This document shows positions 1 to 64,000 of a stretch of 64,000 nt of DNA, one piece after another. Numbering within the stretch: the stretch's first letter is position 1; each line of letters starts with the position of its first letter. The notes beneath the pieces are model-generated. The model had not been told where the DNA came from, ran no database searches, and was given only the letters and a program-made list of their open reading frames with translations. The translations under genes and the position numbers were made by a program. Source of the stretch: Morchella semilibera (Eukaryota > Ascomycota > Pezizomycetes > Pezizales > Morchellaceae); NCBI GenBank assembly GCA_009192285.1, contig CM018610.1, positions 372,001-436,000 of the forward strand, in the 5' to 3' direction.

Positions 1-1094
1 ATCCCAATAATGCTGCGCGCCATCGCCGCCGCTCGCGAGAACGATGCCGACACCGTCATCCGCGCGTTGACCATGTTTGCAGACCACATCACGGATCTGG
101 GTGAGCTGCTAGACCGCATGGATGAGGGGTGCCATCCAAACGTCTTCTATTTCCAGATCAGGCCCTTTCTGGCTGGCAGTAAGAATATGGAGGAGTCAGG
201 CTTGCCAAGGGGCGTGAGTTATGAGGATAGGCACGGGGTTAGGACGTGGGAGAAGTTTTCGGGTGGGAGTAACGCGCAGAGCTCGTTGATTCAGACGTTT
301 GATATCATCCTGGGCGTCGAGCATAGGCAGACTGGCGAGAGGAAGAACCCGGGCGCTGAGAAACTGCAAGGGACGGCGCCACCAGCGCAGAATAACTTTA
401 TTCAGGTTTGGCTCCCGTTTCACCTCCATTTTATTTAATTTTTATTTATACGTTTGGGTGAGTACAGGATGCTAACATGGGATAGAATATGAGGTTCTAT
501 ATGCCTGGCTCACATCGCCGCTTCCTAGAGCATCTCACCACGGTAGCAAATATCAAGGACTACGCCAATACCCACCGCGACAACCACGCTCTCACCACCG
601 CCTACGACAATGCCTTACACGCGCTGGCCCGCTTCCGCAGCGTGCACGTGCAGATGGTCACTCGGTACATCATCCTTCCCTCCTCCGCCGAGAAGAAGCG
701 CGTCGCATCGCTCTCCTCCCCCACAAGCACCAAACGCCTCCCGCAGGGAATGGCGCTCGACGAGCCGCGCCAGGGCCTGGCCAAAGATGAGGCCTCACGC
801 AAGGGACTGAGGGGTACAGGAGGAACGCAGCTGATACCGTTCCTGAAGCAGGCGAGGGATGAGACGACGGAGCCGGCGATTGGAGAGTCGTCGTCGGCGT
901 CGTTGTCATCGTCGGCGGTGATGGTGCTTGGTGCTGGTGCTGGTGGGAAGAGGCCGGCGAGGGCTGCAAGGACGCCAACGGACTTTGCAAAGAGCTGTAA
1001 TGTGAATGAGTTTGAGGATCTGAATCCGGGGTTTGTGGGGCTGGCGGGGGCGTGGAGCGCGGCGGATGATGCGGGGGGGTTGTGTCATTCTTGA
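1..1094 (+). CDS. BNA2: Indoleamine 2,3-dioxygenase, 3' part
   Basis: Heme enzyme that opens the tryptophan ring to N-formylkynurenine, the first step of the kynurenine route to NAD. The gene is cut by the window start and is in frame from base 1. Exons are 1-405 and 486-1094; the intron 406-485 starts GTTTGG, has a TGCTAAC branch site and ends GATAG, joining NNFIQ to NMRFYMPG. Family hallmarks: YFQIRPFLAGSKNM, SSLIQTFDIILGVEH, MRFYMPGSHRRFLEHL, and FRSVHVQMVTRYIILP, whose His matches the proximal heme ligand of human IDO1 (H346 in RSYHLQIVTKYI). The GTGGTQLIPFLKQ motif follows. A Ser/Ala/Gly-rich tail of about 80 residues after it is longer than in mammalian IDO. No frame break is visible. 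Confidence 0.95.
406..485 (+). other. Intron of the IDO gene
   Basis: An 80-bp intron: GTTTGG donor, TGCTAAC branch at about 470-476, TAG acceptor. Removing it restores the conserved NNFIQ/NMRFYMPG junction of fungal IDO proteins. Confidence 0.9.
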
Positions 1095-1722
1095 GGTTGT
1101 AGCTGTGGTGGTAGTTCTTCTCGATGGCCTCTCTCCTGCTCTTTTCTTTTTTTTGTGGTGTGTTGGGTGCTGGTCCTTTTTCTTCTTTTTCTTGCTGATG
1201 ATGCTAGGTTATAGCTAATATTTTGCCTGTTTGGGGAGGAGGGCTTCAGAAGATTATCTTCTGTCGTAGTTAGTTTATATCTCTTTTTTTTTGGCTTTAT
1301 ATTTTTTCTCTGTACATTTTAAAGTTTCTTTTTTTCTCTCACTCTCTCTTTTTATTTGGGATATTGGAGCAAATGGTGTTTTTTCCCCTCTCTCTTCCCT
1401 CTTTTCGCCCCCCCTTTATATGCTGCTTCTTTCCTCGCTTTTAAAGGGTGTTTATATATCCGGCTGTCCTTGTTGCCGCTTTCCTTTTTTTCCTTTTTCT
1501 TTTTTTTTGGTGGTGGATTATTTGTCTCGTTTTTTGTTTTTTTAGAAAAAGATGAGATGTTTTTTTTGCCCGGGGTGGCATACTCTCTACTATATACTAT
1601 ACTCGGGTGGTGGTGGTTAGATTTTTTTTGCGTAGTCGGGAAATCAAAACTGTTTTCACCTGGTGTCTTGATTTTTTCTGTTGCTGTGTGAGATGGCCAA
1701 TAGGATTGGTGGTGGCTTTGGG

Positions 1723-1739
1723 CGAGTGATGCGTTGTGA
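1723..1739 (-). repeat. Dispersed bipartite 17-mer
   Basis: Reads TCACAACGCATCACTCG on the minus strand. Confidence 0.6.
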
Positions 1740-1800
1740 TTGATATTCTGTGCTGGGTCGTGACTGGGGCACTTGTTTCTTCCTTTTTTTTTTTTGAGGG

Positions 1801-1912
1801 GTATATGTTTGGCATGGCTCATCCTCCTCCTGCGCATTGGTGCTTTTGAGGGGGGATAAGCCGTACGGTATATGTTTGGCATGGCTCATCCTCCTCCTGT
1901 GCATTGGTGCTT
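1801..1912 (+). repeat. Direct duplication of 45 bp, period 67 bp
   Basis: Copies at 1801-1845 and 1868-1912 start GTATATGTTTGGCATGGCTC and end GCATTGGTGCTT. They differ at one base (C/T in TCCTGYGC) and are separated by 22 unrelated bases. The near-identity suggests a recent local duplication. Confidence 0.9.
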
Positions 1913-3313
1913 GCTCTCAGCCTAGCCGCTGGTGGTATGCAAGTGTGTTGTGCGGCCGCTCTTCCCCCCGTGCGGGCCCCAGGGTTAGGGGTGTGGTTGC
2001 TGTGTCCGGTTTAAAAGGGCGAAGGTGGCTTCCACCAGCGTGCGTTGAGAGGCTGGGTTAGTGGTTGTGGTGGTGGAGGAAATGGGGTGGTCGTGGTGGA
2101 GAGGGTCCCCAGCTGTGTATGGGGGTGGGTTTGGTTCCTACCCCTGGTGGACTAACTTTTGTGTTTTTTGTGGGTGTATTTATTTTTGATTCTGGGTATT
2201 AGTAGGTTGGATGGATGTAAACTCATCGTGCTAGAGTGTCTTGCAATTGCAGTACTCTACCTGCAACCAACACACTAGCTAGTGGGAGGGAGGGAGGGAG
2301 GGAGGGTCCAGGAACAAGTCCCCCTCTAGCTCTGCCTCTGGATTGTAGATACATGTATCTACACACAAGCAGGATAGGACAGTGGCTGGTGCATCCTCGC
2401 CCGATCTCTGTTCCTTCCCAACCATCTTAGTAGTTGGATCTCATTCAGGGTTCCATAGCCTAGATTGTAAGCTTGCTTGTACTATTGAGGTTGTTTGCAT
2501 GTACCTACATGTAGTAATATACATACATGTATATATAGAGTACAGCGTATGCAGCTCCATGTATAATCAACAATGCTATTGCTGGTGACATGACCACCAC
2601 GGGGCCGTTATCTGCCGTATCAGATCCCAATTGATCTTCCCCGCTACTATTAGTTACATGACTATCAGTTAATGCTTGTAGATGGCTTATAAGTATAGAA
2701 CCTCACCAATCCCACCGCTATCTACTCTATCTACTCTATCTTCTCCAGCCAGCCTCTCTCTCTCACTCTCTTGGTACAAAATTAATATGCGTACATACAC
2801 TTACTACATGTAAGTACTGAACTCATGTATGTACTCTAAGCACCGATCGCGCTTATGCACCCTGCACCTGCACGCTGTCTCGAATCGGACCAGGGGGCCT
2901 AGAGTGTAGAGAGCCCTTAACCTATGTAGATCTACATGCCTAATAGGGTATACAGAGGAGGGTTAGGACTACTCTATTTCCAGCACTAACGGGCCTACTG
3001 ATAGATAATGCAATGCGGTGTGTGCAGCCTTCTCGTTTTTTTTTAACGGTTACGTGTCGTGTCGTTGGTGAGTTGTGAGACAAGCAGGCTTGACTTGGAA
3101 ATGTTTTGTTGGGTGCTTATTATCCTTGTTCTAGGTCTAGGTAGATGTTTTGGTTTCTAAGAACCTCTTTAAACGAAACGAAACGAAATGCCTATGCTGC
3201 TAAACTAAAAATGCAAGAAAAGAAATGAAGAAAAGACATTGGTAAGTATTGCTCCATCACAACGCCGACACACACAGGGAGAGAGAGAGAGAATGAAAAA
3301 GAAAAAGAAAACC

Positions 3314-4889
3314 TCAAATAGTATCACCTGGCCTCAGCTGATACTTCCTCTTAACCCTCCTCACCCACCTCCTCCTCCTCCACACACCCCTCTCCCCCTT
3401 CTCCCCACCAACCCTATCGTAGACCCACCTCTCACCCTCCTCCTCAATCTCTACGCCGCCGATGTATCTCTCCGCAACCCACACCGTGCTCCCCAGATCC
3501 AACGTCCACTTCCTGTCCATCCACTCCCACCCTAGCGGGCACCTCACATCCTCAAAGAACCGTGTCCCTTTTGGCCGCTCGCCTGAAATTCTGCTAGGCT
3601 CCATTGGATCGTATGGGGTCGGGCTGAAGATCCAGCTCTCGTATTCGCCTGCGGCGCCAGTCAGTCGCTGCAGCTCAAAGACTTCGACTTCGCGTGACTC
3701 GGGAGTGGCGTCGAGAATGATATCGGAGTGGATGAGGGAGTCTGTGGAGGCGGCTACACGGGCTTCCTGGGGTTGCAGGTGTGCGGCGTGGAGGTCGAGG
3801 AGGAGCTCTTGAAGGGTTGGGTGGCAGAGCGCCAGTCCGATCCAGCCAGAGATGAGGAATATAAAGCGCCATGGGAGCGCGGATGCCGATATGAACAGGA
3901 GGATGGAGGTCAGTAGGAGGGTTATGAAGACGGCTGATGAAACGACTTCGTCACTAAAGTTAGTTGGCGGGCCGATTAGGGATATGACCTTGTCATGAGC
4001 TACAGAAAAGTCGTCCATGGTGTTTTGAAGGTCGCGGAGATTGCGAAAGAAGTCCTTGCTCATCTCGCTGACTGCCTTCACTTCTGGGGGAGGGGCAATG
4101 GCAGGGCCGTGGGCATTGTAATTCTCCATGTGCATATTTGGCGGCGGTGGATGACGGATTATGAAGCTGGGGACCATGATGAAGAGGAGCACGCAGGCTA
4201 CCGGGAGCACAGCGAGAAGGTAAGGGTCTAAACAAACGAAGGAGTAGACTGCAAGGGCAGCGAGAGTGTGAGAAGGTTGCTGCCACTGGATGAGCCGTAT
4301 CAGTCGGTGCTGGAAGACAAACACCACACCGATTCTACATATCGCAAAATTAGAAAGAATTTCAAAAGTGTCTACTTGCTGACAAGAAAAGTTTCATCTC
4401 CACGCACTGAGGCCTGGAAACATATATTTCTCACCAGCAAATAGGAACACTAGATGAAGCTCCTCACCTCGCATTGAATCTCCTAAAGTTACTGCTCATG
4501 GTCGTCAAGCTGAACTGCGGCCTATCCTTGTCCCTCCTCTTGTCCCGTGTATCCGCATAGCTTTCCCACGTGTAATCGCTCGGCAGCATCTGCTGCATGA
4601 GCTTCGCAAATATGCGTTCCTGCAGCCCCGTAGCTCCGCCGGTACCCTCCGATGCATCTCCGTGCACGCTCCCGCTGTCTGAACCGCGCGACTTGTTCCG
4701 ACGATGCTGCTTATGTGCGTGGTGAGCTGCCCCTGCCAGACTTTTCCCGAGATCACGGAGGCTGGGAGATGGTGATGTGGCACGGCGACGACGGGTGCCA
4801 CTGCTAGTGGCGTCGTTCTCGGAGTCACTCATGGAGTACCTCCGATTTCGGAGACTAGGATCATAGTCGACGAGAAGCGAGTCGTCCAT
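3314..4889 (-). CDS. Pex24/Pex28/Pex29-type peroxisomal membrane protein with DysF domain
   Basis: Integral peroxisomal/ER membrane peroxin of the family that controls peroxisome number, size and ER contacts. Exon 1 is 4468-4889 and exon 2 is 3314-4334 (minus strand). The intron 4335-4467 has a GTGAGG donor and TAG acceptor and splits an Arg codon; the total is 480 residues. The N-terminal 140 residues are basic and Ser-rich and end with LQERIFAKLMQQMLPSDYTW, the family's entry motif. A hydrophobic block follows (LAALAVYSFVCLDPYLLAVL...FIMVPSFIIRHPPPP), then a second one (AVFITLLLTSILLFI...FIFLISGWIGLAL). The C-terminal DysF region shows EVFELQRLTG, WIFSPTPYDP, GTRFFEDVRCPLGWEWMDRKW, WVAERYIGG and GERWVYDRV, ending in a run of Arg residues. 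The assignment to Pex24/28/29 over the related Pex30-32 group rests on the LQERIFAKL and CLDPYLL motifs and is less sure than the family itself. Confidence 0.88.
4335..4467 (-). other. Intron of the peroxin gene
   Basis: 133 bp on the minus strand, GTGAGG donor and TAG acceptor. Exon lengths 422 and 1021 sum to a multiple of three. Confidence 0.8.
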
Positions 4890-5670
4890 GTGGTGGTGGT
4901 GGTGCTACAGCTGCTGCTCTGGTGTTGGTGGTGGTGGTTTGTTTGCGGGAGTTGTGTGTACTTGTAAGAGTGGTTCCGGCTGATTGACATGTGAAGCTGG
5001 CTTGATGACGTCGGAAGACGTGACAGATCCGGAAGGATTTATGTTACCCGGCAATGGTTTGAGTTCTTGGTAGATATGTCACGTGACACAATTGTTTCCA
5101 GGATGTTTAAATGGATTCTGGGGCCGGAAATTGTGGTGGTTTACTATACTCTCGTCTCGAGTACAAACGGAAACAGATCATCGAATCTAAAATCTGGAGA
5201 GGAGAGTCAGAGTGTGTGTGTGTGCATGTGTGTGTGTGTGGGGCTTGGAAATGAAACTTCATCAATATATATCTATGATATCTATTGGAGAGTTGAAGAG
5301 GGAGCTCTCATACGTGCTCTATTCTCACCCATATACCCCTCATTTCACATTTGTTTCAATTCTTCTGCGTGGCATGCTGGATAAACGACGATGCAGATGG
5401 AGGGGGGAGTTCTATTCAGGAAAAGTATCGTGAGGTTTGCATTCGGGGGTGAGATTCGGTGAGGAGAGACCCCGAGCAGCAGCTAGCAGTGGTGTAATAT
5501 AAAATAATATCATAGGTCGTTGACGTTCATAATAGGCACAAGACCAGTAACAAATGGACATCACACCTCAGCCACGTGCAGCCGAAAAGGGTCCCCTAAC
5601 CTGTGGGGTTGAATGGAATAATTCCCCCAAACTAGACCGATGCAGGTAAAGTAAATAAACGAAACGCTCG

Positions 5671-5943
5671 CTAAGACCAGCGCAAAGCAGACATCGCCAC
5701 GGCAACCAGAAGGGAAACCACCACCCCAGTACCCTTTAGAACGAGGGGGACTGCTGGCAGTTGCAGAAGTGTGTGCATTGTGCAGCAGCTGGCTAACCCA
5801 ACCACAGCTAAGGATCCCAGCAGAGCACCACAGAAGGGTTTCTCTGCCTTGCCAGAGGAAAGTGTTGTTGGGGTGCAGCGCAGCTGCTGCAGCAAGACAT
5901 CAGACATACATACAGACGAAAAGAAAGAGAGTTGGCTCATCAA
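5671..5943 (-). CDS. Possible small hydrophobic protein (unproven)
   Basis: An uninterrupted 90-codon minus-strand frame with two ATGs near its start (the second begins MSDVLLQQLRC). The C-terminal two thirds has two hydrophobic stretches (GALLGSLAVVGLASCC and GVVVSLLVAVAMSAL) that could be membrane helices. I recognise no family. It lies in a promoter-like spacer and could be a chance frame; the length alone is not significant. Confidence 0.2.
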   Translation of the reverse strand: MMSQLSFFSSVCMSDVLLQQLRCTPTTLSSGKAEKPFCGALLGSLAVVGLASCCTMHTLLQLPAVPLVLKGTGVVVSLLVAVAMSALRWS

Positions 5944-6058
5944 CTGTCATCAGTTGAAGATCCCCTGAACCTCTCCCGCTTCTTCCCTACTACGTACGTT
6001 TACTGTTGCCTCATTGCTCTATATCTACAAAGAGGGAGAGAGGGGAAGGGGTAAAAAA

Positions 6059-6083
6059 GAAAAAAAAAAAAAAAAAAAAAAAA
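6059..6083 (+). repeat. Poly(A) tract
   Basis: An uninterrupted run of about 24 A between the peroxin and kinase genes. It could be a retroposed tail, but no target-site duplication or coding remnant is visible beside it. Confidence 0.8.
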
Positions 6084-7296
6084 GGAGAATCCATAAATAT
6101 TCATTGGGAGAGTTAAGAAGAGTTGGAAAAACAAAGTAATAATAGGTCATCTAGTATAGAAACGAGCCCCGACAAGCGTTTCTCATGTAACTATCCTTAA
6201 CTACATACATCTGTGCGTTTCCCGGAGCACGACAGGTACAGCAGTGATGTAGATTACAGGGAATACATGAAGTATGTATTTATGTACGTTAAAGAGAAAC
6301 GTTCTTCACCGTCAGTCACTCCATAATTCAGTCACCGAACTTCTTAGGGAAGTTACAATACCAGTTTTCTGGCCGGTGTCACCGAGGGGAACAAGAGCCT
6401 CCTCTCTCTCTCCACCTTCATCTCTCTTTCATAGGGTCTTAGGGCCTGGACAGAGAAATTCATCGATCGACTACATACTGCTGCTGTACCTACTCTCTGC
6501 CCACGCCATTCCCTTCCCATCCCACATATAGTTCCAACTCATCTGTCGTTCTTCTTTGGGAAACTCATCTTGGCCCGTTTATTCATCTCCGCAATGTGTC
6601 GCGGCTTCCACACTTAGCCATCGAGACAAGCAACATCCATTAATTACTTGTACTTACATGTTCTGCTCCTCGCCGCTGTCTTAGCAACGAGTTGTTCCTC
6701 CCCTAAAAAGGTGTTGTTATTGTGTGCGTGTGTGTGTGTTGCTCCTCTATTACTACTCCTCATCTCATCTCGTTGCCCTTGACCTTGAAATTGTAGTTAA
6801 TTCTTTTCCACCCATTCTGGATTTTCAAGACCCTGAACTCCTTGTTCAGTTTTCCTTCCATCCTTCCACTCTCTTTTTTTTTTTTTTTTTTTTTTCAGGG
6901 TTCTAAAATATTTCCTACAACCTCCCCCCACCCCTAGTAACTTTCAATCCCCCGTTAAACTTCCTTTCATTCATTTACTCTCGCTCGTCTACGGTTATCC
7001 ACCCGTTCAAGGCCTAGTTTGGGTTCACTCCAAACCCCACCCCTTTTCACGCTCCACAGATTCTCTAATCATCCACCCCCCATCCCATCCTTCCACACAA
7101 AACAAAGTTAGTAAGTTTTGTGAGATCTAGAGTGTGAGAGAGTGTGAGAGATAGTGAGAGTGAGAGAAGCCAGCTCCTTTCACCGTTGTTGTTGCTGCCG
7201 CTGCTGCTTCTCTATCTATCTTCTAACGCAGTCCTCCACTCACCCAGTCCAACCACTCGCACCACACCCAACGCCTGTGGCAGCAGCAGGCTCGTC

Positions 7297-7954
7297 ATGC
7301 CGGTTCGAGTCTCACAACAACCGCCTACATCCAATAATTTGTCCAATTCATCTACCACAACAACCACAACCACAACTACCTACTCCCTTCGTCGGGACTC
7401 GCCTGCATCGTCTCGGGGGGACGACTCAAGCACTAGTTCTATTTCCTTGGGTATGAGTGGCCACCGCTACCCCCGGCGGGAAGGAGAGATGAAGGGGGAG
7501 AGATCTAACGTTAATTTGTGCAGTAGATGGAAGACAGAGGAAACGCCTTAACAAGACAACTTCAGAGTCCCACGCCCTACCTCGCTCTAGACCTTCGTTA
7601 CGAGAACCTCGATCATCGCCAAAGCCTACTACTCAACGTTCCCAGCGTCATGAACAGAAGCCTATGAGTAGTAAAGCTTCGGACTTTCAGAATTCAAGAT
7701 CGTAAGTTTAAGCTCTCTCTGGTCTTACACGGACCACCCACCCCCCCCTTCCCCTTATCCCAGTCTCTGGGACTCTAATAGGATCCCCGTGAGTTTACAA
7801 TGACAATATTAGTGTCTCTTCATCGAATGCCCTCGCCAATAACAACAATACTAGAACCTTTCTACAACCACCGAACGGCCACGCAGGGGCAAATGTAACT
7901 ACGTTTTATGCTTTTGGTCAGAACTCACTGAACACACAGCAGCAACAGCAGTCG

Positions 7955-7990
<36 letters not shown>

Positions 7991-10900
7991 GCAGGACCTC
8001 TTGGAGAACCATTCGATTTTTCGCCTTCAGGGAACTTGGAGGATATTCACAGGAGTATCATCGATACAGAGCAGCTTAGCCAATTTCCAACACCGAGACG
8101 GGGGAGAGGAACCACGGACGCGATGGAAGAGAACCATCACAGAACTCAACAAACAACAATGGAGAGCCGACCGGCAGTTTTGCGAAGGCCAAGTGTCTCG
8201 AATAAAAACGTGAATAGTCAGGGACCGACTCACTACGAGCAGCGAAGCCGCCGCCAGAGCAACGCGCCTACACACCAGTCTTCGAATAATTCCCTCTCAT
8301 CAACTTACCGCAAGTCAATGGCAACAACAGATACCGAGAGCTCGAAGAGGAGGAGGCCGAGCGCGACTGCTAATTCGCTTACGCCGCCAGTTCCAAAGGA
8401 GTACGTGCCTGGTAGTGGATACTCCTCCAAAACTTCTGATGCTGTTTATAAGGTCGCTGCATCTTCTAGAAATGTAAAGTCAAAATCTTTACAGCCGCCA
8501 GCGCGACAGCAGGGGCAGCCAAAGCCATCGCTATCACCCGAGCATGGTCGTGCTCAATCGATGGCTTTCCCCCCGAAATCTCCAAGGTCGCCGAGTCTTT
8601 TGAATAAATTAGGGGTTTCAAAGCAGGGCGGTATTCCGATGTCTACTTCATCGCGAAGAATCTCTACAATCCCCCATGCATCAGGTCTGGGTGCCAGAAC
8701 TGTCAGCCCTACTGACGCGAGGCGCGCGAAGCGCCTTTCAGCTATTCATTCCCCTACACCCCCTTCCTTACCCTTACCCGTAGAAGATGCGCGATCGGCT
8801 CCAGCTAGCCCATCAATGATACCAAGAAAAAGCGTAACACCTTCATCATCAGGAACAACCCCCGAGCCCCAGAGGAAGTCTTACAGTTCAGGTTTGTTCT
8901 ACCTCGTCTACAAATACTTCGGCGCGAACATCTATCGGTTCTTTGCAACCTAAATTGAGTCAAAATCTGGCTGTCTCGCGGTTACCCAAACCGCCTAGAG
9001 CTGCTGTAGAAAGAGATGAAGAGATACCCCCTGTCCCGCCTTTGCCGAAGGAATTAGCTTCCCCTATGGTTGCCACTTTTAGCGATGCGAGCTACAACTC
9101 CAATAGTAATGGGAGAAAGAGTGGTAACAGCACCAATGGGTATTTGGGACCACGGAAAGATAGTTTACCAACAGAACCGGAGCTCTTCGATATGGAATCC
9201 GATGCTTCATCCAGGCCAGCAGTACCGGAGAAGTCCAAAATTTCCGAAAGGTCAGAGAAATTGGGAAGGACATCGAAGGAGAAGTTGCCGGAGAAGTCTA
9301 CAAGGTCCGATAGAGAAGCACGAAGGAAGCGTGGAATGACACTAGGTGGCATGAACATGGGCAGGGAATGCAAACGTTGGAATCAAAGAGCTCGTCTTCT
9401 AGCTTGAGGAAGAAGGAACTTGTTCCACTGCGTCTTCCGCCTTTGAATTTACTGCCATTGAGCACTCCGACAATTGCTCGGGTTAATGCTTTGGGGCCCC
9501 AGTCAGACTCGGATGAGGTGACGCCACCGCCGAAGCGGAGCATCAAAACGCCAAGCACACCGATGACCGCATCAAAAGCTGGTTTCTTTGGAAAGGGAAG
9601 GGACAGGGATGAAGCGGCATACAACCGGGCAACCAGCTCTTTCAACCACCCCACACAACCAGCGGAAGATAGCCCTTCAAGCCTTTCATTAAGGGCAGGC
9701 TCAAGTGCAAGCAGCAGCATTCCGGTCTCAGCAAGCAGTAGGATGGGAAGGCAAACGATTAGTCCATATGTTTCATGCTCGCTACCGAAGGGTACTCCGA
9801 CAGGGGAATTTGAAGGGGAGGGCAAGGATCACAAGGGAAGGATCATTGGAATGACCTTGGCTGGGGGGGCTACAAGGGAATCGAATAATAAGAGTAGGTC
9901 AAGGAAGAGCCAGGAATCAGTGGGAAGTACGCCAGTAGTAGAGGAGTTACCGGGCACCCCTACAAGTACAAGCTCGATCAGGAGGAAATTGAGCTTGAGC
10001 TGGAAGAAGAGTAGCTCTAGCAAGCACAGCCATGCTGCGACGGAAAGAGCTGAAGAATATGCGGCGCAGAAATATGAGAATGCGCAGAAGTTTGATCCGA
10101 TGCCACCACCAAAGATCCTTAGCTCCGCTACATGGTCAGCATCAACGAGCCATCCGCCGAGCCCTGTTAGAATCCAGAAGGTGGCTACTTCTGGAGGTCA
10201 GGCTAGAAGAAAGAGCTCAATTGGTAATGGTATTAACCTTCAGGAGAACTGGGGTAAAGATACCATTGCACCTGAGAAAAAGTCCACTGAAAGCGTCGCT
10301 TCCCAACAAGCCCCCCCAACACCTGCTAAAAATTCGAGTGGAAGCTCAATTTTGGGCCCAATGACGAAAATGTTGAGCAGCAAGCATTCTTTGGGTCAAA
10401 TGAGACACAAAACTCAACCTGCAACGCCGGCGCATGCAGACCCTTCTATGGATCATGATGACCTGATGGCAGAGGATGAGATGAGGAAGATCGCGAGCAA
10501 GCGAAAGAATTTGGATGCTATGGCTCATGAATTGGAGGAGCTGAAGCGTCGTGCAACGCCAAAGGAACGCGTTTCCCCTCCCCAGGCTCTTCGCACAATT
10601 AGCTTGAACATTTTTGAGCGTGGTGAAATCGTGGATTACAAGGAGATCTATTTCTGTGGAACCTCTGATGCCAAGAAGCATGTTGGTGATTTGAACTCGA
10701 CAAGTCTGCCAACTTTGGATATGATGACGAGCGTGGTGACTACATGATTGTAAAGGGTGATCACCTGGCCTACAGATACGAGGTTGTTGATGTGTTGGGT
10801 AAGGGAAGTTTCGGACAGGTCGTTAGATGTGTAGATCACAAGACTGGAGGTTTGGTAGCTATTAAGATTATCAGGAACAAGAAGAGGTTCCACCAGCAAG

Positions 10901-12283
10901 CTTTGGTTGAGGTCAATATTCTCCAGAAGCTTAAGGAATGGGTATGTAATTCTGTTTTCCCTGTCCGGGGAATGCGTTTTTAACAGTAAATTATAGGATC
11001 CCCATGGGAAACACAGTCTTATCAACTTTACCCAGTCATTTTATTTCAGAGGACATCTGTGCATTTCGACGGAGCTGCTTGGCATGAACTTGTACGAGTT
11101 TATCAAGTCGAACGATTTCCGCGGATTCTCGCTGCGTCTCATCAGGAGGATGACAAAACAGATGTTGAGTAGTTTGGTGCTTTTGAAAGGAAAGAGGGTC
11201 ATTCACTGTGACTTGAAGCCTGAGAACATTTTGCTGGCGCACCCCATGCGTTCGGAAATCAAGGTCATCGATTTTGGAAGTAGTTGTTTTGAGCACGAGA
11301 AAGGTATTTTTTACGCGCTTGGTGGGTGTTTTGATCGGTACTAATGAGGAATTATCTAGTGTATACTTACATCCAGTCTCGTTCTATCGTTCACCGGAGG
11401 TTATTCTTGGAATGACCTATGGAATGCCGATTGATATGTGGAGTTTGGGATGTATCTTGGCCGAGTTGTTTACCGGTTACCCCATCTTCCCAGGAGAAAA
11501 TGAGCAGGAGCAGCTGGCTTGCATCATGGAAGTGTTTGGCCCACCCGAAAAGCACTTGATTGAGAAGAGTACCAGGAAGAAGCTGTTTTTCGGTATGCGG
11601 TCCCCGCTTCATTTCCTTAGTTCCATCAGCTAATAAAGTTTGTAGATTCTTTTGGAAAGCCAAGGATGATCGTTTCGTCCAAGGGTAAGCGAAGGAGACC
11701 TAGCTCCAAGTCACTTCAGTACGCCTTGAAGTGTGATGATGAGGCATTCCTCGACTTCATTGCTAGATGTCTTCGCTGGGATCCGGAGAAGAGGCTTAAG
11801 CCAGATGAGGCCATGCACCATGACTTCATCACTGGCCGCAAATCTACAAGGCCAAGAACGGCAACCGAGTCACCAATTAAGCGCTTCAACACCTCGAGCT
11901 ATGCATCATCGAGTTCCAGGCCGCTTCCTGAACCACCTGCCCCTAAGCCAAGGATCTCCCACGGGTCAACAACCCAAAATTCCAACGCGTCGCCAATGAA
12001 GGGATACGGTACGATCAAGAGGAATCCTAGCACAGCCGGAGCCGGGGTAGGGGCAACTTCGGGGACAAAGAGGAATTCTATGGGTGGACCGACAGTACAG
12101 AGTGGACTTCCAAGAGTCACAGCAGCTCAGAGAAGTGTTAGTGGAAAGGTGCCAACGCCATCGTCAAGTTCTCACGGCTTGAGAGGGTCTGCTGGGACTT
12201 CGTCCTCTATCCGTTTGGTTAGGGATGATGAGTCGAGTGACAGCCAGACGGCGCAAAACACACATCGAAATCAAAACCGATGA
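7297..12283 (+). CDS. pom1: Pom1-like DYRK protein kinase, with apparent frameshifts
   Basis: Dual-specificity kinase of the Pom1 group, which sets cell polarity and division site in fission yeast. Exons: 7297-7450, 7524-7701, 7813-about 8891, about 9001-10941, 10997-11303, 11360-11592, 11646-12283. The long N-terminus is Ser/Pro-rich with a CAG/CAA polyglutamine run near 7938-7986. The DYRK homology box is [20 protein letters not shown]; the kinase shows [38 protein letters not shown] and the activation-loop YTYIQSR/FYRSPEV. The frame breaks near 9370, 10697 and 11383, each consistent with one missing base; a fourth switch near 8891 may be an intron (8892-9000, or 8834-8891). With three bases restored, the coding length is 4533, exactly 1511 codons. 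Assembly error is the simplest explanation; a recent pseudogene is possible. Confidence 0.85.
7451..7523 (+). other. Pom1-like gene, intron 1
   Basis: GTATGA donor, CTAAC branch inside ATCTAACGTT, CAG acceptor. The next in-frame acceptor is TAG at 7526, which would drop one Val. Confidence 0.8.
7702..7812 (+). other. Pom1-like gene, intron 2
   Basis: GTAAGT donor. The ATTAG acceptor at 7812 is the one that keeps the downstream frame ([12 protein letters not shown]) open; earlier AGs run into a TGA. Confidence 0.7.
10942..10996 (+). other. Pom1-like gene, kinase-domain intron
   Basis: 55 bp, GTATGT...TATAG, joining KLKEW to [13 protein letters not shown]. Two further introns, 11304-11359 (GTATTT...CTAG) and 11593-11645 (GTATGC...GTAG), follow at conserved kinase positions. 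Confidence 0.9.
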
Positions 12284-13487
12284 TTATGATTGAAATGATT
12301 ACTACATGACTCTTCACCCTCTATACTTATTCCTGTCTTTTTCTTCTTTCTTGTCGATTTTGCCATGTTTAATGATCATTCTCAAAAAAAAAACCTCTTT
12401 TATTTTTATTTTATTTTTTCGCGTGAGGGAGTTTTTCTTTTAACGGTTATTTCTTTTTTTTTTCTCCTCTCATCACCGCGGTACTGGGTAAGGCTGGGGT
12501 TTCATCATGTTATGGATTTTTTGTGTGCGTGTCTGGTCGAGCATCTATTTTTCTTCCTCCTCTTTTTGTCCATTGTTCTTATTACTTATACATACTACGT
12601 ACTTTTATTTTTAATATCAACGGTGCGGTGGGAGAAAAAGGAAAAAGGAAAAGAAAAAAAAAACGCAAAATATCAGTCTTTGTTTTCTCTTCGGAGTGTT
12701 GAAAGAACGCGGGCCAGTGCTAATTCTCTCTTTTCTGCGCAAACAGGGTGTGGGGTAGGGATAATACCCAGGCTCTCTCCTTTTCCCCTTCTCTTTCTAT
12801 ACCACTTACCTTCTCTCTTTACTTTTTTATCCCTACCTAGTTTTGCCTTAAATTTTTTTTGCTTCTCTTCTTGTTATAACTACCATTTGCTAGGGGGTGT
12901 TTTTCCTTTTCCCTTTCTCTATCTTGGGTCCGGTTTCGTTTCTGTTGGCGGGGGGGTTGATCAAAAAAAACAAAATTTAAACTATGTTGTTACTCGTCTG
13001 TCTATCTGTCTTCTGGATTGTATTGCCTGCTGCAATTTCATAGAGGTGGTTGGAGTCGGTTGGTCGGTTGGTCGGTGTGGGTTGGTTTGGAGGGGGGGCG
13101 ATGGTTTGTTGGTTGGGTTTGCGTCTATTGATACCTTTCTAGCTGCGCTGCTCGAATCGATAACTACATGATATACACAACACAAATGCGCATTTGTTCC
13201 TCTCTCTGATGGCCGTTATATGCTACGCATTATTCGATTGTTTGTTACTCATGCGCTTACTACATGAATCTGCTTACATGCATGTAGGTCTGGGGTATGG
13301 GGGTAGAGGGGTAGAGGGGAGGCAAAACGAAGCACGACACCACTCACGTCTTACTATGTAGTGGAGGGGGGGGGTAATCTGGCGGAGGATTTTGGGCAGG
13401 CGGTTGTATACATATGTATATAAGTTGTATCTGTATCCACTGTACCCTCCCCCTTCCCTCCCCTTCCCCTTCCAACGTGGGATTGGA

Positions 13488-13504
13488 TCACGACATATCA
13501 CTCG
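13488..13504 (+). repeat. Dispersed bipartite 17-mer
   Basis: TCACGACATATCACTCG, forward. Confidence 0.65.
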
Positions 13505-14507
13505 ACGAAATTCGCTCGCTGGATCTACATGTAGTGTGACTTTGGGGGGCGGCGGCGGTGGAGGTTGGGTTTGTAATCTGGGCGCGTGAGTTGTTGGTTG
13601 TGAATTTTTTTTTTTTTTTTTTTGATAGACGGGGGGCCGGGGCGGCGCGGGAGTTTTTATTTTTTTATTTTTTATTTTTCCCTTTCTCCTTTTTTGCGTC
13701 GATATTGTTTTGTATTGTTTGATAGAGAAATTAAAAGTCCTGATTTTGGAACTGAGAGAGAGAGCGAGAAAGAGAGGGGGAGGGGAGGGGAGGATTTACT
13801 TGGAGGGTAGGCGGCCAATTAATTGCTTATGTGGCTCAATGCTGAAACGGGGTTAATGGGCCCGGCCCAGCTTCGGCGGCTGATTGAGTCCACCACACAC
13901 GCCAGCAATGTACCAAACACACAGCCTGCCAGGAGCGACATAGTTTCATATCATGTGCAATGGTCGCGTCTCTATCGGGGTATGTTTGTCTATGCTAGGT
14001 CTTGTTGGATATGTTCGTATAAACATCTGCACGAGCTTAACATGGGTTGACTGAATAGTGGCTTTATTACTCGGGGTTTCAGAAGCCATCAGGGGCAGAG
14101 ACGGGCTACATGTAGACACATCGTGCGTTACATTGCTCCTTTACGGCCTGAAAAAAAAAAGCGGAACGGAATAAGGCTCCAATATAATAGGATCTACAAA
14201 GAGTATGGTGGGGTATTGGATGCTGTTATCTGCACGGCCAATCGATTCGTCGTCGCTCAAGGGGCAGCCTTATCATTATAGTTTGATTGGCCCCTGTGTC
14301 ATCTCCATACAGGTACTTGCACTTTTGATTACAGACACAAAACTGCACTCTATATTATATAGAGGGGTCTTTAACCATCAGCTCAACAATATAGCTGAAT
14401 AGCCTAGTCGGCTCGCTCTCAGGGCTCTCTCTCCCGCTGGGGGTTACGGGCGTGTGTCTCAAGGCCGAACAAAGGGCTCCCCCAATAGACGGAGCAGAAT
14501 TTACCTG

Positions 14508-14524
14508 CGAGTGATATCCTATGA
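14508..14524 (-). repeat. Dispersed bipartite 17-mer
   Basis: Reads TCATAGGATATCACTCG on the minus strand. Confidence 0.65.
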
Positions 14525-15368
14525 TCTATATAGCTTGAGAAAGCTACATCTAGTCACGTGGGCTCACCTCCTGGTCTCGACCTTTGTTTTCTAACAACTT
14601 ATAGATGACGGCCGTGTTTGTATGAACGGGCTAAGGGGTAGTGGGCATGCAATAGGCTGAGAGAGAAGTCTTTCTATCATATCATCTACGCCTAAAACTG
14701 CGGATAAGGCACTACTATTGGTGAACCGATGCTGGCACACATCTACCCCGGCCTGGAGATTTCCTGGCCACTATATCTCCCCTCTTGCAACTATTTGGAT
14801 GCCAGAGTTAGGATTACCCTCGGAGATAGCAGACGTTTTGCTCTTGCTCTCTGCCTCTTCTGGGAACAGTGAGATCGAGAGCTGGCTTTTTTGACCTGCA
14901 TTCCCAGCCCATTTGGGCTATTAAATACCCCTCCGCGCCGGGAATATCGTCTATGATCACCTCCCCGTGACATATATCTGCGGAAAGCAGGTGGTGGTTT
15001 TACCTATGCGCGGGGACACCTAGCCTCAGACAAAGTGAAGCTAAACTTTCGTCTTATTAAACAGGCTTTCAGAGGCCGGGGGATGGCCCCATGGTCTCAG
15101 CCTCTGCTCTAGTCCTACTTTTAAAAGTCACTGTTGATGGTAGTAAAACACTGCACCAATGTGCTGTATCCTGACTTCTAAAGCTTACTTAAAGAAATCC
15201 TTTTTTTCTCTCTCTCTATATCGAGCGGACTGCCGGCTAATTGCAACAGTCCGAAACCGAGGTGGTGTATGTTCAAAAGCACAGCCTGCCTACCTATGGC
15301 AGCTGCACCTTCTCCGGATCTGCCCACCTCAACTCATACCCAAACACCGTCCTTCTCAGCTCACGATC

Positions 15369-16141
15369 CTATCCACCATACCAGTCAGCACTCCCTTTAA
15401 TACCAAAACTCATACAGGGACTCACCCCCGGATCCTCCTCGAACATCGGCGCCTCCAACTTCTTCTCCAGCACCTTCACCACGCTCAACCCCGCCTCCTC
15501 CGCAACCTTAAAGAAGGCCAGGTCCTGCTGCAATAGCCACGGCCTATGCGGCGTGAAGAACACCAGCGCCACCCCATCCCTCGCCATGGTCCGCTTCACC
15601 GTCTCCGCCAGCGCCCCATGCTGCGAATGATTAAACAGCAGGTCCGACAGCACCAGCACATCGAACCTTCTCCCCCCCACCTCGGCCACCAGCTCCTCCG
15701 CATCCCGCCCCAGATGTATCCCTTCGCGACGACATTCCCCGGCGCCCCCACGGAAGCGATGTTGGCCTGCAGGTTCGCCACGAGGTCGGGGTCGGGATAG
15801 TCTGTAACGACGACGGAGGCGGCACCGCGCAGCCCGCACACAAGGCTGGGGAGGCCGGCGCCCGCGCCGAGCTCGAGGATGCGTTTAGAGGTGATGAGGG
15901 TCGGGGCGTGCTGCTCGAGGTACTCGCTGGTGATACGGCCGGCGTTCCATAGCATATGGCCCCAGAGGGGGTTGTGGCCGACGAGGCGCAGGGTGAGTGT
16001 TTCGCGGGCTCCGGTAGTGAGCGTGTGGGTTGCGAAGGTGGCAGGCTTGTCGGGGGGGAGGAAGTCGGCGGGTTCGGTGAAGAGGTCAAGGCCGGGGGCG
16101 TCGGCGTCGGTATCGGAGTCGGGACCGCTGTGGGGGGGCAT
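15369..16141 (-). CDS. EFM7: EFM7-type protein N-terminal/lysine methyltransferase, one apparent frameshift
   Basis: Seven-beta-strand SAM methyltransferase; yeast Efm7 (formerly Nnt1) methylates the N-terminus and adjacent Lys of eEF1A. It is a single exon on the minus strand. ATG at 16141 begins MPPHSGPDSDTDADAPGLDLF, which fits family members that begin a few residues before GLDLF; ATGs further upstream add a non-conserved leader. Motifs: HNPLWGHMLWNAG, the SAM-binding ILELGAGAGLPSLVC, VVVTDYPDPDLVANL, then GYIWG / RDAEELVAEVGG, FDVLVLSDLLFNHSQH and a C-terminal FFTPHRPWLLQQD. Near 15713-15716 the frame breaks inside a GGGGCGGG context; restoring one base gives 258 codons including the stop. 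The gene lies 674 bp downstream of TRP2 on the same strand. Confidence 0.88.
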
Positions 16142-16815
16142 TGTGCGTGTGTGTGGTTGGTGTAGGCAGGTAGTGGGGCACAGAGACCGTTGTAGTCGGT
16201 GGCACTGGTGGGGTGGATATGTAACCCTGTCGTGAGTTCTGTTTCCGTAATTATCAATCATTGACATCATAGATTGGAGTTTATAGGCGAAAACGCAACA
16301 ACGATTTATTGATGTCTCTACTATTGGTTTCAGCTATGTGCTATATGTACCTAGTTGTCTTCATACGAGAGGAGCGATGCCCCGGAGATTTGTGCCCCTA
16401 GTTTCGCTTTGGATAATTCACGTTGTTGGATTCCACTCCGGTCCTCACACAACACATGATATTTCCCGGGTAGATACATGACGACAGGGCCATCGGAACA
16501 CAGAGCCAGAGATCTTCGCGAACGCAAGTACATGTAGCTACACGCACATACATACATGTATGTGGATTAGATCAGTCTAGATGAGCCCCACCTTGGGCGC
16601 GGGGGAGGAGGAAGTAAAAGTAAAGCCAATTTCAGTCCAATTCGGGGCCGCTATGCTATGGGGGTAACAGTCACAACTTTTAAAACTACGCAAACTAACT
16701 AGATACAATCGGAAATAAAAAATCAATGGGAATATATAAAGTATATTAGCTCCTGGCCAATATAATCAAACTTTTTTTTTAAGGGAGGGGGTGGGCGGGT
16801 GGGCGGGGCGCGCGC
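16142..16815. other. Spacer between TRP2 and EFM7
   Basis: Holds the TRP2 3' flank and the EFM7 promoter. It is A/T-rich at 16670-16760 and has overlapping TACATGTA/ACATGTATG palindromes at 16525-16562. No gene seen. Confidence 0.6.
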
Positions 16816-18742
16816 TCATGACCCGTCGCCCATGTGGACGGGGGTATCGGGATCAGTCTCGTGGCCCTTCTTCAAGTCCTGGGGCGAGTCTTCTTCCTCG
16901 AGGCTGGTGTACTTCTCTTCGGCGCTGGTTATGCAGTGCATGTTTGCCCCCAGTTTGTTCATTGTCTCCATCCATTCGTCGTATGGATCAGAGTCATGTA
17001 CGATACCGCCACCTATAGATCTAGTTGTTAGATATTTTCCTTCCCAGATTAAGGTAGCGGGAGAGAAATATATGTATACATACCTGCCTGGAGATAGGCA
17101 ACACCATCCTTAACCAACATTGTACGCAGCGCAATGCAGGTATCCATGCTATCCGACTCATAGCCCCAATATCCGACCGCACCACCATATACACCTCTCC
17201 TCTCACCCTCCAGCTCCCCAATAAGCTCCATCGCACGGATCTTTGGCGCCCCCGAGACCGTTCCAGCCGGGAAGATGCTGCGCAGGGCGTCGAACCTCGT
17301 CATCCCCTTGCGTAGCACCCCCGATACCTGCGAGACGAGATGCATGACGTGCGAGAAGCGCTCGACGGTCATGAGCCTGTCGACGGTGGTGGTGAGCGGG
17401 TCGCAGACACGGTTGACATCATTGCGGGCGAGGTCGACAAGCATGACGTGTTCAGCACGGTCCTTCAATGAGGACTTGAGCTGCTCGGCGAGGCGGTCGT
17501 CATCTTCGGTGGTTTTGCCGCGCTTGACGGTGCCGGCGATGGGGTGAGTGATGATGCGGCCGTTCTCGGACTTGACCAGGAGCTCCGGCGAGGCGCCGAC
17601 GAGCTGAAAGTCCGTGCAGTCGATGTAAAAGAGGTAGGGGGAGGGGTTGACGGTGCGTAGGTGCCGGTAGATGTTGAATGGGTGGAGGGACGTCGGGCGG
17701 GAGAAACGTTGAGAGGGGACAGCCTGGATGATGTCGCCCTTGATGATGTGCTCCTTGAGCTTGTGGACGTGGCCCTCATAGCCGGCTCGGCCGATATTGG
17801 AGACGTACTCGTGGTTCTTGACGATGGGCGGTTGAGGTGGGAGAGGGATTTCACCGCTCTGTAGGGTGTGTATTACCTCCGAGATTGTCTCCCGGGCCGT
17901 TTCGTAGAGGCCTTCAAACCCAGACTGCGAGACGTCGCCATCGGGAATGCTGAGGTAAGTGACCACTTTAATTGAGGCAAAAAAGTGATCAAAGGCGACA
18001 ATGGTGTCGCAGAGCATGAATAGCGACTCCGGCGTCTTGAGGACGTCCTTGAGCGGCCGGGCGGTACGGGGCTCAAAGTACTTGACGCAGTCGTATGCGA
18101 CGTAGCCAATTGCGCCACCAGACATGGGAGGTAGCTTCGTGCCAGGGATCTTGGCCACACGGTACTGGTTGAGCTCCTTCTCGAGCTCTGTGAGGGGGTC
18201 GATCTCGGGGCCATGACCGGTGCCGGTCTTGATAACCCTGCGGGGGTCTGGTGGTCGGGATGGTCAGTCAGAGTTCGAGGAGTTCTACAATGTTCTTCCT
18301 GGCTGTTTTACTTACCACACCCGAGGAAACTGTAGCGCCCGATTGTTTCCCTGCTTGAGGCACTCTCAAAGAGAAATGATTGCTTGGTCTTGCTTCTGTA
18401 CAATAATTAGTGATCTATAATACCTCCTATTGTTTAAGGTTGTTGCTAGCTACTATGATGACTCACTTTGCGCTCAGCTTGAGATATGCACTGGAAGGGT
18501 TCAAGAACTCTGCCGGAATCTGTGCAAACAAAGGGACAATATTTGGAGCTTGTGCCCCATCTTGACTCTTTGCTTTGGATATGAAATCATATACCGTAGC
18601 AAAATCGGGTTGAATATTGACCTATTTTTTCTTCTTCCATCTGCTTAGCAATCGTGCGTAGTGTAAGGGCAAGTGGGGGCGGGGGCAAAAAATGACCCAC
18701 CAAACAGAAGGGAGAGAAGGAGTTTTATACCTTTGGAGCCAT
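16816..18742 (-). CDS. TRP2: Anthranilate synthase component I
   Basis: Converts chorismate and glutamine-derived ammonia to anthranilate, the first committed step of tryptophan synthesis, as a complex with the glutamine amidotransferase subunit. Exons on the minus strand: 18731-18742 (MAPK), 18467-18621, 18316-18395, 17084-18247, 16816-17012; the sum is 1608 bases, giving 535 residues with no frame break. The N-terminal domain (about 1-230) carries KQSFLFESASSRETIGRYSFLG; the LFESA segment lies where tryptophan feedback binding is known in the family. The chorismate-binding domain shows GDIIQAVPSQRF (about 253), HPIAGTVKRGK (about 317), LVDLARNDVNRVC and AGTVSGAPKIRAMELI (about 412). The tail after LQAGGGIVHDSDPYDEW is charged and typical of fungal enzymes. 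The four-codon first exon is inferred from the ATG plus a GTATAA donor. Confidence 0.95.
17013..17083 (-). other. TRP2 intron 4
   Basis: 71 bp, GTATGT donor and ATAG acceptor; joins LQAG to GGIVHDSDPYDEW. Upstream introns are 18248-18315 (GTAAGT), 18396-18466 (GTGAGT) and 18622-18730 (GTATAA). Confidence 0.9.
18459..18465 (-). promoter_or_regulatory. Gcn4/CPC1-type TGACTCA inside TRP2 intron 2
   Basis: A perfect TGACTCA palindrome lies one base inside the intron 2 donor, about 280 bp after the ATG. Gcn4/CpcA activators bind this sequence and control amino-acid genes. It overlaps the splice donor, so it may be coincidence; another TGAGTCA occurs at about 54927 far from any amino-acid gene. 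Confidence 0.25.
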
Positions 18743-19087
18743 GGCGTCAGGAAGATCTTCAATATGTGAAAAGGAAGCTTGGGAAAAAAGTTCAATTGAG
18801 TCTTCTCAGTCAGTCCAACCAGGTGTTGTGTGTGAGAGTGGTCTTGTCTCGCTCGTTGCTTAAATTTCCCCCGCCCAATTAGCTCGTTTCTGTCAAGTAA
18901 TGCTTGAATGGCGGCGCTGCAGGGCCGGGCCGGGTAATCTTCCACGGAACACAGGCTGAATTTGCATGAAAGGATGCACGATCGTGAGATGCGGAGCAAC
19001 TGGCCGTCCAATGTCTTCGGCCGTACTCAGGGCCCGCGCGAACTCTGTGGCTCACCATACAAAGATCAGGCTCTAGCTACTCGCCAA

Positions 19088-19198
19088 TTTTTAAAGTCTG
19101 TTGATATTTTGCGTGGCAACCGCACCTAAAAAATCAACAGACTTAAAAATAAGAACGGCTGTCGGCGGTGCAGCAGAGGCCCACTTGTCACGCAAAAT
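19088..19198. repeat. Two intersecting inverted repeats
   Basis: Arm A (19089-19105, around TTAAAGTCTGTTGAT) pairs with A' (19133-19150, around ATCAACAGACTT). Arm B (19106-19120, ATTTTGCGTGGCAAC) pairs with B' (19185-19198, TTGTCACGCAAAAT). The order A-B-A'-B' is that of a pseudoknot, not nested hairpins. Confidence 0.6.
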
Positions 19199-19350
19199 TG
19201 TACAAAAGGGTGATGGTGTAAGTATACTACTTATCGTTAAGATTGTGTCGGTTCCCCCGTGTAATCACGGGAATAGAGGGAATAGATGAAGGCATGAAGA
19301 TTTAATTTTGGGTACGGAATGCACGTGACTGACACACGATATGATGGTCG

Positions 19351-19367
19351 TCATCGGGTATCACTCG
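19351..19367 (+). repeat. Dispersed bipartite 17-mer
   Basis: TCATCGGGTATCACTCG, forward, in the far upstream region of TRP2. Confidence 0.65.
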
Positions 19368-21507
19368 GTGGAGGTTTTGACATCGTTGTAGATCTAGAGT
19401 GTAGTAAAAGTTGACATGCAAGGAGCTGGTCTATTTTTCTCTACATCGATATAAAGAGCGGGATTAGAAGTTACTTAAGTTAGATGTCGATGTTGCAGTC
19501 GTCCTCTAAAACGCGCTAACATTGTCAGGCAACTTGGCCTGACGTGTGGTTTGGACAAGTGTGAATTCTCCCATCGACGTCTAATCTAATCTATGCAGGT
19601 ACATGCTCGTACATGCTCTCAGCCCAACGACCCCTACAAAGCCTACCGCTGCGAAATGGACCACGACAGCTATCATAAAGTGTCAAGTTATGAATGAACT
19701 AATTCACTGACAGTACCTGGATATTTGTGGTGCCAGTGGCCGGCGAGAGAGGCCTAGGTGTTGACGATTACAGCAGCTTTTGTGTTTAGAAGTAAGGTAT
19801 CTGCTCCCCCGGTGCTTAATGCAAGGTAAAGTCTACTGACTAAATAGTTTCTCTAACTAGATGAAAGATGGGGGGATGTTGTCAGATATAAACTACATAT
19901 GCGCTCGTCTCATTCACATTTCATGGTACGTGCTCGACCAGGTTTTCTTCATGAACTTCTAGAGCTTTCTGTCATAAACAAGGCTAAATCTACGATCAAT
20001 ATTATTCCAGCAGTTCCATAAATAGACCTAAGAATTCATCTCTTGATTTGGATTGGATGGTGTAGGTACTTGGAACCGACTACATGTACTTGATTTACTC
20101 GAAGTACATCACTGATACCCCTCTCCACAGATCAGCACCCGTAGGGGCCCCCTCGGCCGATTCGATACGAAAATCGAGAAGAATCGACACGTCTCTTCTT
20201 CCAAGCCCCTGCATGTAAGGAAAAACCATACAAGATCGTCAAATACTATAGCTAGATATCCACACACGTGGAGTTGAACATTGGAGCAGGTAGAGAGGCA
20301 AGCAGTTTCAGCTGGGCAGGCGGGAGTACCGCACTACGCTGCGGAGACTGTCCGCATAAAAAGCACTCATCTAGCTGTGCTTACAAGATTGCAGCTTTGG
20401 CGATTCGATTAATTGATTCCCCATCACAATGCCGCTGCGCATTCCGATGACTACATCTTGCGCCCAGGAACACCCGGGGTCGTAACTGAACTGCACCACA
20501 TGCGTATATCACCTCTGCCCGGAGTGCAGTAGAGAGGGGAGTTTCTAGAATGGGTCCTAGTTCGCGGCCAGGGAGTGGGGGGTGAGGGGGCTTTGATACA
20601 TATATGGTAACTATCTACAATCTTTTGATTTCTAATCCGTAATTAGTAGCTTTTTTCTAACCGATTTACTTTGGGGGGTTCGATTCGCCGTGGGGGATGT
20701 GCCGGATGTCGTGTCGACCGCGGGCGTACGATCATTTCCGAGCAGAGCTTAGGACTGAGTGCACCGAAGTAGGTATGGTGCTCGAGCCCAGTTTTATGGT
20801 AAGTTGCTTGCATGCGCCTTAAGATCTGTCACCCTAGTGTTTCTCTCGCGCTCGTGGGCTAGGTATTTGATTTCGCTTGTCTTTACATAGACCTATCATT
20901 GGTACTTTCGTTTTCAGTCTCCCGGGATTGCAATTGGAACGATCTAGGAAAGACTTGTCTAGACTGCGGTCTTTCTTCGCCAACTGAACTGCAAACCGTG
21001 CTCGGACTAGAATGTTACCGGCCTCTATTTTTTAGAGGCTCTATACTTGATCGTCAGCACCGATATAACTGCACTCCTACTATATTGTCTGAAGACTAGT
21101 GATGATCATAATTTTCAAGTGTTCTCACCACAAGGAAGACCGAACACCGACCCTAACGGTTTGGAAATAATAAAACTACATATACTACATTCTTCTCAGA
21201 AAATATTACAAAGATCGCAAACTAGCGCCTTATTACTGGCTTTTAAGGCCGAATTTGAACCGGCTAGTCCATTATTTTGCGAAACGCCGCATAGGTACTG
21301 GCACACTGCTTATCTCGAGAGAATTCATGGTGTTGCAAGTGACGTTGTGCGTGCATACTCTGACTCCAGGAAAGGAATATGAGATATGAGTCGGATAGAA
21401 TCTACGGCTATCTCTAAATTTATTTTTACCGAACACAAAACTCGCCCATGCCTCTGTCAGATATTATTAAGAGATGTCATTGCACATATGGCCCGCTCTT
21501 ATTCCAG

Positions 21508-21652
21508 GCTGGTGGAGAGAGTGACTGCAGTGTTCGGTAACTAGACGGCAAAGGCTTGATTGATACTTACATGCCGGGAAGGTGGCAGATAGCCGGGTTA
21601 AGAGGTTGAAATCTCGAAATTCGATCCTGGTTGGAGCCTGATATTTTTTTTT
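21508..21652 (+). ncRNA. Possible Pol III transcript or relic
   Basis: A B-box-like AATTCGATCC (about 21618) lies 5' of a T10 run (about 21643-21652) that could end Pol III transcription. A closing stem is possible between CAGGCT (about 21508) and AGCCTG (about 21637). The stretch around CATGCCGGGAAGGT is loosely reminiscent of fungal 5S rRNA (ACGCCGGGAGGT), which is dispersed in Pezizomycotina, but the rest does not align well by eye. This could be a decayed 5S copy, a SINE, or chance. Confidence 0.15.
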
Positions 21653-22626
21653 TCTTTTTTGTTGATAACCGATGGAATATTACGGCCGGCTCGGCCGATG
21701 AGTATTTTTTTTTCCTATTGCATTTATTTAGATTTTTATTGAGGTTGAAATTTTCCTTGTTTTTTCTAGTCATCATTTTCCCTTTTTTGCTTCCATATAG
21801 GACACATAACATGAAAATATCAGTTGTGGCTAACAGAAGAGGAGATGATTTACAGGAGGTATGGACTGAGGGAATTATTCCGGGTATGGCGTAAGCCGAT
21901 CTTGAAAAGGGCTGGGCAGCGAGAACAGCGGCTCTTCCAGCGAGAGAGCCCCTCGCCCAGGGACGTGGTTGATCTGATTGATTTTTGGACCTGGCAGGGT
22001 CGTGCAGGCGGACGGCAAGAAAGACGTTTCTACGATACCGGATGAGCGTGCCACATGTGGATGATCTACACCCTGTATGCATGTTGCCGACATGTGCAGG
22101 GTTGTGCTATCTTCAGATCAACGTCATTGAACATAAACCCACATGTGTGTATTTTTTTTTTTTGAATTTTACAAGTGGGAAGAAAGGTACCTACGCTGTT
22201 GGTGCTGCTATGCTGCCACTCAGCTTGGTCGAGCAGTACGCCGGAGAACGGCGGGCGTACGGTATAGTAATCACAGCTCATTTTTTTCCCTCTCTCATCT
22301 CTTTACTACAATTCCTCGATCTCTCGGCTGCAGGCGAGCCCTGTAGTCATTTGTCCATCTAGGTAGATGTTTCAATCGCGAACAGGGACCCTATCGAATA
22401 ATCGAAATTGGGATCTAGTCTTAATCTTTCAAAATTCGACTAATAATCCCTTCTGATGTCACTACAGAAAAGGCAATGACGATCTACTACTTTGCCTTAC
22501 TAGTCAGATTGAGAAATTGATGAGTACTAGACAGCATGAGGAAAAGTAATAGGGATGTGGGGATCTAGAGGGGGGATAGCCCTGGAATATGGGTGAGAGT
22601 GGTAAACTGAAGGGAATAGCTTCAAG

Positions 22627-22636
22627 TTATAAAGAG
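22627..22636 (+). promoter_or_regulatory. TATA-like element of the HAD gene
   Basis: TTATAAAGAG lies about 195 bp before the ATG at 22829, followed by a C/T-rich leader (22640-22780) typical of fungal transcription starts. Confidence 0.4.
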
Positions 22637-22828
22637 GTTCTACAACCCCCCTCTGAGCTTCTCCTTAATTCACTACACTACTCCCTCATCACATCACCAA
22701 ACAGCAGCTTCTTGCGATAATTCTATTCAACTTCTCTAGCTTTATACATCCTTCCATCCACTTCTTCGAACTTCGAGACTCGGAATATTATTTTAAACAT
22801 CACCAAATACACTATCAAATCAGCGACC

Positions 22829-24270
22829 ATGCCTCAAATTATTTCACGAAGGAACTCTACCGACTCTGAGAGCGAGGCCATCACTCGGGTCTCGAACCCT
22901 CTTACCAAAGAAAGCCTCCAGGAGTCTCTCCGCATTAGTGCAAGTGCGGGTGCGGGTACTGATGTTGGTAGCATAATTGCACCCACTAGTCCCGTCGACG
23001 AGGATACAGCCTCGAGCTCGGAGTTCTCTGATGGTGCAAACTCTTGGGATATGTCCTGCTGTCCCTCGCCCGGTGTGAGCCCGGTGACAAAAGTTGTCCC
23101 GGACTTTGCATTTGCATTCGACATCGATGGGGTGCTTCTCAAGGGAGGGGAGGTAATTCCAGAGGCTGTAGAAGCTCTTAAGGTCTTGAATGGAAAGAAC
23201 GAGTTTTGGGATTGAGATCCCGTACATCTTTGTTACAAATGTGAGTTGTTTGTTCGGCCAGCCTTTTATATGATTCTTGTGAAAGACAATACTAATGATG
23301 ATAGGGTGGTGGTAAAACCGAGGCTGAAAGATGCCAGGACCTTAGCAGACAGCTCGAAACTGTTGTGTCCCCCGACCAATTCATCTGCGGACACTCTCCC
23401 ATGCGGGAGATGGCAGGCGTCTACGGGACCGTTCTTGTGGTGGGAGGTGAGGGCGAGAAGTGCCGGGAGGTTGCCAAGACATACGGCTTCAAGAACATCG
23501 TTACTCCAGGCGACCTCATGAAGTCGAATCCTGCTGTTACGCCATTCCGAAAGCTCAGAGACTCCGAGCATAAGTCTTGCAAGGAACTAGATCTTGAAGA
23601 ACTCGAGATCGAGGCTATCTTTGTGTTTGCGGACAGCAGGCATTGGGGCGATGATGCCCAAATCATCCTAGAACTCCTCATGTCCAAGAACGGGCGTATG
23701 GGGACTGTGTCGGAAACTTTTGAGGAGGGGCCACCAATCTACTGGAGCCACAACGATGTGGTTTGGGCAACAAACTACGAGCTCAACCGTTATGGGATGG
23801 GTGCCTTCAGAGTGTTCGTGGAGTCCATGTATAAGCACCAGACCGGAAAGGACTTGAAGACCTCGACGGCGTTCGGAAAGCCACAGATTGGGACATACCA
23901 ATTCGCAACTCGTGTTCTTGAGCAATGGCGCGAATCCAAGTTCGGGGCCAAGGCAACCCCAAAGACGGTTTACTTTGTTGGTGATACTTGTGAATCAGGT
24001 TTGTGCTCCAATCAGCTCTCTACCCTATTTTTTCCTGATCAGTAACTAACATGGAGAGATAAAACAGACATCAAGGGAACAAACGAGTACCACAAAACCG
24101 TTGATGAAGAATGGTATAGCATTCTAGTCGAGACTGGGGTATACGCCCCCGGATCCGTCCCCGTTCATGAGCCGAGGGCAGTCGCGAAAAACGTCCTCGA
24201 GGCCGTCCTCCACGGGATCAAGCGCTCTCACGTGCCGGCGGAGTCGTTGACAGGAGACCTTGCCTTGTAA
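22829..24270 (+). CDS. CECR5/HDHD5-like HAD-superfamily hydrolase, one apparent frameshift
   Basis: HAD-fold phosphatase-like protein of the CECR5 (HDHD5) group, often mitochondrial; the substrate is not established. Exons: 22829-23240, 23305-23998, 24068-24270. The first 95 residues are Ser/Thr-rich and variable. Motif I is FAFDIDGVLLKGG (nucleophile Asp), motif II lies in YIFVTNGGGKTEAERC, and the closing motif VYFVGDTCESDIKGTNEY carries the metal-binding acidic residues. Mid-protein SPDQFICGHSPMRE and IYWSHNDVVWATNYE are typical of this group. Introns: GTGAGT...ACTAAT...ATAG and GTTTGT...ACTAAC...ACAG. After GKNEF, a TTTT run near 23206-23209 carries one base too many; dropping it restores GIEIPYIFVTN and gives 436 codons with the stop. 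Confidence 0.9.
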
Positions 24271-24990
24271 AATTTAATCTTCATTTTTTTCCCTTTGGTA
24301 AAGGTTGTACGGTTGGGGGCGTTGTATATGATCTTTTTTTCCCTTCTTCCAACTTTCTACATAACAGTAGCTGTTACCTTTTCATATCCCCTCATATAAG
24401 GCCGAGGATAGAGAACTTCTACTTTATGGAACGGGATACCCTGTTCTTTTTTAGAGTTTAATTTTTTTTTCGTGGGGATCATCAACTGATTTCCATTCCT
24501 CTTTTCTCTTTTCTCTTTTTTTTTCTTTTTTTTTCTCATTCATTTCGTCTCCTTCTATCTCTTAACTACATGTATAGTTAGAGTTGTGGGCATAGATAAT
24601 TTTTCGGGCAGATAGATTCATACATATCAAAATGCAACATCTATCCTCTATTTCAGACACTTCCACCTCAATTCGTGCCCACTGGTGGTGCAACAGGCAC
24701 TCGAGTCGCGAGGAGAGCGGGGAGAAAGAAAAGTTTAATTCACAGAGGTAGCTAAGATCTGGCGGCGAGATCCGTGGCCAGCAGCCTATCTACCTACTAT
24801 TTTGAGGATGGGAGTGGGGCGGAAGTTCGCCGCTTCTTATTCCAACTTCATGGGCTGGTGGAATATAAGTACATGTATGTGTGAGGCATCAAGAGTGCCC
24901 TTCATTTCGTTGCTGTCAGGGAGTGCCTTATATACGTGTATGCTACTACATATCCCAGCCCGCGTACACATGACACTTAATCTAAGTGGA

Positions 24991-25007
24991 TCACAGAATA
25001 TCACTCG
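24991..25007 (+). repeat. Dispersed bipartite 17-mer
   Basis: TCACAGAATATCACTCG, forward. Confidence 0.65.
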
Positions 25008-25775
25008 CAGGTACCGGCCGATTTGGTAGGCCTTTTTAGGTGTAGCTAGATAGCCCAACAGCACCGCACCTTGAATGCATGTACCGGTCATTTTTTCTTG
25101 TTTTCTCTATTGATCTCGGAGTAGTGTTTTGTCTTTAATTTATTATTATTATAAACACTCCGGTTACCTTTCATGTACCCTGTCTCTTCTCCATCAACCA
25201 AAACATACGGCACGGATATACATATTGACACCGTAAGTTAAATACGTTATGGTTTAAGTATGTAGCTACTGGGTTCTAGTTCTTGGGCACGCTGGACTCG
25301 TTTTGGTGGGTGGCTGCTATTATATATGGAGCGGGCGGTGAGTGTGCCAAGGTTATTTTACCAACGGTGCTGAACTTCAGTGCCTGTGTTAGTATAAATA
25401 CCGAATTTCAGTCTTTATGCTGCGCTATACTACATACATTAGCAGGTGTTCGATCATTAATGCCAACACTTATGAGAGTTTCCTACTGGTGAGACTCCGC
25501 CACTGGACAATGTTCTATATATTGGCTTTAAGGTATAACTAAACACTGGTGTTTTTTACCACCCGTGTGAAGTAATTTACTACATACGTGAACTAACACC
25601 AGATATTATGTATTTTTCTGCACCCACTATACTATTCACTTATATATCTACATTAATACATGCCCACACTTGCAAGTAATGCTTACTTCACTCCCTATAC
25701 AACCCCTAGTATACCGAGAACCCTAACTAATTTCTCCTACAGTAGATTCCCCCACCCAAGGAGAAGAAACAAACA

Positions 25776-25792
25776 CGAGTGATATTCTATGA
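25776..25792 (-). repeat. Dispersed bipartite 17-mer
   Basis: Reads TCATAGAATATCACTCG on the minus strand; differs by one base from the copy at 24991. Confidence 0.65.
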
Positions 25793-26272
25793 TTCAGCGC
25801 TAGAACACAAACGAAACAACGCTGCTAGATTACCCCCCCCCCCTCACCAAACACAAAACGACAGGCCCCTATGTTTTGGTTTAAATTAAATAGACACCTC
25901 ATTGCAACCCTAGTTCTTTCCCGGCATTTGTAATTCAGAGGCCACAGATGCAGAAGGTTACATGCACACACACTCTCCCTTCCATGAACTGGATGATCTA
26001 GCCCATTCTATGCTATGAGAGGGTTTCATAATTATAGCTTAGATACATTCAGCCGCCTAGCTACCCGCGCAAAAGGCACACCGACATACCCCTACTCTAC
26101 CCCACGGAGAACACACACCACCAACACACAGACCACCAACATGGGCCAGCCCGCCCGCCCGGTCGTCACCACAAGGAGGGTGATGAGGAGGAGAAATGCA
26201 TGTTTACACCATTGAGCCGCTGGACCCACACTCTCGGGACAATAGACAGACGGCTACGTGAGTCGAAACACG

Positions 26273-26289
26273 CGAGTGATGCCTCATGA
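26273..26289 (-). repeat. Dispersed bipartite 17-mer
   Basis: Reads TCATGAGGCATCACTCG on the minus strand. Confidence 0.6.
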
Positions 26290-26403
26290 CGCAAATTCCC
26301 AACAACAGGATGAATGGGTTTCCTACACAGGAGAGTACCGTCTCTGAGAATTAAGAGACTCTAGATCTATTCTCTACGGCCCCGGAAAGCTAGATACCCC
26401 GCT

Positions 26404-26475
26404 CCCATGCAACAAAAGACTTATGCCCCCAACAAAAGAATTATGCCCCCATGCAACAAAAGACTTATGCCCCCA
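26404..26475 (+). repeat. Imperfect tandem repeat, about three units
   Basis: Units are built on CCATGCAACAAAAGACTTAT followed by GCCCCC; the middle unit lacks CATG and has AATTATG for ACTTATG. No reading-frame role is visible. Confidence 0.85.
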
Positions 26476-26810
26476 CGCGGGGGGGGCTGCTTTCCTAAAT
26501 TTGAGTTAGATGGGAGTTGAACGAGCGGTTCCGGCGGTCAGAGTGTTATCGCAACTCCATTCCGCTCGGCCAACCCCCAGTGAAAGTAACTGTTGTTTTT
26601 AAAGTTTTGGCTGCGGTGTTGGCGCTAGCTTGGCACTGTAGGATCTTGGCTAAAGGCGGTAACTTACCAAGTGTGGACGCGACTGATGAACCCTTAGGGA
26701 ACAGCGGTAGACAAATCCCCTCTCTACTCGATGCTTTTGTTTGTGTCGTTGTAGTTTATGAGCCCCCCATTTGTGGAAAGATCCTTTCCTTGCCAACGCA
26801 TCAAAAGGTC

Positions 26811-26880
26811 AAACTGGCGGGAATTGGGGGAAGGGGCGGAGGGGGGAGGGAGGCGCCGAAGGCCCCAATAACTACATGTA
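26811..26880 (+). repeat. G-rich dispersed repeat, copy 1
   Basis: Runs from AACTGGCGGGAATTGGGGG through a G/A-rich core to CGAAGGCCCC-AATAACTACATGTA. Two further copies are at 40749-40955, 14 kb away. Several G runs make it a G-quadruplex candidate. Confidence 0.8.
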
Positions 26881-29800
26881 GAGTACATGTATATGTACTC
26901 CTAGTAAACAAGTACATCAGTCATAATCCGTAGACTCTAGCTCGAACCCACATCACATCTACAGCGTAGGGCCCATGCTTCCGCCATCACCAAGCACCAT
27001 CACCACCACTCAGACCACCAACTCCTACCACTGAGAGCAGTACTAACACCGCCATGAAACCCACCACCCGCATCTCGAGAGAGTGTGTGTGAGAGAACCC
27101 TATACGGCACTACTACACACCGCACACGGCCATTCTTCCCACACTACTCATATGCCCAGAAGGTTGATTGGGATAGTTCTTGGAGATGCTGTGACGGTAT
27201 ATAATATAATAACCAACGTCGGCAGGAGCCAACATATGCCAACGACAACTATATGTACATACATACATCTAGATACCCACCCACCCACCCACTCCTAAGC
27301 CTACTCTCCACATAGAGCAGTCTACATACACACACCCCAAGGCAGCGCAGCGCATGGCGGACCGCACCCCCAGCCCAGTTACGCAGATATGGAACAAACG
27401 GTAGATTCAACCCTACGGGGACCACCAGGCGGTGGTGGTTGTTCGTGGGTAAGCCCGAGTGACCGCCCATGATTGGACAAAATACTGACATGCGCGGATG
27501 TAATAGGCTAGGAAGATCGGAGAGAAAAAAACTTCTAGGTGTCTCACATTCAACCATGGGTGTTTGAGGTGGCCCTACCCTGGGGGGGCCGGAACAAAAC
27601 CAGACAATTTGTAGAGCTCTCACAACGCTAGAGACTGTGCTTCTGACTCCGGACCCTCTCTCCTCTACCCGATCATATGTATGTACGGTAAATTCATACA
27701 AGAGGCCCTACTCGTAGGTATAGCCTCCAGTAGGGGAAGGAAGAGAGAGAGGGGGGGATAATACCTCGGATCCCTGAATAATACATGATATACTAATAAT
27801 CGATATATTCAGCAAGGATATAACCCTCACATATGTACCCCACCAACCGGACGGGTCAGTAGTAAAAGCAAAAATTGTGTGTCTCTCATCTGGCGAAGGA
27901 AGGGGCCGAAGAATCTTTTTTCTCCCTCTTTACATATCAACCAAATATTTAAAGTATTTTTATTCTAGCCGGCAGGATGATCACAACACCAATCTACATC
28001 TCCAATCTAATCTACAATTTACCATGGCGGCCGCATATAATTGTATATTTGATCCGGGATCATCCCACCGCACAAATAAGCAGAGAAAGCAGAAGGAAAG
28101 GGTGCCCGGGTTAAAAAAAAACCGTTATTGATTTGCTTGAGCACCCACAACACCCACAAAACTGCGGTGACCCCTCGCTCGGGGTATAAACCCGAGATAC
28201 ATATATAGTAGACAGAGAAGAGAAATTGCAAGCAAAAGTAATTGATCCTAATTAATTCCCTGGATGAGATGTGCCAGCCAGCCAGCCAGACGTGCATACC
28301 ACAGCAGCAGCATCGGCAGCTGCAGCAGGCATCAACGCACCTAGCTACCCTACCCTATTAAATACCCTCAGGCAGACAAGTGAGTAGATGAGCAATTCCA
28401 TACCTACCATACCAATGCCAATCAATTACAAACGTTAAACCCGCCGCACTACATACATATGTACGGCACAGTATGTACATACATAGACTCTGTAGACTAT
28501 TGAGACGTATGTAAATCAGATTGCTATCCTGCAGCGCGGATTGCAATTGCGAATGTCTCGATCCTTGATATTGATAACGGTGGTCCATTAACTGCCATGT
28601 GGCCCAGTCGGGGGTGCCCATCATACTACCTACATTTACATACTACTTTTACTCTGCTTATGCTTCCTTCCATGCAGGGTCTCGTCATCCGCATTACAGC
28701 AAGTCGCCGTTGGCTGACGTTGCGGAGCACGCCGGCGGTGTTAGTAGAATCATGGAAGTGTGTATATGCCTGCTCTAGAGTTCTGGAGTATGTAGGTCCT
28801 CTAGGTCAGAGTGGAATGGTAGAGAGTGGAGAGACGTCTCCAGAAGCCACGGCGTAGGACATCCTGCGGCGGGCGAGGGGGCTCCGCAATCCAAGTGCGG
28901 CGAGCAAGCATCAGAGCTCCAAGTATCCCATCGCCAGTCCGAACCATCATCACCCTGCTAGAGTAGAGCGAGCATAAGTCCAATATCCGTCCGAGATAAA
29001 CCAGAGATGAGGTTGACCCAGCCAATCACCTCTCGGTAGTCACGTTTCCACAACTCAGCCCGATATTCCCGGCCGCCGGCGCACGATGCAGATGTGTGCT
29101 ATCTAGATCCATCTCGACGTCCTGTCTCTCTGGTCTGCCCTAGCCTACGTACGTACTCTTGTCTCGCTTTCCCTGGTCTTTGGTCTGATCTGGTCTGGTT
29201 CTCAATAATTTGTTCTCCATGTACCAAAACTCTTATTTTTTTATTATTGCACTTGAAAAACCCGGGAGTTTCGTTTGGCCCCCAAATATCCTGCTTTTCT
29301 GTGCGGTCCGACGTGGGGTGGTAGTACCTGCTGCGCTCTCGCGCGGGCGCACCACAGGTATAAGGAGGGGTACACACATGTACATACTCTAGGATGCGCA
29401 CCAAAAACATGGTAAGTAAAAAAAAAAAGAAAAAAAAAAAAAAAAAAGAGTGTCGGGGAATATAGGTTATCACCAACATTTGATGAGGGTTTTGAAATTG
29501 GTATGTAACTACTCTAGCTATCGAGAGCACGAGGACAATCCTACCCCTCGACACCGGCAGAAATAAGAGGCGATGGTCGGGGCGGGCGCGCGGGCGGTGT
29601 TTTAGGCTAGGGACGAGTACCCGAAACCCATAGGATAGCTATAATTATATGTAGCTAGTAGGTTGGAGGTGGGGAAAGGAAGAAAAAGGCAGGAACAAGA
29701 AATCGACAGTAACAAAAAAAGAAATTGCGGCCGGATGAAAAAAAAAACGATAAGTGAAAAAAAAAGTCACGATGGTCGTGCAAGACGCGCTATAGGTGAT

Positions 29801-32800
29801 CATGAGGACCCCTAAGACGGTGGAAATGGAGAATTAGAAAAAAAAAATACGGGGGTTTAAAGGCACAGCACAGACGGGGTAGACTCGAGTTCCCAGCTGT
29901 AGAGTAGGAATACTGACCTCCGGGCTTTATATTGCGACGCCGGCTAGCTCAAAAGGGTATCCCGAGATAAACTACATGTATGTAGAGCAACTTCTCTTTC
30001 ACACTACTCCCCCGCTGGTACTAAGTACTCCTGCCATTGTATGCAAAGTGCTCTAGTTACAGCGATGTGAGTGAGGGGTTGTGAATCTAAGGTCTGTATA
30101 GTCCGCGCATCCACAAACACAAGCGAAAAAAACAGCCATAACCAGCTGTAACGATATTGAATTGTCTCACATGGGAATATTATGGTTTCATCTGTACTTG
30201 CAGGGTGCGGCCCGTGAGGTACGTCTAACTTCTGCCAGACAGCCAGACAGAATAAAAAGGTACCGGGGTAGATTACCGACGCAGGTCAACAGCTCCACTG
30301 GCCATTGGCCGTGACCGACCGTGGGTACAATTATGTACCTACAACGCAAGAAACAAGCATTTGTAAAGGGTGGTGATATTCATTCGACTAATTCCAATTC
30401 CACACCACAACCTCACGGTCGGGCGTGTAGCTTTGTTTGGATTGATGTGTCTCGGGGCCCTAGTGTTGATAATGGTTTAGTGTTGTGGGAAAATTTCATG
30501 CTGAGGCTTTTTTAACCTAAGGTCTGTTATGGTTTGTGGAGAAGGTTGAATTGAGTTGACTTGTGGGGTGGTTTTTCTTTGACGATACGTTGTACCGGGT
30601 AATTGGGTTCTGTAGATAGGGAATTAGTGTGAGGTGATGTTCGGGCGTCAACTCTGTCCTGGTTTTGTCGTTATTTTGATTTCTGTAACTCTGGGCCGGG
30701 AAAATGTGAAAAATGGTGTTTCGCTCTCTGGCCACTGAACTGTTACCGAATTGCTGTTGTGGTTTCTAATGAAAATCCGTCCAGGTGCGCAGAAGCTCCT
30801 ACATGTACATAGAGCAAATACCTACTAATTAGAGTGGTTTGGCCAACAAGCTCTGAACCTAAATATTCCGCCAAGAACTCAAAATTTGAGCTCAAAATTT
30901 GAAAGGCAGGGATTGGCTAAATCACGGTATATCCCGTATCAACATGAAATATCCCTACTCAGTACCGGCCGGACCAACACCGCTTATGTCATAGCATATT
31001 GAACGCCGTCCAATGTTTCTCTGAGAGGAATTGGTCTAGAACATTTGTCCGTAGCTAGCTAGGAGAGGAAACTTCATCTCTAAAACTTGGAATTGAGGTG
31101 GTACGCGCGTCGAAGCTACTGCTGTTGCTACTGATGCTACCGAATTTAGTTGAATACCGTCGAAACTTTACTCCAAACACTGGTACGATAGGGGAGTATA
31201 TATAGAAGCGAAATCCTTCGCTAGAGCTGTAGGAGATAGAAGCAAGGCAGAAAGTCCAGGAGAAGGATTCCGGTAGTCCGTGGTTGGGCCCCAGTGCATT
31301 CAGATTGACTGTCGCTCCCAGCCCCTGAATATCAGTCAAGTTGTGTGCTGATAGTCCAAACAACTGTACATCAAGTAACATGATGCTTCTGGAGGTCCGA
31401 TTCAAGCGCCTTGTTAGCCTCGGTGAAAAGACTATAGCAGGTACAGATTTTCCCCATAGCCCGTTTAGTATGTATCAAAGTTTCAAAATTTCCTTATCAA
31501 CCTTTTTACCCCCAGTGTCTCAGAAGAATGAATTATTCACCCATCAAAAAAGGTACACACTCTAGCACCCATTCTCCGTAGAGTAGTAATATCCGAATCT
31601 TCGAGAGGCCAAGAAGTCAGTCCTCCACAAAAAGTTCCGGTCTCAGAACGCGTGTACGTGTCAGGACGATTGATAGCCATGGTTCCTCCACGTTTTTGAA
31701 CCTTTTGGCCGTTAGAAAAGTCTTAGGGCCAAGGAGGGATTCGCGCAGGGATGACGGAAGGTGTTGCAATTTTAGAAACAGCAACAGAACTTGGCCCTTC
31801 CAGAAACCCTCCATCTTCCGTTAGGTTTTAGCCAAGAGAGGAAGCATCCCCTGGCACGTGATATTGTGAGCCAAGGAAATCTAACCTCACCCAACCATCA
31901 ACCCCCACACACTGGGGGATGTCAGTGGGATGGACATCGTGGAACTTGTTCCTGGCAGCTGGTTTTGGGGTTACCAGTAAATCGCTCCCGCGACGCACGA
32001 AATCAACAGCCCTGTGAATACAGCACGGGCCAGGAATGGCATCCACCTGGTACCGGAACTGAAACAGGAAGTACCACGATACAGCGTTGGATCGAACAAA
32101 AGAGTCTCCTTTTTGGCTGGATCAGTTGTCAGAATTTACTGCATCTGCCCAACGGTTGGAAAAGTTGTTTAGTATTCATCTACTAGACACAATCGATCCT
32201 GCTATGTGCAAGATGATGTTTACGGTGACATCAGAGTGAAGTAAAACAACCATGAAGATTGACAATGTGATTCCCTGGAGTACACCATTCCTTCCCCGTG
32301 ATAACATAAAAACTAAAAGCTTCAATGTTCATCAGAGAGAGGGGGGATCTCCACAGCGTTCGGTCCGTATGTATGATTGAGGCACAAATAAAAGCTTAAT
32401 CCTTGTTGTCCAAACCCGGAGATCGAGGGAAAGGAACCAAGGCCCGTGCCACCTCCCGTGTTCTGGTAGCACACCCGAGATTTCCTTTGGTGGCCAGGGC
32501 AGGGGGGAAGGGGAAGGGGAGAGGCCCACAGAAGTCCAGGGCTAGCCGTTAGGAATCGCAATATCCGTCGAAACTTGGTGGACTTCGGCAATGCCCGTCT
32601 TTACGTGATGTCATTTATTCCGAGACGCCCACCAGCTCGCTCGCTGCCTTCCTACCATATCTCCCCAATTCCGGCCACGGAGATTGTTTGGCTCAAGGCC
32701 TTGGTTTTGGATGAACCAATCAAAATTACCTTCACACCTTCATCGAAAATCTCGGCAGGCAGTTAGCCATTTTGCAGGCGGTTGGGCCCGAATGCTACTG

Positions 32801-33047
32801 CTGTATGTTGTCGGACGCTCAGTGGTATGTTTTCCCCCCTCAAGCTCCGGCGACCCGCGTTTCGGGATCCTACAGATGGAATCATGATGACGCGAAAGTG
32901 GCTTACCTTTAGACCACCCGACAGCATTCCGAGAAACCGGCCACACTTTAGACCATCTGAACCTCAAAAGTCACAAACACTATTTTATATACATACACAC
33001 ATACACCTCTCTACCACCAACAGCAACATCTCCCTAAACATCACCAT

Positions 33048-33524
33048 TCAAAACCCTTTTTTTTTTTTACATACATGTATGTATGTACAGAACATCTGCA
33101 CTACGTACATGTACGTTCCCGGGGAGTTGCCCCGATCAGGAATATGTCGATTCGAGAATGAGGAACCGAATCTAGATGCCGGTATTCTGAAGATCCATCG
33201 AATGCGATCCGCCCATTCGTCAATAACAACAAAGTATTCATTCTCATAATATATTCCATATTTTATTTTTTCCCACTTGTCATCGGGAGATTCTGGATTC
33301 GGATCCATGATATATGCCGGCCTTACTGGACTAGGATTCTTGATATAGCTTGGTGAAGTAAGATACCGCCATTTCACAGCCCTAATGACCTTCCCTATGT
33401 CCCCCCATTGGCGGGGCCAGCTCCGGGTAGTGTCAGTAATGGTGATCCAATGCGATATCTCGGCGGGACTGGATGGATCGCTGCCTAGATGAGATCCATT
33501 AACTCTATTAAGCTACCGGCGGTA
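33048..33524 (-). CDS. Orphan coding-like fragment, unrecognised
   Basis: A minus-strand frame of about 150 codons, open from a possible acceptor (CGGTAG at about 33525) down to about 33048, with protein-like composition rich in Trp, Tyr, Asp, Pro and Ile. Segments include AEISHWITITDTTRSWPRQW, GKVIRAVKWRYLTSPSYI, NPSPVRPAYIMDPNPESPDD and YYENEYFVVIDEWADRIRWI. It has no clear ATG of its own. An upstream exon (about 33606-33690, ending NLG before a GTAAGT donor) would join it in phase, but this is speculative. I do not recognise the family. A frame this long is only mildly unlikely by chance in 64 kb; the composition is the main argument. Confidence 0.3.
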
Positions 33525-36500
33525 AATGTTTGTCTATCTCGAGGAGGAGGAACCAACAAAGATCTACTTTCCCCGCTTTTCTTTCTTTCTTCCTCCACTT
33601 ACTCCTAGGTTGTGATCTTCACCGTCACATCTACCGCCGCCAAGTCTCCAAATGTCCACCCTATGGAGGTCGACTACTCTCTTGGTAGGAATCTATGTCT
33701 TATCACGTCGACCCCCAAGAAAAGGGCAAGCTCTCTCGATCGATATCTTCCCCCTTGCTTCCCCTTGATACGACAGCAGCGCCAACGCATGTCAAATCTT
33801 TATCTTGTCTGAGCGTCGTCGTCGTCGTCTATGTATGCATGTATGTACCTCCTTTGTGCTGGTGTAGTAAGGAGGAGGAGAAGGAGAAAGGGTGAGAGAT
33901 AGTCGAAACCCTGTTGAGTACCGAGCGTACGTGCAATTATGATTGTGATTAGTTGGTTCAATATCTGTGACCCATGGCACCATGGCGCGTCCCATCACAT
34001 ATGTACCGTACCGTAAATTTAGCTACGACGGAATTGTGTTCCATAGATATATCGCCGACACTCTAGTCCCTTCTACTCTTGCTAGGAATATACCTACATT
34101 TCCGTCCTGCCAGGTAGTTGGGTGACCCATGATCATGATATCTGAGTATGATTCAAATCAATGTTGCCTTCTCCCATAAACACCGGCACTCAGTCATCGG
34201 TACCTATGAGGTAGCTCGCATCCAATCACAGCACGCGTGGGGGGGAAGGGACACCCCTCAGCGCTTCAAGGATGTTTGTGTGAATTTCTCTTCTCGCCTG
34301 CAACTAGCAAACCCAGTGGCACGGACACGGACGTGCGGTAGGGTAGTGGAGGTACTAAGATAAACGACCTCTCTTTTTTTTTTTTTATGTGGTGGTGTGT
34401 GAAGAGAGATAGGTATGTAGTTGTTGTGTGCTTTTCTTCTTCCTTCCTCGCATGTTCGCGCTGGAATAAGCTCATGGGTTTATCCGCGTTCTGTCTGGTG
34501 TGCAGGGCAGCGCAGCCCTAGGTGCATAACGGAAAAATTCTGCTTCCCTGCCCGCCGCGACCGACGGAGTGTGCTGCGCCGCCGTGGATGGGTGTACCTG
34601 GAAGTCCTCCGAAGGGGGTCAGACTCTAGAACTAGGTAATTGCTCATTCTACGGAGTCTATAGCTACATGTATATACAATCTATAGGTTACAAGTTGCAG
34701 GGCGGTGAACATGAGTGATAAGGTTGCGGGTTTGATTCGCAAGAGGAAGGATCGAGGGAGGAGGAAGAGGAGGGGGGGAGGTGTGTGGTGGATGGTAAAT
34801 TGCAAGGGGCGTTTTCGGAAGGAAGCGTTATCGAAGATTCCCGGGAGAGTGGTTGCAGCCCGAGGTAATTACTATTATTGGGGGGTATTTTACGGTAGGG
34901 TAGAGTTGTGGCGTTCGGAAGAACATTTTTCGAAGCGCTGGATTGTGTGGAATGGTTGGATAGATTGGAGAGAGGGGGGGGGGGTGGATGAACGACGTTG
35001 AGGTAGGTACACACACTTGATGTATGATATCGTCTTTTCATGCGATGCGTGGGTATGTACATACATAGAGTAGGAGATGGATGATACACACAGCATGTAT
35101 CTAGGGTCCTACCACATATGCACCATACATGCCTGGTCGTTTGTGGTAAGTAGCCCAGCCTCAAGTTCAGACGAAGAACGAAACGAGAGAGGGGGGGGAT
35201 CCAGGAATACGGTGAAAGGTGGGTTTCGTTTCAGTTTCATGGCGGTACACGTTGAGGTTAAAAAAATTTTCCTTCCTTTTCCTTCCTTATTTACTTTTGC
35301 GGCTCGTTGGGAGCGAGTGAGATATTAGAGGATTGTCTGAGAACGCTGGAGGCGGGCGGACAGACGGGCTTTCCCTTGCGTGCGTGTGGCTTTTAAAGTG
35401 AACTCTCCTATCTCTACCGCGATATCGAGTAGGAGGTTGTACCTTTAATAGAAGGTGTCAGGGGCATGCCGAGTAGTTATTCGTTTGTTGTTGAGAAATT
35501 TTTTTTCCTTTCTCTCTTGTTCCTTCCAAATATCTTTGACATCTTGTTGAGATTGAGATTGCAGTCAGTGATCAGGTAGCGACAACCTAGCTAAAGCCAT
35601 GCCATGTGGGTATTATAATAATTATTACGAGCCCAGGTCAGTGCGCAGTGAGCAAGCAAGCAAGAAGACAGGACGACAGGCATATGAAAGGTACCTACAT
35701 ACATACATACATCTGCTGCATAGATGCTATCTATGGGTCACAAATCGCTTCAGCAGCCAAGTCCATATGGCAGGGCTCCCAAGAAAGGATCATCCAGGCG
35801 GTATGTAAGTAGTTGACCCATCATTACTGCAGATGGAAAGTTCTCCCTGTGGTTGTGGTTGATATATGGTGGTGAAGGTGGTGTTGTTGGGAGGGGGGTG
35901 GTTGAAATCGAAGTAGTGTTCTGCGCTAGAGAGGCATGCTTCGGGGGTATTGTTATCATCTACCCTGACTTTCCGTGACTGGGACTTTGCCACAAATGGT
36001 ACTCTTTTTGGTGGATCACCTTTTCGGCAGCCGAAGACGCTTGGAGGGATTTAAAAAACGATCAAGGAAAATTTGTTACCAGTTTTGGGACGCGGCGCGG
36101 CGGCGCACTGTTGAAAGGAAGGTTGGTGGCCGAGAGTGAGAGCACGCAACTCCTAGGTTAGCTGAGCCGTATGAAGTAAGATGGGGTGCTGTTGTTGGAA
36201 AGCCTATGAATTCCGGATTTTCTTTTTATTGCTACTTGACTGGGTAGAAGATCACCTTGGAACTGACGCAGCCTCATGGGGGGTGAACGGACGGGTGGTT
36301 GTGAATTACTTGTAAAAAGAAAAGAAAGCCAAGTTGCCTGCAACAGAAGGAGAGTCGAAGGAGTGGTGGCCTGTCTCTGGTGAAAGAGCCTAAATGAAGC
36401 GATGTCCATAACATACACTCCCGGGAATATAGATATCTTGGAAGACCTCCCATTTTGTCGTCAGAGGATTCCCGCTACTGTAGAGTATCCATCATATTTC

Positions 36501-36876
36501 ACACATCAAAGGATTTACCATTGTACTCTTTTACGACTGGTGAGCTTTCTTGCTAATTACTACTAGTTCATTGCCGTTACCACATCCTTTCTTCTCCCCT
36601 CCGACCACTCCCCTCTATTATTATCAACCCCCCCCCCCCCCTCCTCCTCCTCTGCAGATATTTTTATTACATCTAGACCTCCTCCCTCTTCAAACCCGTC
36701 CCCCCATTCAATTACTAAAAGGCATTCGTTTATAGAGTCTCCACAGTAGCTACTATTTCTTCTCACGGCCTAATTCAAGCAAGCTTCTATTGCATTTAAA
36801 CAACGACACATTATTCGAATAGACCAAATTATTACAACCGAGGAAAAATTTAGGACAATCTTGACTCGTCAAGATA

Positions 36877-39664
36877 ATGTCGAAGAACCCCACACCCACA
36901 TCTCCCTCGCCTGCCACCGGTAGTGGTGAAGACCCGTTTTTCGACCAACTGCGTCCTTCACCAGACCTTTCCACTGCAAACTCAACATCCGCAGCATCAA
37001 GCCGCCCCGGAAGCGCCAATGGCGAACGTTCAAGCCTCCCATCCACTGCTGCCGTACGAACGAGTCACAGGGTACGGTTTGGGTCGGGTGAGGCTTTGGA
37101 TGATCTGAATAACAGATACACTTTCAGCCTGCGTTCACATGATGATGCACCAAAGAATCTGGCATTGGCAGCAACACAGCAGCAGCAGCAGCAGCAGCAA
37201 GGGGTTTCACAGACTCCCCCAATCACGTTAACTTCGCCGAGCAATTCACCGTCGGGAAGGATTTACCCTCAAACAGAGTACTTCCAAGCACCAATTGATG
37301 TGGATTCCATTGGGAGTGCGTCTGCAAAGGAAAAGCCTTCCCCGTTGAAAGCTCCGCCAAGAGCTTACAGTTTTTCGAAGGATGATGAACTCGAGATGAA
37401 CGAGAAGTATGATCAATTTCATGCAAAGGATCAGCTCTCCGCAAAAGAGAGGGCGGCTACACTTTCAAGAATGGGAGGGTTCTCTGCCCCAGGATCAGCA
37501 AGAACATCGCCCACCCTTAGTCCACTGGACCCGCTTAATACATACAGTGTTGGAGCTGGGCAGGTTCAGGGTGGTGTCCCAGTCGACGATATCCCATTGT
37601 TGAACCTTGGGGATACCATTAAAGAAACCATTGTAGACGGAAAGGCAGACCGACCAAAAATAAGGGCAACAAAAGAGGCTCACGACCTCGTCAGACAGCA
37701 CACGCAAAGGGGCCCTTCTGGCATAGTGAGGACAATGATGCCCAGAAGAAGTACAGAATCAGGGTTCGAGCCTAGGTCAGGAGCAGTTACTCCTGTTGCT
37801 CATCAACATGAGGACTATGTGAAGCCACCGGAACAGTTCCGTGGGGGTATCTTGAGCAGCTTGTTGAAGTTATACAACCCAGCCCAAGCAAGCTCCAACA
37901 CATCTCACTACACACCAAGCATTGCGAGCACTACTTGCAGCCCAACAGCCTCCGGAAGGACAACACCAAAATGGTACAACAAAAGCGCAAATACCTCATC
38001 GACATCGCTCGGACTTCTCGCGGCATCAGGAACAATGGCGTCGCCGGCTGCCGGCTCATCTGCGGGAAAGAATGTACGTCCGAAACCGAAACACCGGCCG
38101 CATAGCGGTGGCGTTGTTGGCGCCATAAAGAATTTCTCGAAGGCGAATGCAAACCTAGAAAATGAGATCAAGGTGCGTTACAACGAATATTTGCTTTTTT
38201 TTGACCCGAATTATTTTATTTTTCTGCTGCCCTGGTTGATGCAGGTACCACGACATTTGCTAACGTAACGTTTTCTGTCATGCAGATCACTATTCACATT
38301 GCCGAGACTTTGGCGAGACAGAAGTATATTCTTAAGCTTTGCAGGGCACTGATGCTTTATGGTGCTCCCACACATCGGTTGGAGGAATACATGAAAATGA
38401 CATCTCGTGTTCTCGAAATCGACGGCCAGTTCTTGTATATCCCAGGGTGTATGATTGTCTCCTTCGGTGACTCGTCGACACATACTTCCGACATGCAGAT
38501 TGTCCGAACCAATCAGGGGGTTGATCTTGGGAAGCTTCATGATACACACCTCATCTACAAGGAGGTTGTCCACGACATTATTGGTGTGGAGGAGGCAACC
38601 CAGAGATTGAATGATGTAATGAATAGGAAGCCCAAGCACAACCCATGGATCTTGGTTCCGGTGTTTGGTATTGCAAGTGCTGTGGTGGGACCATTCGGTT
38701 TCAAAGCTAGACTTATTGATATGCCGATTCTGTTCCTTCTTGGATGCATCGTTGGGTTTTTACAACTCATTGTAGCCCCAAGCTCAGAGCTCTACGTAAG
38801 TACGTCTATAAGTGACTTTACATGGATATGAAACTAACAAGTTTTCGTTTCTAGTCTAATGTTTTTGAGATCTCGGCTGCTATCTTAACAAGTTTTCTCG
38901 CAAGAGCCTTTGGTTCTATTCGAGGAGGTAACTTGTTTTGCTTCTCGGCACTGGCACAGGCTTCAATCGCTTTGATATTGCCCGGTTATATCATCCTGAT
39001 GGGCTCACTAGAGCTCCAATCAAGAAACATAGTCGCTGGATCTGTTCGAATGTTCTACGCTATCATTTACTCACTATTTCTTGGTTTTGGTATCACGATT
39101 GGATCAGCTTTATATGGACTTTTTGATGATAATGCTACATCAGCAACAACATGCGATAACCCCTTACCCTGGCAATATAATTTCTTATTTGTACCACCAT
39201 TCGCATGGTGCCTTTTAACAATCAATCAAGCCCGCTGGAAGCAGGCTCCGGTTATGATTGCTATCGCATTGGCCGGCTATGTTGTTAACTTCTTCTCCAG
39301 CCGGAGATTTTCCTCTCAACCTCAAGTGTCCAACGCAATGGGCGCCTTCACCATTGGTATTCTCGGAAACGTGTACTCCCGTGTCGGTCACGGACTCGCC
39401 TTTGCCGCAATGTTGCCAGCTATCTTTGTACAGGTCCCCTCTGGTCTCGCCGCCCAGGGCTCTTTGGTTTCTGGTATTCAGAATGCGGACCTCGTTATCA
39501 GCAACGAAAACGTCACCTCATCACAAAGCCAGTTCTCGAGCGTGGTGATGGATATGGGCTTTTCGATGATTCAAATTGCGATCGGGATCTCGGTGGGGCT
39601 ATTTGCGGCCGCACTGGTAGTATATCCGTTTGGAAAGAAACGTTCGGGGCTTTTTAGCTTCTGA
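36877..39664 (+). CDS. ThrE-family (DUF1212) membrane transporter, Prm10-like
   Basis: Multi-pass membrane protein of the ThrE/YjjP type; bacterial ThrE exports threonine/serine, and yeast Prm10 is a pheromone-regulated relative of unknown substrate. Exons 36877-38172, 38286-38795 and 38855-39664 give 871 residues with no frame break. Introns: GTGCGT...TGCAG and GTAAGT...ACTAAC...CTAG. Residues 1-430 are a cytosolic Ser/Pro-rich region with a short polyQ (near 37177-37200). The conserved cytosolic domain begins ITIHIAETLARQKYILKLCRALMLYGAPTHRLE and includes FLYIPGCMIVSFGD. About ten hydrophobic segments follow, including WILVPVFGIASAVVGPF, ILFLLGCIVGFLQLIV, ALILPGYIILMGSLELQS, MFYAIIYSLFLGFGITIGSA and a last MIQIAIGISVGLFAAALVVY. 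The transported substrate cannot be read from the sequence. Confidence 0.92.
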
Positions 39665-40521
39665 TCTGTTCTGACTTCTTCTCCTCTTACTACTACACAC
39701 TTTTTTTGTAGATCTAATATTTGGTATATTTTGTCTTTCATCTTCGCCTGTTTATATTTGTCTCCTTTGTTTTGGATAGGGGGCGGCTGTTATTACTGTA
39801 TTCTTTTATGTTTGGTTGTTATTCACTCCTTTCTAATGGCCTCTTTTTTTTTTTTGGACTCCGTTATAGTTTCTCTCCCTCCTTTATTCTCTTCTGTTAT
39901 GTCCTTCATTCAGTATTATTAGCATTGGGAACGGTTTAGAAGGTGGTTTGTTTTTCTTTTTATCTTAGAAAAGGGTTATTATTCATAGTTTTGGTCTTGT
40001 GTTTTTTTTTATTCGTAGAGTGGTTTTTTGGAATTGTTTTGCGGGCAGGCGGGGCAGTAGGATGGCGGGAGTTATGACTTTCCTTTTTTTCTCTCTTCTT
40101 TGGGTTTACCCAATACTCTTTCTGCTCCTCTACACCTTCTTCTTGTGTGTATCTGTCTTTTCTTTTCTTTTCCTTTTGTTCATGCATCTTATGTATAAAA
40201 TCGGGCCGGATAGCGTTGACACTAGGCGTTCTCCTGTTTCTTGTTTATATATAATGGGTTTTATTATTCTTATTTGTCCCTTCATTTTGTAAGAGTACAT
40301 AACATTGGGGGGGGGGGGCGGTCGCAGAGGGAGGGCCGTTCACCCGTACAATATAAGTGGTGGATTACCTTACATCATGGTTATATTACGGGTTGTTCCC
40401 TGTGCATATCAGTGATTGATATATGTAGATCTTCCGGATTAACTGGTGGTTGGTGGGCGTGCTTGTGATACGTATAGTTTTTGTTGATATTGGTGTGAAG
40501 AGCTGAATGTAGGTGGTGTGG

Positions 40522-40538
40522 TCATGAGCTATCACTCG
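40522..40538 (+). repeat. Dispersed bipartite 17-mer
   Basis: TCATGAGCTATCACTCG, forward, preceded by GTGTGG. Confidence 0.65.
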
Positions 40539-40748
40539 ATTTTCACATGGAATACTGTTAGAGTTGCCGCTGGAACCAATCCACACACTAACACCATTGG
40601 AGTTATTGGCAATAATAAAGACTTATTGGGAGGTGTCCTTGCGACCTACATCTACTATGTACTGTAAAGTGGTCTTTTGCGCGCGCGCTTGGCATGTTAC
40701 CCTGCCCGCAGCCAGGTATCATAGCAACCCAGAACACGTATATTACAG

Positions 40749-40955
40749 GGCAATGGGTTTAACTGGCGGGGATGGGAATTGGGGGAGGAGCGGAGAGGGG
40801 GGGGGGGCGAAGGCCCTCATAACTAACCGTAGAGAGTGGACTGCAGGCAATGGGGTTATATAACTGGCGGGAATGGGAATTGGGGGGGGAGCGGAGGAAA
40901 GGGGGGGGGGGGGGGCGAAGGCCCCCATAACTACATGTACATACCGTAGAGAGAG
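40749..40955 (+). repeat. G-rich dispersed repeat, copies 2 and 3 in tandem
   Basis: Copy 2 is 40749-40836 and copy 3 is 40846-40955, period about 97 bp. Both run GGCAATGGG-TT...AACTGGCGGG-ATGGGAATTGGGG, then GAGCGGAG, a G10-G15 run, CGAAGGCCC-YCATAACTA and CCGTAGAGAG. Copy 3 includes TACATGTACATA, absent from copy 2. Confidence 0.88.
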
Positions 40956-41249
40956 GATTTAATTGTCTACAGCTACCGCTGTTCCCTAGGATTTAAACAA
41001 CTCGCGGTCGCGAGGTGGTAACCCCTAGTGGAGTATGTACCGCCATTACTCGAAAAATTGGCTATGCATATGAGGTCAAAATTGCTATAAGCAGACCTGA
41101 TCTACGTCCTTCAACCAATCGTGAAGGAGGTAATCCCTGGCCGGAGATAGCCAATTTTCCGGGTTTTTGCGGTATTACATCAGGTCAAATGATTATTGTG
41201 TCACCACCTCGTCGTCTATATGCCAAGACATATTTATATAAAAGGGCTC

Positions 41250-41338
41250 TATATACTTGCCGAATTTTCAAGTTTAGGACGGTTGCCACCCAACCTTTGG
41301 GTATGTCTCGTCCTAAACAAAAATCTGGCAAGTATATA
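41250..41338. repeat. Short palindromic (MITE-like) hairpin element
   Basis: Left arm 41250-41281 (TATATACTTGCC...TTTAGGACG) is an imperfect reverse complement of the right arm 41309-41338 (CGTCCTAAAC...GGCAAGTATATA), with a 27-nt loop. It codes for nothing. No clear target-site duplication was found by eye. Confidence 0.7.
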
Positions 41339-42575
41339 ATTCAAATCAGAGAAGCCAGTCAAGAAAGCCAAAGCCTTTCATACATATTTTTTCTACTCTC
41401 ACCAATACATGAACGGAGCCAAGAACTGATTACAATCCCTCCCCCCCCCCTTTTACGCCCAGTAATAAAATAGGCCAATCTAAAAGTCACCAGCCAGCCC
41501 CTCGAGAGCTAGGAACCCCCACGCGTGTAGGGGCCAACTCTTTATCGTGGGCATGACGATAAGGTAGATAGCAAACCCATTGGCCTACCCCAATTATTGC
41601 GGCTGGTGTGTATACTCTCTTGATTTTATCTGTAAAGTTGGGGCTAGGAGTAATGGTGGACACGATACATGAAAAGACCCTTATACCTTGTATCGCCTCG
41701 GCCCGTCTGGCTCTACCATAGTATAGTCTTGATGATACCGAGACCCAAGGTAAGCCTCGGCACAAAGCCTTGAGACTGATACACGAAACCGACCGCTCTC
41801 AAGGCTTGTCAACTCCCCAAAGTAACTAAGAAGCTAGCCAAAACGCCTAAATGAAGATTGTATTAGAATGGTTCGCGTTGTTCGCCATCACTCGGGAGTC
41901 TCATGACTTCAGAATAGAGCCCTAGGAGCCTCGTTTCGTGCCCATAATTAACTAGGGGGTGCTAGGTTCGCCATCTCTAGAGAGAACCCGAGTACATTCC
42001 TTGTGTGCTCTATTCGGAAGCACCTATGGCTGTTGGTATACTAAGTCGCCAGAGTGGCTTTTTAACGTTAGCTCTAACAGCCTTCGCTATTAATAGCCGA
42101 CCATTAATACCTCCCTTTTGCCAAACAAGAGAGCCTAAAGCACCCTTACCCATCCACCAAAACGGTGCCGACATTCCTCAGTACCTACGTATGTTCTATG
42201 ATCCTAACGCAGGCGTGATAAACATAAAAAGGCAGGGTCTATGTCCTGGCCAATGACCCACGGAACGGAAATCCGCCATATTTATTATCGAATAGCAAAC
42301 AATTGACCACGGGCCTTTGCGATCTTCTAATAGTAGCAGATATCTTGCTACTAGGCCTCTAGCTTTTTTTTTGGAGCCTATACAGGTGAGGCGGGACGGG
42401 AATAGTCATACCGTTCGTGGTTTGATTATGGTATGTGTTTTGCGCAGGGAGGTTCCCTGGTTAGCTTGGGGTCCTCAACTCACCAGCAAGAGTTGGGTTA
42501 ATTTTTGAGCCGATCCGAGAGGTCTTTGTAGGGTATTGGGGGATGTGGAATTATGTTCCTCCCGTGTGATTGTCG

Positions 42576-42592
42576 TCATGGACTATCACTCG
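42576..42592 (+). repeat. Dispersed bipartite 17-mer
   Basis: TCATGGACTATCACTCG, forward. Confidence 0.65.
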
Positions 42593-43874
42593 CTCTGGTT
42601 CTACTAGCGCGTACCTTGGACGGGTACTTCGAAAGAGGTCGATAAGCCACACCTACCTACCCTCCTCATAAGCATCCTCTAGCAGCCCAAATGAGTTTTT
42701 GGAAACGAGCCCATAGAAGCTCCGAATCTACCAAAAGACCCCCACAGGCAGATACACACCCCCACGGGTACCTCAAAGGCCAGCGTAGGCAAGTCACCCC
42801 CACCACTAGCACGAAGATCCAGCAGAAAGACCCAGCAGCCTACAGAAGCAACTCGAGCCCAAACATGCCTCGGCCATGCTTGACCAAGCAGCTGTGCGGC
42901 GGTACGCGCAAAGAATCTAAAAACGAGGCTCGAGCCCGTTTCGGCAGGGAAATCCCAGATCTGAGATCGAAGGTGCGCAGCGGAGATCTAGGGTTGACAG
43001 GGTAGGCAAAACCATAAGAAGATCTATTGGCTGATCAGCTTATAGACAAGACAAAACAGCACTCAAACAGGGCCTGCAAGGCGGAGGCGGTGGTGGTGGT
43101 ACGGGGGGGGGGGAGCAAAGGGCATTTCTACCCTTCATACATCAGTGGCCAAAAACAAAAAGGGGAAGTTAAGACCCGAAAGGTAGATGAAATTAGACCA
43201 TGTCAGCAAAGTCTCGTGCTGTTAGAGAACATGAAACAGTAACCCCTCTCCCCTTCCAAAACACACGCAGACCCGCATGTGCCGCGCTACTGTGACAGCA
43301 TAACTCCCAAACTGACAATCCGAATCCCACGCACAAATTCCTACCTGGACACTCATCTCTGGAACATACGGGGGGCCACTCACCTCCAAAATCCATCTGC
43401 AGCCCTACGACTTACATACATACAACGAGTCTGAAGCCCATCCTCTGGCTCCGCTCACCCTGTGATTCCTGCGGCCTAAGATACCAGCAACAGCATCAGC
43501 ACGAGCCCAGGTGTAGTCCCAACTAATCTAACCACCGTGACAGCAGCTGTAGGTCCGAGGGGCGGTACCTACACCTGGAAACGCAGAAACATTACTCATC
43601 CCATGATCACCAGCACCAATCACCTTTCCCCCGAAAGACTCGGGGAGTGGCCCGAAAAGATGCATGAGGTGGTTGGTGGTATGTGCCCGAGTACATGATC
43701 TACCCAGCCAGCCTTATCACGTCAGCCTTGCGCTACATACGAGAATCCATTATCTACCCCGCACCGTGCGGGTTTGGGAACACACGGGCCTGAACTATAC
43801 TAACCCTAACCCAAACCAGTGATCAAATTGATGATGGTGTTGTTTGGGGTGTTGGTCAATGTCGGTCAGTTGGG

Positions 43875-43891
43875 TCACAGGATATCACTCA
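43875..43891 (+). repeat. Dispersed bipartite 17-mer
   Basis: TCACAGGATATCACTCA, forward; last base A. A second copy follows 56 bp later. Confidence 0.6.
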
Positions 43892-43930
43892 CGTTTTTCC
43901 CGGAAGTACATGTAGCCTGGGTAGTATTGG

Positions 43931-43947
43931 TCATGGTTTATCACTCA
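43931..43947 (+). repeat. Dispersed bipartite 17-mer
   Basis: TCATGGTTTATCACTCA, forward, same orientation as the copy at 43875. Confidence 0.6.
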
Positions 43948-44821
43948 CGCTTCACATTCATGCCCCACTATCACTGCAGTCAATCCGACCTGCGGTCATG
44001 CAAGAAACACCGCATACTCAGGGACTATGGGCTGCCCATCTCAATTTCAGTCTTAATCAAATTCAATCCCTGTTTAGTTACAATCCAGCAACCCCAAAAA
44101 ATCCAGTCTGCGCAGTCCTCCTATTCACAGAAAAACACAATTTGTCGTTACCAAACCCAGAAGTAGCAGTCTTCAACCACCACCCCAATTCTCCATTCAC
44201 CAGCAAGCTCGATGAATCAAACCCCCTTCACCCTTCACACATGCAGCAGTCTTCAACTCCTTTCGCTCAATATATTGTAATTGTCTTTCCCGTTTCATTC
44301 ATCACATCCCTCCCAATTTCCTATCCCTATCCCTATCCGCCCCCAGCTGATATCACTACCACTATTACCCCACCGCCATTCCTGCAAATCTCAAACTTCG
44401 CAAGGAATATCACGGCGTGCGGAAACAGAAAAGAAAAATACAACATAGCGTACCCAGTAACTATCTTATCGTAGTTATAAAAATAAAAATAAAAAACGAG
44501 AGTATCTGAGCCACTCAATTCAGCAAGCTAGTAGCATAAGCGAAAGTTAAAAAAAAAAAAAAAGATAGAGAGTGAGTGAGTGAGATTGGACAAGTAATGC
44601 ACCGATAGCAGTCATTGTGTTGCAAAAACGCAAACAAGCGATATAAAAAAATCCGTCCCATGATGGGATCTGAAAGAATGATCACAAGAAGTAAAAAGTC
44701 ACAAAAAAGAACCAGTAATCCGAAACCGAAACCTATCCCGTAAAGCGAGAAAACAAAACTAGAAAAAAAGGCGGAACCCCGAATTTACCCCACGTACACA
44801 ATTACAAAACACTCATAACAT

Positions 44822-46488
44822 TTAAAACATGGCACTCTTCCTCTTGTCGCCCGAAAAGACCAACTTGGGTGCCTTCAATTTCCTAGAGCTCTCCTTTCCG
44901 CTAACGCTCCCGCTCTCATCGCCGCTGACGCTAGAAGCACTATACTCCTGTGGGGATCCCGATCCGCCCCTCAAGCTTTCATTGCTCTGGCGGCCAGACA
45001 AAGACGACGCAACGCTCTCATTGTCGAACGCAAACCCCTCATTCTCAGAGACGGGTGTCATCGTGCCCGACGCAGACCTAGCAGACCTGCGCTCCAAGCT
45101 TGAGGTGACAAGCCTAGAGACAGCCCTGCGGCGCTGCCTAGTGGCGAAGTTCTTGCTTCCCTCGACGGTAGAGGTGGGCTTCGCCTTGAGCTCCTCGATG
45201 GAGGGGGGCCCACGGGGCTGACGAATCGGGTGTGAGCCGCTAGCATGCCCTGGGGCAAAGGTAGCAGTCAGGGGTGTAGAAGGCAGCATGGAAAGTCTTG
45301 GCAAAGAGGTCTTTGGCGCGGGGTCAATCTCAAGGTTGTTGATGTTGATACACGTCGAGAGGGAGCTGGCCTTGCGGTGACCGCGCTTGAACCCAGATGG
45401 GGGAGTTGTGCTCGGCTGCTGCTGTTGTGGCTGCTGTTGCTGTTGCTGCTGCTGCTGCTGCTGTAGGTTAAGCTTAGGAGGAGAGCGGGAACGCGCGGAA
45501 CGCAGAGGAAGAGTGTTGTTAACAGAAGAAGTCTGTTGCTGCTGTTGCTGGGCGTACAAAGGAGGGCTCTCAGGCTGGGCAACAGGAACTTGCTGTTGCT
45601 GAACAGCCTGTTGCTGCTGAACCTGCTGGTACTGAGTCGCATTGGACTGCTGCTGCTGTTGCTGCTGTTGCTGCTGAACATAGTATCCATACTGGGACTG
45701 AACCGCATTGCTGTTGTAAAGCGGGTAGTATCCGCCACCAGAAACCATATTGGCGTTGTTCTGCGACATCTGCTGCTGCATGTACATATTCATCCCACCA
45801 GGGCTAAGTGGCGGGTTCGCGAATCCAGCCTGACCTGTCGACTGCAACTGCAACTGCTGAATCTGCTGCTGCAAAATCTGAGCCTGCCTTGCCGCCACGC
45901 TCGAAGCTGCAAAGCTCGCCAACTGCTGCTGGAGTTGTGCCTGCTGCTGGGTAAGGATGTAGTTTGTTGCCAATAGCTGTTGGTACATGTCTGCCTCAGC
46001 CTCGTCCATCTCCGCCATCTCCCCACCATTGCTGTAAACCTGGTTAGAGGCCATCTGCTGGTACGCTGTGCTAGCCGTGCGAGGGGTGTTCTGCGGGCCC
46101 TGGTAGCGATTGACGTTTTGGTTATTGTTACGGGCAGCAGCACGGGCCGAGAAGGACCCAACCGTGCTAGCGGTTGGGTTGCTGCTGCTATTGGCGTACT
46201 TACTACTCTCAAGGCTGTTCTCGTTGACCTGCGGAGTGGGCATCGCGGCGGAGACAGGGGTCTTGGGGGCAGTACGAAGACCAGCCAACAGGGCGGATCT
46301 AGCCGTGCGGGGGGTGGTCACGGGTTGTTTCTCCACTGAGGAGCAGAGAGATTGTTCTGGGACACTGGGACAGAAATGTTGCGAAGGTGCGAACCTTTGC
46401 CTCGTGAACCGAAGGATGGCGTGTTGCCGGGGTAGTTGTTATTGTTGTTGTAAGTCATCTGAACGAGACCGCCTGCGTCCATGCTCAT
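44822..46488 (-). CDS. Conserved Q-rich low-complexity protein, one apparent frameshift
   Basis: I do not recognise a named function. The ATG at 46488 opens MSMDAGGLVQMTYNNNNNYP, then GSHLRNISVPVSQNNLSA. Near 46330 the frame changes; the downstream frame reads EKQPVTTPRTARSALLAGLR and has no ATG at its head, so both parts belong to one gene. Adding one base gives 556 codons with the stop. Residues about 110-340 are dominated by polyglutamine encoded by mixed CAG/CAA, with a predicted coiled coil (YQQLLATNYILTQQQAQLQQ). The C-terminal third is basic and Ser-rich: PSIEELKAKPTSTVEGSKNF, ATRQRRRAVSRLVTSSLERR and ENEGFAFDNESVASSLSG. This pattern suggests a regulatory or RNA-binding scaffold, but that is inference. 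Confidence 0.75.
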
Positions 46489-47303
46489 GATTCTATCGTG
46501 AGGGTAGGGAAGGTTGGTTTTGTTAAAGACTTGTATGGCGTCGTGTGACGGACGGTTAATTAGGAAGTATGGTGATGTCGATAATGTTATCCGGTGATGG
46601 ATGTAACTATCCCGTAGCAAAAAAAGTGAAGGGCTGATGATTGGCGATGAAGTGTACAAGATGCCTTCCCTGGTTGGTGGGGCAGTATAAAGACCGATGA
46701 GATCGATGCTTGAACAAAAGCAGGCAGTAAAAGGACCGATTACGATGAATGAAAGAAGTTTAGGAGAAAAGAAGAAAAGACGAAGAGAAAAAAAATATAT
46801 ATATAAAACTTTGTGCTGGGGGGGACCGAATTCAGACGATGAGTTCTCCGGATTGGAAGTCGGAAGAGGTGAGGGAGGGGGGGGGTAGGGGGAGAGGAGG
46901 AATGAAGTCGAAAGAGAGAAAGAGAGAGAGGAGAAGGAGGCAGAGAATAAGTCGTCAGGACACTAGGCTATTTGGCCCCTTTTGTAAGCAACGATTTTCT
47001 CTTTGTGTGGCACTGGTCGGCTTGTGGGTGCGCGTAGAAAGGCTTAGTGTCTGATCTAGGACGGCTAGCAGTCAACGGCGGCAGGCGGGAAGCTCTTCTT
47101 TGCAGGACTTTGTGGAGGCGACGACAACGGTGGACCGACGACGACGAAAGTCGATGAATAAAGACGAGCGAACCAATATACGGATAAAATATATAAAAAT
47201 AAAAAAATAAATAAAAAAAGACTCCTTTTCTCTTTCTGCTGCAATGGGTATAGAATCGGCGCAAGTGCTCAGCACAGGGACGCTGAAAGAGTTACAGTAA
47301 TAG

Positions 47304-47341
47304 CGTAGTAGTAGTAGTAATAGTAGTAATAGTAGTAGTAG
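47304..47341 (+). repeat. Trinucleotide microsatellite (TAG/TAA)n
   Basis: About twelve TAG/TAA triplets upstream of the Q-rich gene. Confidence 0.85.
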
Positions 47342-48193
47342 AGAGAAACCCAGCAAGTAAGCGGGCAGTAGTAGTAATAGGCAGTACAGTAATAATAAAT
47401 AGAAATAGTAGTTAAAAGAAGAGTATTATTCGTGGGTGGAAATGCTGCGTAGAAGAAGCAAGAAGCCGAGCGCGAGCGGGAAGGCAGGTTGCTGCTAATG
47501 CGGGCAAGAAAAAAAAGAAAAGAAAAATGAGGATTTGCTAGTACTTCTGCAGCTTTTTTATTTCTTATTCCAAAACCTCCTTCTTACTTCTTGCTGCCTT
47601 GCTGCGAAAGAAAGTATAGGTAGGGTAGGGTAGGGAATAGGAAGGAGAGGCCTGAGAGAGAGGAGAGAGAGGAAAAAAGAGACGGACAGACACGCGAATT
47701 GGGGGGGAGGAAGGGGGGGGGGGAAAAAGGGCTGCAAAAAAACGACGGAGTCGAAAGAAAGAAGAAGAGAAAAAGGGAGGAAGGGGGCAGGAATAAGAGG
47801 ACGAGCAACGCTCCACAACAAAAAAAAAAGCAAAAAGGACGGATCCGCCCAGCAGGGCAGGGCGGCAAACTGGTGGTGGGCTAGGAAGCAAACGAATAAC
47901 CTCGAATCAAACCATCTCTACCAATCGACCCCTCCCTTCAGGGGTAAAACTACCCTACATACTCTGCCTACGAACCCTCTCCGGTCAACGAGGGGCGCGC
48001 ACTGTACCGCACCACCATCTTGCTTGCCTGCCTTGCACTTTTCTCTCTCCCTTCTTCTTGGTTACTGTTACTCTTTTGCCTAACTAGTTCCTCGGCCAGA
48101 ACGTTCTCTTCCCTCTTCTTTCTCTGCCCCTCCATCCCTGCGCATGCCCTGCCTTTTTCCTGTTGCTGTTGAGACTGGCCAGCCGTGCTTTTA

Positions 48194-48218
48194 CAAAAAA
48201 AAAAAAAAAAAAAAAAAA
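48194..48218 (+). repeat. Poly(A) tract
   Basis: About 25 consecutive A in an intergenic spacer. Confidence 0.8.
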
Positions 48219-49174
48219 GTGAGGTAAAAAAATAAAATAAAAAACAATTATGTGCTATTACTCTCATTATTACAAAAAAGTTCCATCCTCAACAAGCAGC
48301 AGAAGCACACAAAGGGAAAAAAGGAAAAGGTAAATTCCCCTCCTTCTGCCCTCCCAGCCCAATTTGGCCCACTCTCAGCTCAGCGCCTAACTCAACCACC
48401 CTCTCTCCCATCCCACCCACTCAAACTCAACCAACCAACGGGCCAAGCTCAGTCAGTAAACAAAAATAAATCCGTGTGGTAGAAGCGTTGTTTCGCCACA
48501 GGGGGCAGGTAGGGTTGCACACCCTGAGACAACGGAAGAGTGATTGATGGGGTTCGCTTAAAGACGCCCACATAGGTACATGTACTTTACATACAGGCTC
48601 GATCACTTAAAATAGATAATAATAAAAAATGATGCGGGTTTGGGATATAATGTCAAAGTATAAGGTAGAATAGATATTTTTTGATGATTGGAGATTGAAT
48701 GCGGAGAATGGAATGTTAATCTTTCTACGGTTAGTGCCTGATGGCATGGTACAGACGGTACGATACCACGGTACTTATCTCAAACATGCCTCCCGCTTTG
48801 AGGAAACTCTTACATGTACCTTACTCTAGCCTGTGGGGAAGGCATGAGTCTACCAGGCAAGTAAAGACGAATAGAACGAACAGAGCATCGAGTACGTATC
48901 CACCGTATCCAACTAATTAAAAGACGGGATGAAGACGATACAGATTCACATCGAGTCTGGGCCATTCTGTCTGGTCAGTCATGATCACGATACTCAATCT
49001 ACATGTGCTTCCGAAAATAAAATGCACGCATCCCAGCACTTTTTCTGTGGCCTTGTAATGAAAGCAAAGCTTCTCCGCCCTAAACAGCTAGCCCACTACA
49101 TACCTTTTGCTTCTATGCTGTGTTCTATGCATAACTGCTCCCACCGAGGTACCCCGCTACACACACCACTTCAT

Positions 49175-50081
49175 TTACAGGCTAGGGCCCTCTTCTCCAT
49201 CCTCAACAGGCAATCCTAGTGCCTCCCTCAACACCTTATTCTCGACCTTCAGGGCTTCTACCACTACTTCCAATCCTTCCCCGCCCTCATCCCTATAAGC
49301 CTCCCTCAACAACTTACTTATCGTTGCTAGGCGCATCTGATTATCCGTCTCCTGTTGCCGTAACTGTGCGTTTTGGGCCCGTTCCGCGTTGAGCTGGTTC
49401 GTGTAAGTTTGGTGGATATTGATTGTTGATGCGGCGTGGTCGCGCTATATTTAGGTTTTCTTGTTAGGGATCTACTGCGCCAGAGGTACGGGGGGGAGGA
49501 AGAATTGGTATTTGGTGAAGGGAGTATTTACGGCGTAGACCCTAAGCCCTTCGAGCACTTTTTCAAGCACGCTCTCGTAGTCTTGGGCTAAGAGCAAGAG
49601 GTCTTCGTTCTCGGCGCGGAGCTCGGCGTTTTCGACGCGAAGGGCTTGGTTGGTGGCTTCGAGATCTGCTTGTGTTGTTCCTGCCCACGTTTCATCGTCA
49701 ATTAGCATTCCCCCCAATAGGGTATTTCATGAAGCAAAAGCATGAGGAAGCAAAGTCAATGTAGAACAAAAAAAACAAGAAATCTAATAGGTATGCAAAA
49801 ACTAACCATTCACCCCATTCACCCCATTGACTCCATTGACCCCGGCCACATTCACTAAATCCGGCCTATTCTACCCCTCGCCCATGTCAGCCCTCTCTCC
49901 TTTCAAATGCCCTCCTCGGAGGTGAGAACATACCCGAATCTCATCCGCCTTTCTGACTAAGCCCTGAGTACTTTCCCGGTTCGCAGCGAGGATCTTACTC
50001 AACTCCTGAACCTGCTGCCACAGATGATTGAGGTCGAGCTGGTGCCCTGCTTGTGTCGGGAACATGTTTACCATACCCTGC

Positions 50082-50116
<35 letters not shown>

Positions 50117-50227
50117 AGCCGCAACTTGTTGGTGTGCTAGTAGGAATTGCTGCTGCTGATATGAGGTAGTATTTGAATCGCGGCGCGCGGGGGAAGGTCC
50201 GTTTTCTGTAAAATGGGTGGTAAACAT
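49175..50227 (-). CDS. SIKE/FGFR1OP2-like coiled-coil protein, probable STRIPAK subunit
   Basis: Small coiled-coil protein resembling the SIKE/FGFR1OP2 family, represented in Sordaria by the STRIPAK subunit SCI1 (cell fusion and fruiting-body development). Minus-strand exons 49934-50227, 49807-49870, 49532-49680 and 49175-49444 sum to 777 bases, 258 residues, fully in frame. The N-terminus has RRDSNTTSYQQQQFLLAHQQ and a polyQ run, then GHQLDLNHLWQQVQELSKIL. Exon 2 encodes a VNG repeat. The C-terminal half is coiled coil: DLEATNQALRVENAELRAEN, YESVLEKVLEGLRVYA, NIHQTYTNQLNAERAQNAQL and EALKVENKVLREALGL, the last like the NKGLREILQI end of SIKE proteins. Introns use GTATGT/GTTAGT/GTAAAT donors. 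Family assignment is from memory of the pattern and moderately sure; the gene structure is well supported. Confidence 0.75.
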
Positions 50228-50252
50228 CTATCTATCGGGGTGGACGTGTTGT

Positions 50253-50288
50253 GATGGTGGTGGTGGTGGTGGTGGTGGTGGTGGTGGG
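50253..50288 (+). repeat. (GGT)n microsatellite
   Basis: About eleven GGT/TGG triplets 26 bp upstream of the SIKE-like ATG; it would be (ACC)n in that transcript's leader. Confidence 0.85.
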
Positions 50289-51186
50289 TTCGTGCTAGAT
50301 CTCATGTGGGTGGGTTGTGGAGGCGGGAGGTGGAGGGGGAGTTGTGAGGACCGTGCTTCTAACCGTCGACACCGATCGGCAGCGGCGACGACGGCGGCGT
50401 TTTGACTTTTTGTCTTGCCCTTTTTGGGGCGGGAGATTGAACGACGAGGTGGTGTTTTTTTTTTTTTTTTTTTTTTACATAGGTACTTATTAGAGCACTG
50501 GCTAAGTACTCAATGTGCTCTATCGAGACTTCACTGCTATCGATAGTCAGGTCGGGCTATCGGTCCTGCTACATGACGCGACTACATGCAATGACTGCGG
50601 AGAAGGGATGGGTGGGGGGGGGGGGGTTCCTCCTCCTTCAATCTTGATTATCCACGATGTCTGTGCTGTAGTTAATTGCCCGCCCTACTGTCAATCGCTG
50701 ACCCACAAATTGCAGTTAGCAATGACAGCTCGGTAGAGACGCTGTACATGCAGTAGGTACATACAGCTGCAGAGTAATTTCGCTTATAAAGCCTAGTGAG
50801 TTGTTTGTCTACTGAAACGTCATATGTCATTTCCTCGCTCGCGCCGTCTGTATGCAGCAGGTAATTTCGCTTGTTTGCGCTTAATCATCGATGGTACCGG
50901 GCTTGATCGAATCTATCTGTGTCTTCCTTCAGGATAGATATGAATATGGGGGTGTGGAGATAAGGAAAAGCACAGAGGCCCAATCTACCTATAACTGAAG
51001 CTTGATAAACACATGTTGTTTTCCCATATTAGTCCTGCATATCTGTCCTCGTGGTATCCAAAATCTGTCTTTGTAGAGTATCACTCCATCATAGGTCTAC
51101 ATCGTTCCCCAGTTACTGCGGGTGGTGGTTGAGATCTGTGATACATGGGGAACCAGAGGTTCATAGGATCAAACTCGATTGTTGTG

Positions 51187-51203
51187 TCATTCCTTATCAC
51201 TCG
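51187..51203 (+). repeat. Dispersed bipartite 17-mer
   Basis: TCATTCCTTATCACTCG, forward. Confidence 0.65.
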
Positions 51204-51340
51204 GCCGCCTGTAAGCGACATTAGTCCGGTAGTGTTGGCACCTAGCAGTACTTTGAGCTTTTAGAGGCTATAAATGCTGTATCGCCTCCTACAATTAGAG
51301 TCTATAATTTATGAGTATCGCCTTTTGTTATCTAGGGATG

Positions 51341-51357
51341 TCATTTCCTATCACTCG
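51341..51357 (+). repeat. Dispersed bipartite 17-mer
   Basis: TCATTTCCTATCACTCG, forward, 154 bp after the copy at 51187. Confidence 0.65.
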
Positions 51358-51581
51358 AGGACAGGTAGTTGTGTCAAGCCCTGTATTCCCTCAAGGATCG
51401 TAAAAAGAGCTATTTCCACCATTATTAGCAGCTGCTACCGAAGCATTTACTCTGAATTACTACCTGATATCAAAGCAAACCAATTAACCAAACCCAACGA
51501 GAAAGAAAAAAAGAAAAGAAACCCGATTAAAACCCTATCTATGCTACTATCATATCTTACACTCACTGGCTGGTTAGATAT

Positions 51582-52454
51582 CTAACTAGCATTCATTATG
51601 CTTCTCAGCCTCTTCAGGACATCTTCATCTCCCTCATCTTCACCTTCACCTTCACCCAGCTCTTCCTCTTCCACTTCATTGTTCTCGTTTGGTTTCTTCT
51701 CCAGATTAGCCCTCTCAATTTGAAACGCTAGCTTGCTAGCCAGCATCCTCATCCTTTCTAGCTCTGTCTGTAGAGCCCCATCCCTCGTCACTAGATTTGG
51801 CTGTACGCCTTCTAGTGGATCCCGGAACGGCCCCATAAGGCTCTTGATGTGAGTGTAATACGCATGCCTCTGCCTCTGTGCTTGGAGCGCGGTCGAAAGG
51901 GCATTGAGACGTGCCTGGAGAATCTGGTAGGCTTCGAGGTCGGCTTCGCTGTCTTGCGCGGTGGGATTGGGGTAGGAATCGGGGAGGAGGGCAATATTCC
52001 TATACGTGTCAGTATCGTAGGAGTGGTACAAGTCAGAGATGGATCTATAGTATGTACTCGGTCTCTCGTAGGTCTACACCACGGCGAAGAACACCTTCCT
52101 CGGCATCCTCAAGCCCATCGCCGGGCTGCTGCTGGTAGAGGTCTTGAACTTGCGAGGCGACATGATTGAGGGCCTGGGTGCTGTAGACTAGTCTGTGGTG
52201 TCGCTTTGCGACTACATTGACTGTTTCCTCATAATACCATCAGCACCGATTCTTTATTCACTTCTAGCATGGCAGCACATACACTTATACAATGCCTGCG
52301 CAACTGCGCTCTCGGGTAGATCTCCAGCTTCGCTTTCGGGCAGCTGGTCTTGCCAGTGACGGGGTGGCTCAATAGGCACTGCGAGTATGCGGAGCTGACT
52401 TGAAATGAAGCCCTTTTTGAGGTCGCGGATGGACGTGGTGGGGGTGGTGCTCAT
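51582..52454 (-). CDS. fta4: Kinetochore protein Fta4 (Sim4/CCAN subunit)
   Basis: Inner-kinetochore component, the fission-yeast Sim4-complex Fta4 (CENP-U-like). Minus-strand exons 52283-52454, 52058-52220 and 51582-51999 sum to 753 bases, 250 residues, in frame. The start MSTTPTTSIRDLKKGFISSQ leads into RILAVPIEPPRHWQ. Exon 2 carries NVVAKRHHRLVYSTQALNHV. Exon 3 has the family signature: a heptad region LQARLNALSTALQAQRQRHA, YYTHIKSLMGPFRDP, then VQPNLVTRDGALQTELERMR. The tail is acidic (EVEEEELGEGEGEDEGDED). Introns: 52221-52282 (GTATGT...ACAG) and 52000-52057 (GTACAT...CTGAC...ATAG). The first intron's donor was chosen because GTATGT is the only one giving the right phase. Confidence 0.85.
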
Positions 52455-53297
52455 TTTTGTGGGTTGTGTGGGGAGCGCGTTTGGGGGGTGTTTTAGTCAC
52501 GGGATGGTGATAGAGAGTGCTAATTGAACTATGTAGCTAGGGGAACCCTTCTTTACATGGGAGTGGATGATGCAAGCCAAGGTTCTGTGCAGTGCGGTGA
52601 GAAGTGAAGGGGGGGGGGGGCGGTGGTGCTGCTGCTGGACTGACGTGGAGGAAGAGGAGGTAAGCGTGTTTGGGAGTGTGAGGGTTGTGCACTTTTATCT
52701 ACAGCTAGTGATGTTTGGGGTTTGGAAACATAAATTTGAGACTCTACGTGTGCAGTATTTTCAAAAAAAAAAAGTGTGAGCCACTCATAAAGCAAACCTT
52801 GAATACAATATTTGCCCGGGTATTTGGGTTAGAACTGTAACAGTTTGACTGCCTTCCAGCCTGGATTGACTTTCTTGGTTATCACTCTCCTCCAGTCGTT
52901 AGCTGTCTATGAGTAGTTGGTCTACGATCTCCCCATGCAACCAAACCCTATGGTACATGTAGGTACATGTATCTACTCTAGGTAGTGTGTACCATGCGCT
53001 GTGCTCCATTACCATTACCTATCTTTCCCTTCCCCCCCCCAACTTAACCCAGCCCCCAACGCACCACCAACCAACCAGACACTTCTACACCTCAACAACA
53101 AGACTCTGAACCTTTCCCCACACCACACATAAAGGTACCATTTGGCATTCTCTGACTTCAACCTCGACAACCTACCTGAACTTTCACCTGAACTTCAGAT
53201 CTACGTCACCAACCAGCTTCAACTTACAACTTCAACTTCGCCCCCCCCCCCAAGACCCAAGACAATCAGAACAACACAAAACCCAAACACTCAGACG
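52455..53297. other. Divergent spacer between Fta4 and Ypt7
   Basis: 843 bp with both promoters. It has a G-run near 52608-52620, overlapping TACATGTA elements (about 52955-52977), and a C/A-rich leader (53030-53290) before the Ypt7 ATG, consistent with a fungal 5' UTR. No gene seen. Confidence 0.6.
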
Positions 53298-54250
53298 ATG
53301 GCGCCGCAAAAGAAGGTCCTTCTCAAGGCATGTTCTCCGCCTTCTCATGTTGTGATAGATAGACAGTTTGCTGACTTTAGCGACAGGTTATCATCCTCGG
53401 AGACAGCGGAGTCGGCAAGACCTCGCTCATGAACCAATATGTATTATTACCACCCCCCCCCCATATAGTCCGAGGCAGCAACTTATTTCACATGAAAAAC
53501 AGGTCAATAAGAAATTCAGTGCCTCCTACAAGGCTACTATCGGAGCCGACTTCCTCACCAAAGAAGTTCTCGTCGACGACCGCCTCGTAACCATGCAGGT
53601 GACTTCATCCCCCCCCCCCCCCCCCGCTCCCGCTCTTTACCCGGAGCCCCAGATACTAATATTACTACGTGGAACAGCTATGGGATACCGCCGGTCAAGA
53701 GCGCTTCCAGTCTCTCGGTGTCGCATTCTACCGTGGTGCCGATTGCTGCGTGTTAGTGTACGATGTCAACACCGCAAAATCGTTCGACACCCTTGATTCC
53801 TGGCGCGACGAATTTCTGATCCAGGCGAGCCCGAGAGACCCCGACTCTTTCCCCTTCGTGGTACTAGGGAACAAGATCGATGTGGAGGAAAACAAGCGCA
53901 TGATCTCACAAAAAAGGGCGATGGCTTTCTGCCAATCCAAGGGTGGTATCCCATATTTTGAGACGTCGGCGAAGGAGGCGATCAACGTAGAACAGGCGTT
54001 TGAAGGTGCGTTTTATACATATATCCTCGTTATGGGCGGAGTTTGGATCGTAGGAGGCTTTCCCAGCACCATAAACCTAGGGGTTATAGGGGGTCGGACT
54101 ACTGGAATTTAAGTGCTGACTGTAGCCCCCTCATGGATAGTAATCGCACGAAATGCCCTGCAGCAAGAAGAATCCGAGGAGTTCAGCGGCGACTTCCAAG
54201 ACCCGATCAATATCCACCTTGATAATGAGCAAGGTGGTTGTTCTTGTTAG
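53298..54250 (+). CDS. ypt7: Rab7/Ypt7 small GTPase
   Basis: Late endosome/vacuole Rab GTPase acting with HOPS in vacuole fusion. Five exons, 53298-53327, 53387-53440, 53503-53598, 53678-54005 and 54141-54250, give 618 bases and 205 residues. Motifs: P-loop [14 protein letters not shown], switch I near [13 protein letters not shown], switch [40 protein letters not shown], and the Rab7 tail [20 protein letters not shown] ending GGCSC with two prenylatable Cys. Intron 1 (53328-53386) has a GC-AG donor (AAG|GCATGT), forced by the invariant KVIILGDSG junction. In intron 4 the acceptor GGATAG was chosen over an earlier GTAG because it restores FEVIARNA. Confidence 0.96.
53328..53386 (+). other. 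Ypt7 intron 1, non-canonical GC-AG
   Basis: 59 bp, GCATGT donor, CTGAC branch, ACAG acceptor. No GT lies at a position that would keep the [13 protein letters not shown] reading. Confidence 0.85.
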
Positions 54251-55084
54251 TTTTTGTTCTAAGGTTCGGGACAATTGTTGCGTAGGATCGGTTGGGCAGG
54301 TATGGAGTTAGCACATATGGAGAAAGAGTGTCAATGTAATCGTGGGCTCTCTCTACCACTATAGTGCAGGTGTGTTTAGAAGCTGCAACAATCACTGTTT
54401 GTTGGGCTATGAACTTTTTTTTCCGGATCTCCGATTTGCGCCTTCTTCCTTTTCCGTTGGGCTCTTTTACACCCAGCTGCTGTTATTCACTCTGTTCCAT
54501 TGTTTTTGTTGTTTCTTGTTTCCGTTTTTTTCATCTTCGTCTTGTCAACGAGTGCTGCAGTTGGCTGCGGTGCGGTTAATGTTCTTATGAAGAGGTGGAA
54601 GTGCATGGCGTAGCGTGGTCTGTGGTTAGTGGCGGCGACGGCAGCAGTATAGAGATGTGTGTTTTAACGCAGAGGCAACATGGCAATGCTTCTAATATAC
54701 ATACAGCTGTCCACCTTATCCTATACTCTGCGCATAGGCCTGTTACTATTAGTCAGATTTAGGTGGGTACATGTAGTGTTAGATGAATATATAACATATA
54801 CCGTTACAATGAAAATGTACCGTACCTCGAACTTAACAGTAAAAATGGTAAGTAACATGCACGACGAGTTTGAGGTTTTGGAGGCCTAGAAAATCACGGG
54901 CCATGTGATGACACGTGCAACATGATGAGTCAAGGGTTCAAATACATGTAGTTCATTGGCCCCACCGTTCTTGCAGTGTAATGTGCTTTTGGAGCGCGAG
55001 TGGTCTCCTTTCTTAAAAGCACACCCCCATTTCCTCTGCGCACCATAAGGAATAAGATATGACTGTTTGGTTATATATATATAA

Positions 55085-55101
55085 TCATTAGATATCACTC
55101 G
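55085..55101 (+). repeat. Dispersed bipartite 17-mer
   Basis: TCATTAGATATCACTCG, forward, after a (TA)n tract. Confidence 0.65.
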
Positions 55102-56030
55102 CCTACCCTAAATTCTAGTTCATTAATTGTACCCTAGGCTCTGCCTAATAGTAAGGCTGCGGCTGCGAATGCTACAAGTAGCGATAATATTATAGGATGA
55201 AATTGAGTAGGGTATCCCCAAGTGTCTAACGTGCGTCTCCTTGAATTCTAGCTTAGACGTTAAGCTCCCTAACATCCCCCCACGTCACCTCCTCCCAAGA
55301 GTTTTTTGAATGCCCTCGCTATACCTGCCTACGTTTTATCAGCTCGGGGGCCCCCAGACAAGGAGCTGGTAACACAATACCCGGAGAGGAGTTTTTCCGT
55401 GTGGTGTTGACTTGGAGCTGAAGAATTGTTCATACTTGGGCAGGTATCCTTGTTAGGCCTCTTCATTTTGACTACATGTAGTTTATCATTACTTAAGAGC
55501 ATATATGGTATTCTCGGATAGTTGGTAGATGCCTATATCAAGCGGGTAGGGTCCATGAACTGACTGGCCCTATACATGTGCTATGGCTCGAGTCTGGACT
55601 TAATCACACCCCAGTATTTATCCTTCTAGATCTCATGGGGCCGAGCTCTACTAAGCTCTATAGCTTGATAGGTTATGGGTAAGAAAAAAGGGCCTTTGAG
55701 TTTCCGATGGCTCAGATTCCGCAGCGTGCTTGCAATTACATAAAATCCAGATATAAACAGACAAAGAACCATCCAACCCCGACGTTGTCAGTTTTAGTAG
55801 TAGCATCTAGAGTGCCGTGGCTATGGTCATGAAATAGGTAATAATGAGTTTGGTCAACAGACTAAATGTCCCTAACACCCCACCCGCAACAGGTTATTTA
55901 TCCAAATTCATAAGTACACTATTTTTATGTTACTCGCGTATTAACTAAGTTCTGAGATAGCTTTGCAAAAATTACCTTGCGGGCCTCTCGGGGCCTAGCT
56001 AACGCGAGTACTACATATCACCTTTTTGAA

Positions 56031-56047
56031 GCATGAAATATCACTCG
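56031..56047 (+). repeat. Dispersed bipartite 17-mer, one mismatch
   Basis: GCATGAAATATCACTCG, forward; first base G for T. Confidence 0.5.
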
Positions 56048-56778
56048 GTCTGAACTTTCACCCGCGAATCGAGTAACAGGAGGGCTGAAGCTATAGGACC
56101 CGTGGTATCAATGATCGAATATCAAAGAACTACCTGATTAGTCGCATGTTTTTGGAAAGTAATATTTAGTGGTTCCTATTTGATATCAACTTACATGCTT
56201 ACATGTAATTAATTGCCTACTTTCTTAACTAAACCCTACTTAGCAGCTACATGTACCTAAGCACGCAGAAGCCCCAGTTCCCACTTATCATTCGTGTACG
56301 CGGAGATGATACATACATGTATATATACCCATTCAAACATCCAAAAGGCGACAATAGCATAATGCAATTACTATATAGCCAGAATTACGTATATATACAA
56401 AGCTGTACTTTCCTTCCCGCAAACCATATCAGGTCGAGGTCGCACCACACTGCATTGAATACCAAATATATATGTGTGTACATGTTTGTGCTATTTATTG
56501 GCCCCTCTAGTAGGGCTAGGAGATACTAAAACTATTATGGACTTTTATAACTTCCGTACATATAAGAGCCATCGAATCTTCTCGCAGGGCTAGGGACTCT
56601 AGGCAAACTCAGACATTAGCAGCTTTCCAATAGGTTGATTGGCGGCCATCTAAGTAGCTGTAACCAATCGAAGGCGGACCCGGCGTGGAAACTACATGTA
56701 CATGTATGCAATAAGTGCGCCAATATATATCTACATGTATGTCTTAATAGTTAAAATTAATACGGCGTAATTATGTAC

Positions 56779-56881
56779 TACTCGTGTTTTTAAACGGGCT
56801 ACTATTGCACACCGTACAAAAACGCGCCAAGCCCATGATGCAATAGCGGTTTAGTCGACAAACTTCAGAACCTTACTCGTA
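56779..56881. repeat. Palindromic MITE-like element, diverged copy
   Basis: Begins TACTCGTGTTTTTAAACGGG, includes CTATTGCACACCGTACAAAA and CGCGCCAAGCCCA, and ends CCTTACTCGTA. The arms pair less well than in the neighbour with which it shares the centre and the terminal TACTCGTA. Confidence 0.65.
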
Positions 56882-57000
56882 TGTTCCTGACGTTTGTGAA
56901 AATGACCGCTATTGCATGCCATACAAATACGCGCCAAGCCCAAAATTTAGTATGGTATGCAATAGTGGTCCCCTTTACAAACGTCAGGAAAGTACGAGTA
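56874..57000. repeat. Palindromic MITE-like element, well-preserved copy
   Basis: About 50-bp inverted terminal repeats. The left arm starts TACTCGTATGTTCCTGACGT and contains CGCTATTGCATGCCATAC; the right arm, read in reverse complement, starts TACTCGTACTTTCCTGACGT and contains CACTATTGCATACCATAC. The centre is CGCGCCAAGCCCAAAATTTA. At 127 bp with no coding capacity it fits a non-autonomous DNA-transposon derivative. Confidence 0.82.
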
Positions 57001-57877
57001 CTCTACTAGTTGCATGCAGCTGCATGCAGCATGCGCGGGCAATGATGAGTGATCTCCATGACTCGTTCATTACAGCACTCCTAAGCCTAATTATGTTTTT
57101 TTTCTCTCCAAATATTATTGCAAGACTGTCAAAAAAAAAAAATTTGTGCTCGAATTTCAACATCCTTCACCAAAGAAACATCTTCAATAAGAGGGGCAAA
57201 AAACTCAAATCACGCCTTTTAGAATGCGTGTCTCCTTGGGTATTTTAAACTACACATTAATACCACCGTTTCGGGGTATGGTAGTAGAGTTACGAAAATA
57301 GGACCGAGTAAAAACAACAAAGGCACCTTCAGATAGGGAGACACGCATAGATAGGATGAGATAACAAGCATATAGGGGTGGAATAAGGAAATGGTAGATA
57401 GGCTTCGTATGTAAGCTCTAATCCATGGACGCTCAGAAATGAGCGCATAAGGGACTGTGTGGAAGTGGGGGAGAGAGGGAGGGGGGTAAGAGTAGCATGA
57501 TGAAAGAGAAAAGACACCCGTGACTTCATGAATTAAAAGAGCAGTATGTTAAAATAATGATCAAGGCTCCCAGACAAAAAAAAAAGACATGAAGGAAATT
57601 AGGAAAAAAAAAAAAAATGAACACCCCAAGCATGACCAATAAAAAGAAAGGAAAAAAAAAAGATGAGTGAAGACACCGCTGGAAAGATGCCTGCTCTCTC
57701 GCAATATAGGAGCATAGAAACCTCTGTAATCGTACAACCCCAAACTATACACAGGACTCCTCTTGTTGGTGGAAGTCAAGCTTTCAAAGAAGAGGCCTGC
57801 TGATTTTGTCGCCTCCCTGGTAACCTTTCTCTATGGTTTATTTCTGCCGATGACGAACAAGAGGATGTGGATACCGA

Positions 57878-59023
<1,146 letters not shown>

Positions 59024-59629
59024 ATTGAATGTTTTTTCTGCTACCTAGCAGTGTCAGGGAGAAGGTAAGTGGTTCGGAGCTTTTAATCGGTGAGTGTAGG
59101 ATATATGAGGAGTAGAGTTCGTTTCCAGCAGAGATCGAAAAGTCAAAACAAGTCTTAGGCACCAGGTTAGAGGCCTTAGGATAGGCTAGGCGTTGCCGCG
59201 ACAACAGCTGTGGAACTGTTCGAGAACGGAGTTTGGTGACAGCTAATGTACACTAGACAGAGAAGCGTTATGGAGGGAGTGTGGTGATGCGTGGGTGAAC
59301 AATTGGCTATGGCGGGCAGCAAAGTGGGGAGAGTATGCGATCGATGTTTGTGGTGTTGAGTGTTGTAGAAGATTGGATGGGAGACGAGGCAAGGCTCCGG
59401 AAACGAACAAAAAGGCCGGGAAAAGGAAAGGCTTCACGGATCCCGAGAAAAGGGGGGCCATATTAAAATTGGTTTATTTACATGATATTCGACGGACCCC
59501 AGCATCATAAGATCTACCAAACCATACTATCCAGTTACTTTTGAGAGGAAACAAATCATAAATCCGCCCTCTACCTCTGTTGTTTGCACAGTTGCGAATA
59601 GGGGCATCTCCTTTCCCTTGGTACCCACC

Positions 59630-59740
59630 GGTCGAATTCGGTCTCAATATCGCTGCAGCCCGTGATTTGTAGAATTGGAAGCAAAGCCAGTCCTTGGCAG
59701 TCCTTGGCACGCAATTTAACCACCGCGCCAAATCGAACAA
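59630..59740 (-). repeat. Possible tRNA-like SINE relic
   Basis: On the minus strand, TGGCGCGGTGGTTAAATTGC resembles a Pol III A box and D arm, and GAATTCGACC about 90 nt later loosely resembles a B box. Between them GGACTGCCAAGGACTG is a short tandem duplication. The box spacing is too long for a plain tRNA, and no acceptor stem closes it. Confidence 0.2.
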
Positions 59741-60820
59741 CGTTGATATCAAGCTGGCCAGGCCGAGACTAAAAACAGTGACCAGGAGTGTGAAAATCGC
59801 CAGGATTTATAGAGGAGGCTGCATCGCATGAATGTGATCGTAACTGTAAAGATCGATATGGAGGGAGTTAACAAGGTACCTAGCTTTGTTTACGTTTTTT
59901 TTTAAATGAACGTAATGTCCACATGAAGTTATATCAACTCCAGTCCGGCCCATAGCCATAGCATGTTACTTGACGGACCTCATGAGTTTGGTAGCTACTT
60001 TGGTGGAGTCAATGAATATCGGCGGGCTTTCTGATAATGAGGGCTAGGCCTTCAATACTGGGGAGATGCACATCCTAATCAAATCAAACCAGAACTGTAG
60101 CCTAGGGGTTTTGCTGTAGCATCAATAGGGTTATATATGCATGTACTATCTATATCACGGACACATATGTATATAGTATTAAAAATTTAGACCACGTGGT
60201 TTAATGCTATAATACTTAAGTATGTAGGCAGAGTAGGGGACTTTTTCTACATCCGGGACCGAAAGAATGCTTCCACCGCATCTTTAAGTATCCGCCCACC
60301 CACCTTAACGCTTATCCATTCAATGTCAAAGTGCTCACTCTAAGGTACTGGAAGGCGTTTCCCAGCATTGGGGCGGGCTTGCCGTCTATATTAGCACCAT
60401 ATATACATGTATTTACCAGGTAGAGTCAAAACTCTTGTGAGGTTTAGAACAAAGCTTTAGTTTAGTGTTTGATTGTGCCCAAAGTAGAAAATACATGTAT
60501 GCACAGTAGCACATCCTCCAGCCCGTTCGCCGCGTATGTGACCCTGGTTAAAAGAACCTTTGGCGTGCTAAACTACATGTACTGCCCTAACTTGTAGCTT
60601 GGCCAAGAACGACTGCAACACCGATAGCCAAGACCTGTTGTGCAATAGCTCCTGACTCTTTTATATCGCCACGACAACCACAAATGTGAAGCATTTTATG
60701 GTGAATGAGTGGGGGCCGATGATTGAAGTCACCGTATTAGTTGGAAGTAACCCTGTAATCGAATATCTTGCCATTTGGTAGCTATTCTTCGGCGCAGAGT
60801 GTTATGGTGTGGGGGGGCTA

Positions 60821-60837
60821 TCATGAAGCATCACTCG
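60821..60837 (+). repeat. Dispersed bipartite 17-mer
   Basis: TCATGAAGCATCACTCG, forward. Confidence 0.6.
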
Positions 60838-61719
60838 GCCCCCCCTCGCATTTCTGGATGATCCAACAGGTCCAGATCGTGGAGGGGGTGGAGGGGGTGG
60901 GCTCTTTGGACTAGGTATTATACTATATCACACGGCTTGCGACTATGGTACAGCCTTCCCGTTATAAAGGTTCTAACGCTCCGTAGCCTGCAGATGCACA
61001 ACCTATTGTTTACACTCTTCAGATGTCTACCGACACACCACCCCATATTCACAATACTCATATCGAATGAAAAACCCTAGCCCCGACTTATGTAGCCCAG
61101 GATTATCATCTCTTTGCTGTTGCTTGGGTTGAAACAAGTTGTCTTGGGGTGGGATAGTTCGCAGATTCATCTTTTTCATTCTAGGGGAGGCTGTATCATA
61201 TCACAATGCGAGCAACACACTAGAAGCTGAGGCCACCTCCGATCGCCCTACCGCAGATAAATCTAGCCATATAATGTCCGAAACTAAACATATGTACTAC
61301 TGTACCAGGGCATAAATTTTGGTATATTATACCCTTTACAGCCAAAGTACCCTTGTTTAGCGATCTAAACCAACCAACCACTCAGTGTTGGATAAAAACT
61401 TCATTGCTTGAGGAGACATTAGAAGTTATCTTAAGATGAGGTTCTAGAGCTTTGGGCCCACTTTCCATGTGTTTTTCAAGGTGGTCTTTCAAGGGTTTCT
61501 GATTTTGTATGGCATTCCCATACTGCAACGGCCATCAAAAACCACCAAACTTCTGTACATACATTGGTTATTTTTATATGAGGTTTTGATCGAGCGTTTT
61601 TTCTCTTTCTTTCTTTTTTCTCTTGGGGTGAACATCATTAGAATGAAAAAACATCACTCCATGTGTAGCAGCCTGTGGTTGTGCATATTGGTGTGGCTCT
61701 GGTTGTTGTGGCGGTTTGG

Positions 61720-61736
61720 TCATAGCTAGTCACTCG
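61720..61736 (+). repeat. Dispersed bipartite 17-mer, one mismatch
   Basis: TCATAGCTAGTCACTCG, forward; AGTCACTCG for TATCACTCG. Confidence 0.5.
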
Positions 61737-61957
61737 ATTCAGACCACGGGACAATGAGTGGGTTAATATCTAATTGGTTTTTGTTGCCTATCAAGGAGTC
61801 TTTATCACATTACTCAACTCATGTACTATGTGGCTTTATTCGAAAAGTATTATCGCAGGGTAAACAAGGGCAAAAACCATCCATTCGTTCAATCAATTGG
61901 GGTAAAAAAAAAAAAAAACTAAAGAAAAAACTAAAGAAAAGTGCCATCCCTCAAAAT

Positions 61958-62363
61958 CTACGCCCCAAGAGCGTTTCTGGTCTTATCGATAGGTCCCTCG
62001 GTGTGGGCATCCTTCTCCCTTCTTGTCTTGTCGAAGGTGCTTTGAGTGGCGCTCTTGTTAGAGTCCGGGTTCAGAGCTCCAGCAACGCCTTATAATTATA
62101 ATATTAGCAATTGCCGTATAAAGAATAAAGGATGGGGAAGTGCTTACGGTCAGCGGTATCGGTGACGGTCTCCTTGGCTTGCTGGAAGACAGACTTAGAG
62201 TTGTCGGGGGTCTGTGGGGGAATTGATATTAGCAGATGCTATTTGAGATTTACCCGTGCGTTCAGAGCGTGCGAGTACTGATGGTGTGAATTTGGTCGAG
62301 TAGCGCACTTACGATCTCCTCCTTAGCCTTGGTGGACAGATCTTTGCGGCCAAAGTCAGACAT
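61958..62363 (-). CDS. hsp9: Hsp9/Hsp12 family small stress protein
   Basis: Small, hydrophilic, membrane-associated heat-shock protein (S. pombe Hsp9, yeast Hsp12), disordered in solution and strongly stress-induced in the family. Minus-strand exons 62313-62363, 62148-62211 and 61958-62088 sum to 246 bases, 81 residues, in frame. The start MSDFGRKDLSTKAKEEITPD is the family signature. It continues NSKSVFQQAKETVTDTADRV, NPDSNKSATQSTFDKTRREK and ends DKTRNALGA. Introns: 62212-62312 (GTAAGT...ACAG) and 62089-62147 (GTAAGC...GCTAAT...TAAG). It faces away from the CsbD/Hmp1-like gene. Confidence 0.95.
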
Positions 62364-62490
62364 TGTGGTTTATGGTGTGAGTGGTTTGGAAGTAAAAATA
62401 AAAAAGTGTTTGTTGTAAATTTTGGTAGTTGTGAGGATGCGATTGTATGGTTGTGATGAGAATTGACTTGTAGAAGGGAATTTGAAGCTC

Positions 62491-62499
62491 TTTATATAC
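62491..62499 (-). promoter_or_regulatory. TATA box of the Hsp9/12 gene
   Basis: GTATATAAA on the minus strand, about 130 bp upstream of the ATG; Hsp12-type genes are typically TATA-driven. Confidence 0.6.
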
Positions 62500-63202
62500 A
62501 AGTACATGTACTTTGGGGTAGTCCCTAGGACTTGAGGAAATCTAGAGCTACGAAAATAGGCAATGACGTCGAGTTTAGATTCCGATTCTGCTGCAAACAG
62601 CAAGGTAGTAATCACGATTTGGCATGAAGCCCGCAAATGTGGGTATGCGGGGTGCTACTCAGTAGAAACAAAGGGGTGGGTAAAGTTGGTAGCACCACTG
62701 CTTTCAGGAACTACCAGGCGCATTTCCAACTTCTCTATGGACTTGAGCTTAGTGAGTTAGATACTCGAATTAGAGTTTCACGAGCCAGGGCAACGGTATA
62801 GATCCGGGGATTTCTCGCAGGGTTAATCTACCATCGTGATCCCTTGCTTCCGGGTGAAGTAGGGTGGGGGTAGCACCAGTGTTTTGTGTGGTTTTATTCC
62901 GGCCTAGATAGTCTACTATCTTGTGCAAAACTGGGCACAGGAAATCCAGCTTCCTTGCTGGAAGTAAAGGAGTGTGGCAAGGACGTCATTGTTTTTTGTG
63001 GCGCGGGTGCACTGTGCTTTTGCCTTGGCTGTGGAGGTGTAGAAGTAGTACTACTACATGGGAATGCTTGGCAACATTATGACGTAAACTGATGATGATG
63101 ATGTCATGGGATAAACGCGTCTCCACAAGCGATATTCCAAGAACGAAGATTAAGGGTTTTTACATGTGGTGGTGATCCCTGAGAAAGGCTTATGGAGATG
63201 TG

Positions 63203-63212
63203 GATATAAAGA
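63203..63212 (+). promoter_or_regulatory. TATA box of the CsbD/Hmp1-like gene
   Basis: GATATAAAGA about 140 bp before the ATG at 63347, a distance similar to that of the opposite gene. Confidence 0.6.
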
Positions 63213-63346
63213 CTGGCGTTTGCCCCGGAATTGGGGCTTCTCAATATCAAATATCAACGCAAACATCAAGCCTTAAACTTACGCTTACGACCAATCTCAT
63301 AAACTTTTTTTTAAACTCTAAAACTTTATTAAAGTACAATCTCAAA

Positions 63347-64000
63347 ATGTCTGGAACCGGAAATTCGCAGCCCTCAACTGTCAAGTCGTACATCGACAGC
63401 GGCATTGCTACTGTTCAGAGTGCAGTTGGTAGTCTTACTGGTAGGTTTAATCCTAATGTATCCTTAAAATTATCATGCTAATAATAGCTCAGGAAACCCC
63501 GTCGATCAACAAGCCGCCAATGACAGGAACGCTCACGCCAATCTTGAGCACGATGCCTCCCATGCTACTGCTAAGGCTGGCCCTTTCAACCTCTCATCCT
63601 CCGGTGCTGCCACCATCGACAATAAGAACCGTCGTGAGGGCAAGGCCGACCAATTGATTGGCAGCGGAAAGGAGTTTGTTGGAAACGCTGTCGGATCAGA
63701 TAACTTAAAGCGCGAAGGCCGAGAGCAGAATACTGAAGGACAAGGAAAAGAAGCTGCCGGCCAGGTTTCAGATTTTGCTTCTGGTGTTGGTTAGTAGACG
63801 TTCATTGAGTATCTTGGAAAAAGTTCTAATCAAAGTTAATTAGCAAACCGTGTTACCGGAACTATTGGAAGCGTTGCTTCTGGCCTTGTTGGAAATAAGG
63901 AAGCTCAGAGTAAGTTATCATTTAAGCGAACATGACCTTGTTACCTTTTTGCTAATGTTTTCTCAGCCGATTTCAACAATCAGCATGACAAGGGAAAGAC
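63347..64000 (+). CDS. CsbD-like / Hmp1-like (cruciform DNA-binding) stress protein, 5' part
   Basis: Small glycine/asparagine-rich protein resembling fungal proteins annotated as mismatched base pair and cruciform DNA recognition protein (Ustilago Hmp1) and related to CsbD-type stress proteins. Exons 63347-63440, 63493-63789, 63844-63909 and 63967 onward, cut by the window end; all phases agree. The start MSGTGNSQPSTVKSYIDSGI leads into ATVQSAVGSLTGNPVDQQA. The repeat-like core is NKNRREGKADQLIGSGKEF, VGNAVGSDNLKREGREQN, GQGKEAAGQVSDFASGV and GTIGSVASGLVGNKEAQ. Introns are 52-57 bp with GTAGGT/GTTAGT/GTAAGT donors. DNA binding is known only for Hmp1 itself; a role here is inferred. Confidence 0.85.

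Follow-up and report, generated by a model that had tools for sequence, protein, structure and literature searches.

What reads, if anything does, a short bipartite sequence that recurs in intergenic DNA throughout this window, by which we mean the whole 64-kb stretch analysed here? The first-pass annotation had listed 16 sites of such a motif, and 15 of these are exact copies of the initial pattern TCAYNNNNYATCACTCR on the strands given; the site at 61720 carries two mismatches, not one, and the near-match at 56031 has the one mismatch ascribed to it. In 100 dinucleotide shuffles the pattern was found 0.02 times on average and at most 1 time, so that the motif is real and far above chance in the window. 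The excess is genome-wide, with thousands of copies on both strands: 5,010 exact copies of the initial pattern occur in the 56.8-Mb genome (2,550 + 2,460), against 13 (10 + 3) for the reversed pattern. A refined motif, RTCAY-N5-RTCACTCR, has 6,042 exact genomic copies against 15 in the control, and RTCAYN4YATCACTCG with at most one mismatch has 8,435 against 78. Since the assembly has some duplicated contigs (C9 and C10 are identical over 9,842 bp), the number of distinct motif sites is somewhat below these raw genomic counts. The refined motif consists of two RTCAY half-sites 10 bp apart, followed by CTCR, and so bears out the separation of one helical turn proposed before. Its 17 copies in the window, including the 61720 site with 0 mismatches, and the near-match are located as follows.

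1723 to 1740, minus strand: motif RTCAYN5RTCACTCR, exact, ATCACAACGCATCACTCG
13487 to 13504, plus strand: motif, exact, ATCACGACATATCACTCG
14508 to 14525, minus strand: motif, exact, ATCATAGGATATCACTCG
19350 to 19367, plus strand: motif, exact, GTCATCGGGTATCACTCG
24990 to 25007, plus strand: motif, exact, ATCACAGAATATCACTCG
25776 to 25793, minus strand: motif, exact, ATCATAGAATATCACTCG
26273 to 26290, minus strand: motif, exact, GTCATGAGGCATCACTCG
27456 to 27473, minus strand: motif in the refined form only, absent from the earlier list, two mismatches to the initial pattern, ATCATGGGCGGTCACTCG
40521 to 40538, plus strand: motif, exact, GTCATGAGCTATCACTCG
42575 to 42592, plus strand: motif, exact, GTCATGGACTATCACTCG
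43874 to 43891, plus strand: motif, CTCA variant, GTCACAGGATATCACTCA
43930 to 43947, plus strand: motif, CTCA variant, 56 bp past the 43874 copy, GTCATGGTTTATCACTCA
51186 to 51203, plus strand: motif, exact, GTCATTCCTTATCACTCG
51340 to 51357, plus strand: motif, exact, GTCATTTCCTATCACTCG
55084 to 55101, plus strand: motif, exact, ATCATTAGATATCACTCG
60820 to 60837, plus strand: motif, exact, ATCATGAAGCATCACTCG
61719 to 61736, plus strand: motif in the refined form, two mismatches to the initial pattern, GTCATAGCTAGTCACTCG
56031 to 56047, plus strand: near-match and doubtful member, one mismatch to the initial pattern, GCATGAAATATCACTCG

The spacing within the motif is strict. Among 40 occurrences of YATCACTCR in 214 kb, a sample that counts one duplicated stretch (L039), TCAY is found exactly four bases upstream in 29 and at three or five bases in 0, which agrees with the fixed spacing described earlier. 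The other 11 occurrences lack TCAY at this distance; as our own chance estimate is 6-7, right halves alone are about as frequent as chance would give, and therefore both half-sites seem to be needed. Across 61 sites the internal spacer varies freely and, as had been noticed for the window, the flanks do not match, carrying little information beyond the preceding purine. A search of the open-licence literature with the word TATCACTCG returned no fungal motif by title among the matches listed, and no description of the motif or of copia targeting beside it was present among the matches listed.

That no copy overlaps an exon is borne out as far as a crude hexamer-based coding model, which misses exons, can tell: 0 of the 17 window sites and 0 of 74 sampled sites fall into predicted coding sequence. 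For 60 sites, random placement within the stretches that hold them would put 15.9 in predicted coding sequence, and 0 were observed there. For the 49 sites with a predicted neighbour, the nearest coding end according to this crude gene model was a 3' end in 30 cases and a 5' end in 19, and no clear preference for gene starts was detected among them; a factor that acts only at promoters is thus unsupported. A nucleosome-free region might show A/T tracts, and near the motif no excess of such tracts was found (0.108 observed versus 0.147 in the control, s.d. 0.041). Several sites are closely grouped, and three same-strand pairs are 53-56 bp apart.

Evidence on how the motif is used comes from a repeat that adjoins two of its copies and was identified as the LTR of a Ty1/copia element. 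The LTRs occur as pairs in five full-length copies, which span 5.5-6.2 kb and all contain RVT_2; paired LTRs, an RVT_2-type reverse transcriptase and a short target duplication together place the element in Ty1/copia. The LTR has edges TGT...CA, a length of 205 bp in the copy L046 and at least 41 matches in the genome. The LTR was rejected as a carrier of the motif, the best match within it having 4 mismatches (copy L007), and the dispersed repeat at window positions 40650-41180 was ruled out as a source, for it contains no copy of the motif.

Both flanks were read for 19 distinct LTR insertions that had been picked blind to the motif, and 5-bp target duplications are kept in 17 of them. In 17 of the 19 the motif lies 16-20 bp from the LTR, in 13 at exactly 19 bp, and in 16 of the 17 motif-bearing insertions the distance is within one base of 19. 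Insertion is position-specific and one-sided: the CTCR end faces the element in all 17, whichever way the element is oriented, with the motif at the 5' LTR side in 8 and at the 3' LTR side in 9. When 500 column-shuffled motifs were searched on the insertion flanks, a mean of 0.33 and at most 3 matches were obtained, compared to 19 for the real motif. Relative to the initial pattern, 7 of the insertion-linked motifs are exact, 7 have one mismatch and 3 have two mismatches, and the variable motif positions 9 and 10 are common to insertion-linked and genomic copies. Identical 5-bp target duplications in 16 of the 17 indicate separate insertions into pre-existing motif sites. Genome-wide, exact-edge patterns matched at nine places per LTR edge, the reversed pattern at 0, and the pattern with the TCAY side towards the 5' LTR gave 0 matches.

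Three additional copies outside the 19, from sequence obtained for other purposes, agree. L037 has an exact motif at 19 bp and a target duplication, the old copy L046, 83% identical, has the refined motif exact at 20 bp and the duplication TTTCT, and L001, 76% identical and with its 3' end outside the sequence read, has a motif with two mismatches at 19 bp as counted by hand. There are exceptions. At C2:2340390 the target duplication is intact and the motif absent, and at C1:3334277 the duplication is missing and the only motif, one with a single mismatch, is at 59 bp (one of the 19 in each case). No motif was present in the 5' flank, the only flank read, of C1:4727825, and at C5:884962 the motif appears to be 25 bp from the LTR.

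Since copia lands at a set distance from the motif, the latter is well supported as a bound site, and it looks like a docking site for a DNA-binding protein because nearly every examined copia copy sits about 19 bases beside it. Probably, one abundant host factor of the general regulatory type binds the motif and guides copia integration. The host is probably a filamentous ascomycete, as judged from protein families (Pex24p) and from yeast YKR070W as the sole relative of solved structure for another protein; a search for 5.8S rRNA gave one match, which fell below the family cut-off. Such a host protein would occupy thousands of intergenic motif sites and contact the two RTCAY half-sites from one face of the helix. 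As a putative general regulatory factor it would keep intergenic DNA accessible and perhaps also stop polymerases or replication forks. The Ty1/copia integration complex would be tethered by the bound protein and kept on the CTCR side, and joining of the ends at a fixed place would generate the 5-bp target duplication and leave, in most cases, 19 bp between LTR and motif. We infer that the reader is a single protein and belongs to the host rather than being the integrase itself; its general regulatory role, and any fork-barrier activity, are likewise putative. A strict motif found at thousands of intergenic places (5,010 and 6,042 copies for the two forms) is what would be expected of a general regulatory factor's site. 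The earlier comparison with Abf1 and Reb1 of budding yeast holds for the proposed role only, that of an abundant, sequence-specific intergenic factor; identity with either is without support. The motif differs from the Abf1 and Reb1 consensus, and a search of the genome for the Abf1 family (PF04684) gave no match but is uninformative, its control searches being empty as well.

If the copia integrase, or some other protein encoded by the element, read the motif directly, a dedicated host protein would be superfluous, and a distance so nearly constant is what direct protein-DNA contact would yield. However, the 6,042 motif copies far exceed the LTR matches, and the motif avoids predicted coding sequence and keeps its strict form, so that a host-side reason is needed; we consider direct reading very unlikely and know of no LTR integrase that reads so long a site alone. 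The idea, raised by the first-pass annotation, that a tiny mobile element produced the copies or left them behind would fit their number and dispersal. Yet the copies, which show no common flanks and a freely variable spacer across 61 sites, are not transposon fragments, and the target duplications show that the motif copies next to LTRs belong to the host DNA and not to the element. We reject this origin as extremely unlikely.

A chromatin-boundary or insulator site with a CTCF-like role would be in keeping with a long asymmetric motif in thousands of copies on both strands, outside predicted coding sequence and without promoter polarity, but the close grouping of several sites, such as the three same-strand pairs, speaks against it, and we regard it as unlikely. 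A polar barrier to replication forks, or a terminator, at which integration would be due to arrested forks and not to tethering alone, is somewhat doubtful. The one-sided insertions (17 of 17, with 0 left-side matches at the 5' LTR edge) and the sites not being limited to gene starts favor it, and excerpts of PMC5371812 report that Tf1 requires fork-arresting Sap1 sites in one orientation; the geometry of a tether, though, would equally give one-sidedness.

The preferred reading, a host factor that guides copia integration, resembles Tf1 targeting in Schizosaccharomyces pombe, where Tf1 insertions, counted from the Sap1 motif, fall at -9 and +19 (PMC5741268). Sap1 itself is a general regulatory factor that also acts as a polar fork barrier (PMC5371812, PMC5368702). 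In both systems an LTR retrotransposon lands at a nucleotide-fixed distance from the motif of a genome-wide factor, which is putative here; this likeness concerns the insertion pattern. Fixed-distance insertion of the Tf1/Sap1 type was found in 17 of 19 cases at 16-20 bp, a different measure from the 63% or 73% of Tf1 insertions at Sap1-bound sites given in the accessible part of PMC7175516. Insertions here differ from those of Tf1 in being one-sided. The element here is Ty1/copia by its RVT_2, whereas Tf1 is Ty3/gypsy. If the two are convergent, this would suggest that LTR elements of both main superfamilies have taken up a landing mark of the same type. We propose tentatively, at slightly less than even odds, that about six thousand sites serve an undescribed master DNA-binding factor and that copia independently evolved a near-single-base, one-sided integration of the Tf1/Sap1 type via a fork-arresting general regulatory factor.

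To our knowledge, little has been learned about general regulatory factors in filamentous fungi. Here, a strict and abundant putative factor site comes with natural insertion footprints which suggest that the site is recognized in vivo. The putative factor could be isolated with a short DNA fragment as bait. Independently, the retrotransposon allows one to test how an integration complex locates a protein on DNA with a precision of one or two bases.

The motif is unlike the A- or B-box consensus, and ARAGORN found no tRNA genes in the window, whereas the targets of Ty3 and Ty1 in Saccharomyces cerevisiae are Pol III genes. For Ty3, integration takes place 1-4 bp ahead of tRNA start sites (PMC5911963), and what Ty3 with TFIIIB and Ty1 with RNA polymerase III share with the proposed mechanism is that a DNA-bound host complex guides LTR-retrotransposon integration. 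In the sections of PMC5445492 available, insertion beside a host motif is not mentioned for GalEa-type Ty1/copia elements of filamentous ascomycetes, and their LTRs are given a mean length of 235 bp (range 138-311). LTR edges TGT...CA, LTR length and the 5-bp duplication resemble those features, as far as that text describes them, and make the GalEa clade a candidate for the element studied here.

Matching of TCAYNNNNYATCACTCR to the window revealed 15 occurrences, with the coordinates and strands that the first-pass annotation had assigned to its exact sites of the bipartite pattern TCAY-N4-YATCACTCR, and dinucleotide shuffles gave a mean of 0.02 matches, in agreement with the chance expectation of about 0.02 that it had proposed. 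The site at 61720, for which one mismatch had been claimed, differs from this pattern at two positions. The whole genome (56.76 Mb in 23 contigs, the window included) contains the pattern 5,010 times on both strands, compared to 13 times for the reversed pattern. The number of distinct sites is smaller than 5,010, as some contigs duplicate each other: contigs C9 and C10 are identical over 9,842 bp. Also, C12 and C13 show 99% identity across 2 kb and 94% across 4 kb, and C21 and C22 have repeat positions in common; such near-equal contig pairs may be partly phased haplotypes or duplicates. The 5' flank of one LTR insertion recurs identically on C1 and C22.

The strict four-base spacing and the unmatched flanks that had been reported also held in larger samples. 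In 214 kb, TCAY stands exactly four bases from 29 of 40 right halves (YATCACTCR) and three or five bases from none of them, and in 61 exact sites with flanks the information drops beyond the motif edges, with a purine preceding the motif in 52 sites and a weak leaning to purine in the spacer. RTCAYN4YATCACTCG with at most one mismatch occurs at 8,435 places in the genome versus 78 for the control. Among 18 motif copies linked to the retrotransposon insertions described below, position 9 can be any base, position 10 is A in 13, G in four and C in one, and three other positions show a single exception each. Because of the variation at positions 9 and 10, the motif was rewritten as RTCAY-N5-RTCACTCR, for which there are 6,042 exact copies in the genome (control, 15) and 17 in the window, including those at 27456 (minus strand) and 61719. 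The two units that had been noticed 10 bp apart thus prove to be RTCAY half-sites with the same orientation, the second being completed by CTCR.

For the placement of sites, about half of which were drawn from 3-kb stretches of one contig, coding regions were predicted with a self-trained hexamer model. By this crude model, which misses exons, none of 60 sites lies in predicted coding sequence when 15.9 would be expected from random positions in the same stretches, as would follow from the earlier claim that no site lies in an exon; counting either motif form, the result is 0 of 74. Where a site had a neighbour (49 sites), the predicted coding boundary closest to it was a 3' end in 30 cases and a 5' end in 19, with the control about even. 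Given these counts, motif sites shun predicted coding sequence without a tie to gene starts. On the TCAY side of the 74 sites, the adjoining 40 bp are slightly G+T-rich (0.557 versus 0.503, s.d. 0.014). Three pairs of sites on the same strand are 53, 54 and 56 bp apart (L032 at 844, L017 at 1500 and the window at 43874, L numbers denoting other stretches of this genome). A palindromic word like CTACATGTAG occurs near several sites, among them the flanks of 13488 and 43875 in the window and stretch L004.

Two motif-bearing stretches, L007 and L037, have a common repeat that starts at the same short distance past the motif. Searching the genome with this repeat gave at least 41 matches, a number that includes the query, one copy split in two and the copies that duplicated contigs add. 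Among them, five pairs on the same strand, 5.5-6.2 kb in overall length, all enclose a copia-type reverse transcriptase (RVT_2). The repeat is a Ty1/copia retrotransposon LTR of about 200 bp (TGTTGAG...CAAACA). Further copia-type reverse transcriptases lie at C1:4544704, C1:5376962, C17:5857, C4:182244 and C1:1470189 (contig:position). Insertions were chosen without regard to the motif: 5' flanks were taken from the 20 best-ranking outer LTR ends, excluding the query and five inner LTRs, and 3' flanks from the 19 distinct insertions among them, C22:1587254 being dropped for a 5' flank identical to that of C1:4433749. Thirteen lower-ranking matches, representing twelve distinct insertions (one C12/C13 pair), lie outside the 19; one of them, C1:4727825, has no motif in its 5' flank, the only flank read.

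In 17 of the 19 insertions the motif, with at most two mismatches to the original pattern, lies beside the LTR (seven exact, seven with one mismatch and three with two), at a distance of 19 bp in 13 cases, 20 bp in two, and 18 and 16 bp in one each. It precedes the 5' LTR in eight and follows the 3' LTR, in opposite orientation, in nine, so that the CTCR end points towards the element in all 17. In the same flanks, 500 column-shuffled motifs gave a mean of 0.33 matches and a maximum of three, compared to 19 for the real motif; an outward-facing motif with at most two mismatches was found once in the 19 insertions, at 53 bp. A 5-bp target duplication, identical on the two sides, was present at 17 of the 19 insertions (at 16 of the 17 bearing the motif), which makes these separate events in host DNA where the motif was already in place. 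As these duplications have no evident sequence in common, the target is placed by its distance from the motif. In the remaining two insertions, C2:2340390 has an intact target duplication and no motif, and C1:3334277 has no target duplication and a one-mismatch motif only at 59 bp.

Stretches obtained for other reasons contained four LTR copies. In L037, an unselected stretch, an exact motif stands 19 bp from the LTR and the target duplication is 5 bp long; L046, also unselected and 83% identical to the query, has an exact refined motif 20 bp past the 3' end and the target duplication TTTCT. L001 (76% identical), obtained for a different motif copy 1.3 kb away, carries a motif with two mismatches 19 bp upstream of the 5' end, as counted by eye, its 3' end lying outside the stretch. 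L007, with the motif at 19 bp and an imperfect target duplication, was excluded, having been chosen through that very motif. Genome-wide, an exact 5' LTR edge joined to the motif's right half occurs at nine places, one being the C22 duplicate and two lying beyond the 19 insertions (C8:129977 and C2:3115681, each with a 19-bp distance by coordinates). The corresponding 3' pattern also occurs at nine places, eight already among the 19 and one new (C5:884962, at 25 bp, by pattern match alone). Neither reversed edge pattern matched anywhere in the genome, and for the 5' edge no place was found with the TCAY side facing it.

A retrotransposon that lands on one side of a 17-base mark with a precision of one or two bases is reading either the motif or something bound there. 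Since the motif outnumbers the LTR matches found more than 100-fold and does not occur in predicted coding sequence, a putative host protein would be its most economical reader, judging from sequence, and copia integration may be targeted at a set distance, on one side, from this protein when bound. A search for the Abf1 family gave no match, as did the control searches, and no earlier description of the motif or of such copia targeting was found in the open-licence literature. In fission yeast, Tf1 insertions gather at positions -9 and +19 relative to the Sap1 motif (PMC5741268); Sap1 is described as the chief determinant of nucleosome-depleted regions and as forming polar fork barriers that are important for targeting (PMC5371812, PMC5368702). 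As with the copia element, insertion is placed relative to a motif; the parallel is functional and does not imply that the putative factor is Sap1, and the value of 19 common to both depends on where each motif is bounded.

The window also contains a short array at 26401-26475, close to the motif site at 26273, with AACAAAAGAMTTATGCCCCCA in units 20-24 bp apart. At 40650-41040 lies a dispersed repeat of about 390 bp with at least seven other long copies (85-95% identity), followed at 41036-41180 by another, distinct unit (about 140 bp) with at least about 30 copies (89-97% identical). Repeat units at 56787-57000 carry a 54-bp inverted repeat, 83% complementary with a 19-bp loop, and are perhaps a small foldback element. 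Protein families encoded in the window (Pex24p, anthranilate synthase and ThrE) indicate a fungal origin, probably in a filamentous ascomycete, as does the sole solved relative of another window protein, which is a yeast protein.
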